From Paenibacillaceae bacterium (GTDB lineage: Bacteria; Bacillota; Clostridia; Lachnospirales; Lachnospiraceae): 64,000 bases of DNA. Below the pieces are notes generated by a model. It was not told the origin of the DNA and did not search any database. It saw nothing but the letters and a program-made list of their open reading frames with translations. Positions 1 to 64,000 of this stretch are shown here, in pieces (the first letter of the stretch is position 1; each line of letters starts with the position of its first letter). The position numbers were made by a program, and so were the translations under genes. The stretch is taken from positions 124,001 through 188,000 of the forward strand of contig SVDU01000007.1 in assembly GCA_015057705.1 (NCBI GenBank), in the 5' to 3' direction.

Positions 1-693
1 TACGGCTTGTGGAAGATAGCGGCTGATTACCCCGATTGCCCAAAGGGCATCTTTATCTGTAAAAGGTGTACACCGTTTTGAAACTGCCGCCTCAATTGCA
101 TGTGTCATTGCATCCATTCCAGTAGATGCTGTCAGATTTTTGGGCATGCTCATCATAAAGTCAATATCATTGACAGCGATACTCACCATACAATTGGTGT
201 CCACCATACACATTTTTGTGTGCTTGTCCGGATTGGTTACAATATAAAATGATGTGACTTCTGAACCTGTTCCAGCCGTTGTATTTACTGCCACAACAGG
301 TATTCCAGGTCTGTCAGATTGATTTATTCCCTCGTAATCTTCAATCCGCCCGCCGTTTTCCAGTACAATACTGACTGCCTTTGCTGTGTCAATGGCAGAT
401 CCGCCGCCAACCGCAGTCAGAAAATCAACGTTTAAAGCTTTTGCTGCTTCCAGACATTCATTAATTACTGCCACCGCAGGATTGGGCTGCACCAGATAAT
501 AGACCGCATACTCGATTCCTGCTTCCAGTAAAAATAGCCCCACTTTATCCGCTGCTCCGCTCTTAAACAGAAACTGATCTGTTACAATGAGTCCCCGTTT
601 CAACCCTTTTTTTTTAAGTTCCGCAGGCAGCATTCCAATGGATCCCCTTCCAAAAAAACTGGTTGCAACTGCATTCACTCTTAAAAGCCCCAT
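1..693 (-). CDS. Iron-type alcohol dehydrogenase, last gene of the BMC operon in view (3' end off window)
   Basis: Iron-containing alcohol dehydrogenase of the FucO/PduQ/1,3-propanediol dehydrogenase type, which reduces an aldehyde to the alcohol with NADH. The first 231 codons are visible, starting MGLLRVNAVATSFFGRG at 693 and open at the left edge. They include the nucleotide-binding GGGSAIDTAKAV, the NTTAGTGSE stretch and GMDAMTHAIEA, which carries the first metal-ligand His. It starts 12 bases after the CoA-transferase-like beta gene, so it is probably cotranscribed with the shell genes. In metabolosomes this enzyme regenerates NAD+ for the aldehyde dehydrogenase; I infer the same job here. 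The substrate could be acetaldehyde or (methylthio)acetaldehyde. Confidence 0.92.
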   Translation of the reverse strand, partial: MGLLRVNAVATSFFGRGSIGMLPAELKKKGLKRGLIVTDQFLFKSGAADKVGLFLLEAGIEYAVYYLVQPNPAVAVINECLEAAKALNVDFLTAVGGGSAIDTAKAVSIVLENGGRIEDYEGINQSDRPGIPVVAVNTTAGTGSEVTSFYIVTNPDKHTKMCMVDTNCMVSIAVNDIDFMMSMPKNLTASTGMDAMTHAIEAAVSKRCTPFTDKDALWAIGVISRYLPQAV

Positions 694-705
694 AGTAAAC
701 TCTCC

Positions 706-1431
706 CTAAAATTCTATATTTCTGAAATCACCCGGGTCGATCCGTTTTAATACAGAAAGCTCATTTTTAGTTGGAGACGGGGTGATTGTGATTCGTGAGT
801 ATTTAACAGGAAATCCGGTGTTATCCTGTACTTCCTTAAGAGATGAAGTTTCGTGTATGGTATCCAGAACCAGTTCTCCATTTTCCATTTTAAAGATGCA
901 AAGAGGAGTTACAATCCGGTCTACATTTCCTTTTGTTGTTATGAAATCCACCTGGTTTACAAAAGTCCGTTTATTATGCTTTGTTCTCCAGATAACAGCC
1001 CGCTTTGCAGTCGGTATCAGGACTGCACTTCCTGCACCTCCCGGAAGCCTGACTTTGGGTTTCTGGTAATTACCGATGACTGACGCATTCACATTGCCCC
1101 TTAAATCAAACTGGACACCGCTTAAAAATGCCATATCAAGCCCTCCTCTCATGGATAAGTCAAATACCTCCATAAGAGGAAAGCAGGATCTTGCACCATC
1201 TAACAATTCACTGCCTGCGCTGGTATATTTTTTAAGCTTTCTGGGGGACGGATCGACTCCTCCCGGTATGTTTAAATGCACAGCATGGGGAGCATGAAGT
1301 TCCTTAGCAAGAAGCACCGCAATCATTGGCATATGGGAAGACACTCCGTGAAATACTTTATCTCCATCCTGAATCATGCGTGCCATTGCGCACACCATAA
1401 TGTCACAGATCCGGTTATTTCTTTCCATCAT
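706..1431 (-). CDS. CoA-transferase-fold beta subunit (GctB/IpdB-like), catalytic Glu apparently absent
   Basis: Beta subunit of the class I CoA-transferase fold, most like glutaconate CoA-transferase subunit B; 241 aa. The reading frame extends further upstream, but GGAGG lies five bases before the ATG at 1431, so translation most likely begins MMERNNRICDIM and overlaps the alpha gene by 17 bases. Conserved blocks include GGVQ-type FLSGVQFDLRGNVNASVIG and the C-terminal NTGFP and IDPGDFR. Where GctB has its catalytic Glu in an ESG motif, this protein reads LNIPGGVDPSP with no Glu. This resembles IpdAB, a CoA-transferase-fold hydrolase that lacks that Glu, so transferase activity should not be assumed. 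Its place in a BMC operon suggests an acyl-CoA substrate. Confidence 0.8.
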   Translation of the reverse strand: MMERNNRICDIMVCAMARMIQDGDKVFHGVSSHMPMIAVLLAKELHAPHAVHLNIPGGVDPSPRKLKKYTSAGSELLDGARSCFPLMEVFDLSMRGGLDMAFLSGVQFDLRGNVNASVIGNYQKPKVRLPGGAGSAVLIPTAKRAVIWRTKHNKRTFVNQVDFITTKGNVDRIVTPLCIFKMENGELVLDTIHETSSLKEVQDNTGFPVKYSRITITPSPTKNELSVLKRIDPGDFRNIEF

Positions 1432-2254
1432 TTTTTCCTCCCCAGCCTCTGCGGTCCGCCTTTTCATATGCCGAAAGATAAACGACCAGACCCTCCTGAT
1501 CCTTAATCTCCTTAAATCTGCCAATGTCTTTTGCGTCAATATCATAGTTTCCCACGCAGGAACAAGGTGTCGCACCTTTTGCCGCATGAACCACTCCACC
1601 AACCAGGAAATGGGGGATGTCCGCTTTCTTCGTACCACTGGAGAATAAAGAACCAGGAACAATATGTTCTGCTGTAAGAATCACACTTTTTGCGGCTCTG
1701 GAAAGCAGGACATCCTCAAACAGCGGACCTGCGATTCTTGCATTGCCATCCTCATCTGCTTCCTGGACATGAATCACTGCCACATCTGGTCGAATTGCTT
1801 TTACCACCGTAACTATTTCATTGGTAAATGGATCCTGTATCCTGGTAAAATAGTCATTTTCTTCAATCAAATCGCTGACTGTCAGACCTTTTACCGGCAT
1901 AAAGCCAATTCCATAGCTGGCTGCCCGAAGTGCAGAAATAACGGTATAGCAGGCATGCTCATTTCCTTTTACCCGTCCGCTTTCCACTGCCTTTCTGTAA
2001 TGCATTGCCAGTGAAAATTCACTTTCATAGCTGATAAACCCGGCATCTACACTGGTTACGCATTCTCCCAGGCACAGCATATCCACATCCATTGCGCCCG
2101 CAGTTTTCACCAGTTTTAAATTACTCTTTCTCTGACGTACCAGTTCTCTGATAAAAGCCATAGGAGCGCGGTGAAGCACATTCCCGCCAATCCCCAGAAC
2201 TGCCCCGTCACTGACCAGGGCTGCCGCTTCCTGCATCGATATAATTTTGCTCAT
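1415..2254 (-). CDS. CoA-transferase-fold alpha subunit (GctA/IpdA-like)
   Basis: Alpha subunit of a class I CoA-transferase-fold heteromer, 279 aa, starting MSKIISMQEAAALV. It has the glycine-rich GIGGNVLHRAP near residues 21-31 and a GctA-like middle section (FISYESEFSLAMHYRKAVESG). The 3' end overlaps the beta gene, as is usual for subunits made in equal amounts. It lies 26 bases downstream of the CoA-disulfide-reductase-like gene in the same operon. In this setting it could act on the acyl-CoA made by the compartment, moving CoA or hydrolysing it; that is inference. Confidence 0.85.
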   Translation of the reverse strand: MSKIISMQEAAALVSDGAVLGIGGNVLHRAPMAFIRELVRQRKSNLKLVKTAGAMDVDMLCLGECVTSVDAGFISYESEFSLAMHYRKAVESGRVKGNEHACYTVISALRAASYGIGFMPVKGLTVSDLIEENDYFTRIQDPFTNEIVTVVKAIRPDVAVIHVQEADEDGNARIAGPLFEDVLLSRAAKSVILTAEHIVPGSLFSSGTKKADIPHFLVGGVVHAAKGATPCSCVGNYDIDAKDIGRFKEIKDQEGLVVYLSAYEKADRRGWGGKNDGKK

Positions 2255-2280
2255 GAACTTCCCCTTTCCATCCTGTTCCC

Positions 2281-3615
2281 CTACTTTGCCGCATTACATG
2301 CAATTTGTATGGCATCCCAGACGCCTGCAAACGGAGGCGCATAAATAAGGTCCGTCATTCCCAATTCTTTCGTTGTCATCTTGCAGTGAATGGCGACGGC
2401 AAATACATCCGCCCGGAGAACTGCCCCTTTTTCTCCGCAGGTCTGGGCACCAAGAATACGTTTGGTTCCCTTTTCATAGATCAGCTTAATTGTAATAGGG
2501 GTAGGATCAGGATAGTAAGCCGGATGATCATTCACCGTAACAAGCAGCGTATTATAATCCACAGAGAGACGTTTTGCATCGGCTTCACTCATGCCGGTCC
2601 GCCCCAGTTCCAGCCCGCATACTTTAACAGCCGCAGAGCCCAGTGCTCCCTGGAATACTTCACTGCCTCCTGCCAGATTTGTTCCAGCAATTCTTCCGCA
2701 TTTATTTGCAACAGTTCCAAGAGCTAGATAGCTGTTTTCATTTAAAACTTCATGATAGACCAGAATGCAGTCACCTGCTGCATAAATTTCGGGTATGGAA
2801 GTTCTCATTTGCCGGTCTACGACTATTGCTCCGTTTTTCCCTCTCTCTATTCTGGTGCCCTTTAGAAATTCTGTACAGGGTCTTACACCAGCTGCCACAA
2901 TCACTAAATCTGCATCATAGCTTCCTTTATTCGTAATTACGCGATTGACATACAGACCGTCGCCTTCAAACGCCTCCACCTTTTCATTGACATGAAGCTT
3001 TACCCCCTGCTTTAACAGTTCCTCCTGGGCAGGCACAGTCATTTCTTCATCAAACGATGCCAGAATTCTGGAGGCCGTTTCTATCATTCGTACGTTTTTA
3101 CCTATATGTAAAAAAGCCTCGGCGCATTCTACACCAATGTAGCCCCCTCCTACGATAACTACATTCCGGATCTTTTCCATTTTGCAATATTCCTTTAAAA
3201 AGATTCCGTCTTCCATATTTTTTAATGCATGGACTCCCATCAGCTCTCTGCCGGGAAAAGGAGGAATTACTGCCTCTGCCCCCACTGCAATCATCAGCTT
3301 ATCATAAGCGTCCTCAAACTCTCTGCCAGATTCCAGATCCCTTACCATAATCCGTTTTTTTCCGGCATCAACTCCTATCACCTCATGCCTTAAAAACGTT
3401 TCTATCCCCATCTGATCAAAGGCCTGGCGGCTGCGGGCAATCATTTTTCTATAATCCTCGTTAAAGTCTCCCACATAATAAGGCAGCCCGCACGCACCAT
3501 AGGATAGGAATCCGCCCTTTTCGTATACGGTTATCTGAATATCAGAATTCATCCTGCGTATCTTGGATGCGGCACTCATGCCTGCCGCTACTCCTCCAAT
3601 AATAATAATCTTCAT
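2281..3615 (-). CDS. FAD-dependent CoA-disulfide reductase / NADH oxidase-like protein
   Basis: Pyridine-nucleotide-disulfide oxidoreductase, 444 aa. The N-terminal FAD site is IIIGGVAAGMSAASKIRR. The single redox Cys lies in SYGACGLPYYVGD at about residue 43, the signature of CoA-disulfide reductases and NADH oxidases. A second dinucleotide-binding site (VIVGGGYIGVECAEA) is near 153-167, and AAGDC near 280 is the second FAD contact. The C-terminal dimerisation domain is present and there is no rhodanese domain. Such enzymes reduce CoA disulfide or persulfides, or oxidise NADH. In this operon it might keep the CoA pool reduced or recycle NAD+. It is not a usual metabolosome component. Confidence 0.85.
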   Translation of the reverse strand: MKIIIIGGVAAGMSAASKIRRMNSDIQITVYEKGGFLSYGACGLPYYVGDFNEDYRKMIARSRQAFDQMGIETFLRHEVIGVDAGKKRIMVRDLESGREFEDAYDKLMIAVGAEAVIPPFPGRELMGVHALKNMEDGIFLKEYCKMEKIRNVVIVGGGYIGVECAEAFLHIGKNVRMIETASRILASFDEEMTVPAQEELLKQGVKLHVNEKVEAFEGDGLYVNRVITNKGSYDADLVIVAAGVRPCTEFLKGTRIERGKNGAIVVDRQMRTSIPEIYAAGDCILVYHEVLNENSYLALGTVANKCGRIAGTNLAGGSEVFQGALGSAAVKVCGLELGRTGMSEADAKRLSVDYNTLLVTVNDHPAYYPDPTPITIKLIYEKGTKRILGAQTCGEKGAVLRADVFAVAIHCKMTTKELGMTDLIYAPPFAGVWDAIQIACNAAK

Positions 3616-3638
3616 AAATTTTCCCCCATCAGGTTATA

Positions 3639-4751
3639 TCAGGTTATATCAGCTATTTCCCGCTCTGCTGATTCCATTGCTTTCCTGGCCGATAATTCTC
3701 CTGTAAAAGCCTGGTAGATTTTTTGATAAAGGATTGCATTTTTATCCCCTGACCGGTTTATATTAGGGAGAGGTCTTGCAGACTCAATCATCATTTTCTG
3801 CACCGGAAACCATGGAGCGTTACCTTTCTGATAGCTTGATTCTCTTACAGGAGCACCGCTTACTCTTCCTGTTTTACAGTCAACGACAGAAGAACGCAGA
3901 TATCTTAAAAAATCGTTGGCAGCTTCCCGTTTCCTGCTTTCTGAGCAGATGGCAAAGGACCACGTCACATTCCATGCAGTTGAAAATGTACTGAAGCCTA
4001 AATCCTCCGGCTCCAGACATCCATTCTCCCATACAGCTCCAAGCTGCCCGCTCCATGTCACTGCCATGACAGCCTTTTTCATACGGATGGCATCAGCAAT
4101 TTTTTCATTTGCAAAGTGTTCCGTACCTTCCAGTGCATATGACTTACATTCACAGTAAGACTGAAGCCCTCTTATGGCTTTTTCATCTCCACAGACCGGA
4201 TTTCCCTCTGAATTATAAGCATCTCCTCCATACATGCGGAGAAAAGGAAGTGCATCGGTAAATATTTCTGAGGAATCAGCCTTCATTGCCACTGCCTTTC
4301 TTCCATATACTGCCGCTAAAGCTTTTGCTGTATCCAGGTATTCCTGTGGCGTGATTACAGGTTCCAGTTCTTTTCCAAGCACCTTATAAATCAGACTCTT
4401 ACGGTATACAATCATATGACCGTCACAGAAAGAAGGAGATAAGTATGCCTTGTCCTGATAGCTCATTTCCCTGACAATGGCAGGAAGAATATCCTCCTCT
4501 TCCAACTCAAGTTCTGCCAGATAGCCTTTTTCTACAAAATCAGACAGCCATAAATGACCCGCTGCCATAATAATGTCATAATCGCCGCTTCCGTTAAGGG
4601 ATTCCATCATTTTGTCATAATACTCTGACCACGGTACAATTTGAAATTCCACGTTTTCCTTATATCCGTTAAGAATCCCCAATCTCTTATCCAGATAACC
4701 ATTTACTGCCGGATCAGCAACTGCAAGAACCTTTAATATACCCTGCTCCAT
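3639..4751 (-). CDS. Substrate-binding-protein-like protein lacking a signal peptide, inside the BMC operon
   Basis: Resembles family 1 extracellular solute-binding proteins (370 aa): a short N-terminal beta strand (GILKVLAVADPAVNGYLD), then an SBP-like body with GSGDYDIIMAAGHLW and AVMAVTWSGQLGAVW. An upstream in-frame start exists, but GGAGGGAGGG eight bases before 4751 supports MEQGILKVLAV. No hydrophobic signal sequence or lipobox is present, so it should be cytosolic. It is placed between the EutN-like gene and the flavoprotein gene, away from the real ABC transporter at 12.9-16.6 kb, which has its own lipoprotein. Its role is unknown; a soluble ligand-binding or scavenging function is possible. 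Confidence 0.7.
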   Translation of the reverse strand: MEQGILKVLAVADPAVNGYLDKRLGILNGYKENVEFQIVPWSEYYDKMMESLNGSGDYDIIMAAGHLWLSDFVEKGYLAELELEEEDILPAIVREMSYQDKAYLSPSFCDGHMIVYRKSLIYKVLGKELEPVITPQEYLDTAKALAAVYGRKAVAMKADSSEIFTDALPFLRMYGGDAYNSEGNPVCGDEKAIRGLQSYCECKSYALEGTEHFANEKIADAIRMKKAVMAVTWSGQLGAVWENGCLEPEDLGFSTFSTAWNVTWSFAICSESRKREAANDFLRYLRSSVVDCKTGRVSGAPVRESSYQKGNAPWFPVQKMMIESARPLPNINRSGDKNAILYQKIYQAFTGELSARKAMESAEREIADIT

Positions 4752-4770
4752 ATTAATACCCTCCCTCCTT

Positions 4771-5031
4771 TTATTTCCCCAATTGAGGAGGTGCATCTAC
4801 AATTCCTACAACAAAAGCATCAACCGGTGCTGACCGGTCAAGGGCAAACTGGGTCGTATTGTCCGTGGTTACCAGCACCAGTTCCCCGATTCCGGCTCCC
4901 ATGGTATCAGCCGCCACAAATATATTCTTTTTTTCTCCGTAATACGGTTCCACTAAAAGGAGCTTAAACCCCACCAGATTTCTGCACTTTCTTGTAGAAA
5001 CCACAGTCCCCATAATTGTTCCTAATATCAT
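4771..5031 (-). CDS. BMC-P pentameric vertex protein (EutN/CcmL family)
   Basis: 86-aa EutN/CcmL family protein that would cap the vertices of the polyhedral shell as a pentamer. It opens MILGTIMGTVVSTRKC, carries GFKLLLVEP, and the GAGIGELVLVTT region matches the conserved core. Its start overlaps the pduL stop by four bases (ATGA), indicating translational coupling. This is the only pentamer gene in view; many metabolosome loci carry two or three, so others may lie beyond the left edge or elsewhere. Confidence 0.93.
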   Translation of the reverse strand: MILGTIMGTVVSTRKCRNLVGFKLLLVEPYYGEKKNIFVAADTMGAGIGELVLVTTDNTTQFALDRSAPVDAFVVGIVDAPPQLGK

Positions 5032-5684
5032 CTGGCATCTTCCTTTCTAATGGTGACCCACTGCCCCTGTCTGAGCAAAAATGCATTGGCATCATCTGTA
5101 TCTACATGTAAATCAAGACGGCTCTCACTGGTAATCCGGACAAGAACACGTCCAAGCACTCCTTCTTTTACCCCGGGAACCACCACATTCACCCGATCTC
5201 CATCTGATACGCCAAACCAACTGGCTTCTTCCGGAGTCATATGAATGTGACGGTCGGCAATGATTACCCCCTCTTTCAAAGAGACTTCTCCTACAGGTCC
5301 CTTAAGCAGGATTCCCGGAGTTTCTTTTAAATCTCCGGAAGTCCTGACAGGGGGATTAGTGCCCAGGATTCTGCAGTCACTAAATGCCAGCTCAACCTGA
5401 CTTTGTTTCCTTTCGGGTCCCAGAATCCGGACTTTCTTAAACGACCCTTTGGGGCCGCAGACTTCAACCTGTTCTTTGCATGCAAACTGACCGGGCTGGC
5501 TTAATGATTTTTCTGGGGTAAGCTGATATCCTGCTCCAAACAGTGTTTCCACGTGATCTCTTGATAAATGTACATGTCTTGCCGAAATGCCAACCGGAAC
5601 CTGATAGGGATCAGTACTTAACCGGTTCCAGTGTTCCAGAACCATTTCTGTTATTTTATGTATCAGTTCTTCCCTGTTATCCAT
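5028..5684 (-). CDS. pduL: Phosphate propanoyltransferase PduL with N-terminal encapsulation helix
   Basis: PduL-type phosphotransacylase, 218 aa, which converts acyl-CoA plus phosphate to acyl-phosphate and recycles CoA inside the lumen. Two PduL domains are visible with the zinc-binding histidine motifs GISARHVHLSRD (about 33-44) and DRHIHMTPEEA (about 143-153). The first ~20 residues (MDNREELIHKITEMVLEHWN) form an amphipathic helix followed by a linker, as in encapsulation peptides. It lies 14 bases downstream of a BMC-H gene. The acyl group would be acetyl or (methylthio)acetyl under the pathway proposed here. Confidence 0.95.
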   Translation of the reverse strand: MDNREELIHKITEMVLEHWNRLSTDPYQVPVGISARHVHLSRDHVETLFGAGYQLTPEKSLSQPGQFACKEQVEVCGPKGSFKKVRILGPERKQSQVELAFSDCRILGTNPPVRTSGDLKETPGILLKGPVGEVSLKEGVIIADRHIHMTPEEASWFGVSDGDRVNVVVPGVKEGVLGRVLVRITSESRLDLHVDTDDANAFLLRQGQWVTIRKEDAR

Positions 5685-5698
5685 CAGACACAGATTCC

Positions 5699-5998
5699 TT
5701 ATTTAATCAGCGGGATAATTCCTGCTATGGAATTATGGGGTCTTGGAATTACATGAACAGCCACCAGTTCTCCCACTCTGGAAGCAGCCTCTTCTCCTGC
5801 TTCTACCGCTGCTTTTACAGCTCCCACATCTCCCTGTACCATAACGGTTACCAGACCTGAGCCAATCTTTTCTGTTCCCACCATTTCAACATCTGCTGCT
5901 TTTAACATGGCATCTGCCGCTTCAATGGATGCGGTCAGACCTCTTGTTTCAACCATTCCCAGTGCCAGCATGCCCTTCTTAACTGATATCTCTGCCAT
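5699..5998 (-). CDS. BMC-H shell protein (PduA/EutM-like), copy 4
   Basis: 99-aa hexameric shell protein with one BMC domain, starting [17 protein letters not shown]. It has the typical core [35 protein letters not shown], and ends [19 protein letters not shown]. An upstream in-frame extension is possible, but AGGAGGAGAAGG just before 5998 supports this start, which lies within the 3' end of the preceding BMC gene (20-base overlap). It is very similar to copy 2 (6396-6674), so the two are probably recent paralogues forming the bulk shell facets. Confidence 0.95.
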
Positions 5999-6362
5999 TT
6001 CCTTCTCCTCCTGTTTTATCTTCATTTTCATGTTCCTTATCTGTCTCAGTTTTTGATTCTTGCTCATGTCTGTCTATCATATTTAGCAGTTTCCACACCT
6101 CATGATGCGGGTTATTAATGGAGACACATACTTTTATGTTGCTCTCGCCCACGATCCGACCGGAATCTCTGGCCGCTTCCATTGCCGCATAAACTGCTGA
6201 TGTCTCGCCTGCCAGCACAGTATGGCACATCCTGCCGCCCAGTGTCTTATGACAGCTTACAATTTCCACCTGCGCAGCTTTCAGCGCCTGATCAACCACA
6301 AAAACTGTATTGGCGTAATAATTTATTTCCAGTACTCCTATGGCGTTTCCCTTTCTTTTCAT
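5979..6362 (-). CDS. Divergent BMC-H shell protein with a charged C-terminal tail, copy 3
   Basis: 127 aa. The first ~90 residues are a BMC domain ([27 protein letters not shown], then [18 protein letters not shown]). The rest is a hydrophilic, Lys/Glu-rich tail (roughly residues 98-127, including [19 protein letters not shown]). Usual BMC-H proteins are 90-100 aa, so the tail is extra. It may face the lumen or cytosol, or bind enzymes, which is inference. The 3' end contains the ribosome site of the next BMC-H gene, and the stop codon falls 20 bases inside that gene. Confidence 0.88.
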
Positions 6363-6395
6363 GATAACCCACCTTTTCTGCCAGAACTATTATCA

Positions 6396-6674
6396 CTATT
6401 TTGCTTTTGGCAGAATTTTGTCTATATCCTGATGTGGTCTGGGGATCACATGGACAGCTACCAGCTCTCCGATTCTGGAAGCCGCCGCTTCCCCCGCTTC
6501 GGTAGCCGCCTTAACTGCCCCGACTTCCCCGGTTACAATAACAGTCACCAGCCCGGAACCGATCTTTTCCGTCCCCACCAGTTCCACGTCTGCCGCCTTT
6601 AACATTGCATCTGCCGCTTCAATGGAGGCAATTAATCCCCTTGTTTCTACTAAACCGATTGATGTGGATGCCAT
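6396..6674 (-). CDS. BMC-H shell protein (PduA/EutM-like), copy 2
   Basis: 92-aa single-domain BMC-H protein: [33 protein letters not shown]..., ending [19 protein letters not shown]. The length and the [19 protein letters not shown] block are typical of the main facet hexamer of metabolosomes. It has an AGGAGG-like site before 6674. It forms a tandem with three other BMC-H genes and most resembles the copy at 5699-5998. Confidence 0.96.
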
Positions 6675-6689
6675 ACCATTCTACCTCCT

Positions 6690-7019
6690 CTAATCATTTA
6701 TATTTTCTTCCGTGAATGTTACCTTTGTTATGCGGGCCAATGCTTTTGTTCCTTCGTATGGCCTTTCGATCATCCGGACCAGGACTTGTTCGGGGCTGTT
6801 AAGTTCAAGCGCTGCCCGCCTTGCTGCTTCACAGGCCTCCTTTACATCATCCACCCCACCCTCAAATTTCACCTGGGCAGTAAGAGGAATAAACGCTGCT
6901 GCATCCTTGGGATTTATGGTATCAATGCCAATAATTTTCACGTCTGCAGCCTTGCACGCTTTATCCATGGCGTACAAAACCGCTCCATACCCTGCACATT
7001 CCAAAAAGCCAATTGCCAT
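6690..7019 (-). CDS. BMC-H shell protein, variant sequence, copy 1
   Basis: 109 aa, start MAIGFLECAGYGAVLYAMD at 7019, supported by GGGAGG seven bases upstream; the open frame continues upstream but without a ribosome site. A single BMC domain with AADVKIIGIDTINPKDAAAF and VKEACEAARRAAL. The C-terminal part (about 88-109, ALARITKVTFTEENIND) differs from the PduA-like copies. The divergent pore region suggests a hexamer with different permeability. It is the first shell gene after the aldehyde dehydrogenase. Confidence 0.9.
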   Translation of the reverse strand: MAIGFLECAGYGAVLYAMDKACKAADVKIIGIDTINPKDAAAFIPLTAQVKFEGGVDDVKEACEAARRAALELNSPEQVLVRMIERPYEGTKALARITKVTFTEENIND

Positions 7020-7030
7020 ATGTACCTCCC

Positions 7031-8452
7031 TTAAATGATCCTTAAGCCGCCTTCCGCCAGCATACATCTGCGTCTTCTGGTAAAGCTTTTCGCACAGGTG
7101 AGACCTTCACCCGTAGGACCTGCGATTGTCATTGTGGTATGTCCTTCTCCCCCGATACCCACACCTCTTAGCGTAGCTCCGTTCTTTGTAAAGATCGTGG
7201 TTTCGATCTCTTTTGCAAATCTGGTCATGTTCTCCACATTCCTGGAAAACATGGATGCAGTATGGCGATTTCCTGATTCTGCCGCTTTTGCACTTTCCAT
7301 ACATTCCTCAAAGGTGTTTAAACGGACAATGGGAAGAACCGGCATCAGCTGTTCTATCATGACAAAGGGGTGATTTCGGTCTGTCTCACAAATGAGAAGA
7401 CGTACGTTCTTATCACAGTGTATTCCAATTGCATTCAGGAACAAAGCTGCATCCTTTCCAACCCATTTTTTATTTACTTCATAAGTGCCGTTCTTCTCAA
7501 TCATGGCAATTTTTAAAATCTCCTGCAGCTGATCTTTTTGAAGCAAAAATGCCCCTTCCTGCTGCAGCTGGAAAATAAGTTCGTCGGCAGCCTGCTCCAT
7601 GACAAAGACTTCTTTCTCTGCCAGGCATAAAATATTATTATCAAAAGAGGCGCCCCGGTAAATCTCCCTGGCTGCCAGCTTTATATCTGCAGTATCATCT
7701 ACGATAACAGGCGGATTGCCTGCACCGGCTCCAATCGTCTTTTTGCCAGACCGTAACAGCGCATTCACCATCCCCATTCCTCCGGTTCCAACCATCAGAC
7801 GGACTCTCGGATCGGAGGTCATAATATTAACCGCTTCCATGTCAGGTTCTCTTTGCATGGTAATCAGATTCGCCGGCCCTCCGCTTTCCACAATTGCCTG
7901 ATGGAGCAGCTTCAGACAGTGGGCGCAGCACCGCCTGGCGCCTGGATGAACGTTAAACACAACTGAATTGCCTCCGGCAATCATGCTGATGGTATTGTTA
8001 ATTATGGTCTCTGTAGGATTTGTTGAAGGTGTAATGGCTCCAATCACTCCAAATGGTGCATACTCCTCTATCATAAGCCCGCCGCCACCGGAGATGGCCT
8101 CCGTAGTCAGGCATTCCACACCGGGAGTTCTCTCAATGACTGCCAGATGTTTCTGAAGCTTATCTTCCACACGGCCCATACCGGTTTCTTCCTGCACCAT
8201 GGCTGCCAGTGGCTGTGCGTGTTTCCCTGCAACGGATCGGATCGCCTCAATAATCCTTCTCCTGTCTTCTACCTTATAATGATTGATCCAATCCCGCTGA
8301 GCGTTGTAAGCCGCCTCAATTGCGTCCTCCACCCGGTCAAATACTCCGTTGTCGCTCCGGGAAGGAATCACAGAAGGCGTCGGATTTTTCTTATCCAGCC
8401 CTGCAAGCACTTCTCTTACAATCAGTTCAATCTCCCTTGTCCCAATTTCCAT
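7031..8452 (-). CDS. CoA-acylating aldehyde dehydrogenase (PduP/EutE-like) with N-terminal encapsulation peptide
   Basis: 473 aa, oxidises the aldehyde to acyl-CoA with NAD+ and CoA inside the compartment. The first ~20 residues (MEIGTREIELIVREVLAGLD) are a predicted amphipathic encapsulation helix, followed by a linker to about residue 35. The catalytic Cys is in SFDNNILCLAEKEV, the PduP-type motif. ITPSTNPTETIINN and GTGGMGMVNALLRSGK are cofactor-binding motifs, and HTASMFSRN and FTKNGATLRG lie near the C-terminus. It lies nine bases downstream of the aldolase gene. Acetaldehyde or (methylthio)acetaldehyde are the expected substrates given the aldolase and MtnA/MtnK. Confidence 0.95.
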   Translation of the reverse strand: MEIGTREIELIVREVLAGLDKKNPTPSVIPSRSDNGVFDRVEDAIEAAYNAQRDWINHYKVEDRRRIIEAIRSVAGKHAQPLAAMVQEETGMGRVEDKLQKHLAVIERTPGVECLTTEAISGGGGLMIEEYAPFGVIGAITPSTNPTETIINNTISMIAGGNSVVFNVHPGARRCCAHCLKLLHQAIVESGGPANLITMQREPDMEAVNIMTSDPRVRLMVGTGGMGMVNALLRSGKKTIGAGAGNPPVIVDDTADIKLAAREIYRGASFDNNILCLAEKEVFVMEQAADELIFQLQQEGAFLLQKDQLQEILKIAMIEKNGTYEVNKKWVGKDAALFLNAIGIHCDKNVRLLICETDRNHPFVMIEQLMPVLPIVRLNTFEECMESAKAAESGNRHTASMFSRNVENMTRFAKEIETTIFTKNGATLRGVGIGGEGHTTMTIAGPTGEGLTCAKSFTRRRRCMLAEGGLRII

Positions 8453-8461
8453 TTTTTCCTC

Positions 8462-9442
8462 CTAGTTAAACTGCCCCATGACTCTTCTGACAACCTCAGC
8501 AATAATTTCATCCTTTGCCTTGCTCAAATGCTCTGTATCTTTCTTTTCCGCCGTTTCCTTCGGTATAGAAGAAATTCCACAAGAACATCCGCCTTCTTTA
8601 AGCGGGGAAGACTGCCCCGGTTTCACAAGCGGGGTTACACCTTTTAATTCATGTACCGGCGGATTAAGTGGAGCCTGAATCGACGAAGCGGGCCAGGATG
8701 GCCGGATATCGGAAGAAGTAATGACATCTCTCATATTGGTTTCCTGTAAGGAACAGGGTGGAATTCCGCCTGCAGTAATGCCCAGTTTTTGCCGGATATC
8801 AAGCAGTTTATTTACCTGATCGCAGGAAAGTACGTTCTGACGGCCGATGATATTCCCTGTATACATCAATATGGTTGCATAATATTCAATGGACTCCAGT
8901 CGGTAAAATGCCTGAAAAATATCTTTTCCCCAGGTTAATGCTCCATGATTTGCAAGGAGTACCCCATTGTGGGTATTTACAAACGGTGCAATGGAATCAG
9001 GAACTTCTTCCGTACCGGGCGTTGCATATTTTGCAATGGGAATGGAGCCAAGCCCCAGTACTGCTTCCGTCAGAACAGCCGCATCCAGACTGATACCTGC
9101 AATGGCAAAGCTGGTTGCCACCAGAGGATGGGCGTGTGTAACTGCCTGTACATCCGGATTTTCCTGATAGACTCTTAAATGCATCTTTACTTCTGATGAG
9201 GGTTTTGAGTTGCCCATAAGCACCCTGCCGTTTAAATCCATCTTTACAAGCATTTCCTGTTTCATAAATCCCTTGGATACGCCGGTGGGTGTTGTCCAGA
9301 TCGTATTTGGTCCCACCTTACAGCTTATGTTTCCATCATTGGAAGCCACAAAGCCTTTGTCATACATACGCTTGCCAATATCCAAAATTGCCTTTTTGGC
9401 TTCAAAATCAGACATGTATTTCACGCCCTGAACTGTCATCAT
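8462..9442 (-). CDS. Class II aldolase (fuculose-1-phosphate aldolase family) with C-terminal encapsulation peptide
   Basis: 326 aa from the ATG at 9442, chosen because GGAGGG lies six bases upstream. Residues ~1-215 form the zinc-dependent class II aldolase/adducin domain: SNDGNISCKVG, TPTGVSKGF, SSEVKMHLRVY (catalytic Glu), THAHPLVAT (zinc His pair) and LLANHGALTWG (third His). Such enzymes cleave ketose-1-phosphates to DHAP and an aldehyde. The family's usual length is ~215 aa; here a Pro/Ser/Gly-rich linker (~240-300) leads to a final amphipathic helix (LSKAKDEIIAEVVRRVMGQF), a typical encapsulation peptide. With MtnK and MtnA nearby, 5-deoxyribulose-1-phosphate or methylthioribulose-1-phosphate is the best substrate guess; fuculose- or rhamnulose-1-phosphate is the alternative. 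Confidence 0.92.
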   Translation of the reverse strand: MMTVQGVKYMSDFEAKKAILDIGKRMYDKGFVASNDGNISCKVGPNTIWTTPTGVSKGFMKQEMLVKMDLNGRVLMGNSKPSSEVKMHLRVYQENPDVQAVTHAHPLVATSFAIAGISLDAAVLTEAVLGLGSIPIAKYATPGTEEVPDSIAPFVNTHNGVLLANHGALTWGKDIFQAFYRLESIEYYATILMYTGNIIGRQNVLSCDQVNKLLDIRQKLGITAGGIPPCSLQETNMRDVITSSDIRPSWPASSIQAPLNPPVHELKGVTPLVKPGQSSPLKEGGCSCGISSIPKETAEKKDTEHLSKAKDEIIAEVVRRVMGQFN

Positions 9443-9468
9443 AACGATCCCTCCAAAGTTCAAACGAC

Positions 9469-9497
9469 TAGATACATGGCTTGTCTGAACTTGTCAA
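9469..9497 (-). promoter_or_regulatory. Predicted promoter of the BMC operon
   Basis: On the minus strand, TTGACA (9492-9497) is followed by a 17-base spacer and TATCTA (9469-9474). This places the transcription start near 9462, about 20 bases before the aldolase ATG. The perfect -35 and weaker -10 fit a regulated promoter. A TGTTTT repeat array lies 30 bases upstream of the -35 box. Confidence 0.65.
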
Positions 9498-9526
9498 TTT
9501 TTGCTGTATTTTGACTAATTTATATT

Positions 9527-9560
9527 TGTTTTTATGTGTTTTATTTTGTTTTGTTTTTAT
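9527..9560. promoter_or_regulatory. Tandem TGTTTT repeats between the BMC operon and the deoR gene (candidate DeoR operator)
   Basis: TGTTTT units (AAAACA on the other strand) begin at 9527, 9537, 9547 and 9552; the first three are exactly 10 bases apart, one helical turn. DeoR-family regulators often bind short tandem repeats of this kind. The array sits between the BMC promoter and the deoR promoter. A similar array occurs upstream of the transporter promoter at 16779-16817. Confidence 0.55.
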
Positions 9561-9575
9561 TTCGATCATTTTTCC

Positions 9576-9604
9576 TTTACATTTTGTCAAAAAAAATATA
9601 CAAT
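9576..9604 (+). promoter_or_regulatory. Predicted promoter of the DeoR-family regulator gene
   Basis: TTTACA (9576-9581), 17-base spacer, TACAAT (9599-9604), giving a start near 9611 and a leader of about 70 bases before the ATG at 9684. It is divergent from the BMC promoter and shares the TGTTTT array with it. Confidence 0.6.
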
Positions 9605-9683
9605 ATACATATATGTCACTGTATTCTTATGGTTTCATACTGCATTTCAAAAAATTTGTTCGCAGAAAGAAAGGAACATGCCT

Positions 9684-10451
9684 ATGTTAGCAGTAACAAG
9701 GAAAGCCAAAATCAAAGATATTATATTAGAAAAGAAAAGCGTTACAGTAACGGAATTATCTAAAATATTTTCCGTAACCGAGGAAACGATACGCCGTGAT
9801 TTAAAGCAGCTGGAAGACGACGGTTTCCTTACCAGAACTTACGGAGGTGCATTCATACAGGACGGGGTCGAGAACAATGTGGAGCTTACCATAAGGGAAA
9901 CCGCATATATGGAAAGTAAGAAGGCCATTGCTAAAAAATGCCTCTCATTGATACATAACGGCGATTCCATCTTTTTAGATGCCTCCACAACCGCTCTGCA
10001 GATTGCCCGTGAACTTCAGGGAATGCGCCTGACAGTGGTTACCAATTCTCTTCTCATTATCAATGAGCTTCAGGATAAAGAAGATATACGTCTTATAACC
10101 CTGGGAGGCTCCTATGCGCCGAGAGATAAGGCATTTGTCGGCAATACAGCAATCCGGAATTTAGAGTCTTTCTATCTGGATAAAACCTTTATGTCCTGCA
10201 GAAGCATATCCATGGAACACGGAATTACCGATTCCAACGAATCAATTGCAGCCATACGGCAGACTCTGCTCACACGCAGCAATCATATCTATCTGGTAGC
10301 GGACCATTCCAAATTCAATAAAACCTCTTTCATCACCATATCAAGCTTTGATGCAATTACCGGATTGATCACCGACAAAAATCTTGACAGCCAGTGGACC
10401 GAGTATCTGACTAAAAATAATGTTACCCTGTATGAGGCCATCGACGCCTAG
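9684..10451 (+). CDS. DeoR-family sugar-phosphate-responsive regulator
   Basis: 255 aa from 9684; AAGGA lies eight bases upstream, which favours this ATG over the one at 9678. The N-terminal winged helix (about 1-55) includes VTVTELSKIFSVTEETIRRDL and the family end motif LEDDGFLTRTYGGA. The effector domain has DASTTALQIARELQ, VVTNSL, LGGSYAPRDKAFVG and VADHSKFNK, typical of sensors of phosphorylated sugars. It lies between and divergent from the BMC operon, and convergent with mtnA, so it most likely controls both. A phosphorylated 5-deoxy- or 5-methylthio-pentose would be the natural signal. Confidence 0.9.
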   Translation: MLAVTRKAKIKDIILEKKSVTVTELSKIFSVTEETIRRDLKQLEDDGFLTRTYGGAFIQDGVENNVELTIRETAYMESKKAIAKKCLSLIHNGDSIFLDASTTALQIARELQGMRLTVVTNSLLIINELQDKEDIRLITLGGSYAPRDKAFVGNTAIRNLESFYLDKTFMSCRSISMEHGITDSNESIAAIRQTLLTRSNHIYLVADHSKFNKTSFITISSFDAITGLITDKNLDSQWTEYLTKNNVTLYEAIDA

Positions 10452-10464
10452 CCCGGTCTATCAG

Positions 10465-10493
10465 GAGGATGTCCCTTAAAGCAAGGCATCCTC
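10465..10493. terminator. Shared hairpin between convergent deoR and mtnA
   Basis: GAGGATG (10465-10471) pairs with CATCCTC (10487-10493), with further inner pairs. It lies 13 bases after the deoR stop and next to the mtnA stop, so it probably serves both strands. The T-run is short. Confidence 0.55.
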
Positions 10494-10494
10494 T

Positions 10495-11601
10495 TTACCG
10501 TGACTCACCTTTTAACGCTTCCTGTTTCCTTCTGAATATCTCTTTCAGCGACTCACTATATGGCTCTCTTGCGATTCCATACTCCGTCACAATTCCTGCA
10601 ATCAGATCATGATCCGTAACATCAAATGCAGGATTAAACACCTTCACTCCTTCAGGAGCCATTGGTTTTTCATACCACATCTCCACCACTTCCGCTGCAG
10701 GACGTTCTTCAATGTGGATTTCCTTACCGGTCGGTGTGTTCAGATCAATTGTAGAGGTCGGTGCACAGATATACATGGGCACGCCGTAGCGCTTGGCAGC
10801 CAGTGCCACCATGGAAGTTCCGATTTTGTTTGCAGTATCTCCATTGGCCGCCACTCTGTCACACCCTACAAACACTGCATTGACCCAGCCCTTACGCATA
10901 ACAGAAGCGGACATATTATCACAGATAACGGTTACATCAAGTCCGGATTCCTTTAACTCAAAGGATGTCAGTCTTGCTCCCTGGAGCAACGGCCTGGTTT
11001 CGTCTGAGAAAATGCGAAAGTGATACCCCCGTTCCTGTCCCAGATACATAGGTGCCGTTGCGGTACCATACTTTACAGTCGCAAGCTGCCCTGCATTGCA
11101 GTGCGTCAGCAGACCATCTCCTGGTTTTACAAGGGTAAGACCATATTCTCCAATCGTCTTACACACCCAGATATCCTCTTCTCTAATTTTTACAGCCTCT
11201 TTATGCAATTCCTCTACGATCTCAGAAACAGGCTTGTCTTTATTGTCTAAAACAATTCCTTCCATTCGTTTTAAAGCCCAGGAAAGATTGACTGCCGTGG
11301 GACGGGCTGAATCAAGATAATCCTTTGCTTTCCTGAATTTCTGGTAAAACTCTTCAAAATCAGGAGCCTCAATCTCTCTTGCTGCCAGATAAATGCCAAT
11401 TGCTGCCGCCACTCCGATCGCAGGCGCCCCTCTTACCTGAAGAAGATAAATAGCACTCCAGATATCTTCCTGTTTTGTTAATGAAAGGATTACCGTATTA
11501 TACGGAAGCTGTGTCTGATCTATAATAACCAGGGCGTGGTTTTCTTCATCAAGTGCCACTGTGTCATAATCCATAATGGATTTCTTTTTGTCTTCACTCA
11601 T
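10495..11601 (-). CDS. mtnA: S-methyl-5-thioribose-1-phosphate isomerase
   Basis: 368 aa aldose-ketose isomerase of the eIF2B-related MtnA family: converts 5-methylthioribose-1-phosphate (or 5-deoxyribose-1-phosphate) to the ribulose-1-phosphate. Signature residues are visible: LLQVRGAPAIGVAAA near the N-terminus, the catalytic Cys in THCNAGQLAT and the catalytic Asp in GCDRVAANGDTANKIGT, then YICAPTSTID. It is the last gene of the importer-mtnK-mtnA operon. No later Met-salvage genes (mtnW, X, B, D) appear in the window, so its product probably goes to the aldolase of the BMC rather than back to methionine. Confidence 0.96.
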   Translation of the reverse strand: MSEDKKKSIMDYDTVALDEENHALVIIDQTQLPYNTVILSLTKQEDIWSAIYLLQVRGAPAIGVAAAIGIYLAAREIEAPDFEEFYQKFRKAKDYLDSARPTAVNLSWALKRMEGIVLDNKDKPVSEIVEELHKEAVKIREEDIWVCKTIGEYGLTLVKPGDGLLTHCNAGQLATVKYGTATAPMYLGQERGYHFRIFSDETRPLLQGARLTSFELKESGLDVTVICDNMSASVMRKGWVNAVFVGCDRVAANGDTANKIGTSMVALAAKRYGVPMYICAPTSTIDLNTPTGKEIHIEERPAAEVVEMWYEKPMAPEGVKVFNPAFDVTDHDLIAGIVTEYGIAREPYSESLKEIFRRKQEALKGESR

Positions 11602-11621
11602 GTTTTTGCCTTTCCCGTCTT

Positions 11622-12851
11622 TTATGATTGGTACTTACCTACTGCCTCTTTAATCGCCGTTAAATAGTCTGCGCCGCAGCGGAACGTATCCCGGTTCATA
11701 ATATATTTTTTTGCCAGCGTGATTACAATTCGCTCTGCTCTGGTGCGTTTTGTTTCATCCGGAATGGTTGTAATATCAATTACATTGGCCATGCCCACAA
11801 TCCGGCGGATTGATTCCAGTCCGGCAACCCCTGCTGTATCAGAAAGGATCCGCTCCAGATACCACTCTTTAAATCCCGGTACTTTTGCCATTCTGTCAGT
11901 GGCATATTCATCAAATACTCCATTATATTTTTCAATAAAAAGATCCACCACATCGGAAATGGTCTGAAGGCACCATGAGCAGAACTCTGCTTTCTTTTCT
12001 TCATCAGAAATGACAGCATCTCCATTGCACCATGCAAAGAATATATTGGCTATTACATTGCCGATGTCGTAACCCATTGGGCCAAAAAATGCAAACTCCG
12101 GATCAAAAATAAATGTGTGCTCCTTATTAATAAATACAGATCCTGTATGCAAATCTCCATGAATCAGTGACTGTGCATGATTCATAAATTCAAACTTCAG
12201 TTTTGCAGCTTCTAAGTGCAGTGCCTGATCCTCATAGAGTTCTTCCCTTACAAACTCCTGATTGGGTAAGAACACATTGTTCCTGTGGTTATAGTCAACA
12301 AAAGGCTCACTGTACACCAGGTCTTCGCTGATCTCACATAAGTCCGGATTGATAAAGCTCTTTACCAGCTCCTTTTTTTCCTTATGCCCCATTACCACAT
12401 CCGTGGTTCGCAAAAGGGAATTTACCATAAATGTGGTTACATGATCTGCAAACAGAGGGTAAATTTCATGATTGATCAGGCCGGTACGCATCATGGTATG
12501 TCCGGTCATATCTTCCATGATCATGGCGCACATCACACCATCGTAGAGATAAACCTTAGGAACCAGTCCCGGCGCGTACATCTCCTGAATACCCAGAATC
12601 TTAGCCTCTATTCTTCCTCTGTCCGTGGAAATATGCATATCAGCAGAGATTCGAAGAGCCTCACCTGCCTGTTTTACAATAATTGATTTTCCGCTTTTTC
12701 CATCCTTTACACGAAACACATAATTTAAGTTTCCGTCACCAATTTCCTTACATTCCAGCTCGGCTCCTTTGTCAAAATAGGAAAGCTTTTCCTGTACGTA
12801 ATCTGGAACTTCTGGTGCCTTCATTAAAAAATAACTGTCGTATTTAGACAT
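11622..12851 (-). CDS. mtnK: 5-methylthioribose kinase (possibly also 5-deoxyribose)
   Basis: 409 aa, ATP-dependent kinase giving the 1-phosphate of 5-methylthioribose. The ATG at 12851 (MSKYDSYFLMKAPEVP) has AAGG eight bases upstream; a GTG three codons earlier is less well placed. Motifs: GDGNLNYVFRVKD (glycine-rich loop), LIHGDLHTGSVFINKEHTF (catalytic loop, HGD) and IFDPEFAFFGPMGYDIG (the DPE metal motif of MtnK). It is the fourth gene of the importer operon, 21 bases before mtnA. No encapsulation-like extension is visible, so it should act in the cytosol. Confidence 0.96.
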   Translation of the reverse strand: MSKYDSYFLMKAPEVPDYVQEKLSYFDKGAELECKEIGDGNLNYVFRVKDGKSGKSIIVKQAGEALRISADMHISTDRGRIEAKILGIQEMYAPGLVPKVYLYDGVMCAMIMEDMTGHTMMRTGLINHEIYPLFADHVTTFMVNSLLRTTDVVMGHKEKKELVKSFINPDLCEISEDLVYSEPFVDYNHRNNVFLPNQEFVREELYEDQALHLEAAKLKFEFMNHAQSLIHGDLHTGSVFINKEHTFIFDPEFAFFGPMGYDIGNVIANIFFAWCNGDAVISDEEKKAEFCSWCLQTISDVVDLFIEKYNGVFDEYATDRMAKVPGFKEWYLERILSDTAGVAGLESIRRIVGMANVIDITTIPDETKRTRAERIVITLAKKYIMNRDTFRCGADYLTAIKEAVGKYQS

Positions 12852-12888
12852 TTTTGTCACCTTCCCCGTTCATTTTATAATTCTCTGC

Positions 12889-13908
12889 TTAGTTTGCATT
12901 CTTTGTTTTTCCGCTGGCATAGGTCATGGCAAGTGCAATTGCCAGGACTGCGCCCTTAATTATGTTCATTGCATAATACGGAACGGACATCATAATAAGT
13001 CCATTTTCCAGCATACCTACTAAAACCGCCCCTGCAAACGTTCCAAAAGCATTGGCCTTACCAGCCCCTAATACGGAAAAGCCAATATAAGCTGCGCATA
13101 CAGACGGCATTAAATATGCATCTCCGGCAGAGATCTGTGCTGTTCCCACACGTGCTGCCAGGCAGATGCCGCCAATGGAAGCAAAGGTTGCTGACAGAAA
13201 ATAGGCCAGAATCTTATACCTTGCCACCGGAATCCCCGAAAGCTCGGCTGCCTCAGGGTTGCCTCCTACCGCATACATATATCTGCCATGCTTTGTAAAA
13301 TTCAGAAAGAAATAAGCAAACAGCACGACACAAACCATGATGATGATCAGCCACGGTTCTTTTCCCAAAGCCCTGAATGCCTCGGGAACAAGACCTGGCG
13401 CCTGAGTTCCATCCGCCCTGGTCATGCGCTCCGTAATGGCGCCGCCCTTTGAATAAGTCATGGAAACACCCTGATACATAAACATAACGGAAAGTGCAGC
13501 AACCATATCTGGTATCTTAAACTTAACAATCAGAATGCTGTTAATTACCGCAACGCTTAAACAGATTAAGACGGTAAGAATTATCGAAACGCCGATGTTG
13601 ATGTTATGCCATACAAAACATGTCATTACAAATACATTTGCCAGCTGCGCCGTAGCTCCTATGGAAAGATCCATACCATTAACCGCCAGTGCAAAAGTAA
13701 GACCAATCGCAATAATTGTGGTAATCGACACGGCACGTAAAATTGTGATCATATTGGATTGGGTCAGAAACATGCTTGTCCCCGTTTCCTTACTCCAGTT
13801 ACCAAACGTAAACAGAACAAACAGGATTACCATTGTTGCAATCGTACCCCATCTTGTTACAAAATCCCCTAAATTACCTTTCTTTTTTACCTTCTCTGCC
13901 CCAGACAT
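12889..13908 (-). CDS. Ribose-type ABC transporter permease (RbsC-like)
   Basis: 339 aa from MSGAEKVKKKGNLGDF; GGGAGG lies seven bases upstream, and the start comes one base after the ATPase stop codon. It has about nine to ten hydrophobic segments and the BPD_transp_2 family motifs LTFALAVNGMDLSIGA and GNPEAAELSGIPVARYK. It forms the membrane channel for a pentose-like solute with the neighbouring ATPase and lipoprotein. Clustering with mtnK and mtnA points to methylthioribose or 5-deoxyribose as the solute, which is inference. Confidence 0.93.
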   Translation of the reverse strand: MSGAEKVKKKGNLGDFVTRWGTIATMVILFVLFTFGNWSKETGTSMFLTQSNMITILRAVSITTIIAIGLTFALAVNGMDLSIGATAQLANVFVMTCFVWHNINIGVSIILTVLICLSVAVINSILIVKFKIPDMVAALSVMFMYQGVSMTYSKGGAITERMTRADGTQAPGLVPEAFRALGKEPWLIIIMVCVVLFAYFFLNFTKHGRYMYAVGGNPEAAELSGIPVARYKILAYFLSATFASIGGICLAARVGTAQISAGDAYLMPSVCAAYIGFSVLGAGKANAFGTFAGAVLVGMLENGLIMMSVPYYAMNIIKGAVLAIALAMTYASGKTKNAN

Positions 13909-13909
13909 A

Positions 13910-15421
13910 TCATTTACCTCCCGTCGAATAATAAAGCAGTTCCTTCTCATCCGTATCCGCTGCTTTTAGCTCCCTGATGATCTCTCCGTCATACATGACA
14001 TAGATCCGGTCACAGATACTTAATATTTCCTGAAATTCGCAGGTTGCATAGATGATGCCTTTCCTTTTGGCAGCTAGTCCTTCAATCAGCTCATACATAT
14101 CCTGTTTGGCACCTACATCAATTCCCTTTGTGGGCTCATCGAAAATATAAACTTCCGAATCTTTATTCAGCCACTTTCCAACTACTACCTTCTGCTGATT
14201 TCCTCCGGATAAAAGAGAAACCACCTGATTTTCAGACGGTGTCTTGATCCCAAGATCACGGATCATACTTCTTGCATCCTCTTTCTCCCGTTTTTTATTG
14301 ACAACCGATAATTTGTTGGTATATTTCTCCATAGCCGCCACGGAAATGTTGGATACTACCGTATCTGAGATTAAAACGCCTTCCTTCCTGCGTTCCTCCG
14401 GAACCAGAGCCAGACCGTTTTTTACCGCCTGCGTGGGACCTTTTGCACGAATTACTTTTCCCCGGAGCTTCATGGTACCGCTTTTAAGCTGATAGGCAGA
14501 AAACAACGTCTTACACAGTTCTGTCTTTCCGGCTCCTACCAAACCTGCCACACCTACGATTTCCCCTTCACGTACGGTTATGGTTATATTCTTTACCTTG
14601 CCATCTTTCTCGGTAAGGTTCTCTATTTCAAGGAGCGGTTCTCCGATTTCACATGCTTTTTTAATATAATTATCCTCATAGCAGCGTCCCAGCATATATT
14701 CCACCAGGGTATTTACCTCCAGTTCTTTCGTAAGAGGCAGATTTGTTACCAGCATTCCATCCCTCATGATGGTGATGCTTTCACAAATTTCGTATAGCTC
14801 ACTCAGCCTGTGAGAAATAAATACCACGCCAACATTTTCTTTTGCTAATTCCCGGACAACCCTGAAAAGTTCCAGTGTCTCGGAATTAGAAAGAGGTGCT
14901 GTAGGTTCATCTAATATGAGAAAACGACACTTTTCCACCACACACCGTGCAATCAAAACCATCTGCTTTTGTGCAAGTGTCAGCGCAGATACCGGTTTAT
15001 TAATATCGACTGCCACACTCAACTTTTCAAGTACTGCTTTTGCCGCCCGTTTGATTTCCTTCCAATGTACAACCTGTTTTTTCCCCATTTTATTGACCAG
15101 GGTGTTAAACATCACATTTTCAGCTACAGTCAGATATGGAATTAAAGCTGTGTCAACTTCCTGAAACACAATTTCTATTCCCAGATTTTTTGCATCTTTG
15201 GGGCACCGGATTTCCACCGGTTCCCCTCCGACACTTATTTGTCCTGTATAATGTGTGTTAACACCGGCAAGCACTTTCATCAGCGTAGACTTGCCGGCAC
15301 CATTGGCTCCAACGAGCGCATGAATGCTGCCACTTGTCAAGGTAAAATCAACTCCATTCAGAGCCTTAACCCCTGGAAACTCTATGGATATATCCTTCAT
15401 TTCAAGCTTTATCTCGTTCAT
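13910..15421 (-). CDS. Ribose-type ABC transporter ATPase with two nucleotide-binding domains (RbsA-like)
   Basis: 503 aa, starting MNEIKLEMKDISIEFPG. Two ABC cassettes: the first has Walker A GANGAGKSTLMK, a degenerate signature LTLAQKQM and Walker B FLILDEPTAPL; the second has GLVGAGKTELCK and LLSGGNQQKVV followed by EVYIFDEPTKGID. This tandem layout is typical of carbohydrate importers of the RbsA/MglA type. It energises uptake with the permease at 12889-13908 and is preceded by AAGGAAGAG. Confidence 0.95.
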   Translation of the reverse strand: MNEIKLEMKDISIEFPGVKALNGVDFTLTSGSIHALVGANGAGKSTLMKVLAGVNTHYTGQISVGGEPVEIRCPKDAKNLGIEIVFQEVDTALIPYLTVAENVMFNTLVNKMGKKQVVHWKEIKRAAKAVLEKLSVAVDINKPVSALTLAQKQMVLIARCVVEKCRFLILDEPTAPLSNSETLELFRVVRELAKENVGVVFISHRLSELYEICESITIMRDGMLVTNLPLTKELEVNTLVEYMLGRCYEDNYIKKACEIGEPLLEIENLTEKDGKVKNITITVREGEIVGVAGLVGAGKTELCKTLFSAYQLKSGTMKLRGKVIRAKGPTQAVKNGLALVPEERRKEGVLISDTVVSNISVAAMEKYTNKLSVVNKKREKEDARSMIRDLGIKTPSENQVVSLLSGGNQQKVVVGKWLNKDSEVYIFDEPTKGIDVGAKQDMYELIEGLAAKRKGIIYATCEFQEILSICDRIYVMYDGEIIRELKAADTDEKELLYYSTGGK

Positions 15422-15465
15422 GACGTCTCTTCCTTACCTATGTAATGACTGTGAAATGAATCCTG

Positions 15466-16644
15466 CTACTCTACATAAAGCCCTTTAATCACATCGGTAA
15501 ACAGGGCTCCTTTCGGATCTTCGGCATCACCCCAGCCATCTACAATCTTGCCAAGATCACCCATGGTGGTCTCTGCACTCAGCTGCGTTGTTACGATGTT
15601 GCTGGCATTTAAGTCAAAATAGCTTGGAGTCTCTGCTCCTAATAACTTAAGAGCAAGAAGGCGGGTATCCACGATTCCAATCAGCTTTGGATCAACTGCC
15701 GCAGTTGATTTCCACACCTGAGGATTTTTAACCATCAGCTGGATATCATCATTGGATACGTCAATGGTATACATAGGAATATCTGTTCTGCCTGCATCAT
15801 TAAGTGCCTGCAGAACTCCTTTGGCAAGTTCGTCATAGCATCCCCAGATTGCATCTACGGATCCTTCCGGATACTTGGGAAGAATTGCCGCTGTCTTATT
15901 GGTCATATCTCCTCTTGCATTGGCAGAGTCAGATGGTGCAATTACTTCCAGAGTCTTAATCTTTCCTTCGTCTTCCAGCTTTGCATAAATCTCATTACGC
16001 CTGTCCAGAGGAGGAATTCCAGGGCCCATAAATGTTTTCAGAACCTTCATGGGATATTTGCCTCCCTTTGCCTCAAATTCCTTCATCATATAGCCCAGTG
16101 ATAGTTCTGCAAGTGCCTGATCATTCTGAGCGGTTGATGTTACACCATCCAGAAGAAGACCGTTTGCATCTCCGCCTTTAAATGGCATGGTATCAAACGT
16201 AACAACTGCCATTCCCTTATCTCTTGCAGGCTTTAGCATATCGTAAGAATAAGAAAGCTGTCCATGAGATACAATCAAACCGTCATAACCTTTTGCAATT
16301 ACCTGCGCTACCGTCTCTTGTGCTTTTGCATCGTCCCCATCTGTAACAAACGTATCCACAGTCCACCCAAATTTTTTGCCTTCTGATACACAGCCATCGA
16401 GGAATTGCTGTGTATGATCGCCGGCAGCTAAATTTCTGACTACTGCTACTTTCTTACCTTTCAGAGAACCGGTAGCCTGTGCGTCTGCTACCTTCTGTGC
16501 TGCTGTTGTGGTTTCTTCTGTTTTTGAAGCTTCTGTTTTTTTCTCTGTTTCTGCAGCCGTAGTTGCTGCTGTTGTCCCGCTGCCGCATCCCGTTGCTGAT
16601 AAAATCAACGTTGCCGCAAGGACCATTGCTAACCCCTTTTTCAT
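15466..16644 (-). CDS. Sugar-binding lipoprotein of the ABC importer (RbsB/periplasmic-binding type 1)
   Basis: 392 aa. Lipoprotein signal MKKGLAMVLAATLILSATGC with the modified Cys at residue 20, then a Thr/Glu/Ala-rich linker (~21-55), then a periplasmic-binding type 1 domain (VAVVRNLAAGDHTQQFLDG, LIVSHGQLSYSYDML, DAIWGCYDELAKGVLQAL). It captures the sugar outside the membrane for the permease and ATPase that follow. AAGGAGG lies before the ATG. First gene of the importer-mtnK-mtnA operon. Confidence 0.95.
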   Translation of the reverse strand: MKKGLAMVLAATLILSATGCGSGTTAATTAAETEKKTEASKTEETTTAAQKVADAQATGSLKGKKVAVVRNLAAGDHTQQFLDGCVSEGKKFGWTVDTFVTDGDDAKAQETVAQVIAKGYDGLIVSHGQLSYSYDMLKPARDKGMAVVTFDTMPFKGGDANGLLLDGVTSTAQNDQALAELSLGYMMKEFEAKGGKYPMKVLKTFMGPGIPPLDRRNEIYAKLEDEGKIKTLEVIAPSDSANARGDMTNKTAAILPKYPEGSVDAIWGCYDELAKGVLQALNDAGRTDIPMYTIDVSNDDIQLMVKNPQVWKSTAAVDPKLIGIVDTRLLALKLLGAETPSYFDLNASNIVTTQLSAETTMGDLGKIVDGWGDAEDPKGALFTDVIKGLYVE

Positions 16645-16719
16645 AAAAATAAACCTCCTTAAAATGAAAAAATATAGTTTATTGCTCCGGACACACCCCG
16701 ATATGTCCTTTATGTGGAA

Positions 16720-16748
16720 ATTGTAGCATATTATTTTTGATTTTTCAA
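16720..16748 (-). promoter_or_regulatory. Predicted promoter of the importer-mtnK-mtnA operon
   Basis: Minus strand: TTGAAA (16743-16748), 17-base spacer, TACAAT (16720-16725), with the start predicted near 16713 and a leader of about 70 bases. The TGTTTT array starts 31 bases upstream of the -35 box, almost the same distance as at the BMC promoter. Confidence 0.65.
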
Positions 16749-16778
16749 TATTTTTATTTATTTTTATTGATTTATTTT

Positions 16779-16817
16779 TGTTTTAAGTTGTTTTATTGTT
16801 TACTTTGTGTTGTTTTT
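16779..16817. promoter_or_regulatory. TGTTTT repeat array upstream of the importer operon (candidate DeoR site)
   Basis: TGTTTT occurs at 16779, 16789 and 16811, with a weaker TGTTTA at 16797. The surrounding DNA is very T-rich on the plus strand. It matches the array at 9527-9560 in unit sequence, 10-base phasing of the first two units, and distance from the promoter. Confidence 0.45.
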
Positions 16818-17211
16818 ACTTTTTTTCTTCTGTATTTTAACATATTAGATATTTAAATAATTTTTAATCAACAAAACAAAATCATTCAACATAAAAGTTT
16901 AATAACCAAACTAATTTCAATCAAATATTGAAATGATGATGTTGGAACCAGGTTATTGTGAATATGGAAAAATGTCGCATTATGTCTAAAAATGTATTAC
17001 GATTTATGACTGATAAGTTAGAATTACAGTTGCATTTTACGATGCAAAGTTATATATTAAGGTTATATTAATTATTTAATCGACGAAGAAGTCAGAACGC
17101 CTGCGTTTTGACTTCTTTTATTATTGAAAACTTAATATTAACTAATTAACGATGGAGTTTATGCTTTCTTAGGCTAGGCTCTTTTTTTATTTAATTTTAA
17201 AGGAGGCATTT
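16818..17211 (+). promoter_or_regulatory. Leader region of the ammonium operon with two terminator-like hairpins
   Basis: No gene fits here. A plausible promoter is TTGCAT (17030-17035), 17-base spacer, TATATT (17053-17058). Downstream, GAAGTCAGAACG (from 17088) pairs with CGTTTTGACTTC around a CCTG loop and is followed by TTTTATTATT. A second stem, GAGTTTA with TAGGCTC (ending near 17181), is followed by seven Ts, just before the AAAGGAGG site at 17200. Two terminators in a leader suggest transcription attenuation of the operon. Which signal acts is not visible. Confidence 0.45.
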
Positions 17212-17505
17212 ATGAAAAAGCAAAACCAATCAACAATCTTGAGGCAAAAAGCCCTGACCCTGGCAGTGCTTTTTGGTTCAGCCTTATTCATTATTTTTCT
17301 TGGTATGTTTTTTTGTGCTTTTAGTTTTTTTAATAATATCAGCTTTCAAGTTTTAAATTCAAAGATTCCCGGAGTGATATTGGGGTTATTGGTAATGTAT
17401 CTGGGTATCCGGTATTATTTCTCGGTAGGCAGGCTTAAGGAGGAAGTCTATAAAAGTACGTCGGAGTTTTGCTGGAAACATTTTATGAAAGAAAAGAAGA
17501 AGTAA
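17212..17505 (+). CDS. Small membrane protein of unknown function upstream of amtB
   Basis: 97 aa with two predicted membrane segments: about residues 17-40 (LAVLFGSALFIIFLGMFFCA) and about 52-72 (IPGVILGLLVMYLGIRYYF), with a basic N-terminus and a basic C-terminus ending KEKKK. A strong AAAGGAGG site precedes the ATG. It lies 47 bases before the amtB start and is probably cotranscribed. I do not recognise the family; an accessory role in ammonium transport is a guess from position alone. Confidence 0.75.
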   Translation: MKKQNQSTILRQKALTLAVLFGSALFIIFLGMFFCAFSFFNNISFQVLNSKIPGVILGLLVMYLGIRYYFSVGRLKEEVYKSTSEFCWKHFMKEKKK

Positions 17506-17552
17506 GAGTATTAGGTAATAAAAAATGTTTCAATAAAAAGGAGGTTATTTTC

Positions 17553-19124
17553 ATGAAAAAAACAGGAACAATCATAAGTTTACTGGTGGTATTAGGGATA
17601 GCGGCAATCGCATTGGCTTTGGCTTTTTCCTCACCAGGCAGTGCAGATCCAACAGGTGCTTCCTATGTATTGCCTACCGGAAAAGAGACAATTACAGATG
17701 TGGCTACCATGGCCAGTAAAGCTTATTACGGTGCTAATTTTACCTGGATTATGATAACCGGCTTTATGGTATTCTTTTTCCAGTGCGGTTTTGCTATGGT
17801 AGAAACCGGATTCTGCCGTGGTAAAAATGCAGCTCATACTATGACAATGAACTTTATGGTATTCTTAGTTGGGGCTGTAGGATATTTTCTTGTTGGTTTT
17901 GCATTCCAGTTTGGCGGCTCCGGCGGCGCTGCAGGATTGGGAACAGGAGGAAGTGCACTTAATGCCATGTTGTCAATACCAGGAATTGGTGGTATTCTGG
18001 GTTATAAAGGATTTTTATTATCAGGTGATGGTATCTATGATCCTGGTATCTATGCATTATTTTTCTTCCAGATGGTATTTATGGATACCACCGTTACGAT
18101 TCCAACCGGCGCTGTTGCAGAACGTATAAAATATTCCGCAATTGTTATTACTTCATTTTTTATTTCCATGTTTCTCTACCCTCTGTTCGGAAACTGGGTA
18201 TGGGGAGGGGGCTGGTTGTCAACCCTTGGTAAAAACTTTGGTTTGGGACACGGCGTAGTAGATTTTGCCGGTTCTGCAGTTGTTCACTCCATGGGCGGGA
18301 TGCTGGCGCTTGCAGGTGCAATTGTCATTGGTCCAAGAATTGGTAAATTCAAAAAGGATGGAACTACAAGAGCATTTCCAGGGCACGATATTCCTATGGC
18401 CATTATTGGAACAATTATCTTATTCTTCTGCTGGTTTTCTTTTAATGCCGGTTCCACGCTGAATGCTTCGGATTTCAGGCTTTCTGTTGTTGCTACTAAT
18501 ACCATGATAGCTGGTGCAATCGGGGGTCTGGCGGCTATGTTTTATATGTGGAGCAGATATGGGAAACCAGATCCTTCCATGACAGCAAACGGTGCGCTGG
18601 CAGGTTTGGTAGCCATTACAGCACCTTGTGCGTTCGTTAATGCAGCTTCTTCTTTTATTATTGGATTAATAGCAGGTATATTGGTTTGTCTGTCAGTATC
18701 TTTTGTTGAGAATCACTTAAGGCTGGATGATCCGGTAGGTGCCATTTCTGTTCACTGTGTAAACGGTCTTTGGGGAGTTCTTTCTTTAGGTTTATTTGCC
18801 GATGGGTCCTATGGAGATGGAATCAATGGAGTTGCAGGTGGGGTGAAAGGTTTATTCTATGGTGATGCTTCCCAGTTTGCTGCCCAGTTTATTGCAGTAA
18901 TTGTTCTTTTTGTATGGGGATTTGGCGTATCTTATCTATTCTTTAGAGTTCTGGACAAAATATGGGGCTTAAGGGTATCACCGGAAGCAGAACTTGCCGG
19001 ACTGGATATTCCAGAAATGGGCGTAGCCGCATACCCGGATCTTCAGTTAGTAAAGTCTGAACTGGATTTTGACTCTGCTGATAACGCAGAAATCAAGCAG
19101 TTAGACAGATTTAAAAAGAGGTAA
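17553..19124 (+). CDS. amtB: Ammonium transporter AmtB
   Basis: 523 aa from MKKTGTIISLLVVLGIAA, chosen because AGGAGG precedes 17553 rather than the longer upstream frame. The first hydrophobic stretch looks like a signal or extra membrane segment, followed by eleven more. Ammonium transporter family motifs are clear: MVETGFCRGKNAAHT, FMDTTVTIPTGAVAER, FAGSAVVHSMGGMLAL (first pore His), FFCWFSFNAGST and VGAISVHCVNGLWGVL (second pore His). It conducts ammonium into the cell and is gated by the PII protein encoded next. Length is longer than the ~400-430 aa of enteric AmtB, mainly from the C-terminal region. Confidence 0.95.
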   Translation: MKKTGTIISLLVVLGIAAIALALAFSSPGSADPTGASYVLPTGKETITDVATMASKAYYGANFTWIMITGFMVFFFQCGFAMVETGFCRGKNAAHTMTMNFMVFLVGAVGYFLVGFAFQFGGSGGAAGLGTGGSALNAMLSIPGIGGILGYKGFLLSGDGIYDPGIYALFFFQMVFMDTTVTIPTGAVAERIKYSAIVITSFFISMFLYPLFGNWVWGGGWLSTLGKNFGLGHGVVDFAGSAVVHSMGGMLALAGAIVIGPRIGKFKKDGTTRAFPGHDIPMAIIGTIILFFCWFSFNAGSTLNASDFRLSVVATNTMIAGAIGGLAAMFYMWSRYGKPDPSMTANGALAGLVAITAPCAFVNAASSFIIGLIAGILVCLSVSFVENHLRLDDPVGAISVHCVNGLWGVLSLGLFADGSYGDGINGVAGGVKGLFYGDASQFAAQFIAVIVLFVWGFGVSYLFFRVLDKIWGLRVSPEAELAGLDIPEMGVAAYPDLQLVKSELDFDSADNAEIKQLDRFKKR

Positions 19125-19163
19125 CTAAACATTAGGGCAATGTGCCGAAGGAAGGTAATATAT

Positions 19164-19502
19164 ATGAAAAAGTTGGAGATTATTATTAAACCCGAACGGT
19201 TGGAAGATGTAAAGAAAATTCTCAATGACAATAAGGCAAATGGTTTAATGATTTCAAATATTATGGGCTATGGCAACCAGAAGGGGTATAAGACAATCTA
19301 CAGAGGAACGGAAACAACCGTTAATCTGCTTCCAAAATTAAAAGTAGAAACGGTAGTACCTGTAGAAATTGCTGAAGTCATTGTCAATGAAATAGTAACA
19401 CAAATAAATACTGGTAATTACGGTGACGGTAAGATTTTTATCTATGATGTGGATGATGTAGTAAGAATCCGAACTGGAGAACGTGGGAAAGATGCTTTAT
19501 GA
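19164..19502 (+). CDS. glnK: PII nitrogen-regulatory protein (GlnK/GlnB family)
   Basis: 112 aa, starting MKKLEIIIKPERLEDVKK. PII signatures: GYGNQKGYKTIYRGTE (T-loop base) and the C-terminal GDGKIFIYDVDDVVRIRTGE, which binds ATP/ADP. In the T-loop the residue where enteric GlnB carries the uridylylated Tyr (RGAEYMV) is Thr here (RGTETTV), so classical uridylylation seems unlikely. It sits 39 bases after amtB, the standard amtB-glnK arrangement in which GlnK blocks AmtB when nitrogen is plentiful. Confidence 0.94.
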   Translation: MKKLEIIIKPERLEDVKKILNDNKANGLMISNIMGYGNQKGYKTIYRGTETTVNLLPKLKVETVVPVEIAEVIVNEIVTQINTGNYGDGKIFIYDVDDVVRIRTGERGKDAL

Positions 19503-19514
19503 GATAACAAAATT

Positions 19515-19569
19515 AACCAATGGGAATCTGAATGCCTTATAAATCAAGGCATGCAGATTCCCATTGGTT
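19515..19569. terminator. Long near-perfect inverted repeat after glnK
   Basis: A 24-base arm (19515-19538, starting AACCAATGGGAATCTG) pairs with 19546-19569 with a single mismatch around a seven-base loop. It lies 12 bases after the glnK stop. No T-run follows, so it may stop transcription poorly, protect the mRNA end, or be a small mobile-type repeat. Confidence 0.6.
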
Positions 19570-19586
19570 GTTATAGGGGGTAAGGA

Positions 19587-19615
19587 TTGTAGCGTTATAT
19601 CATATATAGTATAAT
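19587..19615 (+). promoter_or_regulatory. Predicted promoter of the MalT-like gene
   Basis: TTGTAG (19587-19592), 17-base spacer, perfect TATAAT (19610-19615). Start near 19622, about 33 bases before the ATG at 19655. So the truncated gene may still be transcribed. Confidence 0.5.
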
Positions 19616-19654
19616 CTATAATAACAAAAATATATATCAGGCAGGGATCGCATA

Positions 19655-21244
19655 ATGGGTAATCCGATTGAACTTCTGGAAACAAAATACTGCATTAATC
19701 ATATTTACCGGCAAAAAGCCATAGCAAGAGAGAATCTCTTTGGTATACTGGATGATTCCCTGAGCAACAGACTGACCTTTATCAGTGCGCCAGCCGGATT
19801 CGGTAAAACAACTCTTTTAAGCTCCTGGATTACAATGCATAAAAAAAGATCACTAACTGCATCATGGCTCACTCTGGATGCAGACGACAATGAAGAAAAC
19901 AGGTTCTGGATTTATTTTATAACTGCCATAAAATCAGCATTGCCAGATATTGGCGAAAAGTCATTAAATCTATTATATACCTCCAGGATAGGCGGTATAG
20001 AAACAATGATTACGGTACTGATCAATGAGATTCTGGAGGACGGAAAAAATTTCCTATTTATAATTGAAGATCTGCATGTAATTAAAAACAGGCAAATTTT
20101 TAGTGGGCTAAATTTTTTTATTAATCACATGCCTTATAATATACATCTGATTCTTACAAGCCGCCTGCATATAACATCCCAGCTGTCAGGAATCGGGCAC
20201 CTAAATAGTATCATAGAAATTGGAGAGAATGAGCTTAAGTTTACCAGAAAAGAGACAGAAGTATATACAAACGAGATTATGGAGTTAAAACTCACATACG
20301 ACCAGTTAACCAGGCTTTATGAATTAACTGAAGGCTGGCCGGTGGGCCTTCAGATTGCCGCATTATACTGTAAGCGTAAGGGGGCAGAATCATTATCAGA
20401 CATTGAAACAATGATACTTCAATCGAATTTTGCAGATTATTTCATGGAGGATATCTTAAACAGCCAGCCTCCCGATCTCTATGAGTTTCTCATAAAGACA
20501 TCACTGTTAAATGTGTTTTCCCTTGAACTGTGCCAGGCTGTGACTAATATGGAAAACAGCGGTGATCTGTTAAGACAGGCGCTTGAAATGAATCTCTTTC
20601 TCTCCTGCTTCGATCAGAAAGAGGAATGGTATCGGTATCATAATCTTTTTGCAGCTTTTTTAAGAAAGAAAGCAAACGAAAACTCGCCTGAATTAGTAAA
20701 AGATATATATGGAAAGGCGGCAAAGTGGTACGAATTAAAAGGCTATCAACAGGAAGCCTGCACCTGCTATCTGAAAGCACAATGCTACGAAAAGGCAATT
20801 TATCTGATTGAACAGATCAGTAGTCCTCTTATTTATCAGGGGCAGTTTACAGTAATTGAAAGATGGATCGAATCTGTACCTGCACAATATGTATACGGGA
20901 ATATACGGCTGATGCTGGATTATGTATGGATTAATTTATCCAGACATAAAATCAGTGACGCCAGTTATTATATAGAACTGATTGAAGTAAATAAAATATG
21001 CAAAAGCAAAAAAGAAGGTCACCCCTCCTTATATCAACTGGCAATGTTCCGGGCGATGCAGTGTAAAGCCATCAAATCAGCGCAGAAGAAAAATGTGGAA
21101 TATAATTATTGGCTGGAACGCGGCTGGTTAGATAAAAATTATTATACCAGTAAAGAAATAGGGCTTGCCAAGAAAATTTACTCTGAATTTTTAAAACATG
21201 TGATGAAAAAAATGATGAATGGGAAAAGTATATTAATTAACTAA
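19655..21244 (+). pseudogene. MalT/LuxR-type STAND ATPase, truncated before the DNA-binding domain
   Basis: 529 aa. The N-terminal NTPase has Walker A FISAPAGFGKTTLLSSW (~40-56), Walker B-like FLFIIEDLHVI (~132) and LILTSR (~163). A winged-helix/arm region follows, with LYELTEGWPVGLQIAALYCK and WYRYHNLFAAFLRKKANE, as in MalT-family regulators. Those proteins are usually ~850-900 aa and end in a LuxR helix-turn-helix. Here the similarity fades after about residue 460 and the frame ends KHVMKKMMNGKSILIN with no such domain. It abuts a C-terminally truncated deacetylase gene on the other strand, so a deletion is the likely cause. It could still be a functional ATPase without DNA binding. Confidence 0.65.
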
Positions 21245-21290
21245 CTGGATATGGAGAATATCCCAGAGATCGTGTAAACCTCCAAATTGA

Positions 21291-21857
21291 TTAATCATTT
21301 CTATATTTTCCATCTCTATGCAACGTATCCACATCCCACAGTACCACTGTCATATTGGTTGTGCACTCCAGTTCCTCATTCCAAGACCCATAGGGCGGAC
21401 GGAGGTACTGGGGTCTGACTCCAGTAATAGCTTCAATCTGGCGATTATTTTCTTCAATCTGCTCACAGGCATTGGCTACGGCCTCTCTGCTCATCTGAAC
21501 GTGGCTGTATCCATGATTTCCGATCAGATGCCCGTCTTCCTGCATCTGCTTTACAATTGCTTCCTTGCCCTTTACGTTTTCTCCCAACAGGAAAAAGGTA
21601 GCATGGACACCCCGTTTACGAAGACCATCTAAAAGCAGGGGCGTATAAACAGAATGAGGTCCGTCATCAAACGTCAGTGCAATCTGCTTACTGCCGGAAA
21701 ATTGTTCCCGAACTTCCTCCTTTGCTTCTCCTCCGGCATCTGCTGGCAGAAACAACGTATTTTGGGCCTTACTATAATTAAAAAACAACGCCCCTGCAAA
21801 GACGATATCAAGTACAATGACCGCCAACAGACAGGCCAATTTCCATCTGATTTTCAT
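21291..21857 (-). pseudogene. Membrane-anchored polysaccharide deacetylase, truncated at the C-terminus
   Basis: 188 aa from the ATG at 21857; a TTG 36 bases upstream is also possible and neither start has a clear ribosome site. An N-terminal membrane anchor (~5-25) precedes a NodB domain: IALTFDDGPHS (motif 1), HLIGNHGYSH (motif 2, metal His pair), RPPYGSWNEE (motif 3) and VVLWDVDTLH (motif 4). Motif 5 (the LxH that supplies the general acid) and the last ~40 residues are missing; the frame ends HRDGKYRND. Such enzymes remove acetyl groups from cell-wall glycans. Without motif 5 it is probably inactive. Confidence 0.7.
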
Positions 21858-22035
21858 AAACTTACAAGCCGGCTTTCTGCTTTTATTAATCAATCTATGG
21901 GCTTTGAAGCGAAATTACAACCAGAATATTTCTGTTTTTTTCTATCTTTTCCCTCTAAAATGCGTTATAATTATGTTATTAGAAATATATATTTAAATAT
22001 TGTGTACAATCCCTAAGTGGAAGGAGCGGATTCAA

Positions 22036-22659
22036 ATGGAGCACAAGATCATTGCAATCGGCAGACAGTTTGGAAGTGGAGGGCACGAAATCGCCTTCCG
22101 ATTATCTGAGGAACTGGGGATTCCCATGTATGACCGGGATCTGGTGGAGATGGCAGCGGATAAGCTGGGTTTGTCAGAAATAACGGTGGAAGCAGTGGAT
22201 GAATCTGTGTTTAACTCATTTCTTTCATCCTACCGTTATAACGGTTTTGCCCCAAGAAGAGTACCATTAAATGACAGCACGTTTGAGACACAAAGTAAAA
22301 TCATAGAAAGCCTGGCACAAAAAGGGTCGTGTATATTCGTAGGAAGGTGCGCAGACTATGTTTTACGGGAATATCCCCAGTGCATGAATATATTTGTCTA
22401 TGCATCACAAAAAGACCGCACAGAACGCATTATGCAGCGCTATAACATCTCAAAAAAAGAAGCAGAGACTTCCATTAAAAAAATGGATCACCGCCGCAGA
22501 CAGTATTACGAAACATATACAGACCAGAGCTGGGGAAGTATTGAATCCCATCAGATTCTGTTTAACATCAGCAAGCTTGGAATTCCACAAACAATTGACA
22601 CAATCAAACATCTCTATGTTGACTCCTTATCATCTGATCCGACTAAAACTAATACATAA
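22036..22659 (+). CDS. Cytidylate-kinase-like family protein
   Basis: 207 aa from MEHKIIAIGRQFGSGGHEIA, with AAGGAG nine bases upstream. The P-loop-like GRQFGSGGHEIAFRLSEELG and the later IFVGRCADYVLREYP match the cytidylate-kinase-like family that is common in gut Firmicutes and Bacteroidetes. KDRTERIMQRYNISKKEAE and DHRRRQYYETYTDQSWG form the lid-like part. The substrate has not been established for these paralogues; they are distinct from the essential Cmk. It appears monocistronic, with a terminator right after it. Confidence 0.82.
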   Translation: MEHKIIAIGRQFGSGGHEIAFRLSEELGIPMYDRDLVEMAADKLGLSEITVEAVDESVFNSFLSSYRYNGFAPRRVPLNDSTFETQSKIIESLAQKGSCIFVGRCADYVLREYPQCMNIFVYASQKDRTERIMQRYNISKKEAETSIKKMDHRRRQYYETYTDQSWGSIESHQILFNISKLGIPQTIDTIKHLYVDSLSSDPTKTNT

Positions 22660-22686
22660 TCCCACTTAAAATTATTTTACAGAACA

Positions 22687-22740
22687 AAAACAGGCAGAAA
22701 CCAGAAAAACCCTGTATTATTTCTGATTCCTGCCTGTTTT
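22687..22740. terminator. Bidirectional terminator
   Basis: AAAACAGGCAG (22687-22697) pairs with CTGCCTGTTTT (22730-22740), with extra inner pairs AGAA/TTCT. It separates the convergent cytidylate-kinase-like gene and the response-regulator gene. Confidence 0.75.
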
Positions 22741-23428
22741 AATTTTCAGTAAACCGGTATCCCACTCCCACCTCAGTGATAATAAACCGGGGATTGGCAG
22801 AGTCCTCTTCAATTTTTCTTCTGATGTTTGCCATAAAAACACGTATGGACTGATAATCATCATTTGTATCGTATCCCCAGATCTCATTCTGAATAAAATG
22901 GTGGGTTAAAACCTTTCCAGCATTTAAAACCAGCAGTTTCAGCATTTTATATTCAATGGGAGTAACGTGAACCTCTTCTCCTCTTACCATTAATCTTCTC
23001 TTTTCAAAATCCATATAAAATCCATCCAGTTCAAAAGCTGCTTCCTGTTTTATCATACCGCTTTTGTGCCTTAATGCCACACGGATACGGGCCAGCAGTT
23101 CTCCTGCATGAAACGGTTTTGTCAGATAATCATCTGCCCCCTCATCAAGAGCAGATACTTTTTCCTGCTCCATCCCTCGTGCAGATACCACTATTATGGG
23201 AATATCAGATTCCTTCCTGATCTGGGATAAAACCTCCATGCCGTCAATATCCGGCAGGCCAAGATCCAGAAGTATAATATCCGGGTTATTGGCATAAAAG
23301 TATGAAATTCCAGTAAGACCGTCATCTGCAAAGACAGCGTTGTATCCCTTGCTTTTCAGGGTAATTCTGATGAAATTCTGAATGCTCTTGTCATCTTCGA
23401 TCACAAGAACGCTGATATCATTGATCAT
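22739..23428 (-). CDS. KdpE-like OmpR-family response regulator
   Basis: 229 aa, starting MINDISVLVIEDDKSIQNF. Receiver domain: acidic pair EDD (~10-12), phosphoacceptor Asp in DIILLDLGLPDIDG (~53), Lys in YLTKPFHAGEL (~102). C-terminal winged helix: HVTPIEYKMLKLLVLNAGKV to FIITEVGVGYRF. It overlaps the upstream sensor-kinase gene by 11 bases. KdpE-type regulators control potassium uptake genes; no kdpFABC is in view, so the target is probably elsewhere or a Trk/Ktr system linked to the adjacent TrkA-N genes. Confidence 0.9.
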   Translation of the reverse strand: MINDISVLVIEDDKSIQNFIRITLKSKGYNAVFADDGLTGISYFYANNPDIILLDLGLPDIDGMEVLSQIRKESDIPIIVVSARGMEQEKVSALDEGADDYLTKPFHAGELLARIRVALRHKSGMIKQEAAFELDGFYMDFEKRRLMVRGEEVHVTPIEYKMLKLLVLNAGKVLTHHFIQNEIWGYDTNDDYQSIRVFMANIRRKIEEDSANPRFIITEVGVGYRFTEN

Positions 23429-24902
23429 AGGTCTCCTCCATAGGTATCTCAATTCGAAAAGCTGCGCCTTTTTTCCAACTCTGGTCAATTAAAATTTTCC
23501 CGCCATGAGCCTCTATAATCGCCTTACATATAGCAAGCCCAAGACCAGCCCCCCTCTGACGGTCTCCTTCCCGGTAAGCAGCTGTAAAAAAGCTGTCAAA
23601 AATATGATCCAGCTTATCCTCTGGTATGCCTGTTCCATTGTCACTTACCGTAAATACCATATTCCCGCCTTCTGCTCCTGCAGATACGGTAATAACCGTA
23701 TTATCTCCTGAATGGCGAATTCCGTTATCAATCAGATTTACCAGAACCTGAGTAAATAGCCTTGCATCTACACTTATAAGTTCTATCTCTGGTGGTGTTA
23801 CTGTCTTTAATGTATGATCCCCCAGTCGTTTGTAAACCAGTGCGGCTGCACCCGATATCAAATCATCCACCACTTCTCTTTTCTTTCGTATTTCCAGCTT
23901 TCCTTCCTGAATCCGGGTCATGTTTAGCAGATTCTCAACCATGGAATTAAGCCACTCCGATTCTGTACTGATATCAAACAACATGCTTTTGGCACTTTCT
24001 TCATCTACCAGATTATAATTCTCATAAAGAAAATTGGAGTTGCCTGCTATTCCGGTCAGGGGAGTCCTTAAATCATGGGAAATGCTTCTCAGTAACGTGC
24101 TTTTCAGTCTTTCCCGTTCAATCTGAAGTCCTGACTCCTCTTTTTCCTCATTAAGCTGTTCCCGTTCCAGCACAAGAGTAATCTGGGAAATGACCATTTC
24201 CACATACATACGCTCCTCTTTTGTAAGCCCTCCATTGCTGCACCAAAAGATAATTACACCATACGTCTTACTCAGACTGCAGATGGGCACATAGAGACAG
24301 GTACTATCTCCAAACTGAACTTCTCCATAGCCGCACACTGTGGAATTTCGAAAGCACCACTCAGCTGCCTGGTCGGGGAATCTCTCATCTTTCATTTTGA
24401 GTAACAGTTCTGTTTTTTTTCCAGTCAAATTTTGAAGGCTCTTCATACTGTAAGAAACAACGGCCTGCCGGCCGGAAAGATTTAAGAAACCACTTCCTAT
24501 GGTATTTAGTTTAAGCAGAATCTCCGCACGTTCCCGGTCCAGATTCATTTGCTTTTGCAGCTTATCGGTTAATGATGCCGCAATAAATGCAACAATAATA
24601 AAAATCAGCAAAGAGATTATATAGTTGGGATCATCTACCTGAAAAGTAAATCTGGGAGAGGTTAAAAGGAAATTAAACGTGAAAACAAATACAATGGAAG
24701 ATGAAATACTCCAAAGCATACTTCTGGTTTCCACACTGCAAAGGATGACACCTACCACATAAATCAAAAGCAGATTTTCAGCCCTTACGCCTATATGGCT
24801 TAAAAAAATTGCAAGTAATGTAGACAATACCCAGATAACTGCTATTTTTCCGAAATTACTTAGTTTTCCGAATTCAGTAAAAATCTTTTTTTTCATCTCC
24901 AT
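23418..24902 (-). CDS. KdpD-like sensor histidine kinase lacking the N-terminal KdpD domain
   Basis: 494 aa. Four membrane segments of the DUF4118 type (~20-115) are followed by a GAF-like region, then HisKA with the phosphoacceptor His in RSISHDLRTPLTGIAG (~275) and HATPase motifs LVNLIDNGIRHS, VSDNGTGIPE and GAGLGLAICKAI. Enteric KdpD is ~890 aa with an N-terminal P-loop KdpD domain and a Usp domain; both are missing here, as in many short clostridial versions. It pairs with the response regulator that overlaps its 3' end. Confidence 0.9.
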   Translation of the reverse strand: MEMKKKIFTEFGKLSNFGKIAVIWVLSTLLAIFLSHIGVRAENLLLIYVVGVILCSVETRSMLWSISSSIVFVFTFNFLLTSPRFTFQVDDPNYIISLLIFIIVAFIAASLTDKLQKQMNLDRERAEILLKLNTIGSGFLNLSGRQAVVSYSMKSLQNLTGKKTELLLKMKDERFPDQAAEWCFRNSTVCGYGEVQFGDSTCLYVPICSLSKTYGVIIFWCSNGGLTKEERMYVEMVISQITLVLEREQLNEEKEESGLQIERERLKSTLLRSISHDLRTPLTGIAGNSNFLYENYNLVDEESAKSMLFDISTESEWLNSMVENLLNMTRIQEGKLEIRKKREVVDDLISGAAALVYKRLGDHTLKTVTPPEIELISVDARLFTQVLVNLIDNGIRHSGDNTVITVSAGAEGGNMVFTVSDNGTGIPEDKLDHIFDSFFTAAYREGDRQRGAGLGLAICKAIIEAHGGKILIDQSWKKGAAFRIEIPMEETYDQ

Positions 24903-24975
24903 GAATGATCAGCTGCTTCCTTCCCGTTTTATTTCTTTAAACATAGCACAAACCGGGGAATTCTTCAATCCTCCA

Positions 24976-25374
24976 TCATGAAGACTGTCTGATATACTGT
25001 GCCAGATTATAAACCGGGCTGATGACCTGATCAATTCCAAGCTCCTTAAAAATCTCCACATTTCCGGGATTTTTTACCATGCAGACTGTTTTCCTCACAG
25101 AAAACATCTGTTTTGCCATCTGGCATACCTCCAGGTTATCTGCATCTTTTCCGCTTAATGCGATAATTATATCTGCTCCCTTGATGCCTGCGTCACTTAA
25201 TACTTCTTCGCTTCCGGGATTCCCGTAAACAACCGACACTTTATCATACTCAGCAGCAAGATGCTCGCAGTATGTCCTGTCATCATTTATTACGATCAGT
25301 CTGTGTTTGTCTTTCATAAGAAGTCCGATCAGGTAATCCGCTTCCTCTCTTCCACCCGCTATTCCAATTTTCAT
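24976..25374 (-). CDS. TrkA-N domain protein 2 (potassium uptake regulatory subunit)
   Basis: 132-aa RCK/TrkA-N Rossmann domain: MKIGIAGGREEADYLIGLLM, then LIVINDDRTYCEHLA, VVYGNPGSEEVLSDAGIKGADIIIALSGKD. The first loop is a poor GxGxxG (GIAGGRE), so nucleotide binding may be weak. The domain binds NAD(H)/ATP and gates Trk/Ktr potassium channels. It overlaps the preceding TrkA-N gene by four bases, so the two were probably once, or work as, a two-domain TrkA. No channel gene is nearby. Confidence 0.85.
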   Translation of the reverse strand: MKIGIAGGREEADYLIGLLMKDKHRLIVINDDRTYCEHLAAEYDKVSVVYGNPGSEEVLSDAGIKGADIIIALSGKDADNLEVCQMAKQMFSVRKTVCMVKNPGNVEIFKELGIDQVISPVYNLAQYIRQSS

Positions 25375-25811
25375 GATGCAGATACCTCCTCATATAATTT
25401 CTCTGTAAGGCGGTCAAATTCATCAGCTGAGAGTGCAAATGGATAGATTGGTTTCATATTATACTCCTGAATCAGCTTCTCCTTGCTTTTATCATTTAAT
25501 CTTAAAAATACTTCCGGTACATGAAATATTCTTCCTGCAATCTGAGCGGCCATCAGATTTACATTATCATCACCAGTTGCTGCAACAAAAATCTGTGCCT
25601 GACTGATGCCTGCTTTTCTTAACAGCTCTGCATCAGTTCCGTCTCCAAACATCTGTTCGCCGGCAAATACTCCGGGCAGTCTGTGAAATGCTTCCTCTGA
25701 CAAATCAATCACTATCATTCTTGTATTACGTGTGGAAAGCCGGTTGGCCAGTCCCATACCAAACTCGCCGGCTCCAACAATAATAATTGTCTTCATTTTT
25801 TTAAATAGCAT
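25371..25811 (-). CDS. TrkA-N domain protein 1 (potassium uptake regulatory subunit)
   Basis: 146 aa. Canonical TrkA-N nucleotide site IIIVGAGEFGMGLANRL, then MIVIDLSEEAF and MFGDGTDAELLRKAGISQAQIFVAATGDDNVN. GAAGGA nine bases before 25811 supports MLFKKMKTIII as the start. First gene of a leftward operon with TrkA-N 2, the KdpD-like kinase and the KdpE-like regulator, a coherent potassium-sensing set without its transporter. Confidence 0.87.
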   Translation of the reverse strand: MLFKKMKTIIIVGAGEFGMGLANRLSTRNTRMIVIDLSEEAFHRLPGVFAGEQMFGDGTDAELLRKAGISQAQIFVAATGDDNVNLMAAQIAGRIFHVPEVFLRLNDKSKEKLIQEYNMKPIYPFALSADEFDRLTEKLYEEVSAS

Positions 25812-25950
25812 ATAAGATCGTCCTTCCCTTCTGTCAGTTCATACTCATTTTCAACCCTATTTTACAAAATATACTCATAAAAATGATAGTGGGGATATGG
25901 GATCAGATATAAAGATTCTATAAAGAATAAAATAGTTTTGCCCATGCAAA

Positions 25951-25986
25951 AAGGGCTGCCCTGCCATAAAAATGGGGACAGCCCTT
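25951..25986 (-). terminator. Terminator of the cold-shock gene
   Basis: AAGGGCTG pairs with CAGCCCTT (25951-25958 and 25979-25986); on the minus strand it is followed by TTTTTGC. It sits 29 bases after the stop of the cold-shock gene. Confidence 0.75.
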
Positions 25987-26014
25987 AAAAGGCTTATGTC
26001 AGCTAAAGATCTAA

Positions 26015-26218
26015 TTAAGCCAGGCAAACATTAACTGCCTGCAGACCGCGATTTCCTTCTGTTGTTTCATAAGTTACCTTCTGGCCCTCTTCAAGAGTCT
26101 TGTAACCATCAGAAACGATTCCGGAGAAGTGTACGAATACTTCCTCGCCTGTTGCATCATTAACGATGAAACCATATCCCTTAGCACCATTAAACCATTT
26201 TACTGTACCGTTGTTCAT
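26015..26218 (-). CDS. Cold-shock protein (CspA family)
   Basis: 67-aa single cold-shock domain, an RNA chaperone. RNP1-like KGYGFI (within [14 protein letters not shown]) and RNP2-like VFVHFSGI are both present. AGGAGG lies before the ATG. The 5' leader contains a 16-base perfect inverted repeat (26276-26329), which may take part in temperature-dependent control. Confidence 0.96.
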
Positions 26219-26275
26219 AACGTGTACCTCCTATAATAAATAAAAAATAATTTGATATATCGATGAAACAAAAAA

Positions 26276-26329
26276 TCACATATTTTTGTAAACCATCATC
26301 CGAAAATAATGACTTACAAAAATATGTGA
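26276..26329 (-). promoter_or_regulatory. Perfect 16-base inverted repeat in the cold-shock 5' leader
   Basis: TCACATATTTTTGTAA (26276-26291) is exactly complementary to 26314-26329 with a 22-base loop, about 60 bases upstream of the cold-shock ATG. AT-rich and without a T-run after it on the minus strand, so it is more likely an mRNA structure or operator than a terminator. Confidence 0.5.
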
Positions 26330-26416
26330 AATCATAACTCCATTCGATATTACACGTACATTCTACCCCGAAAACGCAAAAATGTCAAGACAAAACTAAC
26401 ATTCCCCTATATTAAA

Positions 26417-26457
26417 AACAGGGTCCAATCTCTGTTTCAAGAGGTATGGGCCCTGTT
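26417..26457 (-). terminator. Terminator of the rplJ-rplL unit
   Basis: AACAGGGTCC (26417-26426) pairs with GGGCCCTGTT (26448-26457) allowing a G-T pair; on the minus strand a T-rich stretch follows. It lies 21 bases after the rplL stop. Confidence 0.7.
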
Positions 26458-26478
26458 CTGTTATAGACGTAAATTTAA

Positions 26479-26850
26479 TTACTTTAAAGTAACTTTTGCG
26501 CCTTCTGCTTCTAAAGCAGCTTTGATCTGATCTGCTTCTTCTTTGGAAGCGCCAGCCTTTAATACCTTAGGAGCTCCGTCAACTACGTCTTTAGCTTCTT
26601 TTAAGCCTAAGCCAGTAGCTTCACGAACAACTTTGATAACTTTAACCTTGTTAGGACCAACTTCTGTTAATTCTACGTCGAATTCAGTCTTCTCTTCAGC
26701 TTCTGCTGCTGGGCCTGCTGCTGCAACTACTACGCCTGCTGCTGCAGATACACCAAATTCTTCCTCACATGCCTTTACTAATTCGTTTAATTCTAATACA
26801 GATAATTCTTTGATCGCTTCGATAAATTCAGCTGTTGTTAACTTTGCCAT
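26479..26850 (-). CDS. rplL: 50S ribosomal protein L7/L12
   Basis: 123 aa, the multicopy stalk protein that recruits translation GTPases. N-terminal dimerisation part ([20 protein letters not shown]), Ala-rich hinge ([19 protein letters not shown]), and the conserved C-terminal domain ([38 protein letters not shown]). Downstream of rplJ, with which it forms the L10(L12)4 complex. Confidence 0.98.
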
Positions 26851-26891
26851 GATAATATACCTCCGTAATTAATATGTTTGATTTTTTTAAT

Positions 26892-26972
26892 GGAAGTTCA
26901 GCTCGCCTTTGGCTCACCGAACAGCTAATTTTCTAAATTCAAGCTGCGTTTCGCCTGCTTTCATTAAGAAAA
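26892..26972 (-). repeat. Intergenic hairpin element, copy A (rplJ-rplL)
   Basis: Starts GGAAGTTCAGCTCGCC and contains GGCTCACCGAACAGC, then TTTTCTAAATTCA and, near 26960, AAGAAAATT. The order of conserved blocks matches copies at 27535 and 28573. It lies between rplJ and rplL. Confidence 0.55.
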
Positions 26973-27467
26973 TTATGCTTCTGCGCCCTGTCCGTCTGCA
27001 ATCTGCTTGAGAACACGTGCAAAGTTTGTAATAGGAGACTGGATGCTTCCCAGTAACTTTCCAAGAAGAATTTCCCTGGAAGGAATATTGGAGATCTTCT
27101 CCATAGCTTTTGCATCGTAGAATACGCCTTCTACAACGCCGCCCTTGATTTCAAGAGCTGGAGCTTTCTTTGCGAATTCAGCCAGAATTCTTGCTGGAGC
27201 TGTCGCATCTGTCTTGGATACAGCGATTGCTGTAGGTCCTTCCAGAACTGGACCCAGTGCTTCAAAATCTGTTCCCTTAGCAGCGAAACGGATCATGGTA
27301 TTTTTATATACCTTGTAAGAAATTCCAGCCTCTCTTAATTTCTTACGAAGTTCTGTATCCTGAGCAACTGTGATACCACGGTAGTCTACAACTACTGCAG
27401 TCTCAGCGCCTTCCAGTAATTCCTTAATCTCGCTTACTACTGGCTGTTTTAATTCAACTTTTGCCAT
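26973..27467 (-). CDS. rplJ: 50S ribosomal protein L10
   Basis: 164 aa, anchors L12 dimers to the ribosome. Opens MAKVELKQPVVSEIKELL and has AVVVDYRGITVAQDTELRK, YKVYKNTMIRFA and the C-terminal L12-binding helix. Preceded by its own promoter and an L10-type leader at 27632-27757, so it should be under L10(L12)4 feedback. Confidence 0.98.
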   Translation of the reverse strand: MAKVELKQPVVSEIKELLEGAETAVVVDYRGITVAQDTELRKKLREAGISYKVYKNTMIRFAAKGTDFEALGPVLEGPTAIAVSKTDATAPARILAEFAKKAPALEIKGGVVEGVFYDAKAMEKISNIPSREILLGKLLGSIQSPITNFARVLKQIADGQGAEA

Positions 27468-27534
27468 TATGGTTTACCTCCTGTTTAGTCTAAGCCCTGC
27501 AGCTGCCTGCAAAAGCCTGTTCGTATAAACTGCA

Positions 27535-27620
27535 AAGGAAGTCCGATTAGCCCAGAGGGCTAACTGAACGGTTATTTTTCCAAATTCAGTCAACGCTTGC
27601 GCATGAACTTACTTAGAAAA
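27535..27620 (-). repeat. Intergenic hairpin element, copy B (upstream of rplJ)
   Basis: Starts AAGGAAGTCCGATTAGCC, then GGCTAACTGAACGG, TTTTTCCAAATTCAG and AGAAAAAT. TTAGCCCAGAGGGCTAA is itself a hairpin. It is related to copies A and C. Confidence 0.55.
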
Positions 27621-27631
27621 ATATACCAAAG

Positions 27632-27757
27632 AAAAACCTCTCCGCCAAATGGACAGAGAGGTTTACAATTCATTTACAAAAAATGATTCTTGTACATTCC
27701 TCGGCAGGCGTTATCACCTTATGCCTTGCGGCACCTGCTGTCTTCGGCAGTTAATAC
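27632..27757 (-). ncRNA. L10 leader with intrinsic attenuator
   Basis: On the minus strand the leader starts near AACTGCCGAAGACAGCAGG, with GCCGCAAGGCATAAGG and CGCCTGCCGAGGAATG, the kink-turn-containing L10(L12)4 site seen in Firmicutes. It ends with the stem AACCTCTCTGTCC / GGCGGAGAGGTTTTTC (27632-27665). Excess L10-L12 complex bound to the leader would favour termination before rplJ. Confidence 0.85.
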
Positions 27758-27763
27758 TAAAAT

Positions 27764-27792
27764 AGTATAACATTATATATAATACATGTCAA
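27764..27792 (-). promoter_or_regulatory. Promoter of rplJ-rplL
   Basis: Minus strand: consensus TTGACA (27787-27792), 17-base spacer, TATACT (27764-27769). It begins just downstream of rplA and feeds the L10 leader. Confidence 0.8.
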
Positions 27793-27805
27793 CCACAAAG
27801 CAAAA

Positions 27806-28501
27806 TTAGTTCATTAACTTTGCTACATTCAGCTTTACGCCAGGTCCCATTGTGGAAGCAAGGGTAACGCTCTTTAAATAAGCACCTTTAACTGTACTTG
27901 GTTTTGCTTTTACGATTGCATCAACAAGCGTCTGGAAGTTGTCCGCTAACTGCTCTTCTGTAAAAGAAGCTTTTCCAACTGGCACGTGGATAATATTTGT
28001 TTTATCAAGTCTGTACTCAACCTTACCAGCTTTGATATCATTGATTGCTTTTGTTACATCCATGGTAACTGTACCAGCTTTTGGGTTTGGCATTAAGCCC
28101 TTAGGTCCAAGGACACGTCCTAAACGACCAACTACACCCATCATGTCTGGAGTAGCAACAACTACATCAAAATCCAACCAGCCTTCGTTCTGGATCTTCG
28201 GAATTAATTCCTCTGCTCCTACGTAGTCTGCTCCTGCAGCCTGTGCTTCATCAGCCTTAGGACCCTTAGCGAAAACTAAGATGCGAACAGTTTTACCTGT
28301 ACCGTGAGGAAGTACTACGGCACCACGGATCTGCTGGTCTGCGTGACGTCCGTCACAACCGGTTCTGATATGAGCTTCAATGGTTTCATCAAATTTAGCA
28401 CTTGCATTCGTCTTAACTAAAGAGATTGCTACTGGTGCATCGTAGAGAACAGCACGATCTACTGTCTTAGCTGCCTCTGCGTATCTTTTTCCTCTTTTCA
28501 T
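27806..28501 (-). CDS. rplA: 50S ribosomal protein L1
   Basis: 231 aa from [25 protein letters not shown] precedes 28501, so the longer upstream frame is not used. Signatures include [37 protein letters not shown] and [14 protein letters not shown]1 binds the mobile stalk of 23S rRNA and represses its own mRNA; a matching hairpin lies at 28518-28546 in its leader. Confidence 0.98.
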
Positions 28502-28517
28502 TCTAAATAACCTCCTA

Positions 28518-28546
28518 GTGGTATTGTCGGGGATTTTCCCTCCCAC
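28518..28546 (-). promoter_or_regulatory. Putative L1-binding hairpin before rplA
   Basis: Minus strand GTGGGAGGGAAAATCCCC...ATACCAC: outer GTGG/CCAC, asymmetric loop, inner GGGA/TCCC. It is nearly identical to 29107-29134 before rplK. The shape fits the L1 mRNA target as I know it. Confidence 0.55.
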
Positions 28547-28572
28547 GTTACAAAACATCGCCATCCAAGATA

Positions 28573-28657
28573 AAGGAAGTCCGATTTGCTTCGCGGCTCA
28601 CCGAACGGCATGAGTTACGAAACTCTGCCGGCGCTATACTTGGCTTTGATAAGAAGC
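28573..28657 (-). repeat. Intergenic hairpin element, copy C (rplK-rplA)
   Basis: Starts AAGGAAGTCCGATTTGCTTC, contains CGGCTCACCGAACGGC, then AGTTACGAAACT and GCCGGC. Flanked by complementary CCAAGATAAAG / CTTGGCTTT. Related to copies A and B. Confidence 0.55.
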
Positions 28658-29083
28658 TTAAGCCTCTACTGTGATACCCATACTTCTTGCGGTACCAGCG
28701 ATCATGCTCATAGCTGCTTCTACAGATGCAGCGTTTAAATCTGGCATCTTAAGTTCAGCAATCTTCTGTAACTCAGCCTTGGAAATGGTAGCTACTTTTG
28801 TCTTGTTTGGAACTGCAGATCCTGATTTAAGCTTGCAGGCTTTCTTCAGTAATACAGCAGCTGGCGGAGTTTTGGTTATGAAGCTGAAGCTTCTGTCCGC
28901 ATAAACAGTAATAACAACCGGAATGATTAAGTCTCCCTGGTCAGCTGTTCTTGCATTGAACTCTTTTGTAAACTGTACGATGTTTACACCATGCTGTCCA
29001 AGTGCCGGACCTACAGGAGGAGCTGGTGTAGCTTTTCCTGCTGGAATCTGCAATTTGATATATCCCGTTACTTTCTTTGCCAT
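28658..29083 (-). CDS. rplK: 50S ribosomal protein L11
   Basis: 141 aa from [18 protein letters not shown], with AGGAGG upstream of 29083. Contains the typical [33 protein letters not shown] and the C-terminal rRNA-binding GTARSMGI. Binds the GTPase-associated centre of 23S rRNA. Second in the nusG-rplK-rplA order. Confidence 0.98.
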
Positions 29084-29106
29084 AATTAGGCACCTCCTAA
29101 ATAAAT

Positions 29107-29134
29107 GTGGTATTGTCGGGGATTTCCCTCCCAC
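29107..29134 (-). promoter_or_regulatory. Putative L1-binding hairpin before rplK
   Basis: Minus strand GTGGGAGGGAAATCCCC...ATACCAC, about 24 bases upstream of the rplK ATG. Same stem-loop as before rplA, differing by one A. It would let L1 repress the first gene of the L11-L1 pair. Confidence 0.55.
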
Positions 29135-29168
29135 GAGCCTATACAACGGTATAAGCCGCTTTTACTTG

Positions 29169-29684
29169 TTACATCTTCTTTATCTCGCTGAAGTTCAGTT
29201 CTACCGGAGTCTCCCGGCCAAACATCTCAACGTTAATGGTGATGGTTTTCTTACTTTCGTTGATGGACTTGATAGCACCAACAGTATCCTTCCATGCACC
29301 GGAAGTTACCACAACGGTATCTCCCACTTCAAAGCCAACAATGACTTCTTCATTCTTGAATCCAAGCTTTTGCATCTCATCTTCTGTCAGAGGAACCGGT
29401 TTTGATCCAGGACCTACAAAGCCTGTCACACCACGGGTATTACGTACAACATACCATGTATCATCATTCATGAACATGTGTATCAGCACATAACCGGGGA
29501 ACATCTTTTTATCGGCCTTTTTCTCCACGCCATTCTTCAGTTCGATGACGGATTCAAGAGGAACCGATACTTCCAGAATCTGATCCTGCAAGTTTCTGTT
29601 TTCGATTGTTTTTTCAATGTCAACTTTTACTTTGTTTTCATAACCTGAATAGGTATGGACTACATACCAATTTGCTTCTGACAT
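29169..29684 (-). CDS. nusG: Transcription elongation/antitermination factor NusG
   Basis: 171 aa. NGN domain (NWYVVHTYSGYENKVKVDIE, KKMFPGYVLIHMFMND, WYVVRNTRGVTGFVGPG) and C-terminal KOW domain (FEVGDTVVVTSGAWKDTVGAI). Couples RNA polymerase to pausing, Rho or ribosome. It follows secE, the usual order. Confidence 0.98.
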   Translation of the reverse strand: MSEANWYVVHTYSGYENKVKVDIEKTIENRNLQDQILEVSVPLESVIELKNGVEKKADKKMFPGYVLIHMFMNDDTWYVVRNTRGVTGFVGPGSKPVPLTEDEMQKLGFKNEEVIVGFEVGDTVVVTSGAWKDTVGAIKSINESKKTITINVEMFGRETPVELNFSEIKKM

Positions 29685-29707
29685 AAACTCACCTTAACCC
29701 TTACGAA

Positions 29708-29911
29708 TTATAAGATAAAACTGAGACCAAACTTGATGATCAGATCAAGAATCGCAATAATCAGTCCTAGAGCAACCGCAGATGATGTAACAGCGATTGT
29801 TTGTTTCGTTACGGTTTCTTTGTCAGGCCAAACGATCTTGGAGAACTCAGACTTTATGCCTTTGAAAAAGCTTTTTTTCTGAACTCCCTCGTTGTTCACT
29901 GTATCTCCCAT
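29708..29911 (-). CDS. secE: Preprotein translocase subunit SecE
   Basis: 67 aa with one C-terminal membrane segment (~40-64, SSAVALGLIIAILDLIIKFG) and the preceding conserved FFKGIKSEFSKIVWPDKE amphipathic helix. It clamps the SecY channel halves. Lies between rpmG and nusG. Confidence 0.96.
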   Translation of the reverse strand: MGDTVNNEGVQKKSFFKGIKSEFSKIVWPDKETVTKQTIAVTSSAVALGLIIAILDLIIKFGLSFIL

Positions 29912-29930
29912 AAACTGCCTCCTAAACTAA

Positions 29931-30080
29931 TTACTTCGTTTCTTTGTGCATTGTATGGCTCTTACAGAATCGGCAATACTTCTTGGTTTCCATTCTGTCC
30001 GGATGAGTCTTCTTATCCTTGGTCATGTTGTAGTTACGCTGTTTACATTCAGTACATGCCAGTGTGATTTTTGTGCGCAC
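29931..30080 (-). CDS. rpmG: 50S ribosomal protein L33
   Basis: 49 aa with a GTG start (GGAGG eight bases upstream). Reads [19 protein letters not shown], then [18 protein letters not shown]: two CxxC pairs, so this is the zinc-binding form of L33. The gene leads the rpmG-secE-nusG unit. Confidence 0.95.
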
Positions 30081-30190
30081 GACTTCCACCTCCACTTAAA
30101 TTATCGTTGTTGTGTTTTCAGTCCCTTTTTTTCTGCTTCAAGAAATTTTGAGCATAAAAAAAAGACCTAAGCTCTTCCATTCGCCCAATT

Positions 30191-30219
30191 ACTATAACAT
30201 ATGGGACCGGATTCGTCAA
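30191..30219 (-). promoter_or_regulatory. Promoter of rpmG-secE-nusG
   Basis: Minus strand TTGACG (30214-30219), 17-base spacer, TATAGT (30191-30196); leader about 100 bases to the rpmG GTG. Confidence 0.75.
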
Positions 30220-30264
30220 TCTTTTTTTGTAAAACCTGCTAAATTGTAGGATTCAGACATTATA

Positions 30265-30305
30265 ACACGGGAAACTTAAAAAAGCAAGCCTAAAGTTTCC
30301 CGTGT
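30265..30305 (-). terminator. Hairpin after rfbD
   Basis: ACACGGGAAACTT (30265-30277) is perfectly complementary to 30293-30305. It lies seven bases after the rfbD stop. No long T-run follows on the minus strand; a T-rich run follows on the plus strand. Confidence 0.6.
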
Positions 30306-30311
30306 CTGTTT

Positions 30312-31157
30312 TTAATACTCGATCTCTGTCAGATACCGCCTTAATGCATCCTGCCAGGAAGGCAGCGGCTGAAAACCATTTTCTATCAGCTTATCCTTGC
30401 TGATACGGCTGTTCATCGGACGTTTAGCCTTGACCGGGAACTGATCGGAGGTAACCGGTTCAACCGTAACATTCATGCCTGACTGTTTAAAAATCTCACA
30501 GGCGAAATCATACCAGCTGCAAAGACCTTCATTGGTAGCATGATAACGGCCGTATTTTTCTGTTTCAATCATATCTACCAGAAGGCGGGCAAGGTCAAAA
30601 GTATAAGTAGGAGAACCAATCTGGTCTGCTACAACACTCAGTTTATCCCTGGTTTTCCCCAGATTCAGCATGGTCTTTATAAAGTTTTTGCCATTTACTC
30701 CGAATACCCAGGCAATACGTACGATGAAATACTTTTTAAGGTTTTCTTCAACTTCCAGTTCTCCCTCGTACTTGGTCTGCCCGTAGATATTTAACGGTTC
30801 TCTTTGATCATCAGGCTCCCAGGGGCGGGTTCCCTGACCGTTAAATACGTAATCCGTACTGATATACATCATTGGGATGTCCAGTACTTTACACACCCTG
30901 GCAATATTTCCGGTTCCCCTGGCATTCACAGCTCTGCATAATTCCTCGTTGTCCTCTGCAGCATCTACAGCTGTATATGCGGCACAATGAATAACCGAAT
31001 CAGGAGCGGCCTCCCGGATCACACGGTTTACGCTTTCCTCATCCGTGATATCCATCTCTTCAATATCCACGCCAACAGCCTCATGGCCTCTTTTTTTCAG
31101 CTCATTTACTACGTCATATCCAAGCTGGCCTTTTACGCCAGTAACTAATACTTTCAT
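30312..31157 (-). CDS. rfbD: dTDP-4-dehydrorhamnose reductase
   Basis: 281 aa short-chain reductase, last step of dTDP-L-rhamnose synthesis. N-terminal VTGVKGQLGYDVVNEL binds NAD(P)H; CAAYTAVDAAED, STDYVFNGQGTRPW and the catalytic YGQTK are typical of RmlD. The C-terminus has RPMNSRISKDKL. Third gene of the rfbA-B-D operon; the epimerase gene rfbC is not in the window. Confidence 0.96.
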   Translation of the reverse strand: MKVLVTGVKGQLGYDVVNELKKRGHEAVGVDIEEMDITDEESVNRVIREAAPDSVIHCAAYTAVDAAEDNEELCRAVNARGTGNIARVCKVLDIPMMYISTDYVFNGQGTRPWEPDDQREPLNIYGQTKYEGELEVEENLKKYFIVRIAWVFGVNGKNFIKTMLNLGKTRDKLSVVADQIGSPTYTFDLARLLVDMIETEKYGRYHATNEGLCSWYDFACEIFKQSGMNVTVEPVTSDQFPVKAKRPMNSRISKDKLIENGFQPLPSWQDALRRYLTEIEY

Positions 31158-31182
31158 CGCTGCCTCACTTTACCATTGGAAT

Positions 31183-32205
31183 TTATAAACGTTTTCCGTA
31201 CATATTATCAAAATAATTCTGGTATTCTCCGTTTACAATATGTTTCCACCAGTCTTCATGATCCAGGTACCACTGAATGGTCTGGCGGATTCCGGTGTCA
31301 AAATTGTATTTCGGCTTCCAGCCAAGCTCTGTTTCCAGCTTCTTCGGGTCAATAGCGTAGCGTCTGTCATGCCCTGGACGGTCTGTTACATATTTAATTA
31401 AGCTTTCTGGTTTATCCAGTTCTCTTAAAATAGTTTTTACCACTTCTAAATTGGTGCGCTCGTTGTGTCCGCCTACATTATAGACTTCTCCTACTCTGCC
31501 TTCGTGAATGATTAAATCAATCGCCTCACAGTGGTCCGATACATGAAGCCAGTCTCTTACATTCTCTCCTGTTCCATATACTGGAAGATCCTCATCTGCC
31601 AGCGCACGGCTGATAATAAGCGGAATCAGCTTTTCAGGGAAATGATAGGGGCCGTAGTTATTGGAGCATCTGGATATAGTAACAGGAAGCCCGAACGTTC
31701 TCTGATATGCCAGAACAAATAAGTCTGCACTGGCTTTTGATGAAGAATAAGGACTTGAAGTATGGAGCGGAGTTTCTTCTGTAAAGAATAAATCCGGACG
31801 GTCAAGTGGTAAATCACCGTAAACTTCATCGGTGGAAACCTGATGGTAACGCTTAATGCCATAGGTACGGCATGCATCAAGTAATGTAGTGGTACCCATT
31901 ACATTGGTTCTTACAAAGCTTTCAGGATCTGTAATAGAACGGTCTACGTGACTTTCTGCTGCAAAGTTAACCACCATATCTGGTTTTTCTTTTTCAAACA
32001 GTTCAAAAATAAAAGCTCTGTCTGCGATATCACCTTTGATAAAGCGATAATTCGGTTTGTCTTCTACCGGTTTTAAGGTTTCTAAATTACCTGCATAGGT
32101 TAAGAGGTCCAGATTGATAATCTCATAGTCCGGGTATTTATTTACCATATGATGTACGAAGTTTCCGCCGATAAATCCAGCTCCTCCGGTTACGATTATT
32201 TTCAT
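31183..32205 (-). CDS. rfbB: dTDP-glucose 4,6-dehydratase
   Basis: 340 aa extended short-chain dehydrogenase. TGGAGFIGGNFVHHM binds NAD+; AAESHVDRSI, STDEVYGDLP and catalytic YSSSKASADLF (YxxxK) are present, plus RCSNNYGPYHFPEKLIP and DRPGHDRRYAID. Converts dTDP-glucose to the 4-keto-6-deoxy sugar. Second gene of the operon, 12 bases after rfbA. Confidence 0.97.
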   Translation of the reverse strand: MKIIVTGGAGFIGGNFVHHMVNKYPDYEIINLDLLTYAGNLETLKPVEDKPNYRFIKGDIADRAFIFELFEKEKPDMVVNFAAESHVDRSITDPESFVRTNVMGTTTLLDACRTYGIKRYHQVSTDEVYGDLPLDRPDLFFTEETPLHTSSPYSSSKASADLFVLAYQRTFGLPVTISRCSNNYGPYHFPEKLIPLIISRALADEDLPVYGTGENVRDWLHVSDHCEAIDLIIHEGRVGEVYNVGGHNERTNLEVVKTILRELDKPESLIKYVTDRPGHDRRYAIDPKKLETELGWKPKYNFDTGIRQTIQWYLDHEDWWKHIVNGEYQNYFDNMYGKRL

Positions 32206-32217
32206 TGATTTGCTCCT

Positions 32218-33099
32218 TTACTTATCAATATATTTTCCTGCAAGCACATCCATCAGATACTGACCATACTGATTCTTTTTTAATGGCTCTATGCTCTTTT
32301 CCAGCTGATCCTGTGTGATCCAGTGGTTTAAATAAGCAATCTCCTCCAGACAGGCAATTTTTCTGTGCTGATGGGTTTCCATGGTACGGACAAAATTAGT
32401 AGCATCTACCAAAGACTCATGAGTCCCTGTGTCAAGCCAGGTAAAGCCCTGACCCAGAAGTTCCACATCAAGCATTCCCTCTTCTAAGTAAATGCGGTTT
32501 AAATCTGTTATCTCCAGCTCGCCGCGGGCGGATGGCTTTAAGTTCTTCGCATATTCCACAACTTTATTATCGTAGAAATAAAGTCCTGTCACGCAGTAAT
32601 TGCTCTTGGGAGCAGATGGCTTTTCTTCAATGGAAATTGCTTTTCCTTCGGAATCAAATTCCACGATACCAAAACGCTCCGGATCATCCACGTAATAACC
32701 GAAAACGGTTGCTCCAACTTTTTTATTTGCTGCATGAAGAAGTCGTTTGGTAAGACCGTGGCCTGCAAAGATGTTATCTCCAAGAATCATGGCAACGCTG
32801 TCGTCTCCGATAAATTCTTCTCCGATGACAAACGCCTGGGCAAGACCATCTGGAGAAGGCTGAACTGCGTAAGTTAACTGAATTCCAAACTGTGAGCCAT
32901 TTCCTAACAGCGCCTCAAACCGTGGTGTATCATCGGGCGTGGATATAATCAGGATATCCCGGATTCCTGCATTCATTAATACGGAAAGCGGATAGTAAAT
33001 CATGGGTTTATCATAGATAGGCAGTAACTGTTTCGACGTTACCATGGTAAGTGGATACAGCCTGGTGCCGGACCCCCCGGCAAGAATTATTCCCTTCAT
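32218..33099 (-). CDS. rfbA: Glucose-1-phosphate thymidylyltransferase
   Basis: 293 aa. Nucleotidyltransferase signature [16 protein letters not shown], then [30 protein letters not shown] and [18 protein letters not shown]. Makes dTDP-glucose for rhamnose in surface polysaccharide. GGAGG precedes the ATG. Its upstream promoter has the 19-base spacer and dyad of MerR-controlled promoters. Confidence 0.97.
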
Positions 33100-33131
33100 T
33101 ATTTGTTTCCTCCATATTCATTCATACAGCT

Positions 33132-33162
33132 ATCATAAAGGGTGACGTAACGTCACGGTCAA
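33132..33162 (-). promoter_or_regulatory. MerR-type promoter of rfbABD with a 19-base spacer and central dyad
   Basis: Minus strand TTGACC (33157-33162), 19-base spacer, TATGAT (33132-33137). The spacer carries the dyad GTGACGTTACGTCAC (33142-33156). An overlong 19-base spacer with a dyad between the boxes is the hallmark of MerR-activated promoters. The adjacent gene upstream encodes a MerR-methyltransferase fusion. Confidence 0.75.
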
Positions 33163-33184
33163 GTCTTTTTCTATTACTTTTTTC

Positions 33185-34375
33185 TTATTTTCTGCAAATA
33201 AATACCCCTGCCTGCTTTGTAATAGGAATATATCCCTTTTTTCCCATCTTCTTTTCCAGGTAGGCACGGAATTCTTCATATCTGTCACTTAGAAACTCCT
33301 GCTGATTGCCGTGGCAGGATAATATATATTCCATCAGGGCACCTGCATCTGTCACTTCCAGATGGTCATCGTATATTTCTTTTCTTACAGATTTAAAATG
33401 TTTTCCTAAAATCTCTTCTCCATTTTCCAGTCCAAACACATCATAAAGATTTACCTCAGAAAGCGCAATTCTGGAATCAAACTCCATCACCAGCTGTCTG
33501 ATCTCCTTCATATGTTCCCTGCCATAGGTGCTGCAATAAAAGATTCCGTCTTTTTTTAAGACGCTGGTAACCTGAGTCAATGCAGCATCCAGATTGGTTA
33601 AATAAAACAGCACATGATTGGCAGCGACAGCATTGAAGCTTTCTTTCGGCTTTTTAATCTGTCTGCAGTCCAGAACTTCAAATGTTATCTGCCCCTTTAC
33701 CTGTTTTAGGTTTTCCTGGGCATCACGAACCATGCCCTTGGATACATCCGTAAGGCAAAGTACTGCATCGGCAGGAATCCGTTCTTTATTTACCCGCCAT
33801 AATTCTCCATTTCCACAGCCAAGTTCCAGAATGTTTCTGCCATTTAAAGGCTCCATCTGTTTATAAAGCCACTGGAACCAGCCCTCGGGATTGGTGGCAT
33901 ATTTTTTATGGAGACCAATTCGGATGCTCACATTGGCTGCATCCTTGTATTGTTCCACCAGAGTCTTTTCCATATTTGTAATATGGATTAAGTGAAGAAT
34001 TTTATTCCAGTCTGCAGCCTGGTGGTCGTCCACCAGTTTTGAGGTTTCTGTTAATGTCTGCTCTACCAGTTTCAAATGTTCAATTCTCTTACGGATCAGA
34101 CTCAGCTGAAGCTTAATTGATTCTCCCACGTAGTCATGATCCTTATCATTAATGGTAATGGAACGGATTTCATCCAGTGAAAATCCAAGATATTTGAGAG
34201 AGAGTATCTTTTGCAGTTTTGCAAAATCCGAATCAGTATAAAGCCGGTATCCGCCTGCACTCATGCATGCCGGCTTTAACAGTCCCTGTTTGTCATAATA
34301 ACGAATCGTCCGTATAGAGACACTGGCCTTCTTTGCGAATTCCCCCGAAGTATAATATCCCTCCATATGATTCAT
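33185..34375 (-). CDS. MerR-family regulator fused to a SAM-dependent methyltransferase
   Basis: 396 aa. Residues ~5-75 are a MerR winged helix (YTSGEFAKKASVSIRTIRYYDKQGLL, then GYRLYTDSDFAKLQKIL), followed by a coiled-coil dimerisation helix to about 130. From about 185 a class I methyltransferase follows: ILELGCGNGELWRV (motif I), VLCLTDVSKGMVRDA, FNAVAANHVLFYL and LKKDGIFYCSTYG. In MerR proteins this half is the effector domain, so SAM or a methylation substrate may be the signal. The start could be the Met at residue 4. It lies just upstream of the MerR-type rfbA promoter and 30 bases after the acetyltransferase gene. Confidence 0.9.
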   Translation of the reverse strand: MNHMEGYYTSGEFAKKASVSIRTIRYYDKQGLLKPACMSAGGYRLYTDSDFAKLQKILSLKYLGFSLDEIRSITINDKDHDYVGESIKLQLSLIRKRIEHLKLVEQTLTETSKLVDDHQAADWNKILHLIHITNMEKTLVEQYKDAANVSIRIGLHKKYATNPEGWFQWLYKQMEPLNGRNILELGCGNGELWRVNKERIPADAVLCLTDVSKGMVRDAQENLKQVKGQITFEVLDCRQIKKPKESFNAVAANHVLFYLTNLDAALTQVTSVLKKDGIFYCSTYGREHMKEIRQLVMEFDSRIALSEVNLYDVFGLENGEEILGKHFKSVRKEIYDDHLEVTDAGALMEYILSCHGNQQEFLSDRYEEFRAYLEKKMGKKGYIPITKQAGVFICRK

Positions 34376-34405
34376 ATTCCTCTCCCCCTCTCCATTTAAC
34401 CCTTA

Positions 34406-34903
34406 TTACAGAATAATCTGATAATTTTCTATATCCAGAATTTTTCCAAACTTTTTCCCTACTTCACGTATTGTACCGCAATGAACAAAACCAAGCTGTT
34501 CGTGAAGTTTCATACTTGCATCATTGCCTCCTGTAATTACAGATACAACTGTATGAATATCTTCTCTTTCTCTGGCCATATCAAGAATCGCCACCGCCAG
34601 CTTTCCGGCAATTCCTCTTCTGCGGTAATCCTTATCAACGTATATAGAAAGTTCTACTGTTTCTTTGTATGCTTCTTTTGGACGATAAGCGGAGAGGCTT
34701 GCATAGCCAACTGCTTTCCCATCTTCCTCTGCCACAATCAGGGGGTGATTTTTCACATTATGCTCACGAAACCAGACCATACGTTCCTCCATGGTTTTTG
34801 GAGTAAAATCGAAGGTTGCAAAACCATGTTCTGCCTCATAATTATATATATCCAAGAGCTGTTGCATATCTTTTTCTTCTGCGGTCCTGATATTCATTCC
34901 CAT
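34406..34903 (-). CDS. GNAT acetyltransferase (phosphinothricin acetyltransferase-like)
   Basis: 165 aa. GNAT core with the acetyl-CoA loop DYRRRGIAGKLAVAIL (RRxGxA) and the N-terminal IRTAEEKDMQQLLDIYNYEA; AEEDGKAVGYASLSAYRPKEAY and EQLGFVHCGTIREVGKKFG match the Pat/MnaT group. Such enzymes acetylate amino groups of phosphinothricin or methionine sulfone-type compounds. Substrate unknown here. Confidence 0.88.
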   Translation of the reverse strand: MGMNIRTAEEKDMQQLLDIYNYEAEHGFATFDFTPKTMEERMVWFREHNVKNHPLIVAEEDGKAVGYASLSAYRPKEAYKETVELSIYVDKDYRRRGIAGKLAVAILDMAREREDIHTVVSVITGGNDASMKLHEQLGFVHCGTIREVGKKFGKILDIENYQIIL

Positions 34904-34950
34904 TCCTCCTGAGTTAATCAGTATTATTTATTTTAGTATCATACATCAAA

Positions 34951-35661
34951 CTACTGCCCTCGTCCAATACAAATTGTTAAAATATACACCTTATTAATTC
35001 CCGATTTTTTCAGTACACGGGTACATGCTTCCACGGTACTTCCGGTGGTATAAATATCATCAATTAAAATCACATTTTTAACACCAGGAACTATTTTTCC
35101 GGTCATAAAAGCTTCCTCCAGATTTTTTAAACGTTCTGTGGGATTGAGGGCTTTCTGAGGCATGGTTTTTTTATTTCTTACCAGCATGTCAGGAAATACA
35201 GGAATATTAAGTTTTGCTCCGATTTTTTGTGCAAGAACTTCCGCCTGATTAAATCCTCTCTCTTTTTTTCTCGAAGGATGAACCGGAACGGGAACCAGAC
35301 CGCCGGCCTCCATACGTCTTATCATCTTCTCATAACGCAGACTTATGGCATCTCCGTAAAAATCCAGATACTCCCGTTTGTTTTTATATTTTATTTTTGC
35401 CATTGAGGTTTTTGCGTGCTCGTCATAATTAATCAGAGCCCTGCCATACTCAAAAGTTCTTTTGTGCTTCACGCAGTCAAAACAGTATTCCATTTCACTG
35501 CTAAAAAGTTCTTTTCCGCATTTTTTGCATACAGGATCCTTTACAAAGGAAAGCACTCTGACACAATCAGGGCAGATCAGCCTGCCTTTTGGCATGACAA
35601 TTCCGTCACAGACCGGGCATCTTCTTGGAAATAAGAGGTCGATAAAAAAAGAGGATTGCAT
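34951..35661 (-). CDS. comFC: ComF family protein (amidophosphoribosyltransferase-like)
   Basis: 236 aa. N-terminal zinc-type cysteines (CPVCDG, CPDC, CKKCGKE, CFDC within the first ~65 residues) and a phosphoribosyltransferase motif NVILIDDIYTTGSTVEAC near 205-222. ComFC-type proteins take part in DNA uptake/recombination in competent bacteria. It is followed by a gap of 66 bases from recD2, and both concern DNA processing. Confidence 0.92.
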   Translation of the reverse strand: MQSSFFIDLLFPRRCPVCDGIVMPKGRLICPDCVRVLSFVKDPVCKKCGKELFSSEMEYCFDCVKHKRTFEYGRALINYDEHAKTSMAKIKYKNKREYLDFYGDAISLRYEKMIRRMEAGGLVPVPVHPSRKKERGFNQAEVLAQKIGAKLNIPVFPDMLVRNKKTMPQKALNPTERLKNLEEAFMTGKIVPGVKNVILIDDIYTTGSTVEACTRVLKKSGINKVYILTICIGRGQ

Positions 35662-35727
35662 AAGGACTGATTCTCCTTTTAAGAATGGAAAGACGGGCAG
35701 ACATAGATCCTTGTCTGCCCAAAGAAT

Positions 35728-37953
35728 TTAAGGCAGCTTATATATTTCGCAGATACGATCTTTCAGACCGGAATATCTGCGCTGTTCCATTTCATTATTT
35801 ACCATATCCTGAAACGTACCTGGCAGACCAACCAGACAGACACAGGTCTTTGCACGGGTAACCGCTGTATAAATTAAGTTTCTCGTCATCAGCATTCTTG
35901 GTCCGGGAAAAACAGGGATTACCACTGCCGGATACTCACTTCCCTGAGATTTATGAATGGTTATGGCATAAGCAAGTTCTAATTCTTCTAACTGCTTATA
36001 GCTGTATTCCACCAGCCGTCCCTCGTCAAATTCCACAGTCACAAGTTCGGCAAAGGAATTCATCTCACGAATAACCCCTATATCTCCGTTATATATTCCG
36101 GTTCCCTTTTCCACTGGAATCCCATACTTGTTTCTGACTTCCCATTCCATATTATAGTTGTTCTTAATCTGCATCACTTTATCGCCGGTCCGGTAAATCA
36201 CGCCTGCGGATTCCCGTTCCTGTTTTGTCTCGGAAGGGGGATTTAAATATTCCTGAAGAATGGTATTGAGCCGCTCCACTCCCATGGCACCTTTTCTCAT
36301 AGGTGTCATAATCTGAATATCAAAGGGATCTGCCTGTACATAGGAAGGAAGTTTACTTTGTACCAGTGTAATCATGGCATTGATGATGGTATTCGGTTCT
36401 TCCCTTTTAATAAATAAGAAGTCATTACTCTTTTTCCCAAGAGGAACCGTTTCTCCCCGGTTAATCATATGAGCATTCACAACAATATCACTCTGGTTCG
36501 CCTGACGGAAAATCTTTGTCAGCATTACCACATTAAAACTTTGGGATTCAATTAAATCCCGCAGCACATTCCCAGGTCCAACGCTGGGAAGCTGGTCCAC
36601 ATCTCCCACCAGTATAAGCCTGGTTCCGGGGTTTATTGCTTTTAAAAGAGACTGCATCAAATGAATATCCACCATGGATGTCTCATCGATGATCACAGCA
36701 TCGGCATCCAAAGGATTCTCTTCATTCCGTTCAAAATGCATGGATACGGAACGCTCGTCTCCCGGAACACCGGACAGCTCTAACAGCCGGTGTATGGTCC
36801 GTGCCTCATAACCGGTGGCTTCTGTCATACGCTTTGCAGCCCTGCCCGTAGGAGCTGCCAGCAATATCTCCATCTCCTCGCTTTCAAAAAAACGGATAAT
36901 GGTATTAATGGTAGTGGTTTTTCCGGTTCCAGGTCCTCCCGTAATAATTAAAAGGCCGCTGTTTACCGCTTCTACTACCGCCATTACCTGCTTTTCATCC
37001 AGCTCAATCTGCTCTTTTTCCTGAATCTTAATAAGCCTGGTTCTGATCTCATCCTCAGGCATGGTTCCTCTTATATTTAAATCGTGAAGCATCTTAGCCA
37101 CATTCAGTTCCATGTAGTAATACTGGGAGGCATAGACAGTCCGCTTTCCATCCGTCTCTCTGATCACGAGGCGTTTGTCCAGCTGCATGTCCATCAGATG
37201 CTTTTCTATGGATGACTGCTCTACTTTCAGCAGTTCTGAGGCAGACGAAAGAAGCTCCTCTTCCGGCAGATAAGTATGACCGTTTGAAGTCGCCTGCAAA
37301 AGGGTATACAACACTCCGCATTTAATCCGGAAATCTGAATCTGTAAAAATACCTGCTTTTCTGGCAATCTCATCCGCCATCTTAAATCCCACGCCGGATA
37401 TATCATCTGCCATCTGATAAGGATTTTCCTTCACAATGCTGTAAAGCCTGGGGCCATATTCCTGATAGATCTTCACTGCAAGATTCATAGAAATGCCATA
37501 TTCCTGAAGAAACATCATAGCCTGGCGCATCTCTTTCTTTTGTTCCACCTGATTGGAAATAGACATGGCAAGCTTTTCGCTGACGCCCTTTACTTCGGAA
37601 AGGCGTTCAGGCTCTTCTTCCATGATCCGGAAGGTATCGGCTTTAAACCGGCGCACAATTCTGGCTGCCAGCGCGGCACCCACACCCTTAATCGCTCCGG
37701 AACCTAAGTAACGTTCCATGGCAGCAGTATCCTCAGGAGCTTTAATTTCATAGCTTTCCACAGACAACTGCTCCCCATAAACCGGGTGTTCCGTTAATAT
37801 TCCAACCGCTTCAATCCGTTCCCCTTCACTGATATAATGAAAATTGCCTACCAGCGTATACTCCTCACCGTCTTCTGAAAGGCTCAGCACTGTATAACCG
37901 TTGTCTTCGTTCCTGTATTTAATTTTTTCTACAAATCCGCAGACTGTCGCCAT
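35728..37953 (-). CDS. recD2: RecD2-type ATP-dependent DNA helicase
   Basis: 741 aa from MATVCGFVEKIKYRNEDNG, supported by GGAGG before 37953. N-terminal OB-like and helix-hairpin-helix region, then superfamily 1B helicase motifs: Walker A ITGGPGTGKTTTINTI (~340), VIIDETSMVDIHLM (motif II), LILVGDVDQLPSVGPG (motif III), YAITIHKSQGSEYPAVV and LIYTAVTRAKTCVCL (motif VI). A 5'-3' helicase found in bacteria without RecBC, with roles in repair and fork stability. Confidence 0.96.
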   Translation of the reverse strand: MATVCGFVEKIKYRNEDNGYTVLSLSEDGEEYTLVGNFHYISEGERIEAVGILTEHPVYGEQLSVESYEIKAPEDTAAMERYLGSGAIKGVGAALAARIVRRFKADTFRIMEEEPERLSEVKGVSEKLAMSISNQVEQKKEMRQAMMFLQEYGISMNLAVKIYQEYGPRLYSIVKENPYQMADDISGVGFKMADEIARKAGIFTDSDFRIKCGVLYTLLQATSNGHTYLPEEELLSSASELLKVEQSSIEKHLMDMQLDKRLVIRETDGKRTVYASQYYYMELNVAKMLHDLNIRGTMPEDEIRTRLIKIQEKEQIELDEKQVMAVVEAVNSGLLIITGGPGTGKTTTINTIIRFFESEEMEILLAAPTGRAAKRMTEATGYEARTIHRLLELSGVPGDERSVSMHFERNEENPLDADAVIIDETSMVDIHLMQSLLKAINPGTRLILVGDVDQLPSVGPGNVLRDLIESQSFNVVMLTKIFRQANQSDIVVNAHMINRGETVPLGKKSNDFLFIKREEPNTIINAMITLVQSKLPSYVQADPFDIQIMTPMRKGAMGVERLNTILQEYLNPPSETKQERESAGVIYRTGDKVMQIKNNYNMEWEVRNKYGIPVEKGTGIYNGDIGVIREMNSFAELVTVEFDEGRLVEYSYKQLEELELAYAITIHKSQGSEYPAVVIPVFPGPRMLMTRNLIYTAVTRAKTCVCLVGLPGTFQDMVNNEMEQRRYSGLKDRICEIYKLP

Positions 37954-38035
37954 GTTTCCTCCGTAAATGGTAAGAGACTGCCGCAAAAGGAACCCTGCCG
38001 GAATCAATGGATACCGCCAGGGCTGTTAAGAGCAG

Positions 38036-39040
38036 TTAAAATTCTGTTTTATTGTTTCCGCCATGCATAAATTCAATAAATTTACCGGTTCCAATAGCAA
38101 CTGCAGTCAGCGGATCCTCTGCAATCATAGTTGTAATGCCTGTCTTCTCTTCGATCAGTGCATCTAATCCGCTTAATAAAGAACCGCCTCCTGTTAAAAC
38201 AATTCCTCTGTCAAAAATATCGGCAGCCAGCTCTGGCGGGGTTCTCTCCAGAACATTATGAACGGCGTCTACGATCTGCATCGCCGGCTCTTTTAACGCA
38301 TCAAGAGTCTCGTCCGAAGTTACTACAATGGTTTTTGGAAGACCTGTTACCAAGTTTCTTCCTCTTACTTCCATTGTTAAAACTTCTGGTCTGCGGTAAG
38401 CAGCACCGATGTTGATCTTAATCTCTTCTGCTGTTCTCTCACCAATTAAAAGGTTGTGCTTCTTACGCATATAGCGGACAAGAGCCTCATCAAAATCATC
38501 ACCAGCCACTTTAATGGAAGTGCTGACAACTGTACCGCCTAATGAAATCACTGCGATATCGGAAGTACCGCCACCAATATCAACGATCATATTGCCGCAT
38601 GCCTTGGAAATATCAATTCCAGCTCCAATCGCTGCTGCAACCGGCTCTTCAATAATCGCAACTTCTCTGGCTCCTGCCTGATAAGTTGCATCTTCAACTG
38701 CTTTCTTTTCAACTTCAGTGGCACCGCTTGGGATGCAGACACTGATTCTTGGCTTTCTTAATGTTTTCTTTCCTACTGCTTTGTTGATAAAATACTTCAG
38801 CATCTTTTCTGTTACTGTGTAATCAGAAATAACACCCTGGCGCAAAGGTCTGACTGCTACAATATTACCGGGTGTTCTTCCGATCATCAGCCTTGCTTCT
38901 TCTCCGATTGCCTTTATTTTATTGGTATCACGGTCTATGGCCACAACTGACGGCTCTTTTAAAACCACACCTTTTCCTTTAATATAAACCAGTATGCTTG
39001 CTGTACCTAAATCAATTCCAATGTCATTAGACATCATCAT
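38036..39040 (-). CDS. mreB: Rod-shape determining actin-like protein MreB/Mbl
   Basis: 334 aa, start MMMSNDIGIDLGTASILVY with AGGAGG nine bases upstream. Actin-fold motifs: GIDLGTAS (phosphate 1), GNMIVDIGGGTSDIAVISLGG (phosphate 2) and ADIFDRGIVLTGGGSLLSG (adenosine). Polymerises at the membrane to guide side-wall synthesis. mreC and mreD are not adjacent, so this may be the Mbl-type paralogue. Confidence 0.95.
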   Translation of the reverse strand: MMMSNDIGIDLGTASILVYIKGKGVVLKEPSVVAIDRDTNKIKAIGEEARLMIGRTPGNIVAVRPLRQGVISDYTVTEKMLKYFINKAVGKKTLRKPRISVCIPSGATEVEKKAVEDATYQAGAREVAIIEEPVAAAIGAGIDISKACGNMIVDIGGGTSDIAVISLGGTVVSTSIKVAGDDFDEALVRYMRKKHNLLIGERTAEEIKINIGAAYRRPEVLTMEVRGRNLVTGLPKTIVVTSDETLDALKEPAMQIVDAVHNVLERTPPELAADIFDRGIVLTGGGSLLSGLDALIEEKTGITTMIAEDPLTAVAIGTGKFIEFMHGGNNKTEF

Positions 39041-39220
39041 AATAATCTTCCTCCTGTTCGCTGTATCCTGTTCCCAGGGTTTCCTTTATCTTCAAATTTA
39101 TGTTAATTGGTAAATGAAGTCGCATTTTCTATCTTATTATATACAATAACATTACGTTTTGAAAGGGTTTTTTTAATTTTTATTTTGTTTATGTTTTTTT
39201 AATGTACAGGACACATTTTC

Positions 39221-39249
39221 TTCACATTTATATCATATACTGATAATAC
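39221..39249 (+). promoter_or_regulatory. Predicted promoter of a candidate small RNA
   Basis: TTCACA (39221-39226), 17-base spacer, TAATAC (39244-39249); an overlapping TATACT at 39236 is an alternative -10. It points into a structured intergenic stretch on the plus strand. Confidence 0.45.
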
Positions 39250-39400
39250 GTTATCCGAAAGGATGACGGGCCTTTTGTTTCAAGTAACTTACTTGAAATC
39301 ACAAAGCTTTTTCATACTCATACCGGACGGTGCAAACCGTCCGGCCCCCCTAAAAGATTAATCAGTCTGTTTCCCAATTGCGGAAGCGGATTTTTTTTAT
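39250..39400 (+). ncRNA. Candidate structured small RNA between mreB and the ABC-F gene
   Basis: ATCC-GAAA-GGAT hairpin (39253-39264); GGGCC (39268-39272) can pair with GGCCC (39343-39347), enclosing TTTCAAGTA/TACTTGAAA (39278-39298) and CCGGACGGT-GCAA-ACCGTCCGG (39323-39344). It ends with a GTTTCC/GGAAGC stem and eight Ts (39391-39398). The two hairpins have GNRA loops only on the plus strand. It does not match a riboswitch class I can name, and the downstream gene is antisense, so a trans-acting RNA is likelier than a leader. Confidence 0.5.
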
Positions 39401-39402
39401 TC

Positions 39403-39449
39403 AAAAGACGGGATTTGATTCTTTTACAAGAAATCAAATCCCGTCTTTT
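39403..39449 (-). terminator. Terminator of the ABC-F gene
   Basis: AAAAGACGGGATTTGATT (39403-39420) is perfectly complementary to 39432-39449, with T-runs on both sides. It lies eight bases after the ABC-F stop. Confidence 0.85.
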
Positions 39450-39456
39450 TGTATTA

Positions 39457-41016
39457 TCAGGATAACTTTAATGCCCACTCCCGACAGTCAATTACTTTCG
39501 TTGCAACTCCCTCATAAAACTCTGGTTCATGGCAGATCAAAAGGATACTTCCCTTATATTCAATCAGCGCTCTTTTTAGCTCTTCTTTGGCTTCCACATC
39601 AAGGTGGTTGGTCGGCTCATCCAGCAAAAGAACATTGGTCTCTCTGTTTAACAGCTTACACAAGCGGACCTTTGCCTGTTCGCCTCCGCTGAGTACCCGC
39701 ACCTGGCTTTCAATATGGTTGGTGGTAAGTCCGCATTTGGCAAGAGCGGAACGAACCTGATACTGGGTATAGGAAGGAAACTCTTTCCAGATCTCTTCAA
39801 TGCAGGTAGTGGTATTTCCAGGAGCCATCTCCTGCTCAAAATAACCAATGGACAGATAATCTCCCAGTTCCACGTTTCCTTTTAAAGAAGGTGTCAGTCC
39901 CAGAATGCTTTTTAATAAAGTAGTCTTTCCAATGCCGTTGGCTCCTGATAAAACTACCTTTTCTCCTCTTTCCATAATCAGATTCAGTGGTTTTGATAAT
40001 GGTTCCTCGTATCCAATCACCAGTTCCTTTGTCTCAAATATCAGCTTTCCTGCAGTACGGGCTTCCATAAAATGAAACTCAGGTTTTGGCTTATCTTTTG
40101 AAAGCTCAATTACATCCATTTTATCCAGCTTTTTCTGTCTGGACATGGCCATATTTCTGGTGGAAACCCGGGCTTTATTGCGCGCCACAAAATCCTCCAG
40201 CTCTGCGATTTCCTGCTGCTGCCTCTTATAAGCTGATTCCAGCTGAGCCCGCTTTACAGCATAAACTTCCTGGAACTTGTCATAATCACCTACATAACGG
40301 TCTAATGCCTGATTTTCCATATGATAGATAATATTTACCACGCTGTTTAAAAACGGAATATCGTGGGATATCAGAATGAATGCATTTTCATACTCAAGAA
40401 GATAACGTTTCAGCCATTCAATATGCTGTACATCCAGGTAATTGGTAGGCTCGTCCAAAAGAAGGATATCCGGCTTCTCTAACAATAGCTTTCCCAAAAG
40501 AACCTTGGTTCTCTGGCCTCCGCTCAGTTCCGTAACATCCTTATCAATTCCCATATCACTTAATCCCAATGCTCTGGCCACTTCTTCCACTTTGGAATCA
40601 ATGATATAAAAATCATGTGCCATTAATAAATCCTGAATGGTACCAAGCTCTTCCATCATGGAATTCATGGTCTCTTCGTCTGCCTCTCCCATACGGTCGC
40701 AGATCTCATTCATCTGTTCTTCCATCTGAAACAAAAAAGCAAATGCGCTTTTTAATACGTCGCGGATGGTCATCCCTTTTTCCAATACGGTATGCTGGTC
40801 TAAATAGCCCACACGGACTCTCTTTGCCCACTCAACTTTTCCTTCATCCGGCTGTAGCTTCGCCGTTATGATATTCATAAATGTGGATTTACCTTCTCCA
40901 TTGGCTCCGATCAGGCCGATGTGCTCTCCTTTTAATAACCGGAATGACACGTCCTGAAAGATGGCGCGGTCTCCAAATCCATGGGTCAAATGTTCTACGT
41001 TTAATATACTCATCAA
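39457..41016 (-). CDS. ABC-F family ATPase (translation factor type)
   Basis: 519 aa, two ABC domains and no membrane segments. First: GANGEGKSTFMNI, LSGGQRTKVLLGKLLL, ILLLDEPTNYLD. The interdomain linker (~240-320) is helical and charged. Second: GANGIGKTTLLKS, LSGGEQAKVRLCKLL, VLLLDEPTNHLD. The family acts on the ribosomal E-site; some members give antibiotic protection. This one most resembles the YkpA/YbiT housekeeping group, but the subgroup is not certain from sequence reading alone. Confidence 0.92.
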   Translation of the reverse strand: MMSILNVEHLTHGFGDRAIFQDVSFRLLKGEHIGLIGANGEGKSTFMNIITAKLQPDEGKVEWAKRVRVGYLDQHTVLEKGMTIRDVLKSAFAFLFQMEEQMNEICDRMGEADEETMNSMMEELGTIQDLLMAHDFYIIDSKVEEVARALGLSDMGIDKDVTELSGGQRTKVLLGKLLLEKPDILLLDEPTNYLDVQHIEWLKRYLLEYENAFILISHDIPFLNSVVNIIYHMENQALDRYVGDYDKFQEVYAVKRAQLESAYKRQQQEIAELEDFVARNKARVSTRNMAMSRQKKLDKMDVIELSKDKPKPEFHFMEARTAGKLIFETKELVIGYEEPLSKPLNLIMERGEKVVLSGANGIGKTTLLKSILGLTPSLKGNVELGDYLSIGYFEQEMAPGNTTTCIEEIWKEFPSYTQYQVRSALAKCGLTTNHIESQVRVLSGGEQAKVRLCKLLNRETNVLLLDEPTNHLDVEAKEELKRALIEYKGSILLICHEPEFYEGVATKVIDCREWALKLS

Positions 41017-41185
41017 AAAACTCCTTCATAAGTGCAATTCCACTAACCGAAACATCATAATTCTACATGAACCGAGCAATTAAGGCAAGCATATTTTACC
41101 TTACTCCTGCGCATTTTGGTTGCAAAAGCGCCCAAAACCGTATATGATAGATCCAACATCAATACATGAAGAAAGGAATCTAAGC

Positions 41186-42070
41186 ATGTACGTATATACA
41201 TGGTATCAGTGGCTGCTGTTTTTTTTCATTTACTGCTTTATCGGCTGGGTAATCGAATCGACTTATGTTTCCGTAAAGAGCTTTCATTTCGTAAACCGTG
41301 GATTTTTAAGACTTCCCTTACTCCCTCTCTATGGCAGCGGCGCAATCCTTATGCTTTTTCTGTCTCTTCCTGTGAAAGGTAACCTGCTTCTCGTTTTTCT
41401 CTTTGGTATGGTCGGTGCTTCTGTTCTTGAGTACTTAACCGGTTATATCATGGAACGATTATTTAAAATGAAATACTGGGATTACAGTAATAACCCTTTT
41501 AATTTAAACGGATATGTCTGTTTGGGCACTTCCATCGCCTGGGGCTTTCTCACCATTCTTCTTACAGAAGTGGTACACCGTCCTTTAGAATGGCTGGTAT
41601 TTCGCCTGAGTGCAACGACATGCATCTTCCTGGTAACTGGGATTGGCATCCTATTTGTCTATGATACCGTTCAATCCACCAAGGCAGCTCTTGATCTGGG
41701 CAAGGTATTGGAATCCTTAACTAAAATCAGAGCGGAACTGGAAGAGGTTCAGGTTCAGATGTCACTGTTAAAAGCAGAGACTGCCCAGAAAGTTTCCGAG
41801 TTAAAATCGGAGACGATGCAAAAGGCGGCTTTTGTAAAAGAAGAAACCATGGTAAAGCTTACTTCTCTTAAAACAGAAACCACCAATGTGATCAGGGAAT
41901 CCACATTAGCAGAGCGGCTTCAGGCCCTGACTGAAACAAGGGAAAAATTAACCAGCCGGCTTACATTTTACCCGAAAGGTCTTCTCAGACGAAATCCTTC
42001 TGCTTCATCCCGTATGTTTGGGGAAGCACTTCGAGAATTAAAGGAATATTCAAAAAGATTCAAAAAATAG
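41186..42070 (+). CDS. ABC-transporter-permease-like membrane protein of the CmpB family, with a coiled-coil tail
   Basis: 294 aa from MYVYTWYQWLLFFFIYCFIG; AAAGGA precedes 41186. Five to six membrane segments in the first ~180 residues (including GWVIESTYVSVKSFHFVNRGF and GASVLEYLTGYIMERLF, typical of the family PF06541), then a charged coiled coil (~190-260) with repeated LKxET units (LLKAETAQ, ELKSETMQ, SLKTETTN). The family name is a database label; transport has not been shown. Monocistronic. Confidence 0.82.
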   Translation: MYVYTWYQWLLFFFIYCFIGWVIESTYVSVKSFHFVNRGFLRLPLLPLYGSGAILMLFLSLPVKGNLLLVFLFGMVGASVLEYLTGYIMERLFKMKYWDYSNNPFNLNGYVCLGTSIAWGFLTILLTEVVHRPLEWLVFRLSATTCIFLVTGIGILFVYDTVQSTKAALDLGKVLESLTKIRAELEEVQVQMSLLKAETAQKVSELKSETMQKAAFVKEETMVKLTSLKTETTNVIRESTLAERLQALTETREKLTSRLTFYPKGLLRRNPSASSRMFGEALRELKEYSKRFKK

Positions 42071-42071
42071 C

Positions 42072-42110
42072 AAAAAAGAAGGATATTCTCAATGGATATC
42101 CTTCTTTTTT
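42072..42110. terminator. Bidirectional terminator
   Basis: AAAAAAGAAGGATAT (42072-42086) pairs perfectly with 42096-42110. It separates the convergent CmpB-like gene and the phosphohexomutase gene. Confidence 0.85.
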
Positions 42111-42114
42111 GTAT

Positions 42115-43851
42115 TTATATCATCTGATCTACCATTTCCATAAGAGCTTTACCCAGTTTCGCAGATCTCTCTTCTGCATCTTCCATGGAACTTCCCTTAA
42201 TCCCATAATAGAACTTAATTTTAGGCTCTGTTCCGGAAGGTCTGACGCATAACCACGCATCCTCCTCCAGTTCATAATAAAGCACATCAGAAGACGGCAG
42301 GCCAGTGGGGCCAACAGTTCCCGTATCCATATTCTTTACCGTATCTGCCTTATAATCCCTTGCTGAAAGAACTTTATATCCACCAAACACCGCTGGCGTA
42401 TTACTTCTCATGGCTTCCATAATTGCACGGATCTTTGCCTGACCCTCAATGCCTTTTAATCCGATTGAATTAACCGCATCTTTATAGTATCCATATTTCT
42501 CATACATTGCAATCATGGCATCCCAGAGACTCATGCCTTTTGTCTTATAATAAGCGGCAGCCTCACAGAGAGCGGCCGTTGCAGAGATTGCATCTTTATC
42601 CCGGGCATAGGTGCCGATCAGACATCCATAGCTTTCTTCCAGACCAAACAGGTAGGTACCATAACCGGTAGCCTCTTCTTTTAAAATCTGCTGCCCGATA
42701 TACTTAAATCCAGTGAGCACTTCAATGAGTTCACATCCATAAGACTTCGCCACTGCATCTACCAGATTGGTGGTTACGATGGACTTAACCACCTGTCCGT
42801 CAGACGGTATGTCACCACGTTCCTGTCTCTGGCTTAATACATATTCGCAGAGCAGGGAACCGGACATGTTGCCGGTGAGAGGAATATACTCTCCGGATTT
42901 ATAATCCTTAACATAAACACCCAGACGGTCTGCATCGGGATCTGTGGCTAAAACCAGGTCTGCATCCTTTTCTTTTGCCAGGGAAAGCCCCAGCTGGAAA
43001 GCTTCCTCCGCCTCTGGATTGGGATAGCTGACTGTAGGAAAATCTCCATCTGGCAGTTCCTGCTCCGGAACCACGTATACCTGGGTAAATCCAAGTTCTT
43101 TTAACACTCTTCTTGCAGGAATATTGCCTGTACCATGGAGAGGGGTATAAACGATGGAAAGTTCATCCTTCATCTCATTAATTGCAGACTGATTCATAAC
43201 CTGAGCCTTAACCTGAGCAATGTATGCATCATCTACAGCTGCTCCGATTATTTCATATTTATCTGCAGCAACAGCTTCTTGTCTTGTTGTGGTCTTAACG
43301 GTAGAAATATCAGTGATTGCTAAAACCTCAGCAGTAACTCCCTGATCATGAGGAGGTGTAAACTGTGCACCATCCTCCCAATAAACCTTATATCCGTTAT
43401 ATTCCGGAGGATTGTGGCTGGCGGTTATATTAAGACCTGCGATACAGCCCAGTTTTCTCACAGCAAACGAAAGCTCCGGAGTAGGGCGCAGAGATTCAAA
43501 CTTATATGCTTTGATACCATTGGCAGCAAGTGTGAGTGCAGCCTCCTCTGCGAATTCCGGAGACATATGTCTGGAGTCATATGCTATGGCTACGCCTTTA
43601 TGGGCTCCGCCCTGTTTTATGATATAATTTGCAAGACCCTGGGTGGCTTTTCTGACCACATAAATGTTCATGCGGTTAATGCCTGCTCCGATCACGCCTC
43701 TTAAACCGGCGGTACCGAATTCCAGATCCTGGTAGAAACGCTCTTTGATTTCATTGTCATCATCTTTAATTCTTTGAAGTTCATCTTTCGTCGCCTCATC
43801 AAAGTATGGATTTGACAGCCATTCTTCATAGATGCTTCTGTAATCTTTCAT
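42115..43851 (-). CDS. Phosphoglucomutase / phosphomannomutase
   Basis: 578 aa from MKDYRSIYEEWLSNPYFDEA, with GGGAG upstream. Active-site Ser loop NITASHNPPEYNGYKVYW (~140), metal loop ATDPDADRLGVYVKDY, sugar loop GLEESYGCL and phosphate loop RPSGTEPKIKFYYG. The length and sequence fit the PgcA-type alpha-phosphoglucomutase of Firmicutes. It supplies glucose-1-phosphate for polymers, including the dTDP-rhamnose made by rfbA. Confidence 0.94.
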   Translation of the reverse strand: MKDYRSIYEEWLSNPYFDEATKDELQRIKDDDNEIKERFYQDLEFGTAGLRGVIGAGINRMNIYVVRKATQGLANYIIKQGGAHKGVAIAYDSRHMSPEFAEEAALTLAANGIKAYKFESLRPTPELSFAVRKLGCIAGLNITASHNPPEYNGYKVYWEDGAQFTPPHDQGVTAEVLAITDISTVKTTTRQEAVAADKYEIIGAAVDDAYIAQVKAQVMNQSAINEMKDELSIVYTPLHGTGNIPARRVLKELGFTQVYVVPEQELPDGDFPTVSYPNPEAEEAFQLGLSLAKEKDADLVLATDPDADRLGVYVKDYKSGEYIPLTGNMSGSLLCEYVLSQRQERGDIPSDGQVVKSIVTTNLVDAVAKSYGCELIEVLTGFKYIGQQILKEEATGYGTYLFGLEESYGCLIGTYARDKDAISATAALCEAAAYYKTKGMSLWDAMIAMYEKYGYYKDAVNSIGLKGIEGQAKIRAIMEAMRSNTPAVFGGYKVLSARDYKADTVKNMDTGTVGPTGLPSSDVLYYELEEDAWLCVRPSGTEPKIKFYYGIKGSSMEDAEERSAKLGKALMEMVDQMI

Positions 43852-43930
43852 AAGCAAAATGCTCCCTTCTCTCCACTTCATATTATGGTTATTATAAATC
43901 ATAACATGTCAAAAGGAAAGCAGATTCCCA

Positions 43931-44914
43931 TTATTTTATTCTCGACAGGAAAAGATTCCGCATAGGCTGCTGAATCTCCAATTCCCTTAGTTTTTCAATA
44001 TTTCTGGCCGGTATCCAGGCCTTATTGGCATTATAATAAAAGTTAATCTGCTTCCAGTATTTTTCCGGATACAAAAACAAATAATACAGGCAGGTCCTGT
44101 CTGCACCTGACAAAGGAACCACTTTCGAATAAGTATCAAGCATGGACATACCCAGTTTTAAATTCCAGTCATGCTTTTCCATAGCCTTCCTCATAAAGTG
44201 ATAAAGATCCTCCATCTGCATACCTCTGTGCATCCGGTTAAATTCTACAATTGCAACGTCATGGGTGCACATCAGAATATGATGCTGGTTTAAGTCCCCA
44301 TGACACAAATACCCCTCCCCAATCCCGCATTCCTCGCAAAAGCCTGCAAGTCCTTTACAGGCTTCCATAGCCTGATCAAAAAATACGTCATAATTACCCA
44401 TGACACATAGTTCAAATTCGGACTTCTTTCTTTTACTGCGGATAAAACTGCGGGCTCGTATCAGTTCCCTGTTGTGACGTTCCATCTCCTCGGCCGGCTG
44501 CTGCACCAGAATGGAGCCTAAGTTCCATTCATCTTTAAACTTTACTTTGCGAAACATTTTATGTAATAAAGCAATCCGTTCAATGGCGCAAAGAACCTCT
44601 TTACTATCCTTTAAATTGCATTCCCGGTCTGAATACCAGTTTTTCACAATCCATCTGGTGCCATCCTCTGCACTGGAAAGAATCTCACCTTCTTTATTTC
44701 TGACGTAGCGATCCACACTCAAGTGGCCGGTTTCTTCCAGTTGTAAAAATACCTGATCCTCAAATTCCAGGCGCTTGATGGTTCCTTTATATTCCCTCAG
44801 CAGCTTAAGTCCCTGATCTGTTTCACACAGCCAGGCGCCCCGGCCGCGTTTCACATCCAGAATTTCAAGCTCATACTGCGAAAGCACCTCTGTGTATTTC
44901 TCGTTCACAACCAC
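43931..44914 (-). CDS. CotS-family spore-coat kinase-like protein
   Basis: 327 aa, aminoglycoside-phosphotransferase fold of the CotS/YsxE group of clostridia and bacilli. N-lobe KRGRGAWLCETDQGLKLLREY; catalytic loop YLCHGDLNQHHILM (HGD present). The following metal motif, usually IDFD/E, reads VEFNRM, so the metal-binding Asp is replaced. The C-terminal part is rich in Tyr/Trp (FLYPEKYWKQINFYYNANK), typical of the family. Probably spore-associated; kinase activity is doubtful. Confidence 0.8.
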   Translation of the reverse strand: MVVNEKYTEVLSQYELEILDVKRGRGAWLCETDQGLKLLREYKGTIKRLEFEDQVFLQLEETGHLSVDRYVRNKEGEILSSAEDGTRWIVKNWYSDRECNLKDSKEVLCAIERIALLHKMFRKVKFKDEWNLGSILVQQPAEEMERHNRELIRARSFIRSKRKKSEFELCVMGNYDVFFDQAMEACKGLAGFCEECGIGEGYLCHGDLNQHHILMCTHDVAIVEFNRMHRGMQMEDLYHFMRKAMEKHDWNLKLGMSMLDTYSKVVPLSGADRTCLYYLFLYPEKYWKQINFYYNANKAWIPARNIEKLRELEIQQPMRNLFLSRIK

Positions 44915-45012
44915 CCCTCCAACTCTTAGCTAATCAGCTACTTCTAGGGTATGAAGGGGCGGAAAAAAATATGCAAACTCCAGGGGAAAGTTATCCATGC
45001 CCAGGTCTGTTT

Positions 45013-46221
45013 TCAGAAGAGATCTTTGGAATAATTCAGAAGATATTCACGGCTGTTATGCTCCGGATTTTTTAAGACCTGGTTAAATAATGCTTCTAGT
45101 ATTTCACCCATCTGGGGACCGGGTTTTACACCTGCTTCAATCAGGTCCCTCCCGGTTACTGCCATATCCTTCAGGCAGATACAGTCTCCATCATCAATGA
45201 TTTCCCCGGCATACTGTCTCACTGTTTTTAGCTGTTCCAGATAAGAGCCGTTTAAAAATACAGCTTGAAAGTTCATGAGATCATCAAATAATGGAGTATT
45301 AATTCTGCTCATAATTTTTCTGATTTCTGGCTTTGACGCAGGAATTTCATTCTTCCATAGTTCAGCCAGGATTTTAACCTGATCAACCGTATCATTGTCC
45401 AGTTTCAGTTCTTTTAAAATCCCTGCTGCCTCCTTGGGGTCTAAGAAACGCAAAAGACCAGACCAGCGTACATGCTTGCTGGAAGGCAGCATTTTAAGCT
45501 TTTCAAGCTGAAAGACACCTCTTTTAGCGGTGTTAAAATGCCGGGAAACGTAAGGTGCAATCCCGCTTTCAAATACAGCCACCATTTTCTCAGGATAGTC
45601 AGAGAGAAGAAGCTTTGTCAGTTCCACAGCAATCCTCTCTTTACTGACTTTTTCCATATTTGGTGCAATTGCGGAAATGGCTTTATTGGTTTCCTCTTCA
45701 ATCTCAAATCCCAGCTGTGCAGAAAACCGTATGGCCCTGAGAATCCGCAAGGCATCCTCATTAAAACGATCCATGGAATTTCCCACACAGCGAATAATAC
45801 CGGCTTCTAAATCCCTGACTCCGCCAAAGGCATCTACCAGCCCGTCTCTTTCACTATATGCCATCGCATTAATGGTAAAATCCCTTCGTTTTAAATCTTC
45901 CAGCAGATTGCCGGTAAATTCTACAGACTTGGGGTGTCTTCCATCTTCATACTCTCCATCAATGCGGTAGGTTGTCACTTCATAGGCTTCGTGTTCCATC
46001 AGCACGGTTACTGTACCGTGCAAAATCCCCGTATCAACCGTTCTTGCAAATATTTCCTTAACCTGTTCCGGTTTTGCGGAGGTAGTGATATCCCAGTCCT
46101 TTGGTACCCGTAAAAGCAGGCTGTCTCTCACACATCCACCCACCGCATATGCCTCAAACCCATGGGTATTCAGTTGTTTTATGATCTTTCCTGCTGCATC
46201 TGGTACCTGAATTGTTATCAC
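45013..46221 (-). CDS. cca: CCA tRNA nucleotidyltransferase / poly(A) polymerase family
   Basis: 402 aa with a GTG start at 46221: GGAGG lies seven bases upstream, while the longer frame runs into proS. Class II nucleotidyltransferase head YAVGGCVRDSLLLRVPKDWDITTSA (first ~20 seen as GGCVRD and DWDIT), RRDFTINAMAYS, and RILRAIRFSAQLGFEIE. It adds or repairs the 3' CCA of tRNA. The C-terminal region lacks an HD domain. It lies 32 bases downstream of the proS stop. Confidence 0.92.
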   Translation of the reverse strand: MITIQVPDAAGKIIKQLNTHGFEAYAVGGCVRDSLLLRVPKDWDITTSAKPEQVKEIFARTVDTGILHGTVTVLMEHEAYEVTTYRIDGEYEDGRHPKSVEFTGNLLEDLKRRDFTINAMAYSERDGLVDAFGGVRDLEAGIIRCVGNSMDRFNEDALRILRAIRFSAQLGFEIEEETNKAISAIAPNMEKVSKERIAVELTKLLLSDYPEKMVAVFESGIAPYVSRHFNTAKRGVFQLEKLKMLPSSKHVRWSGLLRFLDPKEAAGILKELKLDNDTVDQVKILAELWKNEIPASKPEIRKIMSRINTPLFDDLMNFQAVFLNGSYLEQLKTVRQYAGEIIDDGDCICLKDMAVTGRDLIEAGVKPGPQMGEILEALFNQVLKNPEHNSREYLLNYSKDLF

Positions 46222-46253
46222 TGCATTTCCTCCTGCATGGTTATATTTTCTGA

Positions 46254-47687
46254 TTAATAAGCTCTGCCCCAGTAAACCATTTTTACTGCCGGCTTGCCGC
46301 AGCAAACGCATGTATCGGACAGATGATCCTGCTTAAATGGCATACATCTGGATGTAGCGCCTGTAAGTTCCTTAATCTTATCCTCACACTCCTGGGATCC
46401 ACACCACATTGCCTTAACAAAGCCTGGCTTCTCTTCCACAGTTTTTACAAAGCTATCCATATCCACAGCCTCATAAGTGTGGGCATCCCTATGAGCACGG
46501 GCACGGGCGAGCATATCGCTTTGAATGGTACTTAAAAGCTCTCCAACTTTTTCGTTTAATTCATCTAAGGATATTGTCATTTTTTCATGAGTATCACGAC
46601 GGACAAGAACAGCCTGATTCTCAGCAATGTCTCTTGGTCCGATCTCAACACGAACCGGGATTCCTCTCATCTCGGATTCGCTGAATTTCCAGCCAGGACT
46701 CTTATCTGAATCATCAACTTTTACTTTATAATTAGAAAGAACATTCTTTAATTCATACGCTTTCTCAAGAACGCCTTCCTTCTGCTGCTGTACAGGAACG
46801 ATTATAACCTGAACCGGAGCAATTCTAGGAGGAAGTACAAGCCCGTTGTCATCACCATGAACCATGATAATAGCGCCGATGAGTCTGGTAGTTAATCCCC
46901 ATGAGGTCTGGTGAACGTACTGAAGCTTATTTTCCTTATCTGAATACTGAATCTCGAAAGCCTTTGCAAATCCGCTTCCAAAGTTGTGGCTGGTTCCGGA
47001 CTGAAGAGCTTTTCCGTCATGCATCAGGGCTTCAATTGTATAAGTAGCCTCTGCACCCGCAAATTTTTCTTTATCCGTTTTCTGTCCGCGTATGACAGGC
47101 ATTGCAAGTACTTCTTCGCAGAAATCGGCGTATAAGTTAAGCATCATTTCTGTTCTTTCCTCAGCTTCTTCGGCAGTAGCATGAGCAGTATGACCTTCCT
47201 GCCATAAAAATTCTCTGGAACGAAGGAATGGTCTGGTGGTTTTTTCCCAGCGTACTACGGAGCACCACTGGTTATATAACTTTGGAAGATCACGGTAAGA
47301 CTGAATTTCTCTGGAATAAAAATCACAGAATAAGGTTTCAGATGTAGGTCTTACACAGAGTCTCTCCTGTAATGGTTCCAGTCCTCCATGAGTTACCCAG
47401 GCAACTTCCGGAGCAAATCCCTCTACGTGATCTTTTTCTTTCTCTAATAAACTTTCCGGAATGAACATAGGCATATAAACATTTTCTACGCCTGTTTCCT
47501 TGAATCTAAAATCCAGTTCCTTCTGAATATTTTCCCAGATTGCATAACCTGCAGGTTTAATTACCATACAGCCCTTTACACTGGAGTAATCGATTAATTC
47601 TGCTTTTTTAACTACGTCTGTGTACCACTGTGCGAAATCCACATCCATGGATGTGATTGCCTCTACTAATTTCTTGTCCTTTGCCAT
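46254..47687 (-). CDS. proS: Prolyl-tRNA synthetase (short, archaeal/eukaryotic-type)
   Basis: 477 aa. Class II motifs: motif 2-type [22 protein letters not shown] and [20 protein letters not shown] (motif 3 region); the anticodon-binding domain and a C-terminal zinc-like [18 protein letters not shown] tail identify the ProS type 3 form, ~480 aa with no editing insertion. AGGAG precedes the ATG. Controlled by a T-box leader (47790-48005). Confidence 0.97.
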
Positions 47688-47700
47688 GACTAATCTCTCC

Positions 47701-47785
47701 TTTCATTGTTCCTGCCCACGCTTTTTGGGCATAAAGGGATACCCGTAGGGTGTTTCATTGTTCCTGCCCACGCTTTTTGGGCATA
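47701..47785. repeat. Tandem 33-base direct repeat just before proS
   Basis: The 33 bases at 47701-47733 (starting TTTCATTGTTCCTGCCCACG) recur exactly at 47753-47785, period 52. Each contains GCCC...GGGC, a small hairpin. The segment lies between the T-box terminator and the proS ribosome site, so it lengthens the leader after the regulatory decision. Confidence 0.8.
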
Positions 47786-47789
47786 GATG

Positions 47790-48005
47790 GATACAAAAAG
47801 AGCCATCCAATCCCTATAAAAGGGACCGAACAGCTCGGCGGTGCCACCCAATTTAGCCGCTGCTTTCATGCGGCTCACTTTGAATCCGATAACGCCGGAT
47901 ACGCGCCGCAGTTTTCTGCGGGACTCCGAGGCAGGTTGGGTGATGAGTGGTATAAAGGCTTTTCAGCTAAGGGCCTTCTCTCTGTGATACATCATTACTT
48001 ATTAA
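47790..48005 (-). promoter_or_regulatory. T-box leader of proS
   Basis: On the minus strand the T-box core GGGTGGCACCGC is at 47838-47849 and is followed by a terminator: GAGCTGTTCGGTCCC / GGGATTGGATGGCTC and five Ts (47795-47836). Upstream stems (including CGGCGTTATC and GCCGCATGAAAGCAGCGGC) fit stem I to III. Uncharged tRNA-Pro should favour read-through. The Pro specifier triplet could not be assigned with certainty. Confidence 0.85.
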
Positions 48006-48112
48006 TCCTCTTCAACGTCATATTTCCTATAATTATATAGATCGTATGGTTGATTTTACGTTATTTACATATGTTTGTCAAGAGGAGGACAAAGCATTTT
48101 CCCTGACATTTC

Positions 48113-49201
48113 CTATAAAAGTGCTTCAAACGCCCGTACTGCAGATTCCATAATCTCATCTGGAAATTCATAGGCAGCCGTATGAAGGCCCGGACAGTCC
48201 TCTCCTGCTCCCACACCAAAAAACAATCCAGGAGTTTTCATTAAATACCAGCCAAAATCTTCCGACCAGCGAAAGGGCACATTCTCTTCCAGATAAGGAA
48301 TTTTCCCTTCCTCAAATCTTCTTTTGCATGCATCAGCCATATCATGTTCATTGTATGTATCTGGAAATTCATCTAATATCTGATACTGAAACTTTAATCC
48401 TCCTTCATCCGCACGCTTTTGAGCAAGTGAAAGTATGGAAGACTGAAGCCGGTTTAATTCCGATAAACGCTCTGCACGGATGGTTAATGCCAGCTTCCCG
48501 TCAGCAGGAGAAACGCCAAAATTTTCTCCTCCTGCCTTCACTTCGATAATGGTGGCAAGCACCATTCCCTGAGTCCCGGCTTTTTCTGTCAGTGATGGCA
48601 GACTGCTGATCAATTCCGCAATCAGCCATGCAGGATTGATTCCCTCCTCCGGATAGGCCGCATGGCACTGCCTGCCTTCCAGATTCAGTATGAGCCCTCT
48701 GGAAGCACAGGCAAAGGTTCCTTTTTTCACCACTGCTTTTCCTGCGGGATATCCAGGCAGATTATGAAATCCGTATATTTCCCGAATTCCTTTCGCCTCC
48801 AGAAGTCTGCTGCAGATCTTGGCTCCCTGACCGGTTTCTTCTGCTGGCTGAAAAATCGCATATACATTGCTTCCCGTCCTTCTTCCCTCCAGCAGAAGAC
48901 ATAATCCAGCCAATACGGCGCTGTGACCATCGTGCCCACATCCATGAAAAAGCCGGCCGTCCTCCCCCATTACCGCATCCATATCAGCCCGGAATGCCTT
49001 GCTGGTCCAGGCGTCCTCTTCCTCATGTACAGCGTAAAACCACGTATCACAATCTATAATTTTAAGAGAAGTCCGGGTTTTCAAAAATTCTTTCAAACGC
49101 TTTATGGTCTCCTTCTCAGATCCGGATTTTTCCGGACAGGCATGAAGTTCTTTCCTTAAGTTCTTTATTTCTTTCAATATCTGTTCGTATGTATCACTCA
49201 C
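48113..49201 (-). CDS. M20-family amidohydrolase (N-acyl-amino-acid / aminobenzoyl-glutamate type)
   Basis: About 362 aa from a GTG at 49201; an ATG at 49222 is in frame but has no ribosome site, whereas AGAAGAG precedes the GTG. Metal-binding HGCGHDGHSAVLAG and FQPAEETGQGAKI are clear, and RADMDAVMGED precedes them. The N-terminal LRKELHACPEKSG resembles the HxxPE motif of IAA-amino acid hydrolases with an extra Cys. It overlaps the HD-domain gene. Substrate unknown. Confidence 0.88.
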   Translation of the reverse strand: MSDTYEQILKEIKNLRKELHACPEKSGSEKETIKRLKEFLKTRTSLKIIDCDTWFYAVHEEEDAWTSKAFRADMDAVMGEDGRLFHGCGHDGHSAVLAGLCLLLEGRRTGSNVYAIFQPAEETGQGAKICSRLLEAKGIREIYGFHNLPGYPAGKAVVKKGTFACASRGLILNLEGRQCHAAYPEEGINPAWLIAELISSLPSLTEKAGTQGMVLATIIEVKAGGENFGVSPADGKLALTIRAERLSELNRLQSSILSLAQKRADEGGLKFQYQILDEFPDTYNEHDMADACKRRFEEGKIPYLEENVPFRWSEDFGWYLMKTPGLFFGVGAGEDCPGLHTAAYEFPDEIMESAVRAFEALL

Positions 49202-49772
49202 GATGTTCTCTTCTTTCCTCATTGATAATCCGTAACGTATGCTCTCTTACTTTGTCACGAAGCTCCTGCGTCTTTTCAAAATGCCCGCAGACTTCATTAC
49301 CATAAGTTAAGTTCAGATCGTATTCCAGAGGCAGCCATGTACCGGAACCTGCTTCGTTATGCTGTATTAATGTTTCTGTTTTGTCAAGAGCCTTTACCAG
49401 TATGGCTTCATCCGAGGTAAGATCCGACATTTCCTTAAACATGGTTAAAAAAACAGAAGAAATCGTTTCCGGCAGATTCTTTAGCAGTGTTTCAATCGCA
49501 TCAGCCTCTTTTTCTTCGTCTGCCTCTGTCTTAATAAATGCTGGTATATCTCCGGTGACAGCTTCCCCCCAGTCATGGATCAGACACATGCGGATAACCT
49601 TATTCATATCAAGCTCAGGAAAATCATCTTCCATCAGCATCGCAAGCACAGCCAGCCGCCAGCTGTGCTCCGCCACACTTTCCTGCCTTCCGTTCGTCGT
49701 CCAGTTATGCCGGGTGTTGCATTTTAATTTTTCCAGGATTCCTAAAAATACTATTAATTGTTCCGGGTTCAT
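49194..49772 (-). CDS. HD-domain phosphohydrolase (YfbR/HDDC2-like)
   Basis: 192 aa. HD motif set: NGRQESVAEHSWRLAVLA (first His), CLIHDWGEAVTGDIPAF (HD), and KALDKTETLIQHNE (final Asp). This matches the HDDC2/YfbR family, metal-dependent deoxynucleoside 5'-monophosphatases. It shares ATGA with the upstream permease-like gene (four-base overlap) and overlaps the amidohydrolase gene downstream, so three or four genes are coupled. Confidence 0.88.
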   Translation of the reverse strand: MNPEQLIVFLGILEKLKCNTRHNWTTNGRQESVAEHSWRLAVLAMLMEDDFPELDMNKVIRMCLIHDWGEAVTGDIPAFIKTEADEEKEADAIETLLKNLPETISSVFLTMFKEMSDLTSDEAILVKALDKTETLIQHNEAGSGTWLPLEYDLNLTYGNEVCGHFEKTQELRDKVREHTLRIINEERREHRE

Positions 49773-50884
49773 GGCACCTCTCCTCTTTCATTTTTCCTGT
49801 CATTCTTTTGGTCATTATAGCACGTTCCCTCATAAAGCTCCACGATATCTTCAATAATCAAAAGCCCTATTGGTCCAAGAATAAATCCCAGAATTCCAAA
49901 AAGCTGCAGTCCCACATACATGGCAACAAGAGTTTCCAAAGGTGTTAACCCCACCTTTCCTCCCATAATCTTAGCTTCCATTATTTCTCTTATAAAATAG
50001 CAGATAATATAAATGATTATAAGGCCTACTCCGGTAAGCCATTTTTTTTCAACAAGAGCAATCAGTGCCCAGGGTATTAAAACAGTTCCGGTTCCGAATA
50101 TAGGCATGGCATCCAGTAATCCGATTATAATTCCCAGCAGAATAAAATATGGGTTTTTTAAAAGAAACAATCCCACAGAACAAATTATCATTGTAAACAG
50201 CATAATGGTTGCCTGAGTCTTTAACCATGCACTCCCTACTGTCATCAGACGGTTACCAAGCATTGCATATTCGTAACAGAACATGGAATTATCCCGCCGG
50301 GTGCGGATATCATCCATCTCCTGCAAAGATAAAACAGTAGCAATCATTAAAATCACCAAAATAACAGTCAGCTGAACTACCCATTTTAATACGGTCATAG
50401 AATTTGACATTAAAAAAGGCATAGCCCTGCTTTTCACGGCAGCTTCCCCACCAATTAAAATATCACTGACCACGTTCACCATATAACCCTCAGGCAGCTT
50501 TAAGAACCGTTCCACAAAGGAACAGTTATCCATAAGCCAGGCGTTGATGCCGTCTAATATCTGAGTAAGATTTTCTAACAACAGCTTTGCCTCTAAAAAA
50601 AGCTTTCTTCCTGCAAAATAAAGAAATACACCAAGCACAATCATAAAAAGAAAGATTTCAATTCCGCCAATCAGGGCAAGAGGGAGAGAAATCACTCTTT
50701 TTTTATAATTGAACCGGGTTTTCCTTTCAATCCAAAGGGCAGAGGGCCGGAGGGAAAGGGCAAATACATATGCAATCAAAAAGGGAATCACAAGAGGCAG
50801 CAAAAATCGAAAGCTTAAATAGACCGCCCCTGTAACTCCCAATATTAAAATTGTTTTCTTCAGTTTCCTGCTCGGTTTCTCCAT
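49769..50884 (-). CDS. AI-2E-transporter-family membrane protein (sporulation YtvI-like)
   Basis: 371 aa from MEKPSRKLKKTILILGVTG; CAGGTGA precedes 50884, while the open frame upstream overlaps rluA and lacks a site. Eight membrane segments in the PF01594 pattern, ending GLQLFGILGFILGPIGLLIIEDI. Length and layout match YtvI, a sporulation membrane protein, better than the quorum-signal exporter TqsA. Transported substrate unknown. Confidence 0.85.
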   Translation of the reverse strand: MEKPSRKLKKTILILGVTGAVYLSFRFLLPLVIPFLIAYVFALSLRPSALWIERKTRFNYKKRVISLPLALIGGIEIFLFMIVLGVFLYFAGRKLFLEAKLLLENLTQILDGINAWLMDNCSFVERFLKLPEGYMVNVVSDILIGGEAAVKSRAMPFLMSNSMTVLKWVVQLTVILVILMIATVLSLQEMDDIRTRRDNSMFCYEYAMLGNRLMTVGSAWLKTQATIMLFTMIICSVGLFLLKNPYFILLGIIIGLLDAMPIFGTGTVLIPWALIALVEKKWLTGVGLIIIYIICYFIREIMEAKIMGGKVGLTPLETLVAMYVGLQLFGILGFILGPIGLLIIEDIVELYEGTCYNDQKNDRKNERGEVP

Positions 50885-50981
50885 GGACTCACCTGTTTCT
50901 GATTTGTACTTCTTTTGTACACTGTTATTATGAATCAAACGGCGAAAAATATGCAGAAACCATGATAGTAAAAAATTCCTT

Positions 50982-51683
50982 TTAAAATGCATCCTGCCAG
51001 GAAAAAAGCTCAAACAGTCCTTCTTTTGGCTTTATGGAAAAAGTCATTTTCTTTTTTGTTTTTGGATGAATAAATGTAAGACCGGATGCAAAAAGAGCAA
51101 CATTTCCTTTTGTAATATGATTTTGAAATTCAGGATTATACTTACGGTCGCCCCATAAAGGTGTGCCATGACCAGCCATCTGTACACGGATCTGGTGATG
51201 CCGCCCGGTTTTTAACTTAATTTTAAGAAGGCTCACTTCCTTACCATCATAAATTTTTCTATCCACAAACCAATAATCCAGTTCTGCAGGTTTTGCACTT
51301 TTTATCCCCTTTTCCACAATTTTTGAACAATTATTTTTTCCGTCTTTCCACAAATAATCCACGTAGGTGCAAAAGTTATCCACAGGTTTTCCACAAACAA
51401 CAGCATAATAAATTTTTTCCATCTGATGCCCGGAAACCTGTCTGCTTAAAGCCTCTGCAGCAATTTGAGATTTTGCATAAACCATTACGCCACCAACCGG
51501 CTTGTCCAGTCTGTGGATAACCCCCACATATGGCTCCCCATTCTTTGTGGATTGTATGTTGATATGTTTCTTTATTTCACTGACCATATCCGGTTCAAAC
51601 GACTTCCCGGACTGAGACTCAATTCCTGCCGGTTTTTCCACCACAAGAATATCATCATCTTCAAATAATATATTAAGCTTCAT
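50982..51683 (-). CDS. RluA-family pseudouridine synthase
   Basis: 233 aa. Catalytic Asp in VGVIHRLDKPVGGVMVYAK (~57), followed by KIYYAVVCGKP and KTGRHHQIRVQMAGHG. No S4 domain, so it belongs to the short RluA/RluD-like group that isomerises uridines in rRNA or tRNA. The target base cannot be told. Start overlaps the nitroreductase 3' end by 11 bases. Confidence 0.92.
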   Translation of the reverse strand: MKLNILFEDDDILVVEKPAGIESQSGKSFEPDMVSEIKKHINIQSTKNGEPYVGVIHRLDKPVGGVMVYAKSQIAAEALSRQVSGHQMEKIYYAVVCGKPVDNFCTYVDYLWKDGKNNCSKIVEKGIKSAKPAELDYWFVDRKIYDGKEVSLLKIKLKTGRHHQIRVQMAGHGTPLWGDRKYNPEFQNHITKGNVALFASGLTFIHPKTKKKMTFSIKPKEGLFELFSWQDAF

Positions 51684-52428
51684 CCGTCTGCTGCTCCTTA
51701 TTTTCCCACTGATTCATCATAGCCTTAACAGAGCGGCTCATTTCAATACTAAAATCGCAATTCCATTTGCGCTGGCAGAATGCCCGGATCCACCGTTCAA
51801 AATCTTCGCCTCTGTCTGTGACCTCATTTAATTCATGTTGAAATTCTTCCGGCTCCATACGGCGGTAAGTATTCTCAAAAACAACCGCCTCCGGTCTTAA
51901 TCGTTTCGGCTTCACTCTCTCTGTTTGCTGGGGAACAGGATATCCAAATACAACCATTGCAGCCGGCACTGCATATCTGGGAAGAGAAAATAACTCCCGG
52001 TGAGTTTCGTACTGTTCTAAAATATCCCCAATATAACAAGATCCAATTCCCATTGACTCTGCTGCAACCACCGCATTCTGCGCTGCGATTAACGCATCAT
52101 CGGCTGCCAGCATAAAATCTCCCATTCCGGGATTTCTGACTGTGTCCTCATACTTGCAAAACAGATCGTACCATTTCTGATAATCTGCCACGAACACAAG
52201 AACCATGGGAGCTTTTGCAATAAATGGCTGATTGTCACAGGTTACAGACAGTTTCTGTTTTAACTCCGGGTCCGTCACATCTATAATGGAATATAAGGTC
52301 ATATTACCAGCCGTAGGTGCCTGCAGTGCTGCTTCCACGATAGCCGCCTTCTTTTCCTGCTCTATCTGCCTGTCTTCATAAACACGGACTGACTTTCTCT
52401 CCATCAGTTCCTTCACCGTATTGTTCAT
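51673..52428 (-). CDS. Nitroreductase-family flavoprotein (NfsA/FRP-like)
   Basis: 251 aa. FMN-binding N-terminal MERKSVRVYEDRQIEQEKK (the RRSxR-type), QAPTAGNMTLYSIID, then SMGIGSCYIGDI and VFGYPVPQQTERVKPKRLRP. The length and C-terminal extension (~185-251) fit NfsA/FRP-type NADPH reductases of nitro compounds or flavins. Divergent from the hemolysin III gene across 200 bases. Confidence 0.9.
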   Translation of the reverse strand: MNNTVKELMERKSVRVYEDRQIEQEKKAAIVEAALQAPTAGNMTLYSIIDVTDPELKQKLSVTCDNQPFIAKAPMVLVFVADYQKWYDLFCKYEDTVRNPGMGDFMLAADDALIAAQNAVVAAESMGIGSCYIGDILEQYETHRELFSLPRYAVPAAMVVFGYPVPQQTERVKPKRLRPEAVVFENTYRRMEPEEFQHELNEVTDRGEDFERWIRAFCQRKWNCDFSIEMSRSVKAMMNQWENKEQQTDEA

Positions 52429-52629
52429 ATGATTATATTCCTCTCTTTTTTCACTTTTGTTTCATTGATTATATTTCAAATGGTCAATAATAGCAATGAA
52501 GATTTTTACTTTGAAACTCAAAAAATACTTGCATTCTTTTCTCCAAAAGTGTATAGTATATAAAAAGAGGTAACATAGTTTTCAATACTACATCACACGT
52601 TTTTATTTCTCACGCAAGGAGGTTTTACT

Positions 52630-53277
52630 ATGAACATAAAAATTAAAGATCCCGTCAGCGCAGGCACTCATTTTATAGCCATGCTTCTCGCCCTGATTGC
52701 CGCTACTCCCCTGCTGATAAAAGCTTCTGCAGACGGAGAGCTTCATCTTGCAGCCCTGGCGGTATTCTGTATCAGCATGGTGCTTCTCTACGCAGCCAGC
52801 ACCATCTATCATACCCTTGATATTTCACCTAAGATTAATAAGCTGTTGAAAAAGATAGATCACATGATGATATTTATCCTGATTGCAGGGACCTACACTC
52901 CAGTCTGTTTAATTGTTCTGGGTGACAAAACCGGTTTAAGCCTTCTTGCTCTTGTATGGGGCATTGCCATCTTAGGAATGATTATTAAAGCGTTCTTTGT
53001 AATGTGTCCAAGGTGGTTTTCATCCGTCATTTATATTGCCATGGGCTGGATCTGTGTTCTGGCTTTTCGTAAAATCGTATTAGCCCTTCCTCCTGCTGCC
53101 TTTATCTGGCTTCTTGCAGGCGGACTGATTTATACAATCGGAGGCATTATCTATGCGTTAAAGCTTCCTCTGTTTCAGTCCAGACATAAGAGCTTTGGCA
53201 ATCATGAACTGTTTCATCTGTTTGTAATGGGAGGAAGTTTCTGTCACTACATTCTCATGTATCACTTTGTGGCATAA
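52630..53277 (+). CDS. Hemolysin III / YqfA-family membrane protein
   Basis: 215 aa with seven membrane segments, PAQR/HlyIII family. Family motifs: DPVSAGTHFIAMLLALIA, AASTIYHTLD (metal Ser-His), DHMMIFILIAGTYTPVCL and NHELFHLFVMGGSFCHYI (His pair). AAGGAGG lies before the ATG. The biological role of bacterial members is unclear and haemolysis should not be assumed. Confidence 0.93.
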   Translation: MNIKIKDPVSAGTHFIAMLLALIAATPLLIKASADGELHLAALAVFCISMVLLYAASTIYHTLDISPKINKLLKKIDHMMIFILIAGTYTPVCLIVLGDKTGLSLLALVWGIAILGMIIKAFFVMCPRWFSSVIYIAMGWICVLAFRKIVLALPPAAFIWLLAGGLIYTIGGIIYALKLPLFQSRHKSFGNHELFHLFVMGGSFCHYILMYHFVA

Positions 53278-53287
53278 CTTAAAATAG

Positions 53288-53334
53288 AAAGAAGACTGGG
53301 TGCATTCAGCCAGAATGCCTGATCAGTCTTCTTT
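53288..53334. terminator. Bidirectional terminator
   Basis: AAAGAAGACTG (53288-53298) pairs with CAGTCTTCTTT (53324-53334), with more Ts after it. It separates the convergent hemolysin III and ppnP genes. Confidence 0.85.
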
Positions 53335-53340
53335 TTTTCT

Positions 53341-53658
53341 CTATTCCTTTATATAGGAACAGCAATAATCCGTTACTTCATCCGTTGAAACTTTAAATCT
53401 GCTGGAAGCGGGTACTGTGAAAGCCTGTCCTGCTTCATAAATTTCCCAGTTATCGCTGCCTGGAAGAAGGGCTTTTAAGTTACCACCAAGAATTTCCATC
53501 AGCTCTTTCTCATCTGTACCAAACTCATATTCTCCCGGTAAAATGATTCCCAGGGTCTTTCTGGTTCCGTCTTCAAACAAAATTGTGCGGCTGGTTACCT
53601 TTCCGCCATGGTAGATATTTGCTTTCTTTATCACTGCTACACGCTCAAACTGATCCAT
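53341..53658 (-). CDS. ppnP: Pyrimidine/purine nucleoside phosphorylase PpnP-like
   Basis: 105 aa single-domain cupin from [25 protein letters not shown] is eight bases upstream of 53658. The sequence [29 protein letters not shown] and [11 protein letters not shown] match the DUF1255/YaiE family, which phosphorolyses several nucleosides to base and ribose-1-phosphate. No obvious operon partner. Confidence 0.85.
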
Positions 53659-53731
53659 TCCAGATTCCTCCGTCAATATAGTGTTTCCTCGATGTAATAT
53701 TTTACTATATTAAAGTATGAAAGTAAAAAAG

Positions 53732-53986
53732 TCAATGGAGATTTTCAGATTTTTCGATCAGAAACAGCTTGTCCTTTCTGGAAAGCTTTTTAATCTGCAC
53801 TTCACGGCGCATAGCCTCTTCCTTTGTTGGATAAGATTCATAATAGACCAGTTCCACCGGTCTCCTTGTCTTTGTGTATTTGGCACCCTTTCCCTGGTTA
53901 TGGGCTTCCATTCTTTTTTCTAAATGGTTTGTCCAACCGCAGTAAAGAGTATTATCTGCACACTTGACCAAATAAGTATAATTCAT
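53732..53986 (-). CDS. GIY-YIG domain protein (UPF0213 family)
   Basis: 84 aa. GIY-YIG-type start MNYTYLVKCADNTLYCGWTNHLEKRMEAHNQG with Arg at the catalytic helix and KYTKTRRPVELVYYESYPTKEEAMRRE. Small free-standing nuclease-fold proteins of this family have no settled role. The 5' leader contains a structured stretch (54023-54132) and its own promoter. Confidence 0.9.
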   Translation of the reverse strand: MNYTYLVKCADNTLYCGWTNHLEKRMEAHNQGKGAKYTKTRRPVELVYYESYPTKEEAMRREVQIKKLSRKDKLFLIEKSENLH

Positions 53987-54022
53987 TTTCCTTCTCCATC
54001 TGTAAATATGATGCTATGTAAA

Positions 54023-54132
54023 CGGTAATAACGCCTTGCAATCGCGTCACTACCGCCCAGGCTAACCTGTCATCTATCTTAAGCACCAGCTGGATGCGTT
54101 ATGGCGCCGTCGATGGTTGAACAAAGCTTAAG
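54023..54132 (-). promoter_or_regulatory. Candidate structured 5' leader or RNA upstream of the GIY-YIG gene
   Basis: Three stems: CTTAAGC/GCTTAAG (54078-54084 with 54126-54132), CAGG-loop-CCTG (54058-54069) and a 12-base stem (54023-54034 with 54044-54055). The last one has two G-U pairs on the minus strand that would be A-C mismatches on the plus strand, so the minus strand is the RNA. GCGTTAT at 54096 could also pair with ATAACGC at 54028. No T-run follows. Confidence 0.45.
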
Positions 54133-54141
54133 CTATAATAT

Positions 54142-54171
54142 ATTATATAACAGGACTTGCCGATATGTGAA
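54142..54171 (-). promoter_or_regulatory. Predicted promoter of the GIY-YIG gene and its leader
   Basis: Minus strand TTCACA (54166-54171), 18-base spacer, TATAAT (54142-54147). Start near 54135, leaving a ~150-base leader. Confidence 0.5.
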
Positions 54172-54227
54172 TAACAATCTTTATATTACCCTGTTTTCCT
54201 AAAATCATTCAGTAGATCTCTGTCAAA

Positions 54228-54264
54228 AGTGCCAGACAAAAGCAGGTGCTTTTGCCTGGCACTT
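54228..54264 (-). terminator. Terminator of the SipL-like gene
   Basis: AAGTGCCAG (54228-54236) pairs with CTGGCACTT (54256-54264), with an inner GCAAAAGC/GCTTTTGT part; T-run follows on the minus strand. It lies just after the gene's stop. Confidence 0.85.
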
Positions 54265-54267
54265 ATT

Positions 54268-55839
54268 TTATGAAACTTCTTTTACAAGAATTAAGCGGTC
54301 TCCTGGCTTAATGGTACTTTCCGTAAGACCATTGGTGGTCATAATGGTATCAACCGTTGTATGGAATTTTTTAGCAATTTTCCACAGAGTATCGCCAGGC
54401 TGAACAATATAGCCAACAATACCAGGAAGTTTTTGCAAATTATTTAAGTCCATGGGTGAATCCGTTACACCGGTAATAATTTGTTCGCAAACCGGCTGTA
54501 AGGCCAGAAGATCAAGGGAAATGGTTGCCTTCACCTCAACGTTTCCTCCGCCAATCATAACGGCACTTAACTGCTCCAGCCCAGGATTTAACTGACAAAT
54601 GGTAGACTCATTAATTCCAGGAGCCTCGATCAGGAAATGGAACGGAATATCTTCTACTGCACATTGAATGGGCTGTGTGTCATCAGAGGTCATATAAAGG
54701 ATCTTTACTTCCAGAACACCCTCCACATGAAGTCCATCTTCCTTCACTTCCGTATCATCAATTTTAACGGTACCCTCACTATGACAGATCTGAAGGATCC
54801 GATCCGCCTGATCCAGGGTTATTTTCTCAACTATTTTACATTTACTCATATTCTTGGTCAGGATCTTATCAAAACAGACTTCTCCTGTCTGGAGCGCAAG
54901 ATCACGGTTGGTAGAATATAAGTCATTTAAAAGCTCCATACTTTCTTCTTTATAGAGCTTCATATCCAGTTCCAGAACTGCATCCACATCAATTTCCCGC
55001 ATCTCACCGTCTGAATCAGGCTTCGCCTCATTATCCTTGTGAATCAGCCGTACAGTGACTACCGGCACCATGTCTTCTGTTACATCCGGAACCTCTATTT
55101 CTCCCGAAAATGGAATACTTTCTTCCATCCACTGAACGGGAGCATTTTCCCCTTCTCCCTGATAAATAAGAAAGACCATCAGTTCGCCGTCAAGCATCAT
55201 CTTTCCGTTGGTAGGCCTGGTGGTTACGCCTCTTAATATCATTTCATTCCACAATATATGATCAATATTAGGCTTATTTCCAGACAGGCTGATGGTATCC
55301 TTTATCCGAAACGTGTCCTTATGGTGAAGAGCAACGGTTGCCACATCCACCTTTTTGCGAAGAGTTTCTACACTGGGAGCATCGCCTGAGGTAGGTTTCG
55401 TGTCCACTTCTACGGCAGCATCTACGTCGCAAAGGGTCTCAACCTTTACCTGAAGCGTAACAATCGCCTTCACACTTAATTTTCTGGAATTGATGATCCC
55501 TGCGTTTAAATCTTCCAAGTCGCAAGTAACTGAAACTAAATCTTTCTCATCAAGTCCCGGTACATTAATCGGTTCTTCAAAATTAATGCTCCCGCTTAAC
55601 GTACAAAGTCCGCCCTCTGCTCCCCGATACAATATGGTAAAATCCATCTTTCCCCGGACTACTACCCGCTCCGCCTGGTTCTTAACGGAATCCATGGTAA
55701 TCTCACCGGAACTAAGAATTATCTGCTCCACATCATCCATGCTGTCAGGGACAATGAAATCATCGTCAAGCGTAATCTGGGATGTGGCGTTTCCTTTCCA
55801 ACGATTCATATGTATGTTTTTCTTCACCAGCTCCAACAT
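54268..55839 (-). CDS. sipL: SipL-like spore-coat morphogenesis protein (SPOCS/DUF3794 repeats plus LysM)
   Basis: 523 aa. Repeated DUF3794 (SPOCS) domains occupy about residues 30-460, followed by a C-terminal LysM domain (~468-520): YIVQPGDTLWKIAKKFHTT and IKPGDRLILV. In C. difficile, SipL binds the ATPase SpoIVA through LysM to assemble the spore coat; this protein has the same length and layout. No signal peptide, so it acts in the mother-cell cytosol around the forespore. Monocistronic. Confidence 0.92.
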   Translation of the reverse strand: MLELVKKNIHMNRWKGNATSQITLDDDFIVPDSMDDVEQIILSSGEITMDSVKNQAERVVVRGKMDFTILYRGAEGGLCTLSGSINFEEPINVPGLDEKDLVSVTCDLEDLNAGIINSRKLSVKAIVTLQVKVETLCDVDAAVEVDTKPTSGDAPSVETLRKKVDVATVALHHKDTFRIKDTISLSGNKPNIDHILWNEMILRGVTTRPTNGKMMLDGELMVFLIYQGEGENAPVQWMEESIPFSGEIEVPDVTEDMVPVVTVRLIHKDNEAKPDSDGEMREIDVDAVLELDMKLYKEESMELLNDLYSTNRDLALQTGEVCFDKILTKNMSKCKIVEKITLDQADRILQICHSEGTVKIDDTEVKEDGLHVEGVLEVKILYMTSDDTQPIQCAVEDIPFHFLIEAPGINESTICQLNPGLEQLSAVMIGGGNVEVKATISLDLLALQPVCEQIITGVTDSPMDLNNLQKLPGIVGYIVQPGDTLWKIAKKFHTTVDTIMTTNGLTESTIKPGDRLILVKEVS

Positions 55840-55918
55840 GAAAAAGCACCTGCCTTACCTTCTTTTATTCCTTTAAGAAAGTGTATGCAGGTGCATGTTC
55901 CAATATACTTTTTTTATT

Positions 55919-56599
55919 CTAATCCTGGGATTTCTCCTCTTCCTCTGAATTTTGAGTTTCCTTTTCTGAAAGCGGGTTTTCCAGTTTATGAAGTTTCTCT
56001 TCCAATTCCTTTACACGTTGTTCCATCATGCAGTAATGCTCCATGGTAACCATATTGCTTTCTTTCTTTGGTATGGGAACTCCGTCAATTTTTACCGGGC
56101 GAGCGGGGATTCCCACTGCCGTCACATTGTTCTCCAGAGGCTTTAAAAGTACCGCATTGGCTGCTATGGTACAGTTATCTCCTACTTCAAAAGAACCAAG
56201 AATCTTAGCTCCTGCTCCCACCGTCACATTATTCCCAAGTGTAGGATGACGCTTTCCTTTATTTAAACCAACGCCGCCAAGAGTAACGCCCTGATAAATC
56301 GTACAGTTATCCCCTACAACCGCAGTTTCCCCGATTACCACGCCGCAACCGTGATCAATCAGTATTCCATGCCCCATTTTCGCACCGGGGTGAATCTCAA
56401 TCAGTGTAAAAAATCTGGCAGTCTGGGAAATCATTCTTGCAATAAAAAACATCTTGTGCTGATAAAACCAGTGGGCAAAGCGATGCCAGATGAGAGCATG
56501 AACCCCCTGATACAAAAGCAGGACTTCCAGTTCATTCCTGGCTGCCGGATCCCGCTGCTTTACTGCCTTCACATCAAGCCATATATCTTTTAATATCAT
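55919..56599 (-). CDS. cysE: Serine O-acetyltransferase
   Basis: 226 aa from MILKDIWLDVKAVKQRDPAA; GAGGAAGG precedes 56599. N-terminal helical part, then the left-handed beta helix: HPGAKMGHGILIDHGCGVVIGETAVVGDNCTIYQGVTLGG and HPTLGNNVTVGAGAKILG. Makes O-acetylserine for cysteine. The C-terminal ~40 residues are charged (KKESNMVTMEHYC..., EKETQNSEEEEKSQD), longer than usual. cysK is not adjacent. Confidence 0.95.
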   Translation of the reverse strand: MILKDIWLDVKAVKQRDPAARNELEVLLLYQGVHALIWHRFAHWFYQHKMFFIARMISQTARFFTLIEIHPGAKMGHGILIDHGCGVVIGETAVVGDNCTIYQGVTLGGVGLNKGKRHPTLGNNVTVGAGAKILGSFEVGDNCTIAANAVLLKPLENNVTAVGIPARPVKIDGVPIPKKESNMVTMEHYCMMEQRVKELEEKLHKLENPLSEKETQNSEEEEKSQD

Positions 56600-56680
56600 A
56601 CGAACCTTCCTCTTCTCCTTACTTTCGACTCCTGTTTGATGTAGTATATCATATGGGAGCAAAAGAAAAAAGAGAAATTT

Positions 56681-56721
56681 AAAATAGCTGCTCTGCAACT
56701 TATTTACAGAACAGCTATTTT
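56681..56721 (-). terminator. Terminator of the PrcB-like lipoprotein gene
   Basis: AAAATAGCTG with CTCTG (56681-56695) pairs with CAGAACAGCTATTTT (56707-56721). It lies 14 bases after the lipoprotein gene's stop, with Ts following on the minus strand. Confidence 0.8.
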
Positions 56722-56734
56722 CTTACATAATTAC

Positions 56735-57166
56735 TTATTGAAATACAACTGGAAGTTCGGACATCTCCGTCTTGATCACGATAAATGGATAAGATGGTTC
56801 TGTTCCTGTGTTCTCACCCTTATCCGGACCGATTAATTCCGTATCAAGAACGATGGAATTGTCAGTGAGATAAAGATCATTGACTGCTATGCTGTAACCG
56901 CCACTGGCCTGCTTTCCATATCCTACTACTATGTAAAGATTTTTATCATCACTGTAAGTCAGTTTAAAGGGTGACTGTTGTTTTTCTGCTATTATCTGTT
57001 TGAGTTCCTGCGGTATATCCGTATCTGCAACCACAGTGAAATCCAGATCCCGTACTTTGTTTCCATTATCCCCGTTTACTGTACACCCGCTTAAGGTACG
57101 AACCACCAGCACCCACATAGCGAGGCCGAAAAAAATCATCCATTTTCTGTTAAACAGTCTCTTCAT
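56735..57166 (-). CDS. PrcB_C-domain lipoprotein, function unknown
   Basis: 143 aa. Lipoprotein-type signal with hydrophobic WMIFFGLAMWVLVVRTLSGC, modified Cys near residue 28. The rest contains a PrcB C-terminal-like domain (LDFTVVADTDIPQELKQII, YIVVGYGKQASGGYSIAVNDLYL, PYPFIVIKTEM-type end SYPFIVIKTEM). PrcB-type domains occur in protease-complex or stress proteins. The ribosome site GGGGAG just before the ATG lies within a hairpin (57171-57212). Confidence 0.78.
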   Translation of the reverse strand: MKRLFNRKWMIFFGLAMWVLVVRTLSGCTVNGDNGNKVRDLDFTVVADTDIPQELKQIIAEKQQSPFKLTYSDDKNLYIVVGYGKQASGGYSIAVNDLYLTDNSIVLDTELIGPDKGENTGTEPSYPFIVIKTEMSELPVVFQ

Positions 57167-57167
57167 A

Positions 57168-57215
57168 GCGCACTCCCCAACTTATTGATTATTACTATTT
57201 ATATGGGGAGTGTGC
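57168..57215 (-). promoter_or_regulatory. Hairpin that covers the ribosome site of the PrcB_C lipoprotein gene
   Basis: Minus strand CACTCCCC (from 57212 down) pairs with GGGGAGTG (down to 57171), an eight-base perfect stem extended by two pairs past one mismatch. The GGGGAG that would be the ribosome site is inside the stem, five bases before the ATG, with a 26-base loop. Confidence 0.5.
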
Positions 57216-57259
57216 CATTTTTATGAAACTTTTTTATCAAGAGCGGAACTACCCGTCTT

Positions 57260-58144
57260 CTATTTGATCGTTCCTGAGATAATTTCGTACTGTTTCGGTC
57301 TTCTGTCCCGGAAAAGTCCCCAGTTCCTGCGGTCTCTGCTGATCTCATCCAGATCAAACTCTGCCAGAATCACGCCTTCCTCTTCTCTTCCCATAGACTG
57401 AATCAAAGCACCTGTACTGTCTGTAATAAAGGAAGATCCATAAAACTTTAAAGATGAACTCTGATTGCCATTTTCCTCACAAGGCGATACCCATTCCTCT
57501 CCAATGCGGTTAGCGGCAATGACTGGTATAATGTTGGAAGCAGAATGCCCCATCATACAGCGTCTCCAGTGTTCCATGCTGTCACATTCCAATATGGGCT
57601 CACTTCCAATGGCAGTGGGATAAAAAATCAGTTCTGCACCCAAAAGTGCAAGACTTCTTGCTGTCTCCGGAAACCATTGATCCCAGCAGATTCCAATCCC
57701 TACTTTTCCGTATCTTGTATCAAATACTTTAAATCCCGTATCTCCGGGAGTAAAATAAAATTTTTCCTGATAATAGTGGTCATCCGGGATATGGGTTTTC
57801 CGGTAAATACCCAGATTCGTCCCATCTGCATCAAGAACTGCAACGGAATTAAACATGGTGTTACCAGACCGTTCATAAAAGCTGACCGGTATTACCACAG
57901 AAAGCTCTGCTGCGATCCTGGAAAAATGAATAACTGCATCATTTTCCTCAGCTGGCTTCGCATATTCATAATATTCGTAGCGTCTCTCCTGACAGAAATA
58001 TTGACGTTCAAACAGCTCCGGAAGCAGTATGATTTCTGCTCCCTCTGCTGCTGCCTTCCTTACAAGCTTCTCTGCACTGGCAATATTTTTATCAACGTCC
58101 TGGCAGCACTTCATCTGAACTGCCGCAACTGTTACCTTTCTCAT
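57260..58144 (-). CDS. aguB: N-carbamoylputrescine amidohydrolase
   Basis: 294 aa carbon-nitrogen hydrolase (nitrilase superfamily). Catalytic Glu in [15 protein letters not shown], Lys in [18 protein letters not shown] and Cys in [15 protein letters not shown]; the FERQYF and DQWFPE stretches are typical of AguB. Converts N-carbamoylputrescine to putrescine, CO2 and ammonia. AAAGGAG precedes the ATG, inside the aguA 3' end (53-base overlap). Last gene of the polyamine operon. Confidence 0.96.
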
Positions 58145-59246
58145 CTATTTCTCCTTTTGGTATCTGCTGCGTGATGCAGTGGATATTTCCTCCCCCTGCA
58201 ATAATATCTCTGGCATAGACCGGATAAATCTTTCTGTCGGGAAAACAGTCAGATAGAATACGGACCGCTTCCCTGTCATTTTCATCTTCAAACTGAGGGA
58301 CAATTATTCCTTCGTTTGAAATATAAAAATTCACATAGCTGGCAGCCAGCCGTTCACCAGGTTCCCGCTCATCTTCACCGGGTTCGAAGGCAAAGCCAGC
58401 CAGTTCCTCTTTCGTAATACAGACAGGGATCTTAGGAATTGGCAGCTTATGAACAACAAAATGCCGGCCCTTTGCATCGGTCTCTTTCTCAAGAATTCGT
58501 AAATCCTCCAAAGACATCTCATACTGAGGATCTTCCCTGTCATCAGTCCAGGCTAACACCACTTCACCGGGACGCACAAATGCACAGACATTATCCACAT
58601 GCTCATTGGTTTCGTCCTGATAAATGCCATACTTCAGCCAGATAATTTTCTCTGCTCCCAGATATTCCTTTAGCTTTGCCTCGATTTGTTCCCTCGTCAG
58701 AAGTGGATTTCTCCCCTTACTTAAGAGACAGCTTTCTGTTACCAGAACCGTCCCTTCTCCATCTGAATGAATGGAACCGCCTTCCAGAACGAAATGTCCG
58801 GCATCATAAACTTCATATCCCAGCTTTTCACAAAACCGGCCTGCAAGAAGGTTATCCTTCTCCCAGTCCTGATACAGGCCATCAAAGGTACCTCCCCAGG
58901 CATTAAACTGCCAGTCAATTCCCCTGACACGTCCTGACTTATCTTTCACAAAAGTAGGACCAACATCTCTCGCCCACGCATCGTCAGATTCCATCACCAT
59001 CACTTCAATCCGATCAGAAAGCATGGCTCTGGCATTGTCATAAGTATCCTCATGGGTCAGCATAATTAACTGTTCACTGTCTGCAATTGCTTCTGCAATT
59101 TCCGCAAAAGCCTTTCTTGCTTTTACTGCCCCATATGGCCAGGACCCCGGCCTTCTGGGCCAGATCATGATGCAGCCTCTGTGAGGTTCAAATTCCCCCG
59201 GCATGTAAAATCCTTCCTCTGCCGGCAGTGTGGATCGCTTTCTCAT
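58092..59246 (-). CDS. aguA: Agmatine deiminase
   Basis: 384 aa guanidine-group-modifying enzyme. N-terminal [53 protein letters not shown] and the catalytic Cys in [15 protein letters not shown]. Converts agmatine to N-carbamoylputrescine and ammonia. It follows the carboxyspermidine decarboxylase gene by 24 bases. Confidence 0.97.
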
Positions 59247-59270
59247 ATTTCATTCCTCATTTAAGGCTCA

Positions 59271-60392
59271 TTAAGACAGCCTGTTTTTAAAATCTTCGTA
59301 TCCAAATTCTTTTATAATGCGGCATTCTCCGTCCTGATCCATAATCGCTATGGAAGGAAGGGGCATACCGTTAAATGTGTTGTTTTTAACCATGGAGTAA
59401 ATAGCCATGTCCATAAAATACAGTTTGTCTCCAGGCTTTATCTCATGGTCAAAGGAATAATCTCCGATTACATCTCCAGCCAGACATGTGCAGGAAGACA
59501 GGCGGTAAGTAAAAGACTTTTCTCCCGGATCTGCGCTGTCTTTTAACGGCGGACGATAAGGCATTTCCAGTACATCGGGCATATGGCAGGATGCGGAAGC
59601 GTCAAGAATTAAGGTTTTAATTCCGTTATCCACCACATCAAGCACTTCTGTCACTAAATAACCAGCATTTAAAGCAACTGCCTCTCCAGGTTCTAAATAG
59701 ACACGAAGCCCGTACTGGTCCTGAATTCTTTTGATACAGGATTCCAAAAGCTCCAGATCATAATCCTCTCTGGTTATATGATGTCCTCCCCCCATATTAA
59801 TCCAGGATAACCGGGGAAAATATTCTCCGAACTGTTCTTCCACTGCATCCAGAGTGGTCTTCAGAGCATCTGCATTCTGTTCACAAAGAGTATGAAAATG
59901 AATGCCGGATATATAAGGCAGATATTCCTCCTCAAACTGCTCCCTAGTCACACCCAGCCTTGAGCCGGGTGCACAGGGATCATAGATCGCATGCCCATCT
60001 TGTGTGGAGCACTGTGGATTTACCCGGATACCGGCTTTTACACCCTTAAGGCAGTCCTTATACTTTTTCAATTGGGAAAAAGAGTTAAATATAATGTGGT
60101 CACAGATTTTTGTCAGTTCCTCAAAATCCGCTTCCTTATAAGCAGGGGCAAAAACATGGTTTGAAAGTCCCATCTCCTCTTTGCCAAGTCTGGCTTCATA
60201 CAGACCGCTTGCAGTGGTTCCATCAATGTATTTTGCAATTAACGGATACTCTGCAAAGCAGGAAAATGCCTTTTGTGCAAGGAGAATGCTGCATCCAGTT
60301 CTCTCTCTCACTCCATTTAAAATCTTTAAATTATCAGTCAGCCTGCCCTCATCAATTACATAGCAGGGAGTCTTTAGTTCCTCTATCTTCAT
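59271..60392 (-). CDS. nspC: Carboxynorspermidine/carboxyspermidine decarboxylase
   Basis: 373 aa from MKIEELKTPCYVIDEGRLTDN; ACAGGA precedes 60392, two bases after the dehydrogenase stop. PLP-binding Lys in SILLAQKAFSCF (~39). Other PLP-fold III motifs: GIRVNPQCSTQDGHAIYDPC, HTLCEQNADALK, NMGGGHHITREDYD and EPGEAVALNAGYLV. The C-terminal SSCTCLAGDVIGDYSF carries the cross-subunit Cys. Decarboxylates carboxyspermidine to spermidine (or carboxynorspermidine to norspermidine). Confidence 0.95.
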   Translation of the reverse strand: MKIEELKTPCYVIDEGRLTDNLKILNGVRERTGCSILLAQKAFSCFAEYPLIAKYIDGTTASGLYEARLGKEEMGLSNHVFAPAYKEADFEELTKICDHIIFNSFSQLKKYKDCLKGVKAGIRVNPQCSTQDGHAIYDPCAPGSRLGVTREQFEEEYLPYISGIHFHTLCEQNADALKTTLDAVEEQFGEYFPRLSWINMGGGHHITREDYDLELLESCIKRIQDQYGLRVYLEPGEAVALNAGYLVTEVLDVVDNGIKTLILDASASCHMPDVLEMPYRPPLKDSADPGEKSFTYRLSSCTCLAGDVIGDYSFDHEIKPGDKLYFMDMAIYSMVKNNTFNGMPLPSIAIMDQDGECRIIKEFGYEDFKNRLS

Positions 60393-60394
60393 GA

Positions 60395-61669
60395 TTATTC
60401 CTGTCTCCACACAGTTACAGTCTCAGGATCTTCGCAGACTACCCAGGGAAGTCCCCATTTGTTTAAAGCCTCCATATATGGATCAGGATCAAATTCCTCA
60501 ACATTGAACACACCTGGCTTTTTCCACTGTCCTGTCACCACCATCATGGCTCCGATCATAGCCGGAACTCCGGTTGTATAGGAAATTGCCTGTGATTCCA
60601 CCTCTTTGTAGCACTCCTGATGATCGCATACGTTGTAGATGTAGATGGTTTTCTCTTTTCCGTCTTTGATTCCTGTAAAAATGCATCCGATGTTGGTCTT
60701 TCCAACTGTTCTTGGTCCCAGGGACGCCGGATCAGGAAGAAGTGCCTTTAAAAACTGGATCGGAACAATGCTCTGGCCATTAAACTCAATGGGAGCTGTT
60801 GAAAGCATTCCAACATTTTCCAGACATTTCATATGTGTTAAGTAGCTTTGTCCAAAGGTCATAAAAAAGCGGATTCTCTTAACTCCCGGAATGTTCTTAG
60901 CCAGAGATTCGATCTCTTCATGATGAAGGAGATACATGTCCTTTTCACCCACCTCTGGGAAATTGTACTTAGATTTCAATTCCATAGGTTTGGTCTCAAT
61001 CCAGTGGCCATCCTCCCAGTAAGATCCGTTTGCAGATACTTCTCTTAAATTAATCTCAGGGTTAAAGTTTGTTGCAAATGGATATCCGTGATCACCGCCG
61101 TTACAGTCTAAAATATCGATGGTGTGAATTTCATCAAAATAATGCTTTAGAGCATAAGCAGAGAATACACTGGTAACGCCAGGATCAAATCCGGTTCCAA
61201 GAAGAGCCGTAATATTTGCCTTTTCAAATCTCTCCCTGTAATTCCACTGCCAGGAATAATCAAAATAGGCGGTAAAACCAAGCTCCTCACAACGTTTCTC
61301 ATAGATCGCTCTCCACTGGGGATCTTCCGTATCTTCCGACTCATAATTAGCCGTATCGATGTAATCCACCCCTGCAGCCAGGCAGGCATCCATAATGGTT
61401 AGATCCTGATAGGGAAGTGCCACATTTAACACGGCATCCGGCTGATAGCTCTTAATTAAGGCAATGACTTCCTCTGTGTGATCTGCATCAACTCTTGCGG
61501 TTTCAATTCTTGTTTTTGTCTTTCCTTCCAGCTTTGCCTTTAACGCATCACATTTTTCCTTTGTTCTGCTTGCTATGCAAATATCTGTAAATACCTCGCT
61601 GTTCTGGCAGCACTTGTTGATTGCTACTGCGGCAACTCCGCCGCAACCGATTACTAATAATCTGCTCAT
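60395..61669 (-). CDS. Carboxynorspermidine/carboxyspermidine dehydrogenase (saccharopine-dehydrogenase-like)
   Basis: 424 aa from MSRLLVIGCGGVAAVAINKC; the longer frame runs into speE. Rossmann VIGCGGVAAVA at the N-terminus, DYIDTANYES, TALLGTGFDPGVTSVFSAYAL and DCNGGDHGYPFATNFNPEIN. Condenses an aspartate-semialdehyde with putrescine (or diaminopropane), using NADPH. It shares ATGA-type overlap with speE (61666-61669). Confidence 0.95.
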   Translation of the reverse strand: MSRLLVIGCGGVAAVAINKCCQNSEVFTDICIASRTKEKCDALKAKLEGKTKTRIETARVDADHTEEVIALIKSYQPDAVLNVALPYQDLTIMDACLAAGVDYIDTANYESEDTEDPQWRAIYEKRCEELGFTAYFDYSWQWNYRERFEKANITALLGTGFDPGVTSVFSAYALKHYFDEIHTIDILDCNGGDHGYPFATNFNPEINLREVSANGSYWEDGHWIETKPMELKSKYNFPEVGEKDMYLLHHEEIESLAKNIPGVKRIRFFMTFGQSYLTHMKCLENVGMLSTAPIEFNGQSIVPIQFLKALLPDPASLGPRTVGKTNIGCIFTGIKDGKEKTIYIYNVCDHQECYKEVESQAISYTTGVPAMIGAMMVVTGQWKKPGVFNVEEFDPDPYMEALNKWGLPWVVCEDPETVTVWRQE

Positions 61670-62523
61670 TCCTTTTCCTCCTCTTCCAGTAGATCTTCCA
61701 CATATTTTGGAAGCATAAATGCTCCTGTGTGAAGATTGGTGGTATAATACCAAGTCTCTATTTTCATTTTGTTCCATTTATCGGGTTTAAAGTCATTAAT
61801 CGGGTGATATTTTTTTGATGCAAAACCAAACAGCCAGTAGCCTGACGGGCAGGTTGGAATATGAGCCTGATAAACACGGCTGATAGGGAAGGAACGATAA
61901 ACCTTCCTGTGCATGCTTCTGCAGGCCAGCTCATCTTCGTCATAAAAAGGACTGCCATGCTGATAAACCATGATTCCATCGCTCTTAAGCGCCTTATAGC
62001 AGCTTCCATAAAACTCTTTGGTGAAAAGTCCCTCAGTATGTCCAAACGGATCAGTGGAATCATTGATAATCAGATCGTATTCTTCTTTTTTGTTTCTCAG
62101 AAAACGAAGTCCGTCATCGTAATAAACCTTTACTCTTTTATCATCCAGACCACATGCCACCTCAGGAAATATATCCCGGCATACATCTACAAACAGTTTA
62201 TCCGTCTCAACCACATCAATGGATTCAATGGAAGGATACTGCAAAAGCTCCTTCGCCACACCTCCGTCACCTCCACCGATAATCAGAACATTCCTCACAT
62301 CGGGGTGAACTGCCATGGGTACATGGGTAACCATCTCATCATAAATAAATTCATCTTTGTCCGAAAAAACAATGTCTCCGTCAAGAGCCACAAACTTTCC
62401 GAATTCCTGGGATTCAAATACATCGATCCTCTGATATTCGCTTTCGCCGGAAAAAAGCTGCTTGTCAATCCGGACGGAAAGCTTAACATTGGATGTATGC
62501 AATTCCGAAAACCATATCTCCAT
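61666..62523 (-). CDS. speE: Polyamine aminopropyltransferase (spermidine synthase family)
   Basis: 285 aa from MEIWFSELHTSNVKLSVRID; GGAGG precedes 62523, so the upstream GTG is less likely. Motifs: QRIDVFESQEFGKFVALDG, YDEMVTHVPMAVH, VLIIGGGDGGVAKELLQYPS, VVETDKLFVDVCRD, and LIINDSTDPFGHTEGLF (catalytic Asp). It transfers the aminopropyl group of decarboxylated SAM to putrescine and releases methylthioadenosine. No speD is in the window. Because it sits with agmatine enzymes and carboxyspermidine enzymes, the acceptor may not be putrescine. Confidence 0.93.
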   Translation of the reverse strand: MEIWFSELHTSNVKLSVRIDKQLFSGESEYQRIDVFESQEFGKFVALDGDIVFSDKDEFIYDEMVTHVPMAVHPDVRNVLIIGGGDGGVAKELLQYPSIESIDVVETDKLFVDVCRDIFPEVACGLDDKRVKVYYDDGLRFLRNKKEEYDLIINDSTDPFGHTEGLFTKEFYGSCYKALKSDGIMVYQHGSPFYDEDELACRSMHRKVYRSFPISRVYQAHIPTCPSGYWLFGFASKKYHPINDFKPDKWNKMKIETWYYTTNLHTGAFMLPKYVEDLLEEEEKE

Positions 62524-62554
62524 ATTTTCCTCCATCTTTCCCACTTACCGGAAA

Positions 62555-63988
62555 TTACTCTGTCAGTACCATTAAATTCTCCACTGCCGGATCTTCTGTT
62601 CCCTGCATGGAGCATCCCTTCTCTCTTGCGTAGACGATATATTCCACAATTTCTTCCGTAATCATCTCTCCAGGCGCTAAAATCGGGATTCCCGGCGGAT
62701 AACACATCACAAACTCTCCGCTGATCTTGCCAGCTGACTCTTTTACCGGAACAGATACCTTCTTTGAATAGAATGCCTTCTGGGGAGATATCACCACTTT
62801 TGGTGCTATGTACTCTCCTGAGAGCATACCTGTCCGGTCTTTTTTATAAAGACGCTCTACATCTGCCAGAGCACCTACCAGGCGCTCTATATCCTGTATT
62901 CTGTCACCAATGGAAATATAGGCAAGGATGTTGCAGATATCTCCGAATTCAATCTGAATATCATATTCATCCCGAAGAAGATCATACACTTCAATTCCTG
63001 CCAGACCATTTCCCAGGGTATAAACGGAAAGCTTGGTCACGTCATAGTCGAAGATACTGGTACCATTTATCAAATCTCGGCCATATGCATAATATCCCCC
63101 AATGGAGTTAATTTCTTCCCTGGCATACTCTGCCATTTCAGTCACCTTTGCAAAGGACTCTTCTCCTCTGAGTGCCAGGTTCCGTCTGGAAATGTCAAGG
63201 CTGGAAAGAAGAAGATAGGACGCACTGGTCGTCTGCGTTAAATTAATGATCTGACGCACATAATCCCCGTTCACACCGGTATTAAGCAGGAGAAGTGAGC
63301 TTTGTGTCAGACTTCCTCCTGATTTGTGCATGGAAATTGCGGCCATGTCTGCCCCTGCCGCCATAGCGGAAACAGGAAGATTCTTACCGAAGTAAAGGTG
63401 GGTACCATGAGCTTCATCTGCCAGAACCTTCATACCATGTGCATGAGCCAGACGGACAATGGAACGGATATCGGAACAGATTCCGTAATAAGTGGGATTG
63501 TTCACAAACACTGCCACTGCATCGGGATTTTCCTCAATTGCCTTCTCAACCTGGCTGATCTCCATTCCCAGGGAAATCCCCAGCATGCTGTTTACCTCGG
63601 GATTAACATAAACAGGAACTGCTCCACAAAGCACCAAAGCGTTAATCGCACTTTTATGGACATTTCTCGGAAGAATAATTTTATCTCCAGCTTTGCAGAC
63701 AGAGAGAATCATGCTCTGTACTGCCGAAGTAGTTCCTCCTACCATTAAGAACGCATCTGCCGCTCCAAAAGCCTCCGCAGCCAAACGTTCTGCATCCCGG
63801 ATCACCGACACCGGATGGCACAAATTATCAAGCGGCTTCATGGAATTCACATCAAGCCCCACACAACGCTCACCAAGAAGCTGTGCCAGCTCCGGATTTC
63901 CTCTTCCCCGTTTATGCCCTGGTACATCAAAGGGCACTACTCTTTTCTTTCTAAATGTCTCAAGAGCATCATAAATCGGAGCTCTCAT
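62555..63988 (-). CDS. speA: Arginine (Orn/Lys/Arg family) decarboxylase, short form
   Basis: 477 aa, PLP fold I. MRAPIYDALETFRKKRVVPFDVPGHKRG is the typical N-terminus (PGHKRG), followed by FGAADAFLMVGGTTSAV, VLADEAHGTHLYFG and the PLP-Lys in ISMHKSGGSLTQSS. Because of the agmatine enzymes in the same operon, arginine to agmatine is the likely reaction. The frame is still open to the right edge, so a few more N-terminal residues are possible. First gene of the operon in view. Confidence 0.93.
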   Translation of the reverse strand: MRAPIYDALETFRKKRVVPFDVPGHKRGRGNPELAQLLGERCVGLDVNSMKPLDNLCHPVSVIRDAERLAAEAFGAADAFLMVGGTTSAVQSMILSVCKAGDKIILPRNVHKSAINALVLCGAVPVYVNPEVNSMLGISLGMEISQVEKAIEENPDAVAVFVNNPTYYGICSDIRSIVRLAHAHGMKVLADEAHGTHLYFGKNLPVSAMAAGADMAAISMHKSGGSLTQSSLLLLNTGVNGDYVRQIINLTQTTSASYLLLSSLDISRRNLALRGEESFAKVTEMAEYAREEINSIGGYYAYGRDLINGTSIFDYDVTKLSVYTLGNGLAGIEVYDLLRDEYDIQIEFGDICNILAYISIGDRIQDIERLVGALADVERLYKKDRTGMLSGEYIAPKVVISPQKAFYSKKVSVPVKESAGKISGEFVMCYPPGIPILAPGEMITEEIVEYIVYAREKGCSMQGTEDPAVENLMVLTE

Positions 63989-64000
63989 CTGATCGTCTCT

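Follow-up and report, generated by a model that had tools for sequence, protein, structure and literature searches.

Organization of the locus

The window, a stretch of 64,000 nucleotides from a contig of a Lacrimispora-like member of the Lachnospiraceae, carries at its left end the genes of a bacterial microcompartment (BMC) next to those of a sugar importer and of the enzymes MtnK and MtnA (Table 1). Profile searches placed all of the named organelle and activation genes where the first-pass annotation had claimed them: four BMC-H genes, with PF00936 matches in four ORFs above the cut-off of 24.5 bits, one BMC-P gene, also over its cut-off, a PduL-type phosphotransacylase together with a CoA-acylating aldehyde dehydrogenase (ALDH), an iron-containing alcohol dehydrogenase (Fe-ADH) and a class II aldolase. 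The importer, mtnK and mtnA do adjoin the shell operon, with the DeoR-family gene lying between them on the plus strand. The earlier description of one leftward operon holds for direction, as the shell and enzyme genes are co-directional, but the spacing gives two leftward operons: importer-mtnK-mtnA (16644 to 10495), and a second running from the aldolase (9463) leftward beyond the window to DhaL. The earlier account did not list a CoA-disulfide reductase, the two subunits of a CoA-transferase or a signal-less protein resembling solute-binding proteins, nor DhaK and DhaL, which lie beyond the left edge of the window.

Table 1. Features of the two operons and the regulator gene between them.
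Feature	Position	Strand	Evidence or remark
DhaK, then DhaL	outside window, after Fe-ADH		339 aa; 222 aa
Fe-containing alcohol dehydrogenase, 3' part cut by window edge	1..693	-	full length 392 aa
CoA-transferase subunit B	706..1662	-	PF01144 66.7 bits
CoA-transferase subunit A	1415..2254	-	PF01144 75.4 bits
CoA-disulfide reductase	2281..3615	-	NF007123 574 bits (cut-off 458)
Solute-binding-protein-like protein, no apparent signal peptide	3639..4796	-	PF13416 42 bits
BMC-P (EutN/CcmL) shell vertex protein	4771..5031	-	PF03319 82.7 bits (25)
PduL-type phosphotransacylase, N-terminal amphipathic segment	5028..5684	-	PF06130 253.3 (25); NF011652 267.5 (209)
BMC-H shell protein	5699..6067	-	PF00936 106.7 bits
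BMC-H shell protein, divergent	5979..6362	-	PF00936 53.7 bits
BMC-H shell protein	6396..6674	-	PF00936 103.7 bits
BMC-H shell protein, divergent	6690..7067	-	PF00936 54.1 bits
CoA-acylating aldehyde dehydrogenase (PduP/EutE type), N-terminal amphipathic segment	7031..8452	-	NF011927 653.7 bits (403)
Class II aldolase, ~98-residue C-terminal tail ending in amphipathic segment	8462..9463	-	PF00596 169.8 bits (22.2)
Two overlapping AAAACANNNNAAAACA repeats before BMC operon	9527..9552	-	candidate DeoR-type operator
DeoR-family regulator	9534..10451	+	GlpR/AgaR-type matches, below equivalog cut-offs
MtnA, methylthioribose-1-phosphate isomerase family	10495..11601	-	TIGR00512 407.8 bits (279)
MtnK, methylthioribose kinase family	11622..12860	-	TIGR01767 407 bits (275)
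Ribose-type ABC importer permease	12889..13950	-	best NF007067, below cut-off
Sugar (ribose/arabinose-type) ABC importer ATPase	13910..15421	-	best NF008442, below cut-off
Importer substrate-binding lipoprotein	15466..16644	-	weak D-allose/ribose-type matches below cut-off
AAAACANNNNAAAACA repeat before importer operon	16779..16794	-	

Comparison with solved structures matched MtnA to 2yrf (326.6 bits), MtnK to 2olc (256 bits) and the ALDH to 5jfl and 4c3s (437 and 419 bits). The binding lipoprotein of the importer (model pLDDT 83.9) is closest to 5ulb (244 bits) and 4ry8 (88.9 bits), the latter being a protein whose ligand we take to be methylthioribose. Fe-ADH falls below the lactaldehyde reductase cut-off (TIGR02638, 411.8 against 523.15 bits), and its best solved relatives are methanol dehydrogenase 8zrl, alcohol dehydrogenase 2 3owo and lactaldehyde reductase 1rrm (338, 321 and 275 bits). 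The best solved relative of CoA-transferase subunit A is 5mzw, of the glutaconate CoA-transferase family (125 bits); subunit B probably starts further in than the reading frame, its relatives being mostly about 240-250 aa. The CoA-disulfide reductase scores 471.9 bits with TIGR03385, below the cut-off of 578.8. The solute-binding-like protein is modeled with a MalE-type fold (mean pLDDT 90, TM 0.81 to 6dtq), and inspection of an alignment of 15 sequences by eye showed a signal peptide in none. A 257-aa relative of the DeoR-family protein in L086, the corresponding locus of Lacrimispora xylanisolvens DSM 3808 (aldolase 99% identical), would place the start of the window gene near 9678.

The aldolase and candidate cargo segments

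By score, 6btd (84.9 bits), which we take to be DrdA, is not a nearer relative of the window aldolase than are the fuculose-type aldolases 4c24 (95.5 bits) and 1dzw (75.7 bits), and no NCBIfam equivalog scored over cut-off for the window protein among the 25 of 31 matches listed. Since the protein is not recognizable as DrdA or Ald2 by these measures, activity on 5-deoxyribulose 1-phosphate is suggested by its context.

The C-terminal tail is predicted to make the aldolase a luminal cargo protein. On the window's side of the aldolase tree (described below), a tail of at least 20 residues is present at 37 of 37 shell-bearing loci, compared with 20 of 52 others. Amphipathic segments scored shuffle fractions of 0.04 at the ALDH N-end, 0.01 at the PduL N-end and 0.06 at the aldolase C-end, but the C-ends of MtnK and MtnA come close to these values, at 0.086 and 0.118. 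On Fe-ADH no clear targeting segment is present. Among loci without a local shell, a shell is encoded elsewhere in the genome for 9 of 13 tailed and 6 of 21 untailed loci, a weak link (Fisher p 0.03) based on grouping by eye, in which L142 and L147 were counted as untailed although they extend beyond the core by 20 and 23 residues, and L141 was set aside. Some of these shells are of other BMC types.

Recurrence of the coupling

A scan of genome contigs gave at least 594 pattern matches, and the best 80 of 551 relatives were taken; the neighborhoods read were those of the window's own place and of the 82 next-best of 123 places (80 loci). The aldolase tree has 163 rows, 89 on the window's side and 74 on the other (support 99). 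E. coli FucA and RhaD, too distant in a first tree (branch length 10), were omitted from the second.

MtnK and/or MtnA lie nearby at 70 of the 89 window-side loci (MtnA at all 70, MtnK as well at 51), where FucI, RhaA, RhaB or RhaD occurs at none and a glycyl-radical enzyme at three. The fucose/rhamnose aldolases fall on the opposite side, picked as the largest Mtn-free one: there 49 of 74 loci have FucI/RhaA/RhaB/RhaD or a glycyl-radical enzyme without Mtn genes (24/74 and 37/74, respectively, when counted separately). Of the 37 shell-bearing loci on the window's side, 32 contain Mtn genes within the locus (both genes in 31, MtnA only in L121); in the remainder they lie just beyond it (L170, L171), on another contig of the genome (L169, L172) or, in one case, are lacking. 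In Proteocatella and Treponema the Mtn genes form a single run with organelle genes: MtnA precedes the aldolase by 37 bp in the former (L093) and PduL by 8 bp in the latter (L103). The same coupling appears in a second architecture (L120, L122, L128, L132).

A search of related genomes, which the first-pass annotation had proposed, thus finds the gene set in many genera of Bacillota and, as partial loci, in Spirochaetota and Synergistota; this recurrence excludes a chance grouping of the genes. Among the 37 shell-bearing loci, the shell matches of three (L103, L108, L121) are to BMC-P alone, and Fe-ADH was detected in only 11, several stretches stopping soon after the CoA-transferase. Three window-side loci (L090, L128, L165) have FucK-like FGGY kinases nearby, at 21-25% identity. 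At L090, whose compartment has an aldolase 69% identical to the window's, the front end comprises a nucleoside hydrolase, an FGGY kinase and a protein that resembles D-psicose 3-epimerase (269.2 bits against a cut-off of 300). The genome has no MtnK match, so this kind of compartment may handle more than one ketose 1-phosphate.

A repeat upstream of both operons

The 16-mers common to the two upstream regions were mostly A-rich matches, and AAAACANNNNAAAACA was picked after they had been seen; with that choice made after looking, it has four copies in the window against 0.01 expected. One of the four, at 29597, is inside an ORF that resembles NusG by eye. At L045 the repeat precedes the aldolase only. 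Aldolase genes on the opposite, fucose/rhamnose side (L060, L063, L064) are preceded by it as well, so it argues for a common type of regulator and not for a substrate. In E. coli the DHAP-shunt pathway is repressed by MtnR, a DeoR-family protein, according to the portion of PMC12632272 available.

A model for the compartment

We consider it likely that the two operons form one catabolic system, in which MtnK and MtnA feed a compartmented aldolase acting on a 5-modified ribose, most likely 5-deoxyribose and possibly methylthioribose. This coupling, proposed in the first-pass annotation for a fuculose-type aldolase, gains support from the recurrence, the single-run placement, the candidate encapsulation-type segments, and the lack of a genomic fucose isomerase or of any fucose/rhamnose match over the 20 kb leftward of the window. 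The reactions, the identity of the sugar and the placement of the later steps within the shell are our inference, as follows. The importer would bring in the sugar, cytosolic MtnK would phosphorylate it at C1, and MtnA would convert the product to a 5-modified ribulose 1-phosphate, which would enter the protein shell. There the tailed aldolase would cleave it, releasing DHAP together with a two-carbon aldehyde, either acetaldehyde or methylthioacetaldehyde. The ALDH and PduL, which likewise bear tails, would carry the aldehyde inside the shell through acyl-CoA to acyl phosphate, and Fe-ADH would reduce what remains to the alcohol, recycling NAD. The DrdK/DrdI/DrdA chemistry is published, and the part of that account available gives equilibrium constants of such cleavages as typically near 1e-4 (PMC6079011). 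Because aldol cleavage is unfavorable, confining and draining the aldehyde could pull the reaction forward, and it may also shield the cell.

This simple scheme has no need of DhaK/DhaL, the CoA-transferase, the CoA-disulfide reductase or the signal-less binding protein. We give a small but real chance to a two-entry, sulfur-tolerant organelle for 5-deoxypentoses, in which aldoses would enter through MtnK/MtnA and open-chain 5-deoxyketoses through DhaK/DhaL, methylthioribose would yield methylthioacetaldehyde and then a thioether acyl-CoA, the CoA-transferase would free the CoA, the disulfide reductase would maintain it in reduced form, and the cytosolic binding protein would hold substrate.

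Alternative explanations

The aldolase superfamily is that of fucose/rhamnose metabolosomes, the shell plan is similar, and a substrate like that of PVM is deemed likely for the PVM-like type in the available part of PMC8156839; on this view the locus would encode a PVM- or GRM5-type metabolosome for fucose/rhamnose, its MtnK/MtnA neighbors being there by chance. We rejected this very improbable reading on the absence of any FucI match in the genome, the placement of the aldolase outside that side of the tree, and the absence of FucI/RhaA/RhaB/RhaD from all loci of its own side. The RhaA-RhaD pair is separate, RhaA lying on another contig with its own untailed aldolase. Kinase or isomerase genes for these sugars just beyond the left edge had been named as evidence that would tell against the coupling; the adjoining 20 kb has no such match, and DhaK and DhaL are found instead. 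Nor is there an ORF of glycyl-radical-enzyme size: positions 1-24000 hold none longer than 551 aa, and the 20 kb beyond the left edge none longer than 492 aa. A blastp search with E. coli FucI, FucK, RhaA and RhaB found no match in L009 or L010.

A role of MtnK, MtnA and the importer in methionine salvage only, beside the BMC operon by chance, has a parallel in Acetobacterium woodii, where a methylthioribose kinase gene adjoins pduU/pduV and is called unrelated to BMC function in the text available (PMC7593272). The genome encodes an MTA/SAH nucleosidase, and its single MtnK match is the window copy. Ordinary salvage fails to explain the pair, however, because the genome gave no match for ARD and, for MtnB, none over cut-off, and positions 1-20000 have no Rfam match and hence no SAM riboswitch. 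As the arrangement also recurs in other genera, with Mtn and organelle genes in single runs, we rejected this reading as scarcely credible; the repeat shared by both upstream regions likewise speaks against it.

Alternatively, the sugar might keep its 5-hydroxyl: ribose or another nucleoside pentose would pass through an MtnK/MtnA-like pair to ribulose 1-phosphate and be cleaved to DHAP and glycolaldehyde. The ribose-type importer and the nucleoside hydrolase beside the L090 aldolase would fit such a route. RbsK-type routes for ribose are common, which counts against it, as does the score of MtnK above the curated methylthioribose kinase cut-off. In the excerpts available, class II aldolases are described as promiscuous (PMC4207490), whereas a B. 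thuringiensis kinase of the MtnK kind is reported to be specific for 5-deoxyribose and methylthioribose (PMC6079011). We regard the ribose route as unlikely and favor a 5-modified ribose.

Relation to known systems

A search of literature joining compartment and pathway terms found no paper linking this type of organelle to the MtnK/MtnA pathway. Through the coupling, a type of bacterial organelle that had been an orphan acquires a candidate substrate open to experiment. If the model is correct, an uncharacterized organelle type spread across Bacillota (with the partial loci noted above) would be a machine for consuming waste sugars of the 5-deoxyribose type, a single growth trial with a strain in culture could put its substrate to the test, and the presumed fucose/rhamnose role would be wrong for part of the PVM-like type.

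The shell type has probably been catalogued already as PVM-like. A class II aldolase, a DeoR regulator and more BMC-H than BMC-P genes, as in that type, are all present. The available portions of the accounts of PVM-like loci (Axen 2014; Sutter 2021) do not mention MtnK/MtnA, which are present here; they report an alcohol dehydrogenase in only one locus and take the substrate as PVM-like (fucose/rhamnose). The catalogue's main text, in the part available, credits C. saccharolyticum WM1 (now Lacrimispora saccharolytica) with three loci and 15 BMC-H. With the GRM5 fucose/rhamnose metabolosome the locus shares a related tailed aldolase, a similar shell gene order, a DeoR regulator and, for some loci on the fucose/rhamnose side, the AAAACANNNNAAAACA repeat ahead of the aldolase; GRM5 differs in having a glycyl-radical enzyme and acting on fucose/rhamnose (PMC4207490, in part). 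The SPU metabolosome, for deoxyribose 5-phosphate, resembles our model in that a sugar phosphate would yield acetaldehyde in a compartment. It uses a DeoC-type aldolase (PF01791) and RpiB, according to the part of PMC8217296 available, in contrast to the PF00596 aldolase here and to window operon genes all assigned to families other than RpiB.

The DHAP shunt, or DrdK-DrdI-DrdA pathway (Beaudoin 2018; MtnK-MtnA-Ald2 in E. coli), has the same MtnK-type kinase, MtnA-type isomerase and class II aldolase, a DeoR-family regulator in E. coli and sugar transporters in some clusters, and its kinase-isomerase pair is present here with both members over cut-off. The word stem 'compartment' has no occurrence in the main texts on the shunt that were searched. 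Unlike the aldolase of the shunt, that of the window is not recognizably DrdA-like in sequence and bears an encapsulation-type tail.

Organization of the locus and supply of its substrate

Within the 4.53-Mb genome (98.16% complete), the window (C2:124001-188000) contains two leftward gene runs with a plus-strand DeoR-family gene between them. In the right-hand run, an importer binding protein, ATPase and permease are followed by MtnK and MtnA (together, Mtn). The bacterial microcompartment (BMC) operon proceeds from 9463 through the class II aldolase, a CoA-acylating aldehyde dehydrogenase (ALDH), four BMC-H genes, PduL, BMC-P, a solute-binding-like protein, CoA-disulfide reductase, CoA-transferase subunits A and B and an Fe-type alcohol dehydrogenase (Fe-ADH). 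Past the window's left edge come DhaK and DhaL, which close the operon, and then, by eye, an iron-type binding protein gene. The repeat AAAACANNNNAAAACA precedes both operons here and in the Lacrimispora stretches L086 and L089; Rfam gave no match in window positions 1-20000. MtnK, MtnA, ALDH, PduL and CoA-disulfide reductase exceeded curated cut-offs in profile searches, and the aldolase exceeded no NCBIfam equivalog cut-off among the matches listed (25 of 31). The Fe-ADH has lactaldehyde reductase as its best NCBIfam match, under cut-off, yet among solved structures lactaldehyde reductase ranks behind methanol dehydrogenase and alcohol dehydrogenase 2; these relatives would agree only loosely with a short-aldehyde role.

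Features of the locus and of other BMC loci (L-numbers are fetched stretches; L009 and L011 are from the window's genome)
Location	Feature	Remark
Window 3639-4796	Binding-like protein	MalE-type solute-binding fold, no apparent signal peptide
Window 8462-9463 (-)	Class II aldolase	C-terminal tail of ~98 residues
Window 17469-19502	Ammonium-transporter-like gene (by eye) and small possible PII partner	Divergent from importer operon
L009:16862-18500	DhaK, DhaL	Just outside the window
L011:4600-19900	Second BMC locus; 855-aa ORF adjoining activase-like ORF (by eye)	Compartment probably of the glycyl-radical-enzyme type
L013:10090-11368	Small GTPase-like gene (EutP-like by eye) between two small BMC-domain genes	Isolated satellite, like pduU/pduV pairs of A. 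woodii
L090:1-20996	Compartment of the same kind	Aldolase 69%, ALDH 74% identical to window's

The first-pass annotation noted that FucI/FucK-type entry enzymes are absent from the window. In the whole genome, fucose isomerase has no match, and rhamnose isomerase lies on another contig, paired with its own untailed aldolase. The genome has one MtnK match, an MTA/SAH nucleosidase, no MtnB over cut-off and no detected ARD, so that apart from the BMC aldolase no enzyme is evident that would use the MtnK/MtnA product. The closest solved structures to the importer binding protein are 5ulb and 4ry8, the latter of which we take to be a methylthioribose-binding protein. A predicted methylthioribose ABC importer, mtrACB, co-occurs with MtnK/MtnA, according to the portion of PMC3228920 consulted.

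Recurrence in related genomes

An aldolase search matched 108 of 299 family genomes at 1e-30; for named genomes, the best 80 of 551 relatives were used, and neighbours were mapped by blastp with the window's proteins and E. coli fucose/rhamnose proteins. The proposed gene set does recur with Mtn, across many genera. Among those best 80, the closest named relative is Lacrimispora xylanisolvens (L086, aldolase 99% identical), which, like L. celerecrescens (L089) and Eubacteriales S15M_Sa_66 (L092), retains the importer-to-DhaK set in unchanged order, the fetched stretches ending at DhaK. Anaerocolumna aminovalerica (L091) has mtnK-mtnA through Fe-ADH on a short contig, and Proteocatella sphenisci (L093) has the importer through Fe-ADH as a single same-strand run with 37 bp separating MtnA from the aldolase. 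Importer-mtnK-mtnA accompanies aldolase, ALDH, shell genes, PduL, CoA-disulfide reductase and CoA-transferase in Clostridium bovifaecis, two Paenibacillus (L097, L126), Bacillus sp. P14.5, Calidifontibacillus, Salipaludibacillus and two Gracilibacillus; the binding-like protein is missing from some, and Fe-ADH was not detected in these stretches, which stop 0 to 2 kb past the last recognised gene.

A second architecture, in Lachnospiraceae, Oscillospiraceae and other Clostridia, has a different gene order, often several BMC-P matches and sometimes RbsD/FucU-like and DhaK genes; in L120, L122, L128 and L132, mtnK-mtnA lies within the run, with CoA-transferase on one side and PduL/ALDH on the other. 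Partial loci, with BMC-P as the only shell match, are present in Treponema (L103, MtnA-PduL gap 8 bp) and Synergistaceae (L121, which has MtnA, and elsewhere a kinase under the MtnK cut-off, 254.9 vs 275 bits). The contig L087, labelled Paenibacillaceae, with an aldolase 98% identical to the window's Lacrimispora-like one, probably comes from a mislabelled or mixed MAG. In Bacillaceae and Treponema genomes, some tailed mtn aldolases are encoded away from the shell genes, which form a small locus of their own, with PduL and ALDH in L168, L174 and L175 and only shell genes among the queries in L166 and L167; these may be split systems or BMCs of another type.

Separation from fucose/rhamnose aldolases

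A FastTree phylogeny of 163 aldolases (the window, 160 loci and two second copies) was divided at its largest Mtn-free side (support 99, 74 rows), where Mtn is absent by choice of side. There, FucI/RhaA/RhaB/RhaD occurs in 24 of the 74 loci and a glycyl-radical enzyme in 37, with at least one of the two in 49. On the window's side (89 rows), MtnA occurs in 70, 51 of them with MtnK, and blastp neighbour mapping found FucI/RhaA/RhaB/RhaD in 0/89; a glycyl-radical enzyme (L057, L151, L165) and weak FucK-like FGGY kinases (L090, L128, L165) each appear in 3/89. In a quick IQ-TREE of 125 rows, the fucose/rhamnose side forms a starred group of 34, none with Mtn.

Shell genes accompany 37 of the 89 (BMC-P only in L103, L108 and L121), and Mtn lies inside 32 of these loci, with both genes in 31. 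Both genes lie directly past the fetched end for L098 and L100 (L170, L171), and for L088 and L095 the importer and MtnK are found on a different contig of the genome (L172, L169), contigs that we infer to abut; the genome of L090 has no MtnK match. The rows include near-copies (window/L086/L087, L044/L091, L049/L118, L055/L131); dereplicated at 95%, 31/80 have shell genes, 27 of these with Mtn in the locus. Across the 37, in stretches that stop at 20 kb or where the contig runs out, CoA-disulfide reductase is found in 26, CoA-transferase in 25, the binding-like protein in 16, Fe-ADH in 11 and DhaK in 7.

Predicted cargo tails and probable pathway members

On the Mtn side, at least 20 residues extend beyond the core in 37/37 shell-bearing aldolases vs 20/52 without shell genes (Fisher 1e-10; dereplicated, 31/31 vs 19/49, 2e-9). 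The median hydrophobic moment of the end residues is 0.58 in shell-bearing and 0.35 in untailed aldolases, the former with a median shuffle fraction of only 0.084. In the window, N-terminal segments of ALDH (shuffle fraction 0.04) and PduL (0.01) resemble the aldolase end (0.06); since values run from 0.086 to 0.82 for MtnA/MtnK ends and for the N-termini of Fe-ADH, CoA-disulfide reductase and the binding-like protein, this measure separates the two groups only loosely. MtnK (median 408.5 vs 407 residues) and MtnA (365 vs 362) are nearly equal in length with or without a shell, thus have no added tail, and would by inference be cytosolic. Several mtn-type and many fucose/rhamnose-side aldolases have a cysteine-rich linker (GCGCG or CHNCGG type) before the end segment.

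The binding-like protein is conserved in these loci, with near-invariant stretches PSFCDGH, W and NxTWSF in 15 aligned sequences, and also occurs in two shell-less mtn loci (L133, L159). DhaK/DhaL likewise lie near mtn aldolases, together with an RbsD/FucU-like gene, in three loci that lack a shell (L057, L143, L149). The presence of the binding-like protein and of DhaK/DhaL in shell-less mtn loci suggests that both belong to the pathway. The L090 compartment is flanked by a nucleoside hydrolase, a psicose-3-epimerase-like protein and an FGGY kinase, and its comparison with the Mtn loci suggests that front ends may be exchangeable for one kind of compartment.

Proposed function and relation to known systems

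In the excerpts of PMC6079011 consulted, DrdK, DrdI and DrdA convert 5-deoxyribose to DHAP and acetaldehyde; 5-deoxyribose and methylthioribose are the specific substrates of the kinase, and equilibrium constants of aldol cleavages of this kind are near 1e-4. If the shell encloses the aldolase together with ALDH and PduL, the aldehyde would be drawn off and its toxicity confined.

The literature searched (mostly without subscription papers, and without preprints) yielded nothing linking microcompartments with 5-deoxyribose, though an earlier mention is possible, and the stem 'compartment' is absent from the DHAP-shunt papers examined. Microcompartment and thioribose terms met, among the texts read, only in PMC7593272, where, in the portion consulted, the A. 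woodii kinase beside pduU/pduV is termed unrelated to BMC function. The window's locus fits the 'PVM-like' type, in which the class II aldolase has been interpreted as fucose/rhamnose-like (sections of PMC4207490, PMC8217296 and PMC8156839).
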